A stretch of 64,000 nucleotides of DNA from Halichondria panicea (Eukaryota; Porifera; Demospongiae; Suberitida; Halichondriidae), in the NCBI RefSeq assembly GCF_963675165.1, contig NC_087393.1, positions 5,134,202-5,198,201 of the forward strand, in the 5' to 3' direction. Made by a program: the position numbers and the translations under genes. Each line of letters opens with the position of its first letter. The stretch's first letter is position 1. Below, in pieces: positions 1-64,000 of this stretch. A model generated the notes under the pieces. That model ran no database searches and was not told where the DNA came from. It saw only the letters and a list, made by a program, of their open reading frames with translations.

Positions 1-1462
1 TGATGGAGATGTTCCCAGGCAACACAGTGGTCTGATGGTACCAGGTATTAGTGTCCACCACAACTGCAGGGAGAGACGGGAAGGATTCAACACACTGTAC
101 AGTCAGTAGATCTAGCTAGAGCACTGTAGCCTAGCTATAGTACATAGCTGGGAGGGCATAGCTGGGAGGACATAGCTGGGAGCAAACTGACTTTACTGTA
201 GCTGTGATAACAAATTCTTAGCTGTAATTATATAGTCGTACAATTATTATATAGGGTATAATGATCATAGCTCACTGATGTCTCCTTTGTTGACAGTGAT
301 GTTGAAGGCTTGACACACATGCTCACACTCTGGAGGAGGGGTCAGAGTCCAAACCTTGGTCCCTGACAGCTGTGCCTGCCACGAGGAGAGCTCCACCATG
401 TCCACCTGGAGACGAATAACTCAGCTAAAATATGTACACTGTACTAGCTTGTTAAGTAACAAAATCCAATACCAACATCTAAACAAATTTCAGACAGACA
501 GACAGCTTACATGGATGCTAGCTCCAGGTCCAGGGGCTCCCATGAAGATCCAGGCCAGGTCACCATTATTGAGGGTGGGGGGAATGAAGTAAGGGGAACG
601 AATATGTTTACGCATCTCCTCTCCAATGTTGGGCTCAGAGGAGCTCCTACGTATACATAGAAGAGAGGAATGGGGTTAGGTTGTGTTTTCAACATCTGGT
701 CCAGTGTTTGCTAAAGCTGTGCTCACAACATACGATCAACAGATGTCCAATAGATTCAGTTCATACAGTTCCTGAATCCACTTAGTAAGGATTGAGGAAC
801 AGAGTCCTAAATTCCTGACAGCTAAGAATCACTATAGTCTATACTGACACTCACCATCCAATGTACCACTTCTCTTTGCTCATGGAGGCCACCTCACTGG
901 GCAGGGCAAACAGGTCGGACAGGTCGTTGATACTGGAACTGTACGCAAAGAACTGTCCCTGTTCATTATCCCCCTCCAGTGCTGCAGGGCGACTCAGATA
1001 GAGATCCTTGAAATAATCGTATGAGAAGAGGTCAAGTGCAGGCCAATCACTAGCTGCACCTACTACCAAGATGGGCTTGGACTGGTAGGCATAGTTGCGT
1101 ATGAAATCCTCCTGTGATAGGTTTGAGAGACGCGGGGCATGTGTGACTCCCTTGCAGATCTTGCAGTCCACAAATGGTGTGACCGCTTCTGCAAGTGGAA
1201 ACACTTCAGATACTAGACATGGGGACCCAGTGAACGCCTTGAAGGTAGGGTAAGCAAGCAGAGACAACAGGAACAGGAGTGGATAGACCTTGAAGGTAAG
1301 GATATCCAGTATACGCCATGCCTTTTGCATGATCTGAGCTGGGCTGGGGAGCAGACCTTCCTTCTCCAGACACCCTTGAATCTCAGTCTCAGAGATACCG
1401 GCGCTCCTCGCATTCTCTAGGATGCCTTTGAGGTCAGTGTACAGTTGGCTATCAGTGGACAT
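1..1462 (-). CDS. Membrane-anchored JmjC/cupin-8 protein, 3' end beyond the window
   Basis: Four exons join in phase with GT-AG introns: 855-1462, 511-646, 277-405 and 1-63 (open). The N-terminal 55 residues are polar, followed by one hydrophobic segment near residues 55-75 (KVYPLLFLLSLLAYPTF), which suggests a type II membrane protein. A Cys-containing stretch (VDCKICKG) leads into a cupin-8/JmjC fold. The HVD triplet made at the exon 2/3 junction matches the HxD iron ligand, SWQAQLSGTKVW follows, and a later NTWYHQT supplies the distal His. Fe(II)/2-oxoglutarate hydroxylase activity is therefore likely, but the substrate is unknown. I recognise the fold but not a named orthologue. The start is the first ATG after the GC-box promoter. 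The C-terminus lies outside the window. Confidence 0.8.
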
Positions 1463-1781
1463 CCTTTCAGCTAGCTTATAGCTCTGCTCTTTTGGAAATG
1501 TGTTCAGTTTCTGTTTTTCAGCTCTAGCTATAGTATCTCCTGGAAGTGGGTGGGGCTGATATGCAATGTATTGTCGCGGTCACACCTCGATACATAAGCT
1601 TACTTGAATGCGGTGTCACCTCGAGAAACAAGTATTGCTATCATAGTCGCGGTTTTACCTCGAGATATAATTATTATTGTTAACCTCGAGGTTACTTTTC
1701 CACAATTGCATGTATATACACAGGGAAGAAAAGATACAATTTATTATGTGGAGTTCTGAGAGAAAGTGAATAGAGATACTG
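1463..1781 (-). promoter_or_regulatory. Upstream region of the JmjC gene with repeated TTACCTCGA motifs
   Basis: No gene is seen here. Near the start codon there is a GC/CACC-box-like stretch (gaagtgggtggggct at 1542). Between 1575 and 1700 there are four copies of an ACCTCGA core, two preceded by TCGCGG (1575, 1642), and one is the palindrome AACCTCGAGGTT (about 1681). The same cores recur upstream of the DED gene and between MFSD11 and CEP83. A regulatory role is inferred only from this recurrence. The far end also carries the FBXW7 3' UTR. Confidence 0.45.
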
Positions 1782-4700
1782 TTAATATAACATTGATTGA
1801 TAATCATCGAAATCGAGTACAAGCAGTTTCGTATCCTCGATGCCATTCCTGCTGCCCACAGCACACACAAGCTTGCGCTCAGAGCACTTGACACGCCAGA
1901 CCACTCCACCTACAAGAGAGGGGGGCAGTAACACTCGTACAGTTAAGAGGGGAGGGGGTAGTAACACTTGTACAGTTAAGAGAGGGGGGGGTACGGTATA
2001 CGTAAGTCTCAATCTCACCATTTCCACCACTGTCTAGTTGGACAAGGTTGCGAATGAATTCCCCTGTCTTGAGGTCCCACAGTTTAACTGTACCATCATC
2101 GCTGCTGGTCACCACAAAGTTGTCTGTGAACTGTAGGCTAGTGACGGCACTGAGGTGTTTGTGAGGGCCTTGCAGAGTGTGCAGACACTGTCCTGTAGTG
2201 ATGTCCCACACCTGCATGTTCAGTGTCCATTGGAAAGGTTATTTTAAGAGCTATTGAATGCATCAATTAGATTTGGTCTGAACACAAATTACGGGCTCTC
2301 AAAGATAGCTACCCAACAGGTTGAATTCTAGAAAAAATCGCAAGGCCTTTGCTTTGGTGAATTTCGACTAGTCACACAGAATTTGTATCAGGAGCAGACA
2401 ATGTGTTACCTTGACTGTTGAGTCAGCATTTCCTGACACAAGAATATTCTTCCGGAGCATCATACCGCTGGTGAGGGATTGGTGTCCTGTGAGGGAGGGA
2501 GGGGGGTTAGTGAGGGGAGGGCGGTTAGTAAGGGGGGGTTAGTGAGGGGGGGTTAGTGGAGGGGGGTTAGTGAGGGGGGTTAGTGAGGGGGGGTTAGTGA
2601 GGGAGGGGGGTTAGTGGGGGGGGTTAGTGAGGGAGGGGGGTTAGTGGGGGGGGTTAGTGAGGGGAGGGTTAGTGGGGGGGGTTAGTTAGTGGAATTAGTG
2701 TAGGAGCGGGGAGTTGGGAGTTGAGGGGGCTACTTGCTACTTTATATACGGTCTCTACCTTTGAGGGTATGGAGGCATTGTCCAGTATTCGCATTCCAGA
2801 CCCGTATGTGTGTGTCTAGTGACCCACTCACAATATGGACACCATCAAACTGTATCAGATAACACACAGAAGAGTAGTAAACACAGCCAAATATTAGCAG
2901 AGTGTGCCAACAACACACAACACTTATATGCTCTGAACAAGGCCGTCCCTTACTTGTAGAGAGTAGACCCTGTTAGTGTGCCCTGTGAGGGTGTGTAGAC
3001 ACGCCCCCTCCACTGGGTCCCACACCTTCACAAGGTAATCATACGCTCCACTCACTACACGATGTCCATCAAACTGAACACTACACACACACACACACAC
3101 ACACACACAGGGAGAGACTAATAGCACACTGTTAGTGTAGATAGTGTGTACTAACCATCTGACAGCTGCCACATGACCTAGCAATGTTTGAGTGCACTCT
3201 CCACTCTCAATGTTCCACACACGCAGTGTAGAATCTCTGGAACCACTCACAACTGAAGGGGGAGGAAAAAAATTATCATACAACATACGCCAGTAGAGCG
3301 AGACAGTCCTGTGTATTAGTAGCTACTGTGTTAACCCACTCACCAACATTGCCTTGCAGTGCTATACACCTCACAGTGGAAGTGTGCCCATGAAGAACGT
3401 GTTTACTTTCTCCACTTTCACTGTCCCAAACCTACATCATCAGGGAGAATTTATTTTAATAATACTGAAGTTTACATCGTGACATTACGTACCCTCAGTG
3501 TTCTGTCTGTAGAGCCACTGACAACTGTAGACCCATCAAACTGTGAGCACCATACTCCTCCAGTGTGCCCAGTCAGCTGACGAAGATGCTGTGAGGGTGT
3601 GTGAGGTGTGTGTGTGTGGGCGTGTGAGGTGTGTGTGTAGGGGCGTGTGTGGGCGTACCTTGCCAGTGATGGCGTGCCATACACTGAGAGTGTTATCATC
3701 GGAGCCACTCACAACCCTGTTCCCTGAGAACTGTAGACATGTCACCACGTGGTCATCGTGACTCTTGAGGGTCTTGAGGCGGTGGGGAGGATTGATCTCA
3801 AGACGTCGCCAGTTATGGTCCACACGATGCTTTGTCAGGTACATCTGAAGAGACAAAGAGTGTACCGTATAGCGGGTAATTTCCGGGGATCAAACATTCG
3901 TGGTAGAGCAATATTTAGTCAGTTTGTGGATACTATTTTGTGTGGTTGCTGCTTGCACTGCAGGTAAATGTGGTCATAATTCGAGGGTAAAATATTCGTG
4001 CTCTGGGTTTCAGCCACGAAACCCCTGAAAATTACCCACTATAAATATAGCAAATTCATAATTAAATAATGAAAGTAAATTCTTAAAACTGACATTTTGG
4101 GCAGAAAGAATAAACCATGTATCAGCCTTGGGAAAACAATAATCACAACATTAACACATTATAATGGAATGCTGGTGCCTTGAAATCAGAGCTAGATCAT
4201 TCACAATAGACTCTTCCCTAGTGTCAATCTTCCCTAGTATCAATAGTGTTCCCTTACTCAGAACGTGCACGAATCACTACAAACTCAGTGCATGCATGTC
4301 ATTGCGGTCATAACGCTCAGGCCAAATACACTAGCACTTGTAGTGATTGTGCACGCATGTCGAACCTCCTCTGTCCCTTACTTACCTGTTTCCAAGGGTT
4401 ACTGAGGATAGCCCTGGAGGCCCTCAGCCCTGACTCCCCCACACCACACTCTCGACACTTCTCACGCCACAGTCTGAGGGAGGAGAGAGGTCATTACTTA
4501 CAAAACTAGAGATAAGGTAAGAGGTTCCTGAGGCTAGATAACTCCTTAGAGAACTTACAGGCAGTCCTCACAGAGGGTGTGCCAAGTGCGGCAAGTCTGA
4601 GCAGCCACGAGGAGGTCTCTGGGGGCCAGGAATCGCAATACATGCAGAGCAAGCTATGGGGTGGGGGGAATAGGCCTCCTCGTACATACACAGTATGATA

Positions 4701-4883
4701 TATAAGACTATGTTGGTCACCTCTTTGGGTAGTATTGAAATGAAGTCTCTTTGAAACTGTGGTCTATATGTGTAAGAGAGATGGGAAGTGATGATATATA
4801 CAATGTGGTAACACTTGGAGCTCTTACTGTATTTGCTCCATGAGACACTTTAGTTGAACAGAATCACACCTGCGCACACACAG

Positions 4884-4914
<31 letters not shown>

Positions 4915-5455
4915 GATTACCATGGCAGCATCACAACACACACAACAGATTCATGCTAACAAAGAACAATTGCTGCTAACATGGGTTCAACACTCTTGTC
5001 AACCCCCCTCCCTCCCTCCGGCTACTCACAGTGGGATAATGGCGTCGAGGCCAGCTATCCTGTGCTCGTGTGTCCAAGAGGAGAACGTGGACAGCCAATC
5101 CTCTATAAACGAAGGAAGTGGTGGGGCAGGACTAACAGACGGGGGATCATCAAAACTGCCAAAGTTGGCCATCCTGGAGAGTGCCAACACTGCATCGCTA
5201 TGTCCGGTAGCAAACAGACTGCATACAATCGATTTATAAATATATTATATCAGCAAAATTGTTTTACCTTGATGATTGCATTCTTGCTCTCTTAGCTTCC
5301 CCAACATTTGTGTATCCAGGTTCATTCAAGTCATCACTCCCTCCTACACTTGGCCTCTTCTACACACACACACACACACACATGGGAGGTGGTGGTTAGA
5401 GGGATACGCACACACGCACACACGCACACACACACACCCACACACACCCACACAC

Positions 5456-5487
<32 letters not shown>

Positions 5488-5602
5488 GAGAGAGGGGGAC
5501 CTGACTTACCCTGCCTACAACGGAGGGGCTGGCTGGACTGCATGGAGAGAGCAGGCCATCAGGTTGGTCAAATATCAACGCTCCTTCAAAGGAACCATTC
5601 AT
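1782..5602 (-). CDS. FBXW7: F-box/WD40 substrate receptor of SCF ubiquitin ligase (FBXW7/CDC4)
   Basis: This is the substrate-recognition subunit of an SCF ubiquitin ligase that binds phosphodegrons. About a dozen exons join in phase. The order is a short Ser/Pro-rich N-terminus (ATG at 5602), a dimerisation-like helix segment, the linker [14 protein letters not shown], an F-box ([20 protein letters not shown]), LWREKC, and then WD40 blades to the end. Several blades are nearly diagnostic of the family: [61 protein letters not shown] and AVGSRNG. The blade arginines in STDR and GSRD, where the degron-binding and cancer-hotspot residues of the human protein lie, are present. The acidic N-terminal extension of the longest vertebrate isoform is absent. 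Introns contain MITEs and a large branch-point-like array. Confidence 0.97.
1915..2005. repeat. Short minisatellite at the 3' splice site of the last FBXW7 intron
   Basis: About 2.5 copies of a unit of roughly 33 bp. In the sense of the minus-strand gene each unit reads C-rich, then CTCTTAACTGTAC, then GTGTTACT. The array ends at the acceptor TTGTAG just before the last exon (about 1911). It belongs to the same class as the arrays at 2490, 7188, 16206 and 39970. Confidence 0.8.
2490..2712. repeat. Intronic array of about 13 CTCACTAACCCCCC units (sense strand)
   Basis: On the + strand the sequence is a run of GGGGGGTTAGTGA-like units with about 13 to 15 TTAGT cores. In the sense of FBXW7 (minus) every unit reads CTCACTAACCCCCC, a CTAAC branch-point-like core followed by a polypyrimidine tract. 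The array ends directly at an acceptor (CCTCCCTCACAG) before the exon encoding GHQSLTSG. The G-rich strand could also form G-quadruplexes. Confidence 0.9.
3865..4047. mobile_element. MITE family A copy (TACCGTATAGCGGG ends), FBXW7 intron
   Basis: The left end is ACCGTATAGCGGGTAATT and the right end is AATTACCCACTATAAATA, a decayed inverted copy. It contains the family words ATTCGTG and AATATTTAG. No ORF is present. The same termini occur at 6585, 18560, 23619, 36572, 48140 and 51225 (some truncated). Confidence 0.75.
4259..4373. mobile_element. hAT-like MITE with 9-bp target duplication at an FBXW7 splice donor
   Basis: The element begins CAGAACGTGCACGAATCACT and ends AGTGATTGTGCACGCATGTC then GAACCTCCTCTG. 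TCCCTTACT lies immediately on both sides (4250-4258 and 4374-4382), which is direct evidence of insertion. The right duplication overlaps the 5' splice signal of the exon ending in PWKQ, so the donor is retained. A second member lies at 18085. The ends and an 8-9 bp duplication suit the hAT superfamily. Confidence 0.75.
5380..5490. repeat. CA/TG dinucleotide runs in the first FBXW7 introns
   Basis: There are CA runs near 5362-5381 and 5408-5488 on the + strand, interrupted by CG and CC. In the sense of FBXW7 the first run reads TGTGTGTGTAG and ends exactly at the acceptor before the KRPSVGG exon. Cysteine/valine or histidine/threonine reading frames through these runs are artefacts. Confidence 0.85.
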
Positions 5603-6349
5603 CTGTCAGTATGTATGTGTGTGTGTGTGTGACCACCATTACTGGAAGTGCTTCCTATACACACAGACAACACAGAAACTGGGAGAGCTGTTATAGGGTT
5701 ATCCTGGTTAGCCAATACCTAACGAGGTTATCTTTATATGCCACGGCTATATATGTACATGCATGTACACGTCTGGATCAGTTTTCAAAGTATGGCCTGC
5801 GAGACTACCAACACACTACTGCAATGACTATACACAGAGCAGGCAGTACAGGTAGGAGCTATAGCAATATCCACGTACCTGTACACAACTAATTACTCAA
5901 CAAAACATAATAGTATTAAAGGGGGACTCATGGTATAAATTAACTGATTTACACTCACACACAGTGTAACTACTAGGCCCTATGTGTCAATGTGTGGTCT
6001 GTGTGTGGCTACAACACAAGCACTCACCTTCTGTCCACAGCCGCTCTTGAGGAGTATGTACAGGGAGCGTATTATAGCAAATAGTCACTACAACCAGAAC
6101 ATCGTCAAACATTAAAATACTCAGCCATACACTCTGGGTGGGCGTGACCCATCCTTTTGTTGGAAGATTGGTCACGCCCACCTAAAATGCTGACAGTGCA
6201 GATACGGTTTTGACCTATGACCCATCATGAGGAATTTCAGAATTTCTGGTGTGCTTTATTTAGAGAATTTGAGACCCACCTTTGCGTCGAGCTTCGCGTT
6301 TTTGTTTACATCTCAGTTTACATTCTACAAGCCGTTCAAGTTGAGCAAG
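5603..6349. promoter_or_regulatory. Divergent FBXW7/ALG1 upstream region with a 13-bp inverted repeat
   Basis: The two starts are 747 bp apart, head to head. GGTGGGCGTGACC (6137-6149) and its perfect reverse complement GGTCACGCCCACC (6170-6182) flank a 20-bp spacer, consistent with a dimeric or paired GC-box-like site. A possible FBXW7 5' UTR exon ends at a GGTGAGTG donor near 6027. An in-frame upstream ATG for ALG1 is at 6227. Nothing else coding is supported here. Confidence 0.55.
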
Positions 6350-8119
6350 ATGGTTGACATCCTGGGACTCTTGTTCGCCTGTCTCTTCCTGATGGCCACC
6401 TTTGGGCTGAGTGTCCTGCTACTAGCCACGGTGAGGTGGCGAGGACAGACTGGACAGGGCCTAGTGCAAGTAGTCGTATTGGGAGATGCCGGGAGATCAC
6501 CACGCATGCTCTACCACTGCCTCTCTCTAGTACAGCTCAGCTACACCATCGACCTCATCGGATATGGAGGTATATATTAAATGTGTATCGTATAGCGGGT
6601 AAGTTTCATTGGTGCAAATGTTCGTACCAATGACCCATTAAATATTCGTACAGCTCAGGATAGTGATGTTGAATCTATTACAGTAGAATAATTTCGTAGT
6701 TTTAATTTTCGTATGATGCTCTTCAATACGAAATCTACAAACATTTCCGCCATACGAAAATAACCCGCTATATGGTATATGTGTGGTGATGTCATCTCCG
6801 CCCCCCTATTCAGGTTCCCCCCTCATCCGTGAGCTACGAGAGAGTGGGCGTCTCACCCACACAGTGCTCTGGTCACCACCCGCACTACTGGACGGTGAGT
6901 GGCTGAGTACACTCTCTTGCTTTTCCATAACAGAGGATACTGTAATGTCTCCACCTGTACTAGGACCTTCACACACACACACACTGACAACACACACACA
7001 CACACACACACAGGTCTCCCCCGGATCCTCCGATATGCTCTGAAGGCACTCTATCAAACAATGAGCTTGCTCTGGGCTGTGCTTATTGCTACCAAGAAAC
7101 CAAGCCATGTCCTAGTACAGGTGGGCTGAGGACTATGGAATGTAATCAACCTTTGTGTGTGCGTGTACAATAACACTAATTCCATAGACACCCCTGCATG
7201 CATGTATAGTAACACCAATCCCCCCACACAGACGCCCTTGCGATGCATGTATAGTAACACCAATCCCCCCACATAGACACCCCTGCATGCATGTATAGTA
7301 ACACCAATCCCCCCACATAGACACCCCTGCATGCATGTATAGTAACACCAATCCCCCCACACAGGCACCCTTGCGATGCATGTATAGTAACACCAATCCC
7401 CCCACATAGACACCCCTGGGATGCATGTATAGTAACACCAATCCCCCCCAACACAGACACCCCCTGCAATCCCTACACTGGCTGTGATGGTGCTAGCGTG
7501 TGCTATCAGAGGCAGTAAACTGATTGTAGACTACCACAACTATGGCCACACCATTCTGGCCCTGAGTCTGGGCCGGAAACACACTCTCGTTTTACTAGCT
7601 AAATGGTGAGAGCTTGTAGTTCTAGCAACTATTGATCTGGACACTATTGTATACTATAGGTATGAGAAACTAACGGCTGGTTTCTCCTTTGCCAACCTGT
7701 GTGTGTCAGAGGCTATGAAGAAAGACATGCGACGCAGCCTCGGAGTTAGGTAGACCTAGTTGCTATTGAGCTGCACATTAATACTGTCTCACCTACTCTA
7801 TAGGTCTATAGTGTTGTATGACCGACCTCCAGCTAGGTTTCATCAGGCTACTGTAGAACAGAGGCATCAGGTATAAATACTGCTGTGTCAGCCTATGTGT
7901 TTATAATTATTGTAATTTGTCTCCAGTTGTTTCTACGTCTGTCTGAGAGTGAGGCGGTGTTCCGTGGGGAGGGAGGGGGTACAAGGTTCACTCGAGAGGT
8001 TAATGGGGGCGTGGCAGTCCTCCGAAGGGACCGTCCCTTCTTCCTTATCAGCTCCACCTCATGGACAGAGGATGAAGACTTTGGCATACTCTTACAGGCC
8101 TTGGAGAGTGAGTGTGTGC

Positions 8120-8170
<51 letters not shown>

Positions 8171-9149
8171 GGTGTGTGTGGGTGTTATTACACACTTTGT
8201 TGTTGTTACAGTATATGAGGGAAAATGCTCTCAAGTGCCAGACGGAAGTTTACCACACATCTTGTGTGTCATCACAGGTACGAGTTATATGATAGTCATT
8301 GATAGTACATGTCATGCGACCTCCACTCCCCTCCAGGCAAGGGGCCTCTGAGGGAGCATTACGAGCAATGCATTGCTAAGAAGAACTTTTCTCATGTCAC
8401 CATCAAGACCATCTGGCTCTCTGCAGAGGACTACCCACTTATGTTGGGTGAGAGGGGTACTGTACAGCATGTCCATGGATTAGGGGCATATGGTTATATT
8501 GAAGTTTGGCTGTGTGTTGTGTGCTACCCCCCCTCATCCCCCCCTCACCCCTCACCCCTCACCCCTCACCCCTCACCCCTCACCCCTCACCCACCCCCTC
8601 ACCCACCTCTAGGTTCTGCTGACCTTGGTGTCTGTCTGCACAAGTCCTCCTCTGGCCTTGACCTACCTATGAAGGTGGTGGACATGTTTGGTAGCGGCCT
8701 CCCCGTGTGTGCCATCAACTTCAACTGGTGAGCCCCTTTTCTCCTCTTACTATCTCACCACTACTCTCTTTCTCTCTCTGTGTGTACAGTCTTCATGAGC
8801 TACTGAGACATCATCACAATGGACTGGTGTTCAATGATCATCAGGAACTGGCTGAGCAATTACAGGTACAGGTTAGCTAGTGGTTTCAGTAATTCTTCAG
8901 ATAAAGCTTTGTATATTGAGCTCTTTGAAGATGATGTGTTTAGATCGATGATCGCTTTCTAGACTAGCTTTGTACTGTGTATAATAATTATTCTTGTCCT
9001 TCCTCCTCGTGCAGACTCTGAGTACAGGGTTCCCCGATCAATGCAATCAGTTGGTCCGTTACCGTGAGAACCTTTCATCCTTCCAGAGCCTTCGTTGGGA
9101 CCATTACTGGAAGCTCCATGTCCTCCCACTCATTGCACCCCAGTCTTGA
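6350..9149 (+). CDS. ALG1: ALG1, beta-1,4-mannosyltransferase of the dolichol pathway
   Basis: This enzyme adds the first mannose, from GDP-mannose, to GlcNAc2-PP-dolichol on the cytosolic face of the endoplasmic reticulum. An N-terminal membrane anchor (LGLLFACLFLMATFGLSVLL) is followed by VVVLGDAGRSPRMLYH, then TPPAIPTLAV, KLIVDYHNYGHT, LAKWYEKL, STSWTEDEDF, ITGKGPLREHY, SADLGVCLHKSSSGLDLPMK, VVDMFG and GLVF. These are hallmark ALG1/GT33 blocks in the expected order. The last exon starts at 9015 and ends APQS-stop. The start at 6350 sits just before the anchor, and an alternative in-frame ATG at 6227 would extend the protein by 41 residues. Introns carry MITE and minisatellite arrays. The last exon was copied downstream at 11199. 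Confidence 0.97.
6585..6779. mobile_element. MITE family A copy, ALG1 intron 1
   Basis: The ends are CGTATAGCGGGTAAG and AATAACCCGCTATATGGTAT. The internal words ATTCGTACAGCTCAGGATAG and TTTTCGTATGATGCTCTTCA are shared with the copies at 36572 and 48140. It is noncoding. Confidence 0.85.
7188..7457 (+). repeat. Six 44-bp units, each resembling the adjacent ALG1 3' splice junction
   Basis: Each unit reads approximately ACACCCCTGCATGCATG, TATAGTAACACCAATCC, CCCCACATAG. The real exon that follows begins ACACCCCCTGCAAT after CCCCAACACAG, so the units repeat the acceptor AG plus about ten exon-like bases, preceded by a C-tract and an AGTAAC core. They lie wholly inside the intron before the TPPAIPTL exon. 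Confidence 0.92.
8526..8612 (+). repeat. C-rich CACCCCT heptamer array before an ALG1 acceptor
   Basis: About ten copies of TCACCCC/CACCCCT run up to the acceptor CACCTCTAG of the SADLGVC exon. It forms a long polypyrimidine-like tract on the sense strand. Confidence 0.8.
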
Positions 9150-9472
9150 CCTCTGAACCCTCTAATGATATCTCCCTGAACTCAATCTATAATTCACAAC
9201 AATCTGTTGTACATTGTACATATAACGACGATTAGTATTTTTTGTTTGATGGCTTTATGCTAATTTCCATGGCTAATTAATTTGTTGTTCACTTAATGGC
9301 CGCGGCTACATCTTGAAAAATATAATTATGGCAAGTATTGACCACGCCCTATATCGCTCAGCTACAAGCCGCAGGTTTAGGTAGGGAAAGGTTAGTATTC
9401 ACTTGTGAATTGGATTATCTTTACCAAATTTGTATTATTTATAACATCATAAACAATCAAGATTCACATAGA
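9150..9472. other. ALG1 3' UTR and SRCR gene 1 upstream region
   Basis: There is no coding signal. CCGCGGCTAC is at 9301 and CACGCCCTATATCGCTCA near 9342 could act as a weak TATA/GC-box. The 3' part resembles the equivalent stretch upstream of SRCR gene 2 (around 11420-11526). Confidence 0.4.
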
Positions 9473-10059
9473 ATGAAGACACTATACACACTTTTGGTTC
9501 CAGTTATTGTCAGTGTCGCTGTAGCCATTGGTAAGTTAATACTGTGTTACATTCTTTTAGATTCTACACATTCCTTCCCTCTACAGATAATCCTCAGAAT
9601 GGAGACATCCGATTGTCTGGTGGATCGTCTCTGAAAGGCCGTCTGGAGGTGTACAACAGCACCACTGATGTGTGGGGTACAGTGTGTTATACTAATGATA
9701 TAGCGCAGCAGAACTGGGAGAAGGGAGCAGCCAGGGCAGCTTGTCGTCAACTAGGCTATCAGGATGTCATTAGCGTTGGATCAGTCACTCAACTAATGTA
9801 ATTAAATGCCTGAGTGGATTAAGGTTTAATAGCCCTCACCCCTCCCCCCCCACACGTACATACACACAGTGTTCCACCTGCCCCTGAGACCACACCTATT
9901 CTTCTGTACGAAATGAGCTGTGTGTACAACACGGATGCCTCGGACCTCAACAACGAGATGGAGCATATTCTGAGATGTGATTTCTCTGAGGAGGGGAGTT
10001 GCAACCACACCCAGGACATGGCCATCGAGTGCAGTGAGTGAATGCTATTCCTGCACCCT

Positions 10060-10109
<50 letters not shown>

Positions 10110-10940
10110 AATACGTCCAAGTATGCCAGCCCCTACAGTGCAGAGGTTCGGCTGGTGGGTGGGGACTATCGCTCACACGGAGTAGTGGAAGTGTACGTCA
10201 ATGATATCTGGGGTACAGTGTGTGCTGAGAATATGACTGTCAACAATGCTGACTCAGCATGTCGTCAGATGGGCTACACAGGAGCTAACTCATTCTCCCA
10301 GGCCAACCCACTGTAAGTCCTGAAAGTGTAGCTATATAGAAGCTTAGTGTGTGGTGGTTTGGTTAGTTGATGTCCATTCTTCACTGCAGCAAGGACACTC
10401 AGCCTGCAGTCAAGACGTTGACCTGTTCAACTGTTCCGCAACCATGTTTCAGTTTCTGCTATTCGTATCCCCTAGCAACAGACACGGTCACCTGCGACTC
10501 TAACAAGATAGCGGCCATCACATGCAGTGAGTGTGTGAGATGGTGTGGTATAGGACTGTGTTAGTTATGTCCTCCTTCTCAGCATTTGATTGGCAGGCTT
10601 GGCATGATATAAAATTTACTTCTGGCAACGAGGTCACCTGTGAAGTTAGTAAGTTACACACTTATTATATTATATCATTCTAGTATATATTATTGGAACA
10701 AACATTGCTATGCTCTCACGATTAAGTAACCCCTCAATCACCCATATATATAATTATTGTCCTTAAGCTTCGCCGAGTTACTGGATACGATTGGCTGAGA
10801 TAATTGGAGGGGCTGTGGGGGGTCTTACGTTAGTCTTCATCCTCCTGATCACGACTCTGTGTTGCTGTTGTTTCATCAATGGCTGCCCCCTGCACTCTTG
10901 GAGAGAGAGGAGATTGTTTGGCTACGATAGAATCAACTAA
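9473..10940 (+). CDS. SRCR-domain single-pass receptor, copy 1
   Basis: Predicted cell-surface scavenger-receptor cysteine-rich protein of unknown ligand. A signal peptide (MKTLYTLLVPVIVSVAVAIG) occupies exon 1. Two SRCR domains follow: the first has IRLSG, GRLEVYN, WGTVCYTN, ACRQLGY and CVYNT-CDFSEEGSCNH, and the second has VRLVGGD, GVVEVYVNDIWGTVC, SACRQMGY and CDSNKIAAITC. After a short stalk a transmembrane helix (AVGGLTLVFILLITTL) runs into CCCCF and a short basic tail ending YDRIN. All introns are short, and the exon joins shown here keep frame. It is nearly identical in layout to copy 2, so the two arose by recent tandem duplication. A role in recognition or immunity is typical of the family but not shown here. 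Confidence 0.9.
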
Positions 10941-11198
10941 ACTTGAGTGTGTCTGGACATGTTATGTACATCATTTTATTGTGTGTTGATAATTAATTAT
11001 GGACTTTGAACTTTTGGAATCTTTTTAATAATCATGGTTGATCATTTCCCGCACCTTTTCTGCCTCAGATTATTAAAATGACAATGAGTCTATTGTTGCA
11101 TGAAAATGTTCAATTGTACTATAGTGCCTCCACCGAGGCATCAGCACCCATGGTGCCTTCATTTATTCCTGTCCTTCCTCCTCATGCTCCTCATGCAG
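10941..11198. other. SRCR 1 3' UTR and a double-hairpin dispersed repeat (11029-11161)
   Basis: Contains AATCATGGTTGATCATTTCCC, a spacer, then CCTCCACCGAGGCATCAG and GCACCCATGGTGCCTTCATT, which form two successive short hairpins. The same pattern occurs at 28250-28411. No ORF of interest is present. Confidence 0.6.
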
Positions 11199-11342
11199 AC
11201 TCTGAGTACAGGGTTCCCCGATCAGTGCAATCAGTTGGTCCTTTACCGTGAGAACCTGTCATCCTTCCAGAGCCTTCGTTGGGACCAATACTGGAAGCTC
11301 CATGTCCTCCCACTTATTGCACCCCAGTCAGTCTCGACCTCC
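11199..11342 (+). pseudogene. Duplicated last exon of ALG1, orphaned
   Basis: The sequence follows the last ALG1 exon (TLSTGFPDQCNQLV, ENLSSFQSLRWD, YWKLHVLPLIAPQS) with a few substitutions, and its 3' splice site GCAG is preserved. The original TGA is lost because CAGTCTTGA has become CAGTCAGTCTCGA, so the frame runs on. No other ALG1 exon is present between the SRCR genes, so it is a by-product of tandem duplication. It could still be used as an alternative 3' exon of ALG1. Confidence 0.88.
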
Positions 11343-11526
11343 GAACCTTCTAGCGATATCTCCCCTGAATTCACAATTCAAAACAAACTGTTGTATATAC
11401 ATGTACAGTGGATTAGGATTTAATAGTGTTTTGATGGCTTTGTCAAGTGCTAATTATAAATATACACATGTACTATCTTTACCAACTTTGTACCTTTTTA
11501 ATTATTAGCATAGTCAAGAACATAGA

Positions 11527-12125
11527 ATGAAGACACTATACACACTTTTGGTTCCAGTTATTGTCAGTGTCGCTGTAGCCATTGGTAAGTTAATACTGTG
11601 TTACATTCTTAGATTCTACACATTCCTTCCCTCTGCAGATAATCCTCAGAATGGAGACATCCGATTGTCTGGCCTGGTGGATCGATCGTCTCTGAAAGGC
11701 CGCCTGGAGGTGTACAACAGCACCACTGATGTGTGGGGTACAGTGTGTTATACTAATGATATAGCGCAGCAGAACTGGGAGAAGGGAGCAGCCAGGGCAG
11801 CTTGTCGTCAACTAGGCTATCAGGATGTCATTAGCGTTGGATCAGTCACTCAGCTAAAGTAGTTAAATGCCTGAGTGGATTGAGGTTAATAGCCCTCAGC
11901 CCTCCCCCTCCCCCCCACACGTACATACACACAGTGTTCTACCTGCCCCTGAGACCACACCTATTCTTCTGTACGAAGTGAGCTGTGTGTACAATACGGA
12001 TGTCTCGAACCTTAACAACGAGATGGAGCATATTCTGAGATGTGATTTCTCTGAGGAGGGGAGTTGCAACCACACCCAGGACATGGCTATCGAGTGTAGT
12101 GAGTGAATGCTATTCCTGCACCCTC

Positions 12126-12156
<31 letters not shown>

Positions 12157-12707
12157 AATACGTCCAAGTATGCCAGCCCCTACAGTGCAGAGGTTCGGCT
12201 GGTGGGCGGGGACTATCGCTCTCACGGGGTGCTGGAGGTGTACGTCAACGATATCTGGGGTACGGTGTGTCCTGACAGTGTGACTGCCAGCAGTGCTCAG
12301 TCAGCATGTCGTCAGATGGGCTACACAGGAGCTAATTCATTCTCCCAGGCCGACCCACTGTAAGTCCTGGGAGTGTAGCTATTATATAGAAGCTTAGTGT
12401 GTGGTGATTAAACTCTGTTTGGTTAGTTGATTTTCGTTCATTCTTCACTGCAGCAAGGACACTCAACTTGTAATCCAGACATTGACTTGTTCTAGTTCTC
12501 GTCAATGTCTGGGTTTCTGCTTTTATTATCCTTCAGCAACAGACACGGTCACCTGCTTTTCTGACGCGATAGTAGCCATCACATGCAGTGAGTATAATTA
12601 CGAGATGGACTGTGTTAGTTATGTACTCCCCCTCCTCCTCAGCATTTGATTTGCAGAAAAAATATCTTACCCCTGGTAACGAGGACACCTGTGAGGCTAG
12701 TACATGT

Positions 12708-12764
<57 letters not shown>

Positions 12765-13058
12765 TAATCTCTCCTGTATTGTTAGACCATAATTATTGTT
12801 ATGCTCTCAACAGTAACCCTTCAATCACTTATAATTATAATTATAATGTATTTATCTCCTACAGCTCCTACAGTTCCTCCGCTCAACTGGATAGTACGAT
12901 TGGCTGAGACAATTGGAGGGGGTGTGGGGGGTCTGGCGTTGGTCCTTATCCTCATAATCACGACTCTGTGTTGCTGTTGTTTCACCAATGGCTGTCCCCT
13001 GCACTCTTGGAGAGAGAGGAGACTCTTTGGCGTTGACGGCTATGAGAAAATCAACTAA
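11527..13058 (+). CDS. SRCR-domain single-pass receptor, copy 2
   Basis: Paralogue of the gene at 9473 with the same exon plan. The signal peptide is identical and the first SRCR domain nearly so, apart from LSGLVDRSSLKGR, which carries an in-frame addition relative to LSGGSSLKGR. The second SRCR domain diverges more (VCPDSVTASSAQSACRQ against VCAENMTVNNADSACRQ). The stalk is longer (PTVPPLNW), the membrane helix is GGVGGLALVLILIITTL, and the tail ends in GVDGYEKIN. Greater divergence in the second domain than in the first suggests relaxed or diversifying change there. A long CA run lies in the intron at 12716-12760. Function is inferred from the family only. Confidence 0.9.
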
Positions 13059-13303
13059 ATCAATAACTCAAACTCATTGACTGTCTGTACATGATATATT
13101 TATTATACTATCAATTTTTATTGTGTGTGTGTTGATTTAATCATTACATGGACACAAAAATTATTAAGGAAATGTACGAATAAAAAAAACAGACAATAAT
13201 TGTTCAGTCAGCATTTAGAAATATTTGCATGGACACGGAATACAAAATGTACAATGTATAATTATTAAAACAAACAGTAGAGTACGGCATAATGTTGCAC
13301 AGT

Positions 13304-15540
13304 TTAATTGTTCAGTTTACATCGTTTATACAGCCTGTAGCAGACAATGCCCTCCAGCAACAATACACTACTGATAAGCACAGCTAGCACAACCAGCACA
13401 CACACACTCACAATCAGCCAATTCACATTGTATATAGAAAACGATGTGTCCACCTGTGTAAAGGCTTTCTTTTCACTCCACTCACTGTCAAGTGAGTCGA
13501 CCTTGTGTACGTTAGCGAGCAAGCACATCTCATCGTTCATGTGCCAGAATTCATGGTAGGAGCTCTCGTTCATGGTAAAGGTGCAGTGTTGCTGTCCTTC
13601 TTCACTATCAGTTAGCGTGCAACTGTGTACAACAGCTTTTGGAGACGGTAGTTCATACGATACATTCGTGATGGTCATATTGTAGTCATACTTCATATTG
13701 TAGAAAGCCGAAGGATTGTTGAGGGTGAAGCGAACACTGTAATATCCAGACTTAGTCACCTTGTAGACAAAAGATTGGGGTAAGCAAGATTTTGACTGAT
13801 CCTCGTGGCAAGCATCGAAATCTATCGAGTATATAGCATCGATCAACTCCTTAGAATCTTCTAAACTGTTCCACACGGCCCCCAAATTGTCAATCACATG
13901 TACCTCAACAATAACTCTCTCCTGGGAATAATTTGTAACAGCACGAATTGAATAGTCAATCACAGATCCTTGGAGCAAGTACATAGTGTTGTTCTCAATG
14001 CGTTGCTGTTCAACTAATTGCTTCTGTGGTTCTATTGTGGTTGTTTTGTTGAGAAGCTTAGACTCTGAGTCAATCAGATAGAGGTCGATATTATGAGGGT
14101 ATGCTTTTAAAAACTGAGTTAGGTCTACACTTGCTAAATAATAGGGATGGAGGTGGTCAGCTAGCAGAACAAGAGATTGCTCAAACAGGAACTGTTGTTG
14201 GTTGTCAGGCTGATAAGTTGCAGCGTGGATTGTTCCATAGGTAGAACCAGCTATCCCTACCATTACCAGGACAGCAAACACAAACAGGCTGACAACAAGG
14301 AGTCGCACACCTTTTCCAACACTCTGATCTGTATGCACATGCACGGTACATTTAATAGTGACATCTGAAATTTATTTGTCTACTCACCGATTCTAATCTG
14401 TGGTAGCAGTGGTAGGTGCTCACCAGATCTAGATTCTGTAAGCACTGCAAATAAACATTCTCAAGTTGAGTTAGGGTATATGTATGTCCTCACCTTCTGT
14501 TTCTGAAGCACCATCATATGCGGGGGAACTATCAAGGAATCTTTCCATCACAGGCGACAGAGGTGTTCGGTTCCCTTTGAGCATTTTCACTGGTGTTGGG
14601 CTGCCTTCTGGAGCTGTTTCTAAAATGGACAATAGGGTTTAAAAAAATCAATGAGACACACTGACTTACCATAAGCGGTGATGGAGACAGGTGTTCCCCT
14701 CCTGGATGAATCAGACTGAATAGAATGCTTGGAGGAGTAAGTATTGGAGCTTCCTGCTGACTTGTAGTCTGTAGAGATGGGAGGACATTACTAAAGCAGC
14801 CAATTGCAATCTAATGTAGGTACCTGGATTTATTTTATCTTGGTACTCTTTCACTGACAACTTGTTTCTCTTGCGATACTCAATCAAATACTTGATGCAC
14901 TTGTAGGCACCAATGCTGTTGAGGCCGTTAGCAAGCTCAAGTTGATCCTCCTCTGTTATTTTGCGCCTCTCAACAATCATAGACAACACAGCAAGTATTG
15001 TTTCCATAGACAGCGATTCTTTATTGATTCCCAGCACTCTAGCCCAGTAACATCGTATACGATACTCCTCATCGTCGGATAAATGACAAGCAATCTTTGC
15101 CAGACACTGGAACAGCTGAGCACCTCGAGTGTCCCATATTGGATTGTGATCAGGAGGTTTGGAAAATCCATATTTCTCAAGTTTCCTCACTGATTTACAG
15201 CCGAACCGCTGGTGACCCACGAGATTGAGAGTGTACACTAGCCGACTGAGAGCTGCAGTCTCGTTTCCATTGTAGAGATTTTTGATGAGATAAAACAGCT
15301 CCAGGAGACAGTCAGCTTTCTCTAGCTCTACCTTAGAGATCTCAGCTCGAAAACTGAACTTCATTAGCTCCAGCGTATTATGTGATAGATATTGAACATC
15401 CACATATTGCAGCCATCCATTGAGGCCAAGTGCAGAAGGTGACACCTTTAGAAGGTATGGAAGGTATCTATAACTCTAGAGTACGCCATGCATTGTAGCC
15501 TTACCTCCTGTATACCCAAAGCTTGCTTTATTGACGCCAT
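13304..15540 (-). CDS. Two-pass membrane protein with tandem death-effector-like domains
   Basis: The predicted protein is about 665 residues and all joins keep phase: MASIKQALGIQE at 15540, a 14822-15449 exon, two Ser/Pro linker exons, a small exon near 14389-14440, then 13304 to about 14366. Residues 15-115 and 120-215 each resemble a DED helix bundle: ELMKFSFRAEISKVELEKAD with LLELFYLIKNL, then LFQCLAKIACHLSDDEEYR with LLSMIVERRKI-like spacing and LNSIGAYKCIKYLIEYRKR. The canonical RxDL is degenerate. A Ser/Thr/Pro linker is followed by TM1 (LLVVSLFVFAVLVMVG), an approximately 270-residue loop with several NxS/T sequons and Cys, TM2 (WLIVSVCVLVVLAVLISSVLL) and a short basic tail. The topology implies cytosolic death folds and an extracellular or luminal loop. 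The DED assignment is by eye. Confidence 0.72.
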
Positions 15541-15827
15541 GACTGCACTGCACTGATGTTTAATAGAGCAGCTAGCTAGCTAAAACCTTATATGCAGAAG
15601 TGGGCAGGGCTCATCAGCAGGTGATTGGCATTGCAAAATAGCCGCGGCTAAAAACGACCTTACCTCGAATCTAATGACTAGCCGCCCTCTAGGCCTATAA
15701 CATACATGTACAGTAGTAATAATAAGCGCAACAATCAATTCAATGCACAACAAGATACTGTAAAAAGAAGGGAAGGGGACTATAATAATAATATCAAAGT
15801 CTAAGCACACTAGCACACAGTCGTCAG
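15541..15827. promoter_or_regulatory. DED gene promoter and MFSD11 3' UTR
   Basis: Contains AGTGGGCAGGGCTC (15598), GCCGCGGCTA (15641) and ACGACCTTACCTCGAA (15653). The last nearly matches the reverse complement of a site at 21648 between MFSD11 and CEP83. The rest is AT-rich with no coding signal. Confidence 0.45.
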
Positions 15828-18800
15828 TTAGTCTTTGTGCTGAGGTGGCTTGTAATGCTTCCACTCCACGAGGGCAAAGGTCAGAGTTCCCACGGCTCCT
15901 AGCACCACCTGTACGAGATCAATGCACTCGTGTGGTTAAAGGTCAATACGAATAGACCAACTCACGAGAGCTAGCAGCTGCCACTGTAGTGTGATGAGGG
16001 AGGAGGTGAGGAAACCAACCATTGCCGCCAGTGACTACAGGGGGGGTATCATCAATGTGGGAGGGGGCTTTAACTCTTTGGTATTATTATACATATGCTT
16101 TTTAGACCTCTCTGTTGTAATAGCTTACCTGGAAGAATTTAAAGAGAGCCATGGCAGGAGCACTGTTTTCATCCGAGGGGTACAGGGCACCAATGATGGA
16201 GTAGATCTGTGAGGGGGGTAGTGGTGGGGGGTAGTGATGAGGGTAGTGATGGGGGGTAGTAATGGAGGGGTAGTGATGGGGGGTAGTGATGGGGGGTAGT
16301 AATGGAGGGGTAGTGATGGGGGGTAGTGATGGGGGGGTAGTAATGGAGGGGTAGTCTAGGACGTTGGTCTCACCTGTGTGTTGAAGCAAGCATCTCCCAG
16401 TCCCAGCAGGAACGCACACACCATCACGACATAGATACTATATGAGGGAGAAGAGAGAGGCTGATACAACACACTACATGTACAACATCTGTAAGTCAAC
16501 CAGCTAATATAGCATTAACATAGACGGAATCACACAATCTAAGCAAAGAGAATCCACCGACACACACACACACACACAGCAGACCACTGGTCTGCTGTGT
16601 GTGTGTGTGTGTGTCGGTGGATGGCCATTGTCCTGTGAGCAGACCACGGCCATGACCGAGGAATGCAGCCACAAAGTTTGCTCTTAGCCCTAACGTCAAC
16701 AGAAAGTTGGGGAATAAGTACAAGTGCAGACCAACCCTACATATAAGAGAGGTGTAAGTCTGCAGTCCAGCCAGTTTGCAAGACCCACAGAGAGAAAGCT
16801 AGCCCATCAGCTATCAGTCAGTATGACCAAGGTGAGTGAGTACTATAGCATTGTGCTGACACAGGAGATTAAGCATGTTGCGTGAGTGGGTGGTATGTGC
16901 CTGGGGGCTTTCCACAATAAAAACAGATCCCATGCTGCACACGATCAAACAACTATTACTCTATATACTGCAGCTATAGGTTTTCATTTTCAGTTGCACA
17001 GAGAGATACTGAATACTACTCATTGTGTAGTAGTAATGCTGTGACTCTCACGTGCACTGGTGACCACTAATTATAGTCAGCAACAAATAAAGCGTTACAG
17101 TGGATGCAGCTAGCTACATGCATGTAGTGCAGGCATGATAACAGCTACATGCATGCTGACAGCTACCATGCCAGTGCTAACAGCTACATGCATGCTACAT
17201 GCATGCTACATGCATGCTGACAGCTACCATGCCAGTGCTAACAGCTACATGCATGCAACAGCTACATGTACATGCATGCTAACAGACGTTGTCGTCCCCA
17301 CAGGTTAGGAACTACTTGTACTGCTCAGCCTAGCTGCACTCCTATCATCAGCAGCAAGCAAGGGAGGCGCTTGCCATGAGGTATTAGAAGTATTAAAAGT
17401 ATTGTACAGTTTCTTTTGATTCGAAATTTGAACCTCAGTAAAAACACTTGAAGTACTTGTACACCCACTCACAAACAGCTGTTTATGCAACCTACAGGAA
17501 CATGCTGGTTTGGTGCTTCAAGACATTATCCATAATGCACTTGTAAGTTGATACTTTAAGCGAAATGCGAGCTAGTGCCAGTTTAAAGCAATGCAGCCTA
17601 TCAGGCACGAAAATGTGCCTTGCTGTACAATTATACATAGTCTATGAAAGGTCAGTCACACGCACACTCAGTATGATCATCATTACTTAGGGGCCACAAG
17701 GAGGTTGTCTAGAAGCTGACCAGGTCCAAGTAGCTGTGTATGGACAAGGAGACACAATGGAGGCCAGAGTACTAACACTGGACAACCATGGCCTGGAGTT
17801 CAGGAACATACAACACACAACTAAAGACAGTAAGTGCTAGAGGTTAACTTGTACAGTGTTGGTGGTTGAACAATAACAAAACAGTGTTATTTCAAGATAA
17901 GAAGCAGGTCAAGCTTGTAACCAATAATAACTATACAGAGCTGACCACTACATTAGGAGGGCCAGCAAAGTCAACCATTTTATCAGCTTTACAAGTTTCA
18001 ATGCTAGTGTCTAGGCCACTCAACCGTGACCCGCCCACACATAGCTACACAAAGCCTTGGTTATAGCACCTGTGATGGGCAACGCAGAGGAGGTACGACA
18101 TGCGTACACAAATCACTAAAGGTTCAGTGTATTGATCTGGAACGTTATCACGTGACCACAAATGACATCAATGCGCTGAACTTGTAGTGATCCGTGCATG
18201 CATGTCGGACCTCCTCTGGAGCGGCCACTCTCTCGTAAGTCCCTCGCACTAATCGGCCATAACCAACAGGTGACAAATCTATCACCTTGTGTATTTACTT
18301 TTTATAATAGGTCTCTTCTACCTAGTGAGCATGCCACCCACCCCCCTTGACCTTCGACCCTGGTTCCTAATATTCAGCTCAGACATGCAGTCAGTGCTAC
18401 AAGTGGACAGCGATGGAACAATCGCCATGAAGGTATGTAGTTACAGACAATACTACATTACCTCATTAAAATCACCTCATGCTAATTAAATTCATGAGGC
18501 ATTAAACGAATTTCAAGAAGTATTATAATAACAAAGCAATCAAATGCATGACCTTCTAACCGTATAGCGCGAAATGTTCGAGGTACTTAAATATAAATTG
18601 TGTCCCAGGTCACGCCTTAAATCTTTGTACTTGAAAAGAAACATTTTCTTGTGCATGCATGTAGAATTGCTAACCTAACGAAAGCAGTGAAAATTAAGCT
18701 TCTCTAAAATTTCGCGCTATACGGTATAAAATAAAAGCAATGTAATCATTTTAAATGTCCATTTTCCCTCACAGGCTGCTAGTGATATCTCACTCGCTTG

Positions 18801-21519
18801 TTGTGCTCTGGCTGACTACCAGTTCTCCTTGAGGGAGGGTATGGACCACGCTCAGTTGGTATCTAGCCAGGGGGTAGTCGGTGTGACCCCCCAGGGAGCT
18901 ATGAAAGTGGGCGGGGCCACCTCTCGCTATCATGTGAGAATAGTCACTACTGTGGAGAAATGCTATCCAGGAGGGGAGGAGGCAAAGAACGACACAAAGA
19001 CTAACGAGTAAAGAACTGACTAACTCTAAACTGCCAATCTTTAATTAAACAAATTGTGTACAATATTTAGTATTACACACACTCACTTTGATGGGTTGAA
19101 TAGCGCTCCAAATGAGTCCGGTACGGATATATTCTTTATACTGGAATTCTCGGGGAGGTTGTAAAAGACGAGTAGATACACAGCAAAGTGTACTAGCATG
19201 CCCAATAGTACCACCGGGTCCTTGCCCCAGCGATTAGTATAGCGACCAAATATACCAAACAAACCACCTCCTGTAATATCATAGATTACATGACATTAGT
19301 ATACAGTTACAGGGTGAATGCCAACCTACCGACTATCTCTCCAAGACCAATGAAGAGTCCAGCTAGTCCAATGTTGGCCCTGTTGAACACTCCAGTCCTA
19401 CCCACTACTGTACCGTACACTCCACTCCAGAAGTTGAGCTCGTACCCTACACGGAGAAGATATAGCTCCCTCCACACACCCACACAGCCTCCCACACACA
19501 CACACACACAGCCTCCCCCCACACACACACACATCCACCCACACACTCTACCTGTGTAGATGAAGGTGATGCTGAGCAGCATCATGTCCACACTAAACAT
19601 GAGCTTCACAGCACGTACTACAAGGAGAGAGGAGAGAGGGTAACACATGAGAGATCATTATTATATAGTATATGACAGTGAACACTAACCTAGTGACCTG
19701 CCAGCTACGATACAAGCAGCCTTTCCACTCAAGGGGGCAGTACTATAGTCAGTGGTACCCTTTGTAAGCAATCCCTTGTTCTCACTGTGTGGGGGGGGGG
19801 CAGTGTGGGTAAGTGTGTGAGGTGTGTGTGTGGTGTGTGCCTACCTCAGACCCTCGTTGACATTTACAGCTGTTGAATGGATGCTTTTAGGAGCTTTTTC
19901 TCTGAGGTTGACTAGCCACAGTATGACAAAAAACATCACCCCCAATAAACCAAGCACAGTGAACACTCCAAAGATGATGTAATTCTCCGAGTGTTCTGTG
20001 TGTGTGGGGTGGGGGTGGGGTGTGTGTGTGGAGTGTGTGTGAGGTCTTTCCTTACCTAAGCAAATGTTGTCTCCTTTCTGATAGGACAGGAAAATAAAGA
20101 AGAACAGGTTGCCATAGATCAAGCTGTGGGGGGTAATGATATTATCATCTCTGTGGGGGGTGGTGGTAACGTACCTTGACTGTAGCATAAGCCAGAATAT
20201 CCCGCTAGTGACAGGCATGCGACTCTTCGAGGAATTCTGGATTAGTATCTGCCCCTGTGCCGTCCAGAGAACTGTGTGAGGGGGGTGGGTGGTTAGCGGA
20301 GTGGGTGTGGTTACATGACTCACTTCCTCCGGCACTGCCCAATAGGAATGCTCCGATGAATATCATTGGAACGTAAGGTCGAACCAGAGCCCCTATATAC
20401 ACCCTGTCAGCCAAATAATAATAATAATCGTATGATGTGCTATTAGTGACTGGAGAGTGTACAGCAATTAATCCTGTATCACATCCGGTCCAGTAATTGC
20501 ACGCTGTCAATGATAACGTATTGTTTTTAGAATAACGACCGCAGTTGAAAATAAAACTGTAGAGAACTGTACCATAAACGATGAAGTTTGATAGTTCATA
20601 ACAAGCACTGGTAAAGTTAACAGCATTCGTACAATTAGAAGTCTTGCCATTGCTTGTTACTCGTATGTCATTCTTAGCCATACCATAATTATACAAATTC
20701 CTACCAGGAAGTAATTTAAATGCAGTGTCTAACTCACACGTATAAGGCTCCAGTGATGATGAGGGACAGACGTGATCCAAACACTGCCACCACGGGTACT
20801 GACAACCAGTTGCCAATGGCAACCATCAGGTAGATGAGACACAGGCTACAAACATTAATACCTGACGCAGCTGTTACTATGGTTACACACACCCACTCAC
20901 CTGTAGTAACCGAGCTCAGCTGTGTGTGTGTGTATGTTATATAAATCAGTGCATTCAAATAACAGATTAATACTTCACTTACAAACAAACTCCTCAGTGA
21001 TAGGGATGCCGCCCTACAGGGAGAGATGCATGCATGGGTGATTAACACATGGTTATGGAATGTACATGACATGTTACTGATTTATAGGTATGTGTGGGTG
21101 TGATTCTCACATCAATATAGGTGCCGCTGCCGTTAGTTGAGTTGCCTTGACATTTTGGGGATAGAAAGCTGTTGATTGTGATCGTCTGAAGCACAATAGA
21201 GTATTAGTACCATATTCATGTAAGGGACAACACATACCTGTACAAATGCTGACGTCTGGAAGGCAGTAAAGAGAAACATGAAGCCAAAGCCTAGAAGGAC
21301 AATGTTCAGCCAGTTCTTCTTGCTCATAGTTAGTAGCTGAACGGACTCCATCTTGTTTCTCTGGCCTCTGACTAATGGTTCCTCTGAATGGCTGGGTTCG
21401 GGGTGGGTCTCTGGGTCTAGTGTGGGTAATAGCGTCTCCTGGTCACTCTGCTCGGCCTCAGATACTCCTATAGAGAGCAGCTCTAAGCTTTCTGCATGGA
21501 CAGCTAGTTGACCTTCCAC
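15828..21519 (-). CDS. MFSD11: UNC93-like major facilitator protein MFSD11
   Basis: Multi-pass membrane protein of the UNC-93/MFSD11 group, with unknown substrate. The N-terminal extension is acidic (about 65 residues before MSKKNWLNIVLLGF), then come GFMFLFTAFQTSAF, IYLMVAIGNWLSVPVVAVFG, VLWTAQGQ, SGIFWLMLQS, LSITFIYTG, NFWSGVYGTVVG, IGLAGLFIGLGEI, KDPVVLLGMLVHF, LLGLGDACFNTQ, DENSAPAMALFKFFQ, LQWQLLAL and LVEWKHYKPPQHKD, all in the family order. The intron from 16438 to 19086 is exceptionally long for this window and holds an opposite-strand gene. The start is the most upstream ATG; MESV or MSKK are alternatives. The exon at 20335-20420 may be extended at its 5' side (see findings). Confidence 0.93.
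16206..16368. repeat. Minisatellite filling an MFSD11 intron
   Basis: In the MFSD11 sense the units read CCATCACTACCCCC and CCATTACTACCCCT, about ten in all. The array occupies essentially the whole intron between the DACFNTQ and IYSIIGALY exons and ends at CCCCCTCACAG. Confidence 0.9.
16552..16622. repeat. Perfect 35-bp-arm palindrome containing (CA)9/(TG)9
   Basis: The left arm (16552-16586) is ATCCACCGA, (CA)9, GCAGACCA. The right arm (16588-16622) is its exact reverse complement, and one C separates them. It lies in the long MFSD11 intron, 200 bp upstream of the nested gene. Confidence 0.95.
16738..16822 (+). promoter_or_regulatory. TATA-type promoter of the nested secreted-protein gene
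   Basis: ACATATAAGAG at about 16740 lies 80 bp before the start codon, and a CAGTC-like initiator follows around 16770. This is one of the few clear TATA boxes in the window and would give the nested gene its own promoter inside the MFSD11 intron. Confidence 0.5.
16823..19011 (+). CDS. Predicted secreted protein, nested in an MFSD11 intron (unknown function)
   Basis: I do not recognise a family. Six exons join in phase: 16823-16831, 17309-17380, 17498-17542, 17691-17829, 18311-18432 and 18775-19011, giving about 207 residues. Exons 1-2 make a strong signal peptide (MTKELLVLLSLAALLSSAAS). The mature part has Cys at GGACHE, GGCLEAD, SLACCALAD and VEKCYPGG, few charged repeats, no further membrane helix and a charged C-terminus (KNDTKTNE). 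The gene reads opposite to MFSD11 and lies wholly between two of its exons, ending about 75 bp from the next one. The intron at 17830-18310 carries a hAT-like MITE and the last intron carries a family A MITE. The exon model is manual. Confidence 0.65.
17096..17290. repeat. Tandem repeat rich in ACATGCATGC palindromes
   Basis: Units such as CAGCTACATGCATGCTGA and CAGCTACCATGCCAGTGCTA alternate about five times in intron 1 of the nested gene, ending close to the signal-peptide exon. Confidence 0.85.
18085..18218. mobile_element. hAT-like MITE, second copy
   Basis: Terminal inverted repeats of about 33 bp start CAGAGGAGGTACGACATGCG on the left and, inverted on the right, CAGAGGAGGTCCGACATGCA. 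Both continue into a ...ATCACTA segment, as in the element at 4259. It lies in an intron of the nested gene. No clear target duplication is visible. Confidence 0.75.
18560..18727. mobile_element. MITE family A variant (GCGCGAAA ends)
   Basis: The ends are ACCGTATAGCGCGAAATGTT and ATTTCGCGCTATACGGTAT. The outer dozen bases match family A while the inside differs, so it is a sub-family. Confidence 0.8.
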
Positions 21520-21748
21520 TTTGCTTTAGAGGGTGTTGTTTAGTAGCCCCGCCCACTTCCAGTGGAAAAACCCTTTGCATACTAGCCCCAACTAGTCTCT
21601 AGGGGGAAGGTCATCTCTATAGATATTCAATTTGTATGTTCGAGGTAAGGACGAAAAGTTAGGGCCTACGTCGAGGTAAAGCCGCGACATGGAATAAATT
21701 GTATGGGGATTTTCCCGTTTCCATGGATAACCTATTAGCTCTAAAAGA
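21520..21748. promoter_or_regulatory. Compact divergent promoter, MFSD11/CEP83
   Basis: The start codons are 229 bp apart. It contains GCCCCGCCCACTTCC (21547), TTCGAGGTAAGGACG (21640) and GTCGAGGTAAAGCCGCGAC (21672). The last two are inverted versions of motifs found at 15653 and 1642. Confidence 0.5.
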
Positions 21749-22146
21749 ATGGAGAACGAAGGAGGAGGACTGAGCGGAGGGCTAGGGCTGGAGAGCGCGT
21801 TGCTGGATCAGCGGATGAGGGCTGAGAAACACAAGACCAACTTTGAGGCTCTCAAGGCACAGCACCTCATACTCCAAGATGTATGTACAATTCATGATTA
21901 AATATGTACCTGGGCCTATACCAATAGCCCCTATTAAAGCCAGCCCCTTCTGCAGGCCCACAGCCAGCAGGGAGATGAGTTGGCACTATTGGCTGGGAAC
22001 TACGATCGCCTGGTGTCCCGCTCCCAGGAGATCATCCAAACACTGCAATCAGAGAGAGACAGTAAGATCGTAGAGTGTGAGGAGCAGAGGGCACAGGTAC
22101 GTGTGTATGTGTGTGTGTAGTGTGTGATGTGTGTGTGTAGTGTGTG

Positions 22147-22182
<36 letters not shown>

Positions 22183-24071
22183 GTACTGACTCCAGTACGG
22201 TTGGAGCAGCTCAAGGATCAGCTATTGGAGGAGTGCAATCGGGACAACCAGAAGGTAGGTACAACAATCTCTGTGTGTGTACAGCCTCGTATATTATAGT
22301 TTGATTTGTTTACAGATGGTGGAGTCACTAGAAAGTCAGTTGGAGGCTCTGGGCAGGTGAGAGACTGAGTCCTATACCTGCCTGTAATGGTGTATGTGTC
22401 TGTGTAGGGAGTGCAGTGAACTGAGGTACAACTACTCATTCCTCAAGGCAGAGCATGGGAACGTAATGGTGGGTGGGCATAGTTATTGTAATTATGAAAT
22501 ATTCCTTGACACAGACAACTCATCAGACAGTACTGCAAGAGTTGCAGGCCAAGCACCAGACAGAGGTGGGTGTTTGATCATGTGTGTCTGTGACACTGAC
22601 AAAGTTCTGCTTTTTCTCTAGCTGAATGCCTACATTGAGGAGAGGAAGTCGTTTATAGCTCGTAATGAGAGGGACATTCCCACTGACGTACAGCGTATAA
22701 GACAGCTACAGAGGAAGAACAACGATGTGAGTATGTATGCATGTGTTACCAGTGGATCATGTGACTAACAATATCCCATAGCTTCAACAAAAGGCCAAAG
22801 GTCTCCTGGCCGAGAATGAAGACTTGAGGGGGGAGAGGGAGGTGATGGCAGCACTTACTGAGCAGGTACGTCGCTAAGTGGGTGTGGTCATGATGTCATA
22901 TCCTGTTGTGTAGAGTCAGCAAGGAGCGTGTCAGGAGGTGGCTGAGTTGAAGGCAACCGTCAAAACACTACAAGTAATTACTTCCCTAGATATTTATTAT
23001 AATCGTGTGTATTACAATTCTCTCATCAGTTTGAGTCCTCTGCTCAGAGTGAACAGATTGTCTGTTTGCAAGGAGAGCTGGGGAAGGCCAGACAAGAACT
23101 GGTCTCCCTCAATGAACAGCTAGCACTGGTACACACGCAACTGGACAACACCAAGAGGTAGGCCACTACTAGTCTTAACTGTGCTACGTAACTATTCATG
23201 TGTTTGCTGTTATAGGAGGCTGAGTGAAGCAGAGCATGAGCACTCTCTAGAGTTAAGCCAGCTCAAGATGAAGCACTTGGACGTTGTGAGGGAACTAGAG
23301 GAAGGACGAGAAGTGTGTGTGACTGAGTGTAAGGCACTAGAGGCACAACTGGAGGCTCAGGGGAGGAGTATAGAGGCCAGGGACTCTCTGCTTGCTGATA
23401 AGGTACCTATGGGATCACACTGTATTATTGTAGGTTGCCCCCCCCCCCCGACACACTCAGGAGCGTCAGTGTGAGAGTCGGGTGACAGCTGCCAGAGAGA
23501 GAGAGTGGGAGAAACAAGTGCTACTAGACAGAGAGAAAGTTGAACTAGAGGGAGCTGTGGCCAGTCTACAACAGTCAGTGCAATAATTATTGTTAGCATA
23601 ATTCGTGTACGTGTAATGTACCGTATAGCGGGTAATTATTTTTGTTGTCCAACTTTTCGTATTAACTACCTAAATATTCGTGCTCAGAATGGTGACGTAG
23701 AACCTAATGCGCTTTATTTCGAATGATGCTCTACAATACAAAAAGTTCCACATACAAAAACCCCCGCTGTACGGTATTGTAAATCGTACTGCATGAACAC
23801 TATAGTTGGTACTATACCAATACCTCCTCCCCTCCTACAGAGAGTTGTCCCAAAGCCGAGAAGGTGGTGATGCAAGAGTGGTGTCACTGGAGGACAAGGT
23901 CAGACAACTCTCCACTGCTAAGGTATGGTCAATTTAATTTATTGACTTAGTAACAGAATTATGGCTGTTCAAAAAATTCTGTAGAGTGGTCTGGAGTCAG
24001 AGTTGGAGCTGCTGAGAAGTCAGTTATCAGACAAGACGAATGAGCTACAGTCTGTGATGATGGTGAGTGTG

Positions 24072-24103
<32 letters not shown>

Positions 24104-25270
24104 TGTGTGTGCTATACATGTACAATCACTGTATGTACAAACCAGGAGATGAAGCAAATAGCAGGTGTGAGCAGAAAGTATCAATCCCTACTATCTGAGC
24201 ACAGAAAGTGAGTGATTACACCACAGTACCCCCACATATCCACCACCCCCCACAGATTGGAAAGTTTAGTGACTGAACTTAGAGAGTCTAAACTTTCCAC
24301 TGAAGATTCATTAAGAGAGGTCCAGACACGAGGCAGAGGGCAGGGGGAGACTTTTGAGCGAGTGAGAGACAAATTAACACAAGATCTCCACACAGAGAAG
24401 TGCGTCTGTGTGTGTGTGTGTCTGTGTGCGTGTGTGTGTGTGTGTGTCGTGTATAATTATTGACGGACTTCACACTTCAGGACTTTGTGGGAAAGGGAGA
24501 GAGATGGTTTACTGGGCAAGCTGAAAGATTGTGAGTCCAGCAAACAGTCACTGGAACAACAGTTAACAGCCTCAAAAGCCACCAACAAAAAGGTACTAGG
24601 GAAAAATGTATGATAGATTTTCTGAACCTTAGAAAGAGATGTTTCCATGCATATTTCGTCAGGCCCATAATAAACATTTCGGCCTTGAACCACCATGGGC
24701 TTTTGATAACACCATTTCTTTTCCCTAAGCTTTCATAAAGTCATAAAATTATTGATAATTTTATTGGATCCACAGGATTCAAGTTATCGTATCATTATGG
24801 CAGCATACATTCTAACCCCCGCCCTTTATACAGTTGCAGAAGCATTACAAGAAGCAGATTATAGAGCTGGAGTCCAGTGCTGAAGTATTGAGAGCACAAC
24901 AGGAGAGAGCAACCACTGAGAAACAGGCACTACAGTGAGTAGCCATTTCTCTCATGCAGTGGGTGTTATTCTGTACGTGTGTGTCTATAGGAGTTCACTG
25001 AAACTGGAAAATCAGAGGCTACAAAGAAAGCTGTCTAATGTGAGCATTTGCTATTGGCCTGTATTAATATCGTGTGTATATTTATGCTCATGCAGATACT
25101 GCGTTCACAGAAGGAGTTCCAGTTCTTGTTGCACAACCAACCACAGACACAGTACCTCTCTTTCCCTCAACACCTGGTACGGCCATTGTGTGTGTGCCTA
25201 TTACCTTCACTGTATAATCATGCAGGAATCAACTCAAGACACAGACAATTTAGATACATGTAGAGAATAA
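21749..25270 (+). CDS. CEP83: Centriolar distal-appendage coiled-coil protein, CEP83-like
   Basis: About 20 short exons encode an almost uninterrupted coiled coil of roughly 640 residues. Collinear family blocks are LLDQRMRAEKHKTNFEALKA near the N-terminus, QVLTPVRLEQLKDQL, ELRYNYSFLKAEH, repeated leucine-rich heptads, and a C-terminal LENQRLQRKLSN with RSQKEFQFLL. CEP83 anchors distal appendages of the mother centriole and is needed for ciliogenesis. Coiled coils align by chance, but the order of these four blocks is specific. Two introns (22097-22182 and about 24062-24147) are largely TG/CA. A family A MITE lies in the intron at 23600-23838. Confidence 0.87.
23619..23776. mobile_element. 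MITE family A copy, CEP83 intron
   Basis: The ends are ACCGTATAGCGGGTAATT and CCCCGCTGTACGGTAT. The internal words TTCGTATTAACTACC and AATGATGCTCT match other members. Confidence 0.85.
24600..24790. mobile_element. Degenerate fold-back repeat, CEP83 intron
   Basis: Contains CTAAGCTTTCATAAAGTCATAAAAT, a weakened match to the ends of the elements at 39165 and 46690. It is a likely but eroded relative. Confidence 0.4.
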
Positions 25271-25382
25271 ATGATATGTAATTTTTTAAGTTTGTTATAA
25301 AGACGACCTTTCCCCTATTTTCAATGCAATATATAAAACAAGTCCTAGTCTTGAACAGCAGCTTGTTTAGGGCTGTGTTGTG

Positions 25383-26865
25383 ATGTGGAGAGGAGTTAGA
25401 GGATTCTTACCTGCTAACAGCTTGATAGTGGTGCGAGGGATGTCTTCAGGAGCTGTGAGGAGACTGGAGGGGAAGGTGGCAGTCGTGACTGCATCCACAG
25501 AGGGGTGAGAGTCTAACAGCTAGTGCATGCTGTTAGTGTAGCCACACACAAAAGCCTACCTGAAATACCATGTTATTAAATTATGCTCCATGGGTACACT
25601 TATTGCTGCTTGAATGTTTGAGACTATTTTTGCTCTCAGGATTGGCTACAGTATTGCGAAGAAGCTGGCCATGGACGGTGCAAAGGTCATGTTGAGCAGC
25701 CGTAGAATTGCTCACGTGGAGCGGGCGGTGAAGCAGTTACGTAGCGAGTGTGAGGGTGTGAGTGTGGAGGGGGTGGTGTGTCATGTGGGCAAGGACGACC
25801 ATCGCAAGAACCTCATCAAAGAAGTGAGTTCATGAATACATACCATACTAAGTATTTTGTTTCTCTAGACGGTGTCCAAGTTTGGCAAGCTTGACATAGT
25901 GGTCTCCAATGCTGCAGCTAATCCCACTATGGGCCTCACGTTGGAGGTATGTAGGAACTAGTAATCACTATTGTGTTCATGATTATAATCAATGGTGTTG
26001 TTCTCCTCATGCACAGACGTCTGATTCTGCTTGGGACAAGGTAGGATGATATATATAATTATCTTTATATGATAAATAATTATATCTATAATGTTTTAAC
26101 TGTGTGTACAGATATTTGAGGTGAATGTGAAGGCAGCTGCTCTGCTGGTCAAGGAGGCTCACCCTCACCTGGTAGCCAGCGGGTGAGATTAATGATTACC
26201 ATTTACGGTTTATGGTGTGAGACTTATTCTATTTGTTCCAGATTTGGAGCTGTTCTGTTTGTCTCTTCTCTTGGTGGATATGCTCCGTTTCCAGTGAGCA
26301 CTCATTTGCACACTTTCATATTTTTTATTGCTCTCTTAGATGCTTGGAGCCTACTCCGTGAGCAAGACAGCTTTACTTGGACTGACTAAAGCATTGGCTG
26401 AGGAACTAGCACCGGACAACATCAGAGTGAACTGCATAGCTCCTGGTTTGATCAAAACAAAGTTTAGCTCTTCAGTGAGTTTGATGTAAATAGTGAGAAT
26501 ATTGCAAGTAACAGCGTGTAGCCGTGATCGTCTAGAGGTTAGGACATTACGTTGTGGCCGTAATAACCCAGGTTCGAATCCTGGTCACGGCAGTTTTTTT
26601 CTTTAATTTTTATTGTTGGTGTGTATATTTTTTTCCTGCAGCTTTGGAAAAATCCTACTCTTCTTGAAGAATATAACAAAAGAAACCCTCTGGGAAGGCA
26701 AGTTCACAATAGGTTCAACTGCGTGCTTTGATTGTAATTATACTTTGCAGAATGGGAGAGCCTGATGAGTGTGCAGGTGCAGTGTCTTTCCTCTGCTCTA
26801 ATGAAGCCAGCTACATCACCGGGGAAACCATTGTCATTGCAGGTGGTGAGAGGGCTAGGCTGTGA
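25383..26865 (+). CDS. DHRS4-like short-chain dehydrogenase, copy 1
   Basis: Classical NADP(H)-type SDR related to peroxisomal or mitochondrial DHRS4 carbonyl/retinal reductases. The N-terminus begins [14 protein letters not shown], a possible presequence not seen in copies 2-4, then [10 protein letters not shown] with GIGYS (nucleotide site), [38 protein letters not shown] (catalytic Tyr-x3-Lys), [12 protein letters not shown], and [15 protein letters not shown] with ASYITGETI. The C-terminal ARL is a near-consensus peroxisomal PTS1. Eight or nine short exons are present, and the intron after IKTKFSSS contains a tRNA-His. First of four tandem copies, 112 bp after CEP83. Confidence 0.93.
26521..26592 (+). 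tRNA. tRNA-His (GTG), inside an intron of SDR copy 1
   Basis: The 72-nt sequence starts GCCGTGATCGTCTAGAGGTT and ends GGTTCGAATCCTGGTCACGGCA. The acceptor arms GCCGTGA/TCACGGC pair perfectly, the anticodon loop TTGTGGC gives GTG, and the T-loop GTTCGAATC is canonical. A and B boxes fit an internal RNA polymerase III promoter and a T-run follows at once. It has no intron and lies on the same strand as the host. Confidence 0.96.
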
Positions 26866-27903
26866 GAACTGGTCTACTTTTTTTATAAAACAGTTTGATT
26901 CCTTTGTGTTTAGCACTCTGTTTTGTATGTCATGGTAATGTCATGGTAATGTCATGGTACCGGGCCCAGTAGGGACTGAAATTTTTTATCAGTTGTTGAT
27001 GTTAGTGCTAACCATAGACAGTGCTGTATTTAAATGGGGGTTGTCTGTAGAGGCACATAACTGATGTGTTCTCCCTGTTTGGTTAATTTGGTATGACTGT
27101 TGCCCAGTGGAGACTGTGTGTAGAAGTTTGGGTTTTATTTTCGATTACTGGTAGGTATACTAGGCCACTCCAAGTGATACTCTGGTTTCTGGTCCACCGC
27201 CCGCATCAGATTTTATTCTTGGATTTCTATCTCATTATTGGATTTCTATCTCATTATTTCTACTACGCATGCGCAGAATGGTCCATGTGGTACAAAATAA
27301 GTGTGATAATGATATTCATTTGCAAAATAATGAGATTCATAAGGTGAAATTGATAATGACATAATGAGAAAAGCCGCCTGCCCGCATGCAATTAGAAAAA
27401 CTTCAGGACCAGAAACCAGAGTGTCACTTGGAGTGGCTATCATGAGACCGTACGAGAAAGAGCGTCTTACTATGTGGATCACGTTTTGTAAGTGGTTATG
27501 ACAACGTTACCATATAGAGAGTGTGAAGTTGTACACTAGGTGGTTGAATCCCTACACGTGTTATATGCACTGCAGTCGCTTCCATAATAATTTGCAGTTT
27601 ATATGGGCTCCTTTGCAATTGAGTGAGAATAGCCTCTCTTTAATGTAGCAAAACTTTGTCATAGTTTATTCAATTTCAAAATGTCGTATACCATTGGATT
27701 CCTTGTTAAACAAGCATTTCTGTCTGTATGCCTTAGCGGTGATAAGCTCCAACCAGCTAAAAGTTAGTATTTTCCATGTACATGTACAAAGTCCCTGGCA
27801 TACCAGTTAACCATAATTATAAAGTGTAAATTGACCACAGAACTTCTAAGGTCATTCACAATGCAGATAGACTTTTAATTATAGAGCTGCAACTGTGTGG
27901 AAG
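26866..27903. other. Intergenic spacer between SDR copies 1 and 2
   Basis: Contains the inverted-repeat element at 27165-27448 and a small direct repeat GTCATGGTAAT (26930-26950). No coding signal is convincing. Confidence 0.6.
27165..27448. mobile_element. MITE with about 30-bp inverted ends and TA flanks
   Basis: The left end GGCCACTCCAAGTGATACTC continues to GGTTTCTGGTCC. The right end is the inverted copy (GGACCAGAAACCAGAGTGTC onward to GGAGTGGC). TA abuts both ends, which suits a Tc1/mariner-type MITE. It contains duplicated GGATTTCTATCTCATTATT and no ORF. Confidence 0.75.
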
Positions 27904-29337
27904 ATGTCCTTAGGAGCTGTAAGAAAACTGGAGGGGAAGGTGGCAGTGTTGACTGCATCCACAAGTGGGTATGTTGTTATGAGCCCCTCTCCCAAATCAT
28001 TGATTTTATCAGTTTCGGTTCGCTTTTAGCATTGGCTACAGCATGGCTAAGAAAATGGTCGTAGATGGTGCAAAGGTCATGTTGAGCAGCCGTAAAAGTG
28101 CTAACGTGGAGCGGGCGGTGGAGCAGTTACGTAGCGAGTGTGAGGGTGTGAGTGTGGAGGGGGTAGTGTGTCATGTGGGCAACGACGACCATCGCAAGAA
28201 CCTCATCAAAGAAGTGAGTTCATTATGACTTTTGGCATCCTTTTTAGCAATCATGGTCGATCATTTCCCACTCTTTTGATAACAAAAAATTAATGTTCAT
28301 CATGATATCAATCATAATTATGTGTATTAGCAATTAATAGCTATATAGTAGCTTTATGTTATGTACTTGGCACCTCCACTGAGGCATTAGCACCCGCGGT
28401 GCTTTCATTTAATACATAAACTATTTGGCCTTATTTCCTTTCCCTGTTCAGACTGTGTCTAAGTTTGGTAGACTTGATATACTGGTGTCCAACGCTGCAG
28501 TGAATCCAATGACAGAGGGAACTTTGATGGTACATTACCTCTCACACATTATACTCTTGATAACTGTACCATCTTTCCTTTAGACTTCTGAGTCTGCTTG
28601 GGATAAGGTTTGTGTCTATGTGTAGCTCGTTGTGTATTGGCTCATCTATTTTATATGGTGTGTACAGATATTTGAGGTGAATGTGAAGGCAGCTGCTCTG
28701 CTGGTCAAGGAGGCCCACCCTCACCTGGTAGCCAGCGGGTGAGATTAATGATTACCATTTACGGTTTGTGGTGTGAGATTTATTCCATTTGTCACAGATC
28801 TGGAGCTGTTCTGTTTGTCTCTTCTCTTGGTGGATATGCTCCTGTACCTGTAAGTATTAATTAATGATTTTAACCTAATAATAGTGTATTATGATTATCA
28901 GTCTATTGGAGCCTACTCCGTGAGCAAGACAGCTTTGCTTGGACTGACTAAGGCATTGGCTGAAGAGCTTGCCCCTGACAACATCAGAGTGAACTGTATA
29001 GCTCCTGCACTATTCAAGACAGACTTCGGTGCTGTGGTAAGTTTCAATATGTCTGTATGTCAGCCTCTATAATGCAATCTACAGCTTTGGAAGAAAAATT
29101 CCGTCTACAGTGATGCACAGAAAAAAAAGTTTCCTACCTGGAGGTAAACGCAAACACAACGTACAAGTCATGTACTTTACCCCACACCCCTCCACCCCAC
29201 ACCCACCCCACCACTACTACAGGCTAGGAGAGCCTGATGAGTGTGCAGGAGCAGTGGCCTTCCTCTGCTCTGATGAGGCCAGCTACATCACCGGGGAGAC
29301 CATCCCTCTCACTACTGTTGAAGGTGTTAGACTGTGA
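27904..29337 (+). CDS. DHRS4-like short-chain dehydrogenase, copy 2
   Basis: Begins [20 protein letters not shown], then [77 protein letters not shown] and ends VEGVRL. The Tyr-x3-Lys pair is intact. The final VRL is a weaker PTS1 than ARL. It differs from copies 3 and 4 mainly in the middle exons and in the last two, while exon 2 is almost identical among copies at the DNA level. A double-hairpin repeat (28250-28411) sits in an intron. The substrate specificity of individual copies cannot be told. Confidence 0.92.
28250..28411. repeat. Double-hairpin dispersed repeat, second copy
   Basis: AATCATGGTCGATCATTTCCC at the left and CCTCCACTGAGGCATTAG with GCACCCGCGGTGCTTTCATT at the right, parallel to 11029-11161. 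Compensating changes in the second hairpin arms (CATG to CGCG) keep the pairing. Confidence 0.65.
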
Positions 29338-29871
29338 GACACACTAACTCAGCCAACACTTAGCTCAGAGAACATTCTTGTTTTCACTACATTTTTTTAT
29401 GGTGTGCATGTGGCTACGCTTGCTCTCTCCTTTAGGATTCACTTGTTTTGCTTGTATCAATACCTATAATAGTAGCTACAAAATACATGGGAGTGTACTA
29501 TCATTATTATCTATGTAATTAGCTCTTGTTGATCTTTACCACAAGTTCAGTTACTTGACCAGATATACCTAGCATTTCAGCATGGCTAAACATTTGCATG
29601 CACAGGTATATTATAAGGAAAGCTCAAGATGTGGAAATGATCGACCACTTTTGGCATCCTGTTCAGCATGTAAAAATGTAATATCTGTGTGTATTGACAG
29701 CACTTTCATTAAATCTAAGTATCAAGACAAACCAGCAAAAACACTGGCCAAACACAGAAAACAAACAAGACATTGTTGAATACTGTTCATATTTTCTTCA
29801 CCCTTTTGGCAGGTGGGATCATGTGCATCAGCTTATTTTTCTCAGTCACACGTTTCACTGCTTTCAATGCT
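29338..29871. other. Spacer with an SDR-unit boundary repeat
   Basis: At 29527 it carries TTGATCTTTACCACAAGTTCAGTTACTTG, which recurs just upstream of copies 3 (31237) and 4 (32632). It marks the edge of the SDR duplication unit. Nothing coding is seen apart from chance ORFs. Confidence 0.6.
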
Positions 29872-31202
29872 TTAGCAATCCTCACAGAAGCAAGGTAATA
29901 CCGCTTCATTTTTTCTAATTTCCTCACTGACCTCGATATGATTAAGTACAGTTTTGACAGAAGCACCTCCACGATCAATGGTGAACTCAGGTACTTTTAT
30001 TAGCACAGCAGCAGATATAAAAATATAAAATGATGACAGCAATGGTTCCTTCCTCTCGTTTGTCCACACACACCAACGAACATTCTCAGTATTCTCAACA
30101 TTGCCAAACTCATGCTCCAGCTGTTCTTCATCACACCAATCATCACTATCACCCTTATAACTTTCCACTCTGTGTTGAAACGATGGTACAATGAAATCTA
30201 TGCAAGATTCCTCATCGTCCTCATCAGCAAGTCCTCTACATAACTGCACAGAGAGACCAAGTGATTTGGAAACACGGTAAATGATCATGTCTTCTCCTTT
30301 AAGGAAAGGGCATCTCCAAATTCGGTATTCCCACACCATCTACACTCATTGAACTCATTATATTGGTAGTGACAGAAGAATCCGAGCGTTCCACCCTCCC
30401 TCATGAAGTGAGGGGTCTTCAAAGCAGCCTGCAGCTCTTTGTGGAGAGGGCTGGTAGTAACGTCGAGTGATGCTGGATGGCAGGCAGGCAGAATGTGGTA
30501 CAGGTTGTAGGTGAGGGTGAAGCGATGGCCGCTGGTCACAGGGAGAACTTCGTGCTCCACATCGCTATAGAACGTAGTCCACTGAGTGGTTGTCGGGGAA
30601 GAGCTCCAATCAAACATTATTGTGTGTCCCTGGTGCTTGGTCACTAGAGCACCTCCTGTAAACTGGGAGGGGAGACTCACTACCAGGCTTCCAAACATCT
30701 CTGGAGATCAAGGTGTGTCTACATGAGCCTTGAAGTGACCACCAGTTGAGTAGACATTCAGTTTGTACAGTTCTGCTCAGATGGATGACCGAACAGCCAT
30801 GATGTTAGTAATGGAGCCAAGAATTGTTGTGTTGGCTAACACAAAATTGGCAGAGAAACAATCTGGATCTAGTTTGAGAGCATCTGTGATAGTTTGGCCA
30901 AAACTAGCAGTAGAGCAGGCCTCGAGGAACTCTGTAAGATTTTTGTCCTCCATCACATCCAATGGCAAGGTTAGTGCATTGTAGCCTCCAGTTTTTTGTG
31001 TGTAGTATATGGTCACATTGTCCACTTGAGGAAGGGAGCCTCCATAAGAAAATGTCTTCGCAACTTCACCGAGGTTTGAGATGACAGTCTTTTCAGCTGT
31101 GTCTTGGAGACTACTAGAGCTAGACATCTTCAGGGGCAGTATAGAGATAACCAGAATTGTGCAATTAAAAGCACACGGCCATGCCAGAACTCTTGTGCGC
31201 AT
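29872..31202 (-). pseudogene. Decayed intronless 2OG-Fe(II) dioxygenase (prolyl-hydroxylase-like)
   Basis: In the minus frame the family core is clear: AELYKLNVYSTGGHFKAHVD (HxD iron ligands), FGSLVVSLPSQFTGGALV, FYSDVEHEVLPV (distal His), GHRFTLTYNLY (2OG-binding Arg), then a C-terminal extension ending ENVRWCVWTN. The frame is broken three times: TGA just before AELYKLN, TGA just after HVDTP, and a frameshift near 30310 between FGDALSLK and GEDMIIYR. No introns interrupt it, unlike its neighbours. It lies antisense between two SDR copies and is flanked by copies of the SDR boundary repeat. I infer a dead gene, possibly from a retrocopy. Confidence 0.86.
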
Positions 31203-31269
31203 GTGTACAAAACACCACCAATAATGCTCTTTATTTCTTATTGATCTTTACCACAAGTTCAGTAATTTA

Positions 31270-32555
31270 ATGTGGAAGATGTCCTTAGGAGCTGTAAGAA
31301 AACTGGAGGGGAAGGTGGCAGTGTTGACTGCATCCACAAGTGGGTATGTTGTTATGAGCCCCTCTCCCATATCATTGAGTTTTATTAGTTTTGTTTTGCT
31401 CTCAGCATTGGTTACAGCATGGCAAAGAAAATGGTCGTGGATGGTGCAAAGGTCATGTTGAGCAGCCGCAAAAGTGATAACGTGGAGCGGGCGGTGAAGC
31501 AGTTACGTAGCGAGTGTGAGGGTGTGAGTGTGGAGGGGGTGGTGTGTCATGTGGGCAACGACGACCATCGCAAGAATCTCATCAAAGAAGTGAGTTAATA
31601 AAAAATGCGTTGAACCAACTCAATCATGTCTCTTCTCTCTCCATGTACATGTACATGTATATATATTATATATATATATAGACACTGTCTAAGTTTGGTA
31701 AGCTAGACTATCTGGTCTCAAACGCAGCGGTAAACCCAGCCAAGTGTGGCATGCTAGAGGTGAGACTAGAAATGTATGTGGAAGTTCTTTATTTACCTAT
31801 CTCCTCTGTTTCGTACAGACTTCAGAATCTGCTTGGGATAAGGTATGTGTTAAAGAATGGACATGGTCTAACTTACTTGATGAAATGCACACAGATATTT
31901 GAAGTGAATGTGAAGGCAGCTGCTCTGCTGGTCAAGGAGGCTCACCCTCACCTGGTAGCCAGCGGGTGAGATTAATGATTATCATTGACACGTGTACTGT
32001 CCACATACCCAGATCTGGAGCTGTGGTGTTTGTGTCTTCAGCTGGTGGTTACTCACCAACCTCTGTAAGATTACTTTTAGAAAGAATATGGAATATCTAA
32101 TGTTAGAGTTTCATGTCAGTCGCTTGGAGCCTACTCTGTGAGCAAAACAGCTTTGTTTGGACTGACTAAGGCATTGGCTGAGGAACTAGCACCTGACAAC
32201 ATCAGAGTGAACTGTATAGCTCCCGGACTGTTCAAGACAGACTTCAGCTCTGTGGTGAGCCTATACTTGTAATGTAGGGCCTAGAACAACCATTAATTTT
32301 TGCCTAAAAATTTGGCAGGTTTGGAGCAATCCTGCATTCCTAGAATCAATGCAGTTCCATCCTTCCTGGAGGTAATTAATTTTTAATATAATATCCCCTC
32401 CCAACGCACCCACACCACATTGTCCTGCATTGTGCTACAGGCTGGGAGAGCCTGATGAGTGTGCAGGCGCAGTGGCGTTCCTCTGCTCTGATGAGGCCAG
32501 CTACATCACCGGGGAGACCATTGCTGTGTCTGGATTATGGGGAACTAGACTGTGA
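31270..32555 (+). CDS. DHRS4-like short-chain dehydrogenase, copy 3
   Basis: Starts [14 protein letters not shown] (the second Met at 31279 matches the other copies), then [77 protein letters not shown] and [15 protein letters not shown], ending SGLWGTRL. The catalytic Tyr-x3-Lys is intact. The final TRL is a possible weak PTS1. An AT-rich ATATAT run precedes the third exon. A complete intron-exon plan and no disruption make it a working gene. Confidence 0.92.
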
Positions 32556-32709
32556 AACAATATAACATAATTATTATACATGTAGTGTTTGTGTTGTGAA
32601 TTTTTTATTCAATTTGCCCTTTATTTCTTGTTGATCTTTACCACAAGTTCAGTTACTTGGTATACACAGTAGATAGTTATTTCATGTATACGTATGTAGA
32701 GCTGCAAAG

Positions 32710-33947
32710 ATGTCCTTAGGAGCTGTAAGAAAACTGGAGGGGAAGGTGGCAGTGTTGACTGCATCCACAAGTGGGTATGTTGTTATGAGCCCCTCCCCCA
32801 AATAAGTTTGTTGGCTATTTATCAGTTTTATTTTGCTCTCAGTATTGGCTACAGTATTGCAAAGAAGCTGGCCATGGACGGTGCAAAGGTCATGTTGAGC
32901 AGCCGTAAAAGTGATAACGTGGAGCGGGCGGTGAAGCAGTTACGTAGCGAGTGTGAGGGTGTGAGTGTGGAGGGGGTGGTGTGTCATGTGGGCAAGGACG
33001 ACCATCGCAAGAACCTCATCAAAGAAGTGAGTTCATTGAATAGAATACACAAAATTACAGTCCCTTATTTCCATCGCCTGTTCAGACTGTGTCCAAGTTT
33101 GGTAGACTTGATATACTGGTGTCCAACGCTGCAGTGAACCCAATGACAGAGGGAACTTTGATGGTACATTATCTCACTGCACACATTATATTCTTGATAA
33201 CTGTACCACCTTTCCTTTAGACTTCTGAGTCTGCTTGGGATAAGGTTTGTGTCTCTATGTGCAGCTAGTATCCTCATTGTGTATTGGCTCATCTATTTTA
33301 ACTGTGTGTACAGATATTTGAAGTGAATGTGAAGGCAGCTGCTCTGCTGGTCAAGGAGGCCCACCCTCACTTGGTAGCCAGCGGGTGAGATTAATGATTA
33401 CCAATGGTGACACGTGTACTGTCCACATGCCTAGATCTGGAGCTGTGGTGTTTGTGTCTTCAGCTGCCGGATACGTTCCCAATCCTGTAAGTATTAATTG
33501 GCAAAGATGTTTAGCTAATAATGCTGTGTGTATTCTATTACTAGTTTCTTGGAGCCTACTCAGCAAGCAAGTCAGCTTTGCTTGGACTGACTAAGGCATT
33601 GGCTGAAGAGCTTGCCCCTGACAATATCAGAGTGAACTGTATAGCTCCTGCACTATTCAGCAACATGTCTGTGTGTGTAGTACAGCCTTTATAATGTATT
33701 CATTATGTCTACAGATATGGAAAGACCCTCTAGTGCAGGAGATTCAAAAAAGAAGAAATCCTACCTGGAGGTAAAAAGAACTTACACACTGTACATCTAC
33801 TTTACCTCCCCCCCCCCCCCACATTGCTACAGGATAGGAGAGACTGATGAGTGTGCAGGAGCAGTGGCATTCCTCTGCTCTGATGAGGCCAGCTACATCA
33901 CCGGGGAGACCATCCCTCTCACTACGGTTGAAAGTGCTCGATTGTGA
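32710..33947 (+). CDS. DHRS4-like dehydrogenase copy 4, with a lost splice donor
   Basis: The plan follows copies 2 and 3 ([81 protein letters not shown]). Compared with copy 2, about 30 bases are missing at 33659: the sequence passes from CACTATTCA straight into what is intronic in copy 2 (CAACATGTCTGTGTG). This removes the KTDFGAV codons and the GTAAGT donor. Read through, the frame stops at a TAA about 12 codons on (CCTTTATAA). A cryptic GT in the TGTGTGTG run might rescue splicing. Downstream exons remain open, so the lesion is recent. The active-site motifs are intact. Confidence 0.82.
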
Positions 33948-34431
33948 GACACACAAATTCAAAACACTTAGCTCAGAGAACATTCTCTAACAATCTTTTG
34001 TGTGTGCAATGTGCCTACTCTTGCTCTCAGTACATTCAACTCCTTGTTTACGATTCACTTATTTTGTGAGCACCTTGTTTTATTGAATCTAATGCAGTGT
34101 CATCAACTATCAATACCCTCCTAATTGTTGCTAATAGCTACAGCACATATGTAGGTGTACAACCATTCTGGGAGGTATTGTTGTACTTGGCAGAGCTATA
34201 AATGAGAGAGTTTAGACCCTTGGCATCTCTGTGTTCATGCCCACTGTGTAGCCAGCCGTATATGTGGACATGGATGGCTGTAAGTTGTCATTTCTATTTA
34301 AGGCAGTAGCTGAGTGAAGATAAAAATAGTATCGTGTTTGTTATGAGCTAAAAGACTGTACGATTGTGTGTGATAGAGTTTCTCTCAAGCTAGCCTGTAG
34401 ATCAATTCAAGTACTGCTGCTTAGTGATAAC
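33948..34431. other. Spacer and promoter of the small membrane-protein gene
   Basis: GCTATAAATGAG at about 34193 is a TATA-like box. A donor-like GGCTGTAAGTT at 34269 may close a 5' UTR exon. No repeat of note is present. Confidence 0.45.
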
Positions 34432-35327
34432 CATGATTACCTTGACTGTGATATGCCTACTAACTTTGCAATCAAATTCTCCTCTGTGGAGTACAGGTTA
34501 GTTATATAATTATATAAATTGTGAATTGCAATGGCTTAAATTGTGTTCTGTGATAACAGAATTGCTGAATGTTTCAACCCCCTCCCCCTCCACAGATGCT
34601 GTGCTCAGTCCCCCTCCGCCCACACTCACACACACACACACTCTCACACAGTACTACGGCATCATCCCCATTATAGCGATCACAGTCATCCTTCTAGTGG
34701 CCTCGCTCAGTCTACTGTTCTGCTGCATTATATTCTGTTATGCCAGAAGGCAATACACTACATCGATGTCAATACAGTAGAACCTCGATTATCCGGACAC
34801 CTTGGTTCCAGAAGCAGGCCGGATAAGTGAATATGCCGGATAATCGAAGAGATAAACTACACCTTGATCCACCCACTTTATTGATAAACAGCGGTGCCAC
34901 ATGGTTGTATGCGCATGCGCAGAAGATAAGCAGGCATGTCTCCATGGTAACAGCTGCAACGCGCATGCGCGTTTGAGGGACACGCCCATTTTCTGATCTG
35001 ATAACAAGAAAACTGCTTAGCCGGATAATCGAGGTTCCGGATAATGGAGGGCCGGATAATCGAGGTTCTACTGTAATGAGACATTCCACTACAACTCAGC
35101 CTATCCTGCCGACCATAGTAGCGTACAGAGACGAGGCCAGTAGTGAGGACGATGGGAGGTCAGCTAGTGTGTGTTGTGTGTTGAGGGAAACTAACGCTTA
35201 CAGTGAACACTTGAAGAGATTCAGCATCGAACACGGACTGGATGATAATGCAACTCGGACCAGCGACTTATTTGAATTTCACGCCTACCCACACCGTCCA
35301 CACTACAACAGTACATCGGAACTTTAG
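34432..35327 (+). CDS. Small type I membrane protein split by a pogo-type MITE
   Basis: No family recognised. Exon 34432-34496 gives a signal peptide (MITLTVICLLTLQSNS), and the next exon begins at 34560 in phase (ELLNVSTPSPSTD). A short Pro/Thr stalk leads to a transmembrane helix (IIPIIAITVILLVASLSLLF) and CCIIFCYARRQYTTSM. A 299-bp MITE follows at 34775 and its first codons give CAG TAG. After the MITE the frame continues from ATG 35076 (MRHSTTTQPILPTIVAYRDE) for 84 residues to a TAG at 35325. Without the element and one TA the two parts are in one frame. The allele therefore either makes a tailless protein or needs unusual splicing. Confidence 0.65.
34775..35073. mobile_element. pogo/Tigger-like MITE inside a coding frame
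   Basis: The ends are CAGTAGAACCTCGATTATCC and its inverted copy GGATAATCGAGGTTCTACTG. TA is duplicated on both sides (34773-34774, 35074-35075). Internal GCGCATGCGC palindromes are present and no transposase frame is seen. Termini and TA target match pogo-group (Tc1/mariner superfamily) nonautonomous elements. Confidence 0.9.
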
Positions 35328-35598
35328 CTACTTATAATTATATAAACACAATGTCATTCATATATAATCATATTAAAAACAACTATGTCAGGTTTCAATA
35401 TAATATTATGTATATTTTCAGAGCATTTATTTGCCAAACAACAACAATAGTATGCGTACAAAGAGAATTAAAGAATCAATTGCACGTAATTACATGTAGG
35501 GTAAGATAATTGCAAGGTGTGTACTAGTGAGAAAACGGAACAACATCAGCAGTAACAAAATATGAAGAAAAAAGTTCAAGAGAGTTCGTCAGGTCAGT

Positions 35599-37037
35599 CT
35601 AATGAGACCCGGCAGAGTTTGACCGCCCCCTCCTCCTCGGGGAATGGGATTTAGAGCGGGAACGAGATTTCCTAGTAACGGGAGACCTGCTCCGCTTCGG
35701 AGAAAAGGAACGTTTGATAGGTGATCGGCTACGTCTCGGGGAACGTGACCGATTTCGTCTTGGGGAGCGTGATCTGCTTTTGCGTGGTGACCTACTACGA
35801 GAGCGTCTTCTTCTCAGTGGGGGGGATCTACGTCGGAAGGGGGAGCGTGACCTCCTGCGAACTCTAGGGGGGGTTCTCCGCCACTGCTGCCTGGGGGGTT
35901 CGCGTCGTCGTGGCGGCGATCTGAATCTGCGTCCGCGGGGAGGGGAGAAACGAGGGGGTCTTGGACGAGGGGTAGGATTCTTTATCTGAAGGACCATCTG
36001 TACGCTGACTTCTTGCCCATCCATCCAGCCACCATTCATGTATTTTAGAGCATTTTTAGCATCTTCAACTTCTTCAAAATCGATATAGGCATAGCCTCGA
36101 GGGAGAGAGTTTATTCTGTCCAGGGGGAAATCCACCGTCTTGATTTTGCCATAGTTTGAGAATATCTCGTCAATGTGATCTTTGTTCACGTTTCTGGTCA
36201 GCTTTGATATGCACACTTTAGACGATTCAGGACTTGGCGTTCGTACTTTTACTGGTTTGGGAGAGGTCGAAGTTCGTTTTGGTCGTACTGGAGATTTTGA
36301 CCTTGATCGTGACCTACTACTCCCACTTGACGACGCAGACCAACTTCTACTACGGCCACGTTTCCGAGGAGTCGTCTTCTTCTTTTTTGTTTTTGTTGCC
36401 TTCTTGCTATTGACAGAACTGGCACTACTTGAGCGACTTGACCCACTACTACTGTACGAGGAGCTCCCTGACGATGAACCTGACGAACCCGTTGAACTGG
36501 AACGAGAGCTTGAACTGCCACTAGAAGAGCTGTGAAATAGAAAAAATGGAGTCATACATGATACAATAGATATACCGTATAGCGGGTAATTTTCATTGGT
36601 GCAAATTTTTGTATGAACTACCATTCGTATTCAGACAGCTCAGGATAGTAACGTTGAACCTTTTCGTATGATACTCTTTAATACGAACATTTCTACTATA
36701 CGAAACTAACCCGCTATACGGTACCACACACCTTGCTCTTCCTTTCTTTGGTTTGCCTCTTGTGGAGTCTTTTTTGTCTCGTGCTCTGCCCCGAGGCGGT
36801 GTGCGGCTGCGTCGTGGAGCCCTCCTCCTGTCCCTGTCCCTGTCCCTGCTACGGCTCCTGCTTCGACTACGGGACCTCACACCCCTGTGCACAGATGTAT
36901 GAATATTGAACAAGCCAACACATTGTGTACAACATTAATTTTAAAATACTTTGAACAAGCAAACACACAAAAAGAAGGCACACAAAAAGAAGGCTTTTTG
37001 TTTAGCACTGATAGCAAATATAGCCACTGACTTACAT
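35599..37037 (-). CDS. RNPS1: RNPS1, SR-related RNA-binding protein of the EJC/ASAP complex
   Basis: Splicing activator that joins the exon-junction complex through ASAP/PSAP. The N-terminal RS/RD region (SRSRSRSRDRDRDRRR) and a poly-Ser tract lead to one RRM: KVCISKLTRNVNKDHIDEIF (RNP2 region), GKIKTVDFPLD, RGYAYIDFEEVEDAKNALKYM (RNP1) and GQEVSVQMVL. A C-terminal Arg/Ser/Pro tail follows, ending SNSAGSH. In the simplest model the start codon is split: exon 1 ends in AT (37037-37036) before GTAAGT and exon 2 starts with G at 36884 (MGVRSRSRS). It is shorter at the N-terminus than the human protein. A family A MITE lies in the intron at 36572. Confidence 0.93.
36572..36722. mobile_element. 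MITE family A copy with the best-preserved ends, RNPS1 intron
   Basis: The ends are ACCGTATAGCGGGTAATTTT and AACTAACCCGCTATACGGTA. The interior has CAGCTCAGGATAGTAACGTT and TTTTCGTATGATACTCT. It makes up most of the RNPS1 intron. Confidence 0.9.
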
Positions 37038-37144
37038 TTAGAAGCTTGATGGAAGAAGATAGAACGTTTCTTTTACGGTATTCTCTGCAACTTGTGAAGT
37101 TCCCTACAGAAAAGGGGTTGGTTGGTGGGCGGGGCTACTGAGCT
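37038..37144. promoter_or_regulatory. Very short bidirectional promoter, RNPS1/EEF2KMT
   Basis: Only 107 bp separate the two start codons. It contains GGTGGGCGGGGCT (37123), a strong GC-box, 12 bp before the EEF2KMT ATG. Confidence 0.6.
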
Positions 37145-40100
37145 ATGGAGAGACTGCTGGACCAGTACCTTGCTGCAGTTCCTTTGAGGGACTTCCAATG
37201 GACGAACGTGAGCTCCTGTATACCCACACACACACACACTAACCTAGCTGTGCAACCTGCAGGTGGAGGCACTTACTGAAGAGGTGCAGCAGAAAATGCT
37301 GGATGAGGTATAAAATCGATCTAATTAAATTCATGCAATGCATTTCATGATGTACAGGTTGTGAGGTCCCCCCTCGCTGTATCGCACTCCCCCTCACCTG
37401 CTTATCAGGCGGCCTTTCTCAAAAAACTCATGGCAAAGGTACATATGCGTACGATAGTGAACAATACTCATCTCTACAAACTGACACACATACTCAGAAC
37501 TACTACACACATACTCAGAATGCTCCACTACAAATAGGCCCTGTCTATAACGGACCGATAAGCAATTGATTGATTGAATATTGTCATTAGGTGGAGGCTT
37601 ATGAAGGCACAATAGTAGAGGGGATCTATGAGCTGTATGCACAGCTGCTATCAACCCCGACATCAGAGCAGCAGGGTTATTCCTGGAGGTCCTATCACTT
37701 GGTGAGACAGTATAATGCTGTCTTTACATGTACTGTCTGTTTGTCCAGCACAATGGTGATTATGTTAGTCTAATGGAGTCTCCCTACCTCATCTCCTATG
37801 GCACTACTGGCCTCACCACTTGGCAGGTATAGAGCTGGGGATGTGTATAAAGTGTAGGTTCTGTGTGTATGGATGACCCCCCCCCCCCTTGCTGCAGGCT
37901 GCCCTCAGGTTTGTGGAGTGGGTGTCTTCTCCACAAATATCAACGCTTTTCCATTCAAAGTAAGTGTACAATTAAGTACCGTGTATTGTACATACACTAC
38001 GTTAAGTTAAGGTATTATTGTGTACATGTACTAGTAGCACTTGTACTGTGTGTCTCACCCGCTCTACAGGAGGGTGCTGGAGTTGGGGTGTGGTCTGGGG
38101 CTGACTGGCCTGGCTCTGTGTAAGCTGTGTTCCCCCTCCTCCCTCTGTTTCTCTGACACTCATCCCAGGGTCCTCCACTGCCTCAGGGGAAACGTGGAGC
38201 ACAACTCACCAAGTAAGTACAGGGAGGATCATTGTCATCCATACCTAGGCTGTCAAAATGAGATATTCCTCTCCAGGCCAGTGTCGGCCCTAGAATTACA
38301 CACTGGATTTATTTATTTTTTACTTTGAGCATTTCTAAAATGGAGCTTTAATTGTTTGCTGCAATGTAGAAGTTACTATTAGCATGGAGTTCTAACTGTT
38401 CTTGTTCCTTCAGGCAGTAGTGGAGTGAGTACAGAGGTTGTCCAGTTGGACTGGGGCAGTCAGGAGGACATTAGCTCCTTCCTTACCTCTCACACACTGG
38501 ACTACATTATAGCCACAGGTAAAGTACCAATAGCCTGTTCTAGGAGGCCATGGTAGGTCATGGGTTCATTGTGCTAGCAGCATTGTGTATATTCCCAGTA
38601 TAATCTCTATACTAGGTAGCCGTGAATAATGTCAGTATTGAGCTTGAATTTTGAATACCATTACTTTGTATACTGTTCCTGGTATATTGGCTTTGAATAC
38701 CCACACCAGTGTTATTGTCTACTTAAACACTTTGATGCTACAGCACTGGGGCAGCCCCAGGGTATTCTAGGGGACAGGGAACTCCCATGTTGTGCTTGTG
38801 GTTCTGAGAATGCACTCCAGAATGATTGAGCAGTTTTTCCTCATAAAACCACTGTACAGTTGTACAGTTATTCAGTTCTGCTAGTTTTTCTGCCTTTTTC
38901 CTGGCAAGTTGCAAGTCTTAATTTAGCGGTGTTTGGTTAGTTTTTCTGGAGCTACTACTGACTGGACAGGATGAGTAGTTGGACGTTGCATATCAAGGAG
39001 TTGCAAGGATCCACAGTGGACATTTGTCTACCCAACCCCAGCGTGAGTGAACTAGCTAGCTAGTAGTTCCTGTAATAAATTAATAATGCTTGTAGTATCA
39101 TTTCTGTCTGCATTTTTCATTCCTACTTCACATGTAGTTTGCTGCGTTAAATAACTTTGAACGGCCATAAATTTAGTTCCGTTGGTCCAATAACATGATT
39201 TTCTGAAAGCTTATAGAGAGAAGCCTTTCAGATGATGTGTTAAAATTTTTGACAAAATATCATAGGCTATTATAATTATTTGGTTTTTTCTTGAAAATTG
39301 GAAATTAGGGCTTTATGACCTGTTCCAACTTGAGGGTTTGAGCATATTGTCTGAAAGAGCTCCTTCTAAGCTTTCAGAAAATCATAAAATCATTGAATTT
39401 GGACCATCAGAACTCTATAGTTATACAGAGCCGACTATAAACGCAGGGAACCCGGCGTTAATAAGTAGAGCAGCTCTTTGAACGGCCATTATATTAGTTT
39501 CGATTTCTTTGCTACTGCAGACTGCTTCAGTGTTGGATGTTAAGACAGCCTACCATCGCTGTGAGCACACGGTGCCCCCGTATCAACAGAGACTGGTGTT
39601 TGAGAGAACTGAACTGGACGATGACAAAATGCTCTCTAGCTATCCTCAGATTGAGAATGGAGCCTCCATTTTCCTCATTAGATTGATTCCATTCCAACTG
39701 TTTGTGAAGGGAATGGATGGCTCCAGCCACACCATCTCCATTCCAACAAAGACCCCCGAGGTGTGTGGGTGTGTGTGTGTGGGTGGGGGAAGGGTGTATG
39801 GATGTTGCGCCTTGTACCTAGGTGGCTGGAATATTAACTATATTCATGTGACTGTGCATGTAGCTATAAGGACAAGTTGTTGTAGTTGCTTCACCTCAAT
39901 TCAATAGTACAAGTTGTTCACATCCCTTTTTGATTCGATTCAATTACCTTCTTGTAGTTGAGGTTACTACAATACATGCATATACTCACAACCCCCTCCT
40001 CTCCCCCTCCTCTCCCCCTCCTCTCCCCTCATAGCATACATGCATATACTCACCCCGGCCTCCCCCTCCTCTCCCCTCATAGCATACATGCATATACTCA

Positions 40101-41688
40101 CCCCTCCCCCTCCTCTCCCCTCATAGCATACATGCATATACTCACCCCGGCCTCCCCCTCCTCTCCCCTCATAGCATACATGCATATACTCACCCCGGCC
40201 TCCCCCTCCTCTCCCCTCATAGCATACATGCATATACTCACCCCTCCCCCTCCTCTCCCCTCATAGCATACATGCATATACTCACAATCCCCTCCCCCTC
40301 CTCTCCCCCCATAGCGGTATCTGGTCTCCCGTCTCAAGAAGCTGATTGAAGAGAGGACCGGGGTCAGGCCCGAGGAACAGCGACTGCAGTACGGGGGGAA
40401 ACAGCTGGTCGATAGTAACACACTCGGAGATTACAATCTCACTAGTAATGCCACCCTTCATCTCGTAGCTCGTCTTCGTGGGGGGTCTGGATTCTACGAT
40501 AGTGCCGTTATAATGGGGTGTGGTCATTCTATGCGAAAATCAGCACTCTACAGCCACTGCATGAGTGCAGTCAGGAACAAGAAGAGTCTCGTATCTTGTC
40601 CATTTTGTTACTCTGAGTGGAGTATGCAATCGTTGAAATCCAAGAATCTCAGTACAGCTCAACTGAACGAGATAGAGGAGGGGCTAACGAAGAATTTCTG
40701 TCTGAGCATGCCCGGTGTCAAGTCATGTGATCTGTGTGGAAGTGTGTGGAGTGACGGTGTAGTGAGTGGGCGTGTGTGCCCCTCGTGTGTGAGCAAGACG
40801 CGTGATGATACACAAGCCACTCTCAAAGTTCTAGCAGAATGTGAGACTAAAACAATTGGTGAAGCTATAGCTTGTCCGGCCATTCGAGGATGCCCTAACT
40901 GTGGCAAGCTGATTCATCACACTCAGGATTGCAGGCGTGTGGATTGCAATAGTTGTAGGACAACCTTCTGCTTCAATTGTCTTATTATTCGACCCCCTAA
41001 CTACGGAGACTATTACAACTGCCGTACCAACTGCTCGACTGCTCGACGACAGACTGTACTGCCAAGAAAATAACTTTGGAAACTTTTAAAATTCTCTAGA
41101 CGAATGAATTGTAGCTATTGTATATAGTGTAAACATTTTGTGTTATTGTCCTCAATTCCATACGTTTACTACATTATCGACCTGTATTATTATTATTATT
41201 ATTGAGAATTGTTAATGCCGTATGTTAAACAGAGTCACTTACTTAAAAGCGTTTATATCTACCTGCAGATGTGGTGTATGATGTCCCAACTATAAACTCG
41301 TTTGTCAGTTGTCTGGTGCAACTATTAAGGTACATCTAGCTGCCACCACCTCATCACGTATCAGCCATAACACTCCTCTCAGGTGCAACCCTGGAGCGGT
41401 GGCCGTGGTGACCTCTACCATAAGGAACACTGACACCTACCAACACTTCATGCAGACCACACGTAAGCAACTCTTGATAGAGCAAGGTCCTACCTACATA
41501 ATAATTATCTGCAGATAAAAATAACTGTATCACCAAGTTTACCTCGTTATTCTCCCCCTCCCCCCCCCCCCCCTCATACAGATAAGGCTGGACTGGCATG
41601 CACTGTGGTGGATCTAAGCAACACTCGGAGGCACTTCTATTATGACCACTCACAAACCATTGAACTGTTAGAACTTAAGCTAACTTAA
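37145..41688 (+). CDS. EEF2KMT: eEF2 lysine methyltransferase (FAM86/EEF2KMT)
   Basis: Class I SAM-dependent methyltransferase that modifies a lysine of elongation factor 2. The N-terminal part is [19 protein letters not shown], then [20 protein letters not shown] and [17 protein letters not shown]. The SAM motif is [19 protein letters not shown], with [19 protein letters not shown] next and VQLDWGS later. The exon ending DYIIAT stops at a GTAAAG donor (about 38520) and the next family block, [14 protein letters not shown], lies at 41268. Joining them keeps phase and restores the IATDVVYD motif. The intervening 2.75 kb intron contains a complete ubiquitin/RBR gene on the same strand. The final exon ends LLELKLT at 41688. 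Confidence 0.92.
38971..41073 (+). CDS. Tandem ubiquitin-like / RBR-like E3 protein nested in an EEF2KMT intron
   Basis: Three exons encode about 340 residues: 38971-39044, about 39521-39760, and 40315-41073. Residues 3-83 form a divergent ubiquitin-like domain ([27 protein letters not shown]). Residues 84-160 form a second, better one ([35 protein letters not shown]) that ends in a true RLRGG before Ser. A Cys/His region follows: [15 protein letters not shown] and CPFCYSEW (RING-like half), [10 protein letters not shown] and CPSC, then [18 protein letters not shown] and [13 protein letters not shown], resembling an RBR RING2, where TQDC offers the candidate catalytic Cys. The frame ends [10 protein letters not shown] recognise this as a ubiquitin-RBR type architecture but know no symbol. 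It shares strand and intron with EEF2KMT. Confidence 0.85.
39165..39425. mobile_element. Fold-back repeat (GATTTTCTGAAAGCTT ends)
   Basis: GAACGGCCATAAATTTAGTT with CATGATTTTCTGAAAGCTTA at the left is mirrored by CTAAGCTTTCAGAAAATCAT at about 39370. The element at 46690 matches it in opposite orientation. It lies in intron 1 of the ubiquitin/RBR gene. Confidence 0.7.
39970..40314 (+). repeat. Six 40-50-bp units, each a copy of a 3' splice site
   Basis: Each unit has ATACATGCATATACTCACC, a CCTCCCCCTCCTCTCCCC tract and TCATAG. The true acceptor after the last unit is CTCCCCCCATAG before CGGTATCTGG. Six decoy AGs therefore precede the real one. Chance ORFs run through the array on both strands and are not genes. 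Confidence 0.92.
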
Positions 41689-41837
41689 GCTGACAGTATA
41701 GCTCTTAAGTTTACAAAAATCATTGTCAACTATTAATAATATTATTGATTAATTATAACTGTGAGATTTGAATACAAACATGATTATTTTTACAAAAATT
41801 GAATCGGAAATTTGAAGTGTAACATGTATGGCAATAG

Positions 41838-44290
41838 CTAATCATCGTTTCGTCCTTTTTTCCTGTCAACGAGTCGATCAGCCACCTGTGCAGACTGCTT
41901 CAGAGTTGCAAATACCTCCGCAAACAATTCCTTATATGGTCGACTCCCCGCTTCTGCTCCCTCGTTGACCACGCCCCCAAACACCACACCCCCTCCTCTA
42001 GACGATATCTTGTGATGCAGACTCGCTGAACAAGTACAACCTTGTACCAGAGTGTTGTAGTTTTGTCGCAGAGAGCTGATTTCAGTATCCAATTCGTTAA
42101 AAAGAGACAATCCACTGTCTTGTGATATCTCCTCCGTTGCTAGAGATGGTTGGAGGGTGTGGTCTTCTGGTATTGACGGCAATGTGAAGGATGTGTACTG
42201 TGTGGAGTGGGAGGACTTGGGAGTGGAGAGGGGGGTGCTCTGACCGTCCACAGCATCTTCAAACACGGTGACTCGGTGTCCAAGTTCTTCAATTTCCATT
42301 TCAGCTCTTTCGAGATTCTTAGCCAGCGATTCGTTCTCATTCAACACACTAGTCAGAGTTCGCTCGGCTTTCTCCTTCTGAAATGTCAGCTTCTGCACAC
42401 GTACCGTTAGTTCTGTCACAATACTCTCCGTTTCCATGGGATTGCTATAGCAACTCTTTGATCTTTCCCTAGCCTTAGTTTCGCCATTTGGAGGGTTTTC
42501 TTTCGCGTTGTTTTTCTCTGCTACTAGTTGAGCAGTTCTCTCTTCAAGACGCTCGTTTTGACGCCTCAATTCCAATACTTCATCTTCCAGTGATTCAACC
42601 TGCTGTGTCCTATGGTCCAGGGTGGAATGCTGAGTTAGTATTTGTCGCTGAAGGTGGGAATTGATTCGTTCAAGCTCCTCCACTTTTCCCTCGAGTTGAA
42701 CACATGACTTGTTGGAGAATTGCAGCGAATCACGTGATTCAGACAGCTGCCTCGTTAAGCTCTGCAGGGGGTAGATTAAACGAGTATTGAGAGATTGCAC
42801 TTACTTCATCACTTTATTATGTCATGATCTCCCAACATGTACTACGTATAATAAATATGGTACTTCTTTAAATGAACCCACAATTTATGCACTAACGCTG
42901 TTACAGGAAACAGGGGAAATTTCCGTATCTCTAGTGACAGTTTCAGTAGAGAACCTCTCACCTGGTTCATCACCAGTGTCTCCTCTGCAAACTCCTGGAG
43001 CTTCCTCAGCTTCGTGTCCAGCTCCGAGTTCTGCTCTAGAAGAGTCTTACCCAACAGAGCCGCCAATTGAAGTTCTGAAATGTGTGTGTGAGTCGAGGGG
43101 CATTGATTTAAACATACCATCTTGTAGCTCTATCAAAGAGCTACTAAATGCACATTTTAGTTTTGAAATCAGACAATCCTTACTCAAGTTATGAGCAGTC
43201 AAAGATAGTTCTCAAAACAGGCTAATTTCGGAGAAAACACGAATTATATACACTGACAGTCCGTAGCCATGCTTTTTCTTCAATCATTAATTGTTAAGTG
43301 TTGGCTAGTGTAGTTAGTGGTACTATAGTCTATGAGATGTTGTTTAGCTATTACCTCTCCAAATTAAAACAAACTTTATCAAATTCCACACAGCAAACAC
43401 ACACACTCGAGAGCCAAAGGCCAATAAATGGTAAACATAGAAGATGGATTCTGGCTTGTCGAAGATTTTGATGATCTAACATCACTACCATGCAAAACAC
43501 CCGGTGTAGTATGATGATCATTGATCATAATTATGCATATCCATTACAGTGAGACAAGGAATCTAGTTAGACTATTGTTACACTGGGAGCCTTAGAGAGA
43601 AGACAATGGCATCCGTTAATCATAACAGAAGCCACTGAGCTCGTCAACAGACACCAGGCAATCCTGTCACTGATGCTGTAATGTGGGGCCATCTCTCTAG
43701 GAACCTAGGGGCATGCTTATCTCTTGTTTACATCTCCACGAAAGCATTTCTGTTGATTCTACGCAGGAATGTAACTCATAGTACCCAAGGACAATACAAT
43801 ACAGCCGGGTCACAATAGATGTTAAAGGTGAAATACTTCAATGATAAGGTAATGACAATGCTCTGTGTCACACCCTGGCTAGCTAGTCACCAACACAGGG
43901 GGACAATCGAGGGAGACATTATCGACACTTGTACGCTAATGGATACTATCTCAAGCTGTCATCTATACACGCTAACCACAAGAATCTACCACCACACAAC
44001 ACAACAATGAGACAATTCGAGTAACAATTGGACACCTATAATATTCTACTCAGCCTATAGCTAATAGGATAATAATGCATATAGGTTTAAAATCAAAAGG
44101 ATCTAAAGTACAAGTACGTCTCCCAAACTCGGAGCTATTGTATGTACTAGCTGAAGATCAAAGAGGCAAGTGATTAGATTCACGACAGTAATAGGCTAAT
44201 GATTCTCTTACCGTCCATCGATGAGTTAGAGCAGATGAAGTCTCTTTGTCCCTCGTCCAGGTAGCCGTTCACAAGGTTCAGATCAGCCAT
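41838..44290 (-). CDS. CDR2/CDR2L-like coiled-coil protein
   Basis: Three exons join in phase: from 44290 (MADLNLVNGYLDEGQRD), about 42966-43077 (ELQLAALLGKTLLEQNSELD) and 41838-42765. A central coiled coil runs through LEGKVEELERINSHLQRQI and LEDEVLELRRQNERLEE, followed by a Ser/Thr-Pro linker, then SLFNELDTEISSLRQNY and a C-terminal RPYKELFAEVFATLKQ. The LQLAA-LGKTLL start and the Tyr-Lys-x-Leu-Phe-x-Glu end block are the features that point to the CDR2 family rather than a generic coiled coil. Human CDR2 is a cytoplasmic protein and paraneoplastic antigen. Intron 1 spans about 1.1 kb and nothing else was recognised in it. Confidence 0.78.
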
Positions 44291-44587
44291 GACTTATTGA
44301 AAGAGAAGCTTTAGAGATTACAGCATGCGGAATTGGAAAGTAGGACGTACACGTATGCAGGAAGTAAACATCTTAATACCGGAAATGAATAATCAATGAA
44401 TCATTACTGGTAATTTGATTGTGATCCTCTAATCTATTTAGCTGCAAAGCAAGTAATTTTGAAGTCCACATGGACCTGAAAAAAGCTAGAAAGCCAAAGA
44501 GCTAGAATACCTGCTGAAAGCCTATACATGCTGTTAATGACCATACTGAAGGCTATATAGAGATTGCAAGACCTCCAACTCCAAGCC
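44291..44587. promoter_or_regulatory. Divergent CDR2-like/ELYS upstream region
   Basis: About 300 bp between opposed start codons. No GC-box as clear as in the other promoters and no ACCTCGA motif. AT-rich in the ELYS half. Confidence 0.35.
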
Positions 44588-53767
<9,180 letters not shown>

Positions 53768-54178
53768 CTCGCAATTAAAATTCTTGGTCGTTCTAAATTG
53801 AGTTATGTCCAATCTAATAATTATAATGCATATCTTAATTGTTTGTGTAAAGCTACTAGACTATAAACTTGTACACTAATTAATTTTTGGCTATAAAATT
53901 ATGCGAGATATTTCAGTGTTATGTCTTCGATTGGTATGAATACGTGGAACTTTTAATGGCATGTAAAATGAGTGATGCATGTAGACAACACAAGACAACA
54001 CAAGTCGTGTTACTCTTACAACGCAATTAAGTGGCAATAAAAACTCAAGAAATAATGCATGCGTATATATGACTGGGGGGGGGGGTGTAATGTGTATATA
54101 TGATGGGGAGGTGTAATCATAAAAAATCAGCTTGTAATTAATGATAATACATCATAGACAGTGTACGTTGTTCATCAG
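53768..54178. other. Convergent 3' region of ELYS and the VWA5-like gene
   Basis: AT-rich, with AATAAA-like words on both strands (GCAATAAAAACTC at 54033). A short G-run with GTGTAATG repeats occurs at 54068-54117. No gene is seen. Confidence 0.5.
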
Positions 54179-57100
54179 TTAGCGCCATCTGGCCACTAAG
54201 CTTCGTGATACTTGATAAACCTCTTGGGCACTCATGTCAGTCTCTTGGCACAGATTATCCTCGATCCATTGCTGTCCTTTCATTCCAACCACTTCCCATT
54301 CAGCTCTGAATTGAGGGAAATATTCCTCCAGACATGAAATGGCCAAAGCTGTAGTCCATATGTTAGATTTCTCACTCTCTTCTTCTGATCCTGTCACGGC
54401 TGATTTTTTCGTTTCTTTCTCGATTAGTTTTCGGACTTCGTCTAGAGGTACTCCGACAGCGTACGAGAATGGTCTCACCATAGGCCACGCCCCACTGTAC
54501 AGCTGCATCTGAATGAGTGGGCGGAGCTCTGAGGGTCGCCGGAGGTCATCCCAATCAGGGTCCATACTCGAGTTGCTGTCAGTGTCGGAAATAAAGTCTT
54601 CATCATCGCTTGAGCTCTCGGAGGAGGGGGTGGTCCGATGTCCATTAGAGTGAACATACGGGGTTTTAACTCCATTAGTTCCGTTAGTGACAGGCGTGCG
54701 ATAGAAGGAGGGGTAAACAAGCTTTCCCTTAGTATCGTCCCAGTGCAGCGTGGTCTTCTTCTGGCTGTGGTACTGAAGGTGGTCGTCTATCCGATGGCCG
54801 TTGTGGACCTCGATGGGGTCAGGGAGAACCAGGCCGATAGAGCTGGCCATTGTTTTGAGAGTGGTCCCAAGAGTGGTGAACGTATTGATGGCCATACTAC
54901 ACATCGTGGTAGGTTGAGCGGAGGTGGTGAGAGGTCCAACTTGTCTCTTGCGATTTCTACTCTGCATCTTTCGCAACTGGTCCAAACGTTTCTGACTATA
55001 CGAGGAGGTCTTCTTGGCAGTGAGGGTGTGTGAGGTGATTGTAGGCGGCTTGGGTGGGAGGAGTTGCTGTACTAGACCACACCCCCTGAAGCACGTTAGA
55101 CCACATGGAATACCAGATGATAGGCTCAATTCGATCAATTCATCACAAAGTTCAGAGTCAACCATTTTCCCATTAAGGGAGCTTCCGTTCAGTTTGATTC
55201 TCTTTGGTTCTGGTTCTTGTGTTTTGTCGTTGTCGTTTTGACTGTTTTTTCTCGAACTAGAGGTTAAGTTCATTTCCATCTCTTGTAGCTTTGACCAGGT
55301 AGCCACTCGATCCAGGATGGACGCTAACTCGTAGCTTTGTGTGGGTGTGAGGTTTGGGAGGGGGGCGGGTTCAACTTCCATGGTGACTCGATCTTCTCCT
55401 GATTGTCCCACAATGCTCACGGTGCTTTCCAACACACCAGCTAAACGGGGAGCCCCCTCTCGTTTGATTAGCGCAAATGCCGTGTGCGTGGAGCCACTGT
55501 AGACGGTGCCCAGCGATGTGGGTGTGGTTTCAAGAAGGGAAAATCCCTCAGGAGGGGACCATTGTAGGGAGGAGTCGGATACATAGGGCTCCAGACTGTC
55601 TCTCAGCACTTCCATTACCTGAAGGGAATTCATTAATAGTGCCGGATAGACCTCAAAGATCAAACATAATATACATCAAAGGCTGGAACCTAATGTAACT
55701 ATGGCACTGCAATGAATTCTACAACCTGTGGCAGCACTGTTACTACATACCATATATTATTATAATACCCAAGAGAAACCACTAAAGCGCATGGGATAGC
55801 TACTATATCTCACTTTTGTCTGCAATATCTCTGTGTTTCTGAGCAGTACACACCGACCACCAGAGGCAGCTGCGATGCCTGTCACCAGCTCTGTACACAC
55901 ATCAGGCCCTATACCAAATGTGTGACACCTGCATGTAGAGAACAACCACATCAAACAACTAGTATAACTCATTTATAGAATATCTATATAATTATACTCT
56001 CCGATTATGTAAGCAATACTTGTATGTGCTTGCAGAGGGCTCTCTATAGTGGTGTCTAATTTCCCACACTGTTTATAGTAGGCCTGAGGGTATTACTATG
56101 GCTGCCTCCTCACACACACACCAGCTAACATGTCTACACAGAGTAGCTATGGCTATGCCTGTAGCTCAACACCAAGTGTACAACCGTGCATGGATAAGCC
56201 CACTCTTAGTAACAGCAGATCAAAGCAGTTTAGGCCGAGGGCGCACCTTCCGTTTGCTGGTGGACATGATAATCCATGTTGCTACACAACTATGCAGGAG
56301 ACCCGACACTTTGAAGATCATTTGCAAATTAAATTTGGAGCACGTCAACTTGGTACGCTGCCAGACAACTGGCACTATTGAATCAGAACTGTAGCCTTAG
56401 GCTAACATGTGTTTAATTTCAACTGAACTTGACAGGTTCAAGTATGCAACCCTACCCAGTCACCTTGCAATACATCTATAGTGCTAACAATCAAATAACA
56501 ACTTCAGACAGACCATTATGTTAGTCAGCCAGTCACTGACAACAAAGGAGAGCATGAATGAGTTTGGAGATGGGTGGGACAGAGGGACAGACAAAAGCCA
56601 CTGCATTATAGGAGAGTATTCATGGCCTCTGAATACTCTCAGACAATGTTAGCAGACACACAGGTAGGCTAACTAGTCACTCTGGCAGACTCCACACCTG
56701 GGAACTAGCTGCTAACATAGACCAAACAATAGTGTCATTGTGTACTAGCTTGTCAGGGTGCATGGGCAGAAATAATGTACATTTTGCATCACAGGATGCA
56801 TGTACAGTACAAGTATAATATTATTATGAAGATTGTACACACACTTAAATGTAGCCTCAAAGACAGTGTACAAGAGAGTATATAGTTTAGACCAAACAAT
56901 CAAGTAGAAACCACTGACATTACAGGAGAACCCATTCACACTACACACACACAGTGACACACTGTAGCTCAATACACATATAAGCTTGTTTTGTCTGGCC
57001 TAATCAGAAGACATGCAGCTTGAATGCAAGCAGTGTTTACCCAACAAAAGATGCCTCTCTCATTCCAAGACACCAGGAAGTCAGAGCTTTGGAAGGCAGT

Positions 57101-60100
57101 TAACACTTGACACCATAATTTCAAAGGGCCAATGCAGTAAGATTGTGCAACTCTACAAATTAACCATCTCTCTCCCACTAACCAGTACATTGTGGTATGT
57201 CTAGACAGATCTCTAGTTAGCAAATTAGGTTATACACCTGGGGCAATTCTCAGGCCCACAGAGATCAGGTATTATAATATCACCATGGGCAACTAGCTAA
57301 CAGGGACTCTCCTCCATATTACACAACAATTTATCATGCATGAAACTTGATAGCTAAATCAACAATAATTATCTGTGTACATGTTATAACAAGCAAAATA
57401 CACAGTAGGTAAACAATAAAAGTTATCTGCTGCCTATAAGGATACAGCTAGCTGTGGACACAACATACTGAGCATTGTTACCACTCAAAATAATCATTTC
57501 AGACACAAGAATTCGCCCTAGGTGAAAATGAGGTGAAAATATGCTAATGGCCTTGCTAAAATGGGACTATTTGCATACAGTACATATCACAGTGGTTCTG
57601 CTACAAGCACAGCAGCTGACCACGTGTGTGTTTATATTAACAGCCTCCCCAATACAGACTCAGTATGTGGGCAGTTAGTTGACAACTCAGAGGGTATCAA
57701 GTTTCAAAAACCACTCGTGTAAATATGTCATGGGATGTCTGGGTATGATACATTTCTGTGTGTTGATACACTGAAGAATGCAACAGACAATGTGACTGAT
57801 ATACGGTCATTACACACCGCCTGCCAGCAATTAGGGAGGCCATTAGACCCTCTACAAGCAAATTAGTAGAAGCAAAAGGCAGTCTAAACTGTCTAACCAT
57901 GCTTGCACACATTTGACTGACTGTCTATTATAATTAGTCGTGCATGGACTGTATACAGAGCCAGGGTAAACAGATTGACCGTGTACCCAATACATGTCTA
58001 CCACTGCATTTAATCAAATACTCCTCCTGACACTCCTTGGCCTAAATTAGAGTTATGGCTTGGGCATTGAGCTAAACACAACCATTTGCATAGCTCCACT
58101 GCATGGGCTAATTGATGAGTTGTCTAGACCAAGCTGCCCCATGCTTCCCACTATATACTGCCGCTAGCCCTCCCCCACTCCCCCAGTTGCCTCCCTCTTG
58201 GTGCCTGGCTCAATTAAGATGAAGCAGACAGTTGCTAAGGCTTTCAATACAACCGCCAGACAGTTACCTAACCACAGGCTATGGCTATAGAAACCACTCA
58301 CTTAGGTATTCAATATGCAAGGCAAGACAAGACAGTTACATCACACCAGCCAGTACATCCCATTCTTCAGGGCATAACTATCACGCACATACACATACAC
58401 ATACGAGGTCTTATACTGATGAAAGCAGTTTAAAATTGTTATCTTTACGAGTAGAACTTTGTGCTGAACACAACCGCACACCATGCATGCATGGAACTGT
58501 CTTCTACAGTCAAGGGAAGAATGGCTTCTTAGAGCTATCAAATGTCTCTAATCAATGGTGGACATGGCTTCAACACAATGAACACACAGACATCAGATAT
58601 TGGAAGTAAGCACACAGTCTGTCTATGAGATTATGTGGTTGGATAAACTACTTACACAGCTACACAGGCAGTACACCCACTGGCAGTACTACCCATCAGT
58701 GCATGGCAGTACTCACTAGTGCATGGCAGTACAGAAAATGAATGCACACTCCCTCACACTGAAACAGAGAAGTCCTATCTAAGTATATCCCAAACAGAAA
58801 CCTAAAGCTACTTATCTCAAGGGAAAACACGCACACTGAAATAACTAACATACAATCTTCTCACCTAGCTTGATGTCTGTTCTTCCGGACTGTGTGCAGA
58901 ACATGTGCAGTGTTGTTCACTCCTCCGTCAGTCACGATGAAGATCTGTCTGGCCAGGCTCCCGCACTTCCCCTGCTTGAAGATCCATCGCAGCGGGTCCA
59001 GCAGCTCGGTCCCTCCAAGGGTGGCTTGAATCTCGTTAGCAAACTTAATAGCCTTCTCCACCGACCACTTTGTGTACTCTGAACTTGTGTGAAATAGGTG
59101 TCTGAAATTGGATCCGAATGCGATAACGTTGAAGTAGGACCCCGTTGGCAGACTCTTGATACACGTGATAAGAGTATCAGACGCTGATTGGATATTGCTG
59201 CCGCTCATACTGCCACTGCAGTCCACCACAAATATGAACTCTGATGGATGAAGTTTCTTGTCTTTCACAGAGGCTGGGAACACATTGGGGGTTAGACAAC
59301 TGTTCAGCATCATTAAACCATCGCATCTCAAGTTAAAATCAGGTTTTTTACAACCTCCCCTGGTCTTGGTAGCGTCTTGGGGGTAGGAAATAGAGCAGCA
59401 ACTTGATGGCGAGGGTGCTGTGGCCAACTGCACTTTTAACCCCGTAGCCTTGTCGGAGTATTGCTTGCATTCGTACAGGATCTCAACCACACAGGGGCCA
59501 GCGAGATAGTTCCATCGAAAATCGTCAGAATCGGAGGAGATGTGTAACGGTGTCACGTCTTCAATGGGTAGTGTGGCAGCTAAACTAACGTTGTAGCAGA
59601 GGTGGTGGGTGGGTAGTTTATTGGTGAAGACGTATTGTAGCGAATCCGGGGAACTGGGGAGGGTGAATTTAAGTACAAATTCTAATCGTATTTCCAGCAT
59701 TGTTCCAGCCTTGACTTCGCCCAAATGCAAAAGTAGATCCTCTGCAGAAATAGCTCCAGCGTGCAACGTGAGTGTGGATGCATGCAGTTCCTTTGTGAGG
59801 GCCAAGGTTGGTAGGGCCCCATCGCTGGTGGTCAGCTTCGAAACACTGAATGTTAGACAGTTCTGCTTTCCAGTCAATTCAGTCGACAACACTTGGCATT
59901 TAGTGACTCTGAGGTGTTGCCTGGTGCTGTCTCTGTGAGCTAGGAGTGAGGATACACAGAATACTAGACATTGTTCATCTTTGTCAATTGAGTATGAGCA
60001 GCTGGCCTTTCCACAGCCAACCTGAGCAATGGTTCTGATATTCAGATCGATTTTCTTAGCAATGATTGGATCTTGATTGACTCTTTCTTTCTTGTCCAAG

Positions 60101-60129
60101 GTAGACCGAAGTAGCAAGCTTGAGAGCAT
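54179..60129 (-). CDS. VIT/VWA-domain protein, VWA5A/5B-like
   Basis: The first exon (58861-60129) encodes a VIT-like region (residues 1-150), then a VWA domain whose MIDAS is DCSGSMSGS (DxSxS), with SLPTGSYFNVIAFGS, LGGTELLDPL and FIVTDGG. After an intron of about 2.9 kb the exon at about 55810-55935 supplies CHTFGIGPDVCTELVTGIAA, and the last exon (54179 to 55618) starts VMEVLRDSLEP. Joins are in phase. The C-terminal half is low complexity with a Ser/Asp-rich stretch (SSDDEDFISDTDSNSS) and ends with TTALAISCLEEYFPQFRAEW and QQWIEDN, a tail block typical of VWA5 proteins. The biochemical role of these intracellular VWA proteins is poorly known. Confidence 0.88.
55936..58860 (-). other. Large intron of the VWA5-like gene
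   Basis: About 2.9 kb, one of the two longest introns in the window. It contains no CA run over 20 bp and no MITE I can recognise. Two overlapping + strand ORFs occur at 56098-56394 and one of 125 codons at 58232-58609. None has a family match I know. CAGTACTCACTAGTGCATGG-type short repeats lie at 58680-58735. Confidence 0.55.
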
Positions 60130-60809
60130 CTTGATGTGCAGCTGATACTTCTGTTAGACTATTATTAACTGTACTGGTCGCTAGTGAAAACATTCCCAGC
60201 TCATAAAGCACCCACTACTTTATGGTCAGACAACTGAGACAACACAATCAATGAATATCTAATTACTATGTCTGGAATTGTGTGTTGATGTCTGGAGTGC
60301 AAATATCATCCACTCAGCACATGTGCCACTGTCTTGTGCATTACATAAGGTGGTGGTTTGTCATTTTACATTTGTTTACGTGATTACCAAATATCCTGTA
60401 CTTTGCATGTTGTGACAATAAAAAAAAACACTGTTCTTAGCGAAAAATGATGAAAAATGACCTATACTCCTAGTAACTTTTATGAAGCAACGTATTTTTA
60501 CAAGGTCTTTTACAGGAGATATGAAAGTCCAGCAGATAACATTGAGTGTGTGCAGTGTGCAGTGGTCAATTACATGATGTATAATGTTGTTTACAAAAGT
60601 CATGATTAGCCTCGATTCCAAGCCGCAAGGAAAAGGTCTTGAATCGAGGCTTATAGGCATAACATCATTTTCAAGAAGGAGGGGTTTGCGCATGCTCAGT
60701 TCATTCTGACCTTCTCAAAAAGTGGGTGAATCAGCCATTTTCAGTTTAGCTTCTTTACTATCTACCAAGCCTCAAGTCTCTCCTGTTGTACTTCACAAAA
60801 CCGACAAAA
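60130..60809. other. Divergent VWA5-like/ALYREF upstream region with a hairpin
   Basis: AGCCTCGATTC (60608-60618) and GAATCGAGGCT (60641-60651) form a perfect 11-bp stem around a 22-nt loop. GCGCATGCTC occurs at 60689. An upstream in-frame ATG for ALYREF lies at 60786. No other coding signal is present. Confidence 0.5.
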
Positions 60810-62639
60810 ATGGATCAAAGCTTAGACGAGATTATTACTGCCAAGAGGAGAGGTCGCGGGCGTGGAAATAGGGGTGGAAGATTCAGAGGGGGTCGCGGGG
60901 GGCAAGGACTCAGTACCAACAACAGAGGCCGAAGTGGAGCTCCAGTGAGAAGGGGACGCGGCCGTGGAAGAGGAGGCTTCAACACAGTACGAGTTGTTCT
61001 ACAATGTTTCGATTTGAGATTTGGTGCATTTTAAAAAAAGGGCAGCCATTTTGTCACCATGTGTGGCTAGGCACTAAGTAGAAAATGCCCCACATCACAA
61101 ATAAAGTGATGGTAGTATAGGTTGATTGCACCCAATACGGGCCGTATGCCCCTTTCTATTCTGTGCTGTGATCGCTACATACCCATGGATCCATGGATTC
61201 ATCAAGTCTCTGTGTCTATCGTCTTTGTGCTTTCTCCACCATCGACAGCTTGGCAATGGATACTCTGGTGGCAAATGGCAACACGATATGTTCCAAGGAG
61301 CGCCTGGCGGTGGCGGTATAGGTATAAGAACAGGAACGGCTGGAGGGCAAGGTGCCAAACTACTCATCTCCAACTTGGACTTTGGAGTCTCTGACAGTGA
61401 CATCAAGGTGTGTGTGTGTGTGGTTAGCTTGTGGTGTAACACAGTAGGGGGGGGGGGGAGTTACTAAGGATGTTCTTACGTAGCGTAAGCAGATTCACCT
61501 TTGATATCAACTGAGCTGGTGCTAGGTGTATAGAATGTACTTTTTGTTGTGTTTCCAATAACTCGTTATCGTTGTGCTTTTGCCTGTACAGGAGTTGTTT
61601 GCTGAGCTGGGCACAGTGATCAAGGCCATGGTACATTACGACAAGAGTGGGAGATCACAAGGCACTGCCAATGTCATCTACTCTCGCAACACTGATGCTA
61701 TAAAGGCCATGAACAAGTACAACAATGTGCCACTGGATGGTGAGTCCGTTGCCACTAAGTAACACTTAGCCTAGGGCTTTTAGCAGCTTGCATTTGATAA
61801 TTTAAGGCATTACTTTCTGTAGCATTTTACAGCATTCTAATGCGAAACTTACTCTAGAACATTCATTAGCCATGTGTCTTAGTCTCCTCCTTTGTGGTTT
61901 TGATTGTGTGTACTGATTGTGATTGACCTTGCTTGCCTTGTGTGTAGGACGTCCCATGGATATTCAACTGGTAAGTGGTACCACTCCCGGAGGGGGGATG
62001 GGGGGCACTCCGCGGAGGGGGCAGGGTCAGAGGGGACGAGGAGGATTCAGACAACAACAGCAGCAACAATTCACTGGTGGTGCCGGTACTGGGTAAGTGT
62101 GCGAGGCTTATAATGTGTAGTCTGCCATTAGAAAGCCTCACTGTTTTTATCTCTTGAAGTGCATGTAATTTTCAAAAGCCTAATAGAAAGAGTACTGTTG
62201 TGCGTGTTTACGATACTGTGTAACCAATTTTGTTGGTTTTCCTCAGTGGTGGCTTAGGTGGTGGGCGTGGAAATAGGGGGCGTGGTGGGAGAGGACGTGG
62301 TAGAGGGAGAGGTGGCAGAGGGGCCAAGACTCCAGTACCCACGGCTGATGAACTAGACGCTGAATTAGATGCCTGGAAAGGAGGAGTAAGTACTCACTAT
62401 CTATTGCTGTGTTGTAGATCTCTGAGATAAGTGTATGGGATGCAAGTGTTCCAGTGACTTAGTTGTGAAATAATAGATAATAGAGAGAATCACAATCGTG
62501 CATTTATAATATTTAAGGAGCGTAGAGCTTTGTAGTACCTTCATTTGATTGTTAGTATTGTTATATAATAAACTCATGATGCATGAGGTTATAATCATGT
62601 GATTGTCTCTCTATGCAGGCTGAAGCAATGGAGTCTTAG
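60810..62639 (+). CDS. ALYREF: ALYREF (THOC4/Aly), mRNA export adaptor of the TREX complex
   Basis: Couples splicing to mRNA export via UAP56 and NXF1. The N-terminal UAP56-binding motif is [19 protein letters not shown], then an RGG region, then one [23 protein letters not shown] (RNP2), [20 protein letters not shown] (RNP1 region), [20 protein letters not shown]. An RG-rich and Gln-rich stretch follows, and the C-terminal UAP56-binding motif is [15 protein letters not shown]. The last exon (from 62620) adds AEAMES. Six exons, all joins in frame. The start at 60810 fits the family; ATG 60786 would add eight residues. Confidence 0.96.
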
Positions 62640-62868
62640 GAGATCGTTTCTGGCTGATTGTAATAGCACTAGACTCTTTTGTTAGTATCTTTAATACTCT
62701 CCACATATGACATTGCTACCTCGTTTTTTGGTTTAATGGTTTTGTACTGTTTAGCACTCGTCTTGAAAGAAAAATTACACTCAGTGATTATATGATAAAA
62801 TTTCTCTCGTAACAATTTTTAAGAACTGATTATGTTAAATAATAAAAACAAGTTCCATTTGGTAGAGT

Positions 62869-63201
62869 TCAGAATTTGGTAGTGTTCATGTTGTACAGAT
62901 CCAGTCTCATTTTGACGGGTCCAAATCCATGAGTAACCGTTCCGTTATAGACAGTGTAGCTCATATCAGCACAGGGAGTGTTGTCCTGAGCTTTGGTCAG
63001 GTTGTGCTCAAACAGTTTGTACTCCCAGTAGTGCTTTGGGTCCATACAAGCCTCTCCACATTTCTTATGCTCCTCATTCACACTGAAGTACTTGTACAGG
63101 TCCTGGCTGTTGTCACACTTGAGGCAGCAAGGGTCATCCTTGAGGGCAGTGGTCCACACACAGTAGGACACCAGCAGGAGGCTTCCCAACACCTTAAACA
63201 T
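62869..63201 (-). CDS. Small secreted Cys-containing protein of unknown function
   Basis: Single-exon ORF of 110 residues with a signal peptide (MFKVLGSLLLVSYCVWTTAL). The mature part has DPCCLKC, KKCGEACMDPKHYWEYKLFE, NTPCADMSYTVYNGTVTHGF and GPVKMRLDLYN. I recall similar conserved blocks (CGE-C, YK-FE-LTKA, PCAD-YT-Y, TH-GP) in uncharacterised secreted proteins of distant eukaryotes, but no function. It is divergent from MRPL12, with 182 bp between starts. No intron, so it might descend from a retrocopy or a transferred gene, which cannot be judged here. Confidence 0.75.
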   Translation of the reverse strand: MFKVLGSLLLVSYCVWTTALKDDPCCLKCDNSQDLYKYFSVNEEHKKCGEACMDPKHYWEYKLFEHNLTKAQDNTPCADMSYTVYNGTVTHGFGPVKMRLDLYNMNTTKF

Positions 63202-63383
63202 ATCTCAGTAGCAGACTTCAATGTAAAAAGAGTCTAGAGTGTTTTTTCCAGTGATTCTGCAGACTTTTGTAGGGGGCGTGGCTCATAATATTCTGCAGCC
63301 GTCAGCATGTTTTGGAAGGGGCGTAGCTTAGTGTGCTCAACCACGTGTATGATGTGTATCAATTAGAACTACTAAATTCTACA
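63202..63383. promoter_or_regulatory. Compact divergent promoter, secreted protein/MRPL12
   Basis: Contains GGGGGCGTGGCTCA (63273) and GGGGCGTAGCTTAG (63317), two GC/CACC-box-like sites in the same orientation, and no TATA. Confidence 0.5.
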
Positions 63384-64000
63384 ATGGCTGGAAGAATTCT
63401 CTGCTCCTACTGCCACAGACAAGGCTTTAAGCAACTGAGAAGGTGACTAGTAGATGTTTATAACTCAGTAACACACATTTAGTTCTATCTGGAATTCTAC
63501 AGACTTGCAGTTCGCTCCAGATGGCTGTCAGCTACTGCTGAGGAGACAGTCCCCTCTCCCGTGGGCAGCAGTAACTATCCTCCAAAGATAGAGCAGATAG
63601 TGAATGACATATCACAACTCACTCTACTAGAGACATCACAACTCAACGAGCTATTGAAGGTCATAGCTGTATACTAAATACAGACGTATTTCCTTCTGTT
63701 TGTCTATCGTCTGTAGCTAGCTATTTATATATACAATTGATATTTGGTTTATTTCCTACAGGCTACTTTGAACATTCCTGATGCACCAATGATGGCAATG
63801 GGGCCGATGCCCTTAGCTTCCTCAGAGGTAATAATGTTAAGAGTTATTCAGTCATTATACTATTGTTTCTGCTCTCAGGATGAAGTAAGTCCAAAGAAGG
63901 AAGAACAGAGTGAGTTCACAGTGCGACTGGTCAAGTATGAGGAGAGCTCCAAGATCAAGCTAATCAAGGAGATCAAAGTATTAATGGATGGAATGAACTT
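63384..64000 (+). CDS. MRPL12: Mitochondrial ribosomal protein bL12m, partial
   Basis: Stalk protein of the mitochondrial large subunit that also contacts the mitochondrial RNA polymerase in mammals. A basic presequence (MAGRILCSYCHRQGFKQLRR) precedes the dimerisation region PKIEQIVNDISQLTLLETSQ, LNELLKATLNI, a Met/Pro/Gly hinge (MMAMGPMPL), then an acidic linker and the start of the C-terminal factor-binding domain, EFTVRLVKYEESSKIKLIKE. Introns at about 63445-63503, 63661-63762 and 63829-63879 keep frame. The end lies beyond the window. Confidence 0.95.

Follow-up and report, generated by a model that had tools for sequence, protein, structure and literature searches.

The window (the whole stretch of Halichondria panicea DNA that was analysed, 64,000 nt) contains FBXW7, assigned by homology, a UNC-93-family gene and a ubiquitin/IBR-domain gene, both assigned with Pfam, and a glycosyltransferase gene whose Pfam match lies below Pfam's cut-offs. 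A search of the PDB with one exon of the glycosyltransferase gene returned a single weak and unrelated match, and a search of a plasmid collection with one window exon returned no match. The names ALG1, MFSD11 and RBR are those of the earlier note. Tandem arrays were called with TRF and are termed sense-C or sense-G according to the coding strand; splice sites were inferred with a self-trained gene finder (HMM) whose acceptor model has no pyrimidine tract. The arrays discussed below are as follows.

1914..1993, minus strand: sense-C array with a 33-nt unit in the 109-nt FBXW7 intron 1910-2018, acceptor 4 nt away (TRF)
2489..2686, minus strand: sense-C array, unit ACTAACCCCCC(TC), branch-like motif plus C-run, with an FBXW7 acceptor 2 nt away (TRF)
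3078..3109, minus strand: exception to the rule, a sense-GT array with an acceptor 4 nt away
3590..3656, minus strand: CA/C-rich array forming nearly the whole 70-nt intron 3589-3658, absent from the earlier list (TRF)
4875..4912, minus strand: exception to the rule, a sense-GT array with an acceptor 5 nt away
7183..7468, plus strand: sense-C array with a unit of about 45 nt repeated 6.3 times, crossing acceptor 7456/7457 (TRF)
8108..8185, plus strand: mirror case, GT array from the donor (gtgagtgtgtgcgtg...) (TRF)
8527..8604, plus strand: sense-C CCCCTCA array, 8 nt from acceptor 8612/8613 (TRF)
16209..16355, minus strand: sense-C array of CACTACCCCCCAT units, 2 nt from the acceptor of intron 16207-16373 in the UNC-93-family gene (TRF)
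24063..24111, plus strand: mirror case, GTGC/GT array from the donor (TRF)
39992..40315, plus strand: sense-C array, units of about 44-48 nt, inferred used acceptor 40314/40315 (TRF)
46407..46585, plus strand: (CA)90 running straight into the acceptor CAG (TRF)
51806..51889, plus strand: CA/C-rich array up to the acceptor (TRF)
53360..53433, plus strand: mirror case, GT array from the donor (TRF)

An earlier note on this DNA had listed six C-rich arrays and held that all such intronic minisatellites share one orientation and one position, next to the 3' splice site. The six are real by TRF, all are C-rich on the coding strand, and each either crosses the inferred acceptor or comes to 8 nt or less from it: the spans 1914-1993, 2489-2686, 7183-7468 (rows starting 7183 and 7186), 8527-8604, 16209-16355 and 39992-40315 lie 4, 2, -12 (crossing), 8, 2 and -1 nt from it, respectively. 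The word "all" was too strong, because sense-GT arrays also adjoin acceptors in the window, at 3078 and 4875. Further, the note described only one side of a mirror rule, in which GT/G-rich arrays also lie at donors and simple CA repeats also lie at acceptors. The window holds 24 skewed intronic arrays. Of the 15 that are sense-C, 9 lie at the acceptor only and the other 6, in short introns, at both ends; of the 9 that are sense-G, 4 lie at the donor only, 2 at both ends and 1 mid-intron, and 2 are the acceptor exceptions.

Homology backs several array-adjoining junctions. The exons flanking intron 1910-2018 lie within one match, which pairs 105 residues with 105 of human FBXW7, and the FBXW7 match starts at about the start of the exon downstream of array 2489..2686. 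The Pfam UNC-93 match runs across the junction of intron 16207-16373, and a ubiquitin-domain match (76 residues on 72 profile positions) crosses the junction at 40314/40315. Two arrays contain acceptor copies: the unit of 7183..7468 includes a near copy of the acceptor together with the first nucleotides of the next exon, and 39992..40315 holds six acceptor copies, CTCTCCCCTCATAG, upstream of the inferred used acceptor. In the former, each of the 12 upstream YAG sites would either change the reading frame (7) or run in frame into a stop (5). As regards the gene models, the HMM exon 2954-2969 upstream in FBXW7 is probably wrong, the donor lying near 2757 by eye, and the first full list put the arrays 19473-19546 and 19998-20045 inside predicted exon sequence (an HMM error). 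By eye, these two look like a sense-G array that follows a donor and a sense-C array that precedes an acceptor. The HMM places the CDK8 acceptor of another locus (L017) 26 nt from its array, and homology, judged by eye, places it nearer.

We retested the rule in the window plus 22 loci outside the view of the earlier note, together 284 kb of the 131-Mb assembly and 525 introns. The main orientation test took strand-skewed arrays that lie near just one end of an intron, with a 30-nt limit for placement counts; 9 skewed arrays assigned to exons and 2 assigned to intergenic DNA were omitted. Across all loci, sense-C arrays divided 20 to 1 between acceptors and donors, and sense-G arrays 2 to 10 (p=7e-6). 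In the unseen loci alone the figures were 11 to 1 and 0 to 6 (p=4e-4), so that the sense-C bias near acceptors was found when the check was run there (acceptor only, 11 sense-C and 0 sense-G). The mirror rule survived a splice model knowing only GT and AG (p=1.7e-5) and restriction to introns between well-scoring exons across all loci (13/1 versus 0/4, p=0.0016); for high-confidence introns of the unseen loci alone it was borderline (8/1 versus 0/2, p=0.055). Arrays adjoin splice sites beyond random placement. In the unseen loci, 12 of 28 sense-C arrays lay within 30 nt of an acceptor, compared with 3.9 by random placement within introns, bearing out the earlier opinion that the pattern is unlikely by chance, and 7 of 12 sense-G arrays lay at donors, compared with 3.0.

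Simple runs in the 394 introns of 70 nt or more followed the same division: donor and acceptor halves contained 15 and 7 GT runs of at least 10 and 5 and 21 CA runs of at least 10, respectively (p=0.001), and 18 and 5 for G5 against 13 and 46 for C5 (p=5e-6). Unskewed arrays had no significant excess at either intron end in the main model; in a flat model, unskewed sense-G arrays exceeded expectation at acceptors (9 versus 5.7, p=0.035). Exceptions to the rule were a CA array that adjoins a donor (L014, 5131) and one of four independent targeted places (L028). Five loci (L019-L023) were fetched only once the mirror rule had been noticed, and none of their 7 skewed intronic arrays lay within 30 nt of an intron end.

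The preference for C-runs at the 3' end is also present in introns without arrays. Among 156 array-free high-confidence introns, CCCC occurred in the last 50 nt of 35 and in the first 50 nt of 11, GGGG in 3 and 8, respectively, and the words most enriched near acceptors include CTCCCC and CCCCCC. GTGTGT had no donor bias in these introns (16/156 donor ends, 15/156 acceptor ends), and therefore seeding of arrays by splice signals is better supported at the 3' end. Genome-wide, AG(GT)8 was not commoner than its backward reading (630 versus 849), a control that is itself not neutral (CA8-TT, 504 versus 188). A loose genome-wide pattern of G-runs before CAGG (2281 versus 1482) was dropped, being swamped by dispersed repeats and overlapping matches.

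The earlier note had further proposed that polypyrimidine/branch modules expand in this genome or are selected for in that orientation. Expansion and one-orientation selection are each compatible with the counts. The modules themselves can be recognised by eye at 2489, 8527 and 39992, but over 17 C-run arrays CTNAC occurred on the C-rich strand in 6 units (5.3 in shuffled units) and YTNAY in 7 (7.5 in shuffles), and we rejected a branch-point module as the general unit because its frequency does not exceed chance. CTNAC followed by C4 was present in the last 60 nt of 5 of 163 array-free introns (backward control, 0). Genome-wide, tandem CTAAC-C5 matched 38 times versus 0, at 12 places, some of them telomere-like, and tandem CTCAC-C5 matched 77 times versus 53.

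We consider repeat growth seeded by splice signals, together with a splicing filter, to be the best explanation, with a probability of roughly 0.55. Many ordinary introns already end in C-runs and CA steps, and donors open with GT; because such signals are of low complexity and prone to slippage and tandem duplication, we propose that they expand into arrays. While growing, these would stay on the signal's strand and in its place, C/CA up to the acceptor and GT/G from the donor. A duplicated piece sometimes spans the splice site, leaving a row of copied acceptors in the intron, and wrong-strand arrays at an end would harm the signal and be removed. Two neighbouring gene copies that have the same intron ends, but acceptor CA arrays of 23 and 14 units, fit this view, as does the genome-wide direction of C7-N-(CA)6 given below.

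Such a filter might alternatively suffice by itself, if repeats arise anywhere in either orientation and splicing keeps C/CA as a pyrimidine tract and G/GT near donors. The shortages at the opposite ends speak for this (in all loci, donors had 8 sense-C arrays versus 12.3 expected, p=0.02; in the unseen loci, acceptors had 1 sense-G array versus 2.95, p=0.02). We regard it as unlikely but not negligible, since it predicts zero excess at the matched ends, where the larger effect lies (all loci, sense-C 27 versus 12.3 and sense-G 13 versus 7.0), and arrays often come to 4 nt or less from the splice site or extend across it (18 of 27 acceptor sense-C and 7 of 13 donor sense-G arrays). We hold it rather improbable that the repeats came first, as dispersed elements or old satellites whose ends were adopted as splice sites because they came with a pyrimidine tract and a CAG, or with a GT. 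One directional C(n)(CA)(n) element might serve as a 3' end one way and a 5' end the other, and C7-N-(CA)6 is indeed strongly directional genome-wide (3350 matches versus 99 for the pattern read backwards; 201 versus 2 with a following G). In the 284 kb, a looser C-then-CA pattern gave 6 tracts, of which 3 were sense-C and no more than 11 nt away from an acceptor and 1 was sense-G and at a donor; however, three tracts had the opposite order, units vary between arrays, and array-adjoining junctions sit in conserved genes (AP4B1, MMUT, PLC-gamma, CDK8 and FBXW7).

Bridging, in which a GT repeat at one end of an intron pairs with a complementary CA repeat at the other and draws the splice sites together, is highly improbable. 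Each end alone carries the fitting repeat, but no intron of 394 combined a GT run of at least 10 in its donor half with a CA run of at least 10 in its acceptor half (15 and 21 introns have one), and G4 with C4 was above chance but not significantly (10/33 versus 70/361, p=0.17, or 0.08 in high-confidence introns). As no more than 0.8 GT/CA introns were expected, weak pairing could still occur. With regard to introners or transposon-borne introns, which would show near-identical copies or inverted repeats at both ends, no paired GT/CA ends occurred, and the one array searched across the whole genome matched only itself. That the rule reflects ordinary sampling, six striking cases having been picked while sense-G arrays and simple repeats were passed over, we find scarcely credible; it is refuted for the sample examined by the recurrence of the rule in unseen loci.

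The nearest relatives of the sponge arrays are the zebrafish AC/GT introns, in which, as reportedly described by Lin et al. in 2016, dinucleotide repeats at intron boundaries bridge both ends, with splicing reportedly independent of U2AF2. The dinucleotide repeats at intron boundaries are alike, whereas the sponge arrays are single-ended, lack GT/CA co-occurrence, and include C-rich minisatellites and copied acceptors. In tandem alternative acceptors (NAGNAG and similar), several copied acceptors precede one exon, as in arrays 7183 and 39992, but the sponge copies are 44-48 nt apart. According to passages of PMC9065059, G-quadruplexes at the 5' splice site are found preferentially on the sense strand (5.56-fold non-template versus 2.38-fold template), which resembles the sense-biased G-rich sequence here. 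Those passages give a weak overall asymmetry towards sense-G at the 3' splice site (3.01 versus 2.78), where the sponge is strongly sense-C; another passage reports a larger 3' asymmetry along the gene, and the authors there regard the enrichment as confined to mammals and birds. Gomafu (PMC3116199) carries tandem UACUAAC repeats, also branch-point-like, but in the exon of a noncoding RNA rather than at intron ends, and branch motifs are not general in the sponge arrays.

We suggest, tentatively and at somewhat less than even odds, that splice sites are a main birthplace of tandem repeats in this genome, with thousands of introns growing copied 5' or 3' signals in fixed orientation and so providing redundant acceptor rows and a continuing source of new splice sites. 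By rough scaling, the 12 acceptor arrays in 220 kb of unseen DNA would correspond to some thousands of introns in 131 Mb. If true, repeat birth would be tied to splice signals, and the genome would offer a natural experiment on the tolerated length of pyrimidine tracts and number of copied acceptors per intron, as well as a single-ended form of intron-end repeats for which end-to-end bridging offers no explanation. Any annotated genome allows an immediate check of the mirror rule.

The six C-rich intronic arrays that the earlier note had placed against acceptors (3' splice sites) are present, at closely similar positions, among the 59 TRF rows for the window, and the sense strand, that is, the coding strand of the surrounding gene, is C-rich in six of six. 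We then considered, together with the window, 22 unseen stretches of 10 kb chosen purely by position in the same 131-Mb assembly (39 contigs, of which C1-C17 measure 5.7 to 18.1 Mb), one at 1 Mb on each of C1-C17 plus five more at the 4-Mb or 9-Mb position; the window itself occupies G000:C17:5134202-5198201. Introns were predicted with a 13-state ab initio gene finder, self-trained on these sequences, part of whose exons are wrong. Because circularity had to be limited, its acceptor model covered positions -3 to +1 only, its noncoding model was strand-symmetric and the coding score of tandem arrays was near nil. It predicted 525 introns in 284 kb, including 177 in the window. Arrays with |GC skew| ≥ 0.4 and GC ≥ 0.4 were taken as strand-skewed, and those within 30 nt of one intron end only were assigned to that end.

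Strand-skewed arrays followed a mirror rule, with sense-C arrays at acceptors and sense-G arrays at donors. Of the 75 such arrays, 9 were exonic and 2 intergenic; the remaining 64 fell in predicted introns and comprised 43 sense-C and 21 sense-G arrays. Sense-C arrays were found at 20 acceptors and 1 donor and sense-G arrays at 10 donors and 2 acceptors (Fisher p=7e-6); the other 31 were mid-intron (21) or near both ends (10). The bias of sense-C arrays toward acceptors that the earlier note had anticipated was also seen in the unseen loci alone: of 40 intronic skewed arrays, sense-C arrays were split 11/1 between acceptor and donor and sense-G arrays 0/6 (p=4e-4), with 20 mid-intron and 2 near both ends. 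Compared with random placement in the same introns, 12 of 28 unseen sense-C arrays were at acceptors (3.9 expected) and 7 of 12 sense-G arrays at donors (3.0 expected). Restricting the splice model to GT and AG gave acceptor/donor counts of 21/1 for sense-C versus 5/12 for sense-G (p=1.7e-5), and introns between well-scoring exons gave 13/1 versus 0/4 (p=0.0016) in all loci and 8/1 versus 0/2 (p=0.055) in the unseen ones. The 47 unskewed intronic arrays had no significant end excess under the main model, the largest being sense-C at acceptors (9 versus 6.2, p=0.065); under the flat model, unskewed sense-G arrays were mildly in excess at acceptors (9 versus 5.7, p=0.035). The mirror rule was first spotted in L002-L018, and it was not confirmed in L019-L023, fetched later, where none of 7 skewed intronic arrays lay within 30 nt of either end. 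No report of such a rule with minisatellites appeared among the titles and abstract openings listed in full-text literature searches, which covered few subscription papers; the absence is no proof that the rule is unpublished. Literature around the topic includes PMC9065059, PMC9198270, PMC10027321 and PMC7404189.

Homology supported several of the splice sites concerned. AP4B1 (L009) aligned 358 residues to 358, gap-free, over three array introns, and methylmalonyl-CoA mutase (L015) aligned 73 residues gap-free over a CA-array acceptor. In the window, the junction of array 1914 (FBXW7) falls within a 105-residue to 105 match, an UNC-93 match covers that of array 16209, and a ubiquitin-domain match covers that of array 39992, with four extra residues relative to the profile somewhere in the domain. 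In CDK8 (L017), the alignment, judged by eye, suggests a shorter distance between acceptor and array than in the gene model. The PLC-gamma alignment (L010) is gap-free at the junction of array 3455 but shows a gap of two residues close to the junction of array 4614; a 377-nt sense-G minisatellite with a 46-nt unit (1953-2329) lies in the same gene, at a distance of 28 nt from a donor. A second membrane-transporter-like gene has arrays, at window positions 19473-19546 and 19998-20045, that the gene finder places within exons; contrary to that prediction, by eye they appear to be one sense-G array downstream of a donor and one sense-C array upstream of an acceptor.

At acceptors, array composition varies from pure (CA)n closing in CAG, through mixtures of C-runs and CA, to minisatellites. 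Because the repeat unit of arrays 7183 (putative glycosyltransferase gene) and 39992 (ubiquitin/IBR-domain gene) contains the acceptor, a row of copied acceptors stands at the intron end. Of 12 upstream YAG sites in array 7183, 7 shift the frame and the 5 in frame each meet a stop; in array 39992, one upstream copy out of six is in frame, counted without regard to stops. The earlier note had also proposed branch modules as part of the expanding unit; across 17 C-run units, branch-like motifs were not general. Of 163 array-free introns, 5 have a C-run downstream of a branch-like motif within their last 60 nt (backward control, 0). Acceptor arrays resemble the long tail of the ordinary splice signal, and donor arrays less clearly so, because in array-free high-confidence introns CCCC is biased toward the 3' end (35/156 versus 11/156 on the 5' side) and GTGTGT has no end preference (15 versus 16 of 156).

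We favor a mechanism in which the splice signal itself would grow into a repeat array and arrays of the wrong orientation would be removed, because the excess at matched ends is larger than the shortage at opposite ends, because numerous arrays reach or cross the splice site, and because two neighboring gene copies carry, in introns with matching ends, CA arrays of different length:

Window 10034-10107, CA array at acceptor, 23 units
Window 12099-12154, CA array at acceptor, 14 units

Thus, array length has changed since the duplication. It is possible instead that arrays preceded splice sites and introns adopted their ends, because C(n)(CA)(n) tracts are directional in themselves: genome-wide, C7-N-(CA)6 gave 3350 matches (e.g. 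G000:C1:2707435) versus 99 for the same pattern read backwards, our control throughout, although these counts are inflated by overlapping matches and duplicated stretches. RNA bridging between complementary repeats at both intron ends was not supported.

Genome-wide, C7-N-(CA)6 followed by G occurred 201 times versus 2, and (CA)8GG 1066 times versus 168; the flank control (CA)8TT gave 504 versus 188, which shows that reading backwards is not itself a neutral control and leaves a GG excess of ∼2.4-fold. AG(GT)8 (630 versus 849) speaks against the mirror rule. Tandem CTAAC-C5 was found 38 times versus 0, at 12 places, some of them telomere-like, and tandem CTCAC-C5 77 times versus 53. Of four independent places drawn with the latter pattern, two had a sense-C array at 1-3 nt from the predicted acceptor (L024 and L027), one had sense-C arrays in four short introns, 26-37 nt from acceptors (L031), and one was G-rich on the predicted sense strand (L028). 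L024, L025 and L026 share an identical gene model with arrays at the same coordinates, and their matches are spaced 7478 bp on C1, apparently a tandem duplication.
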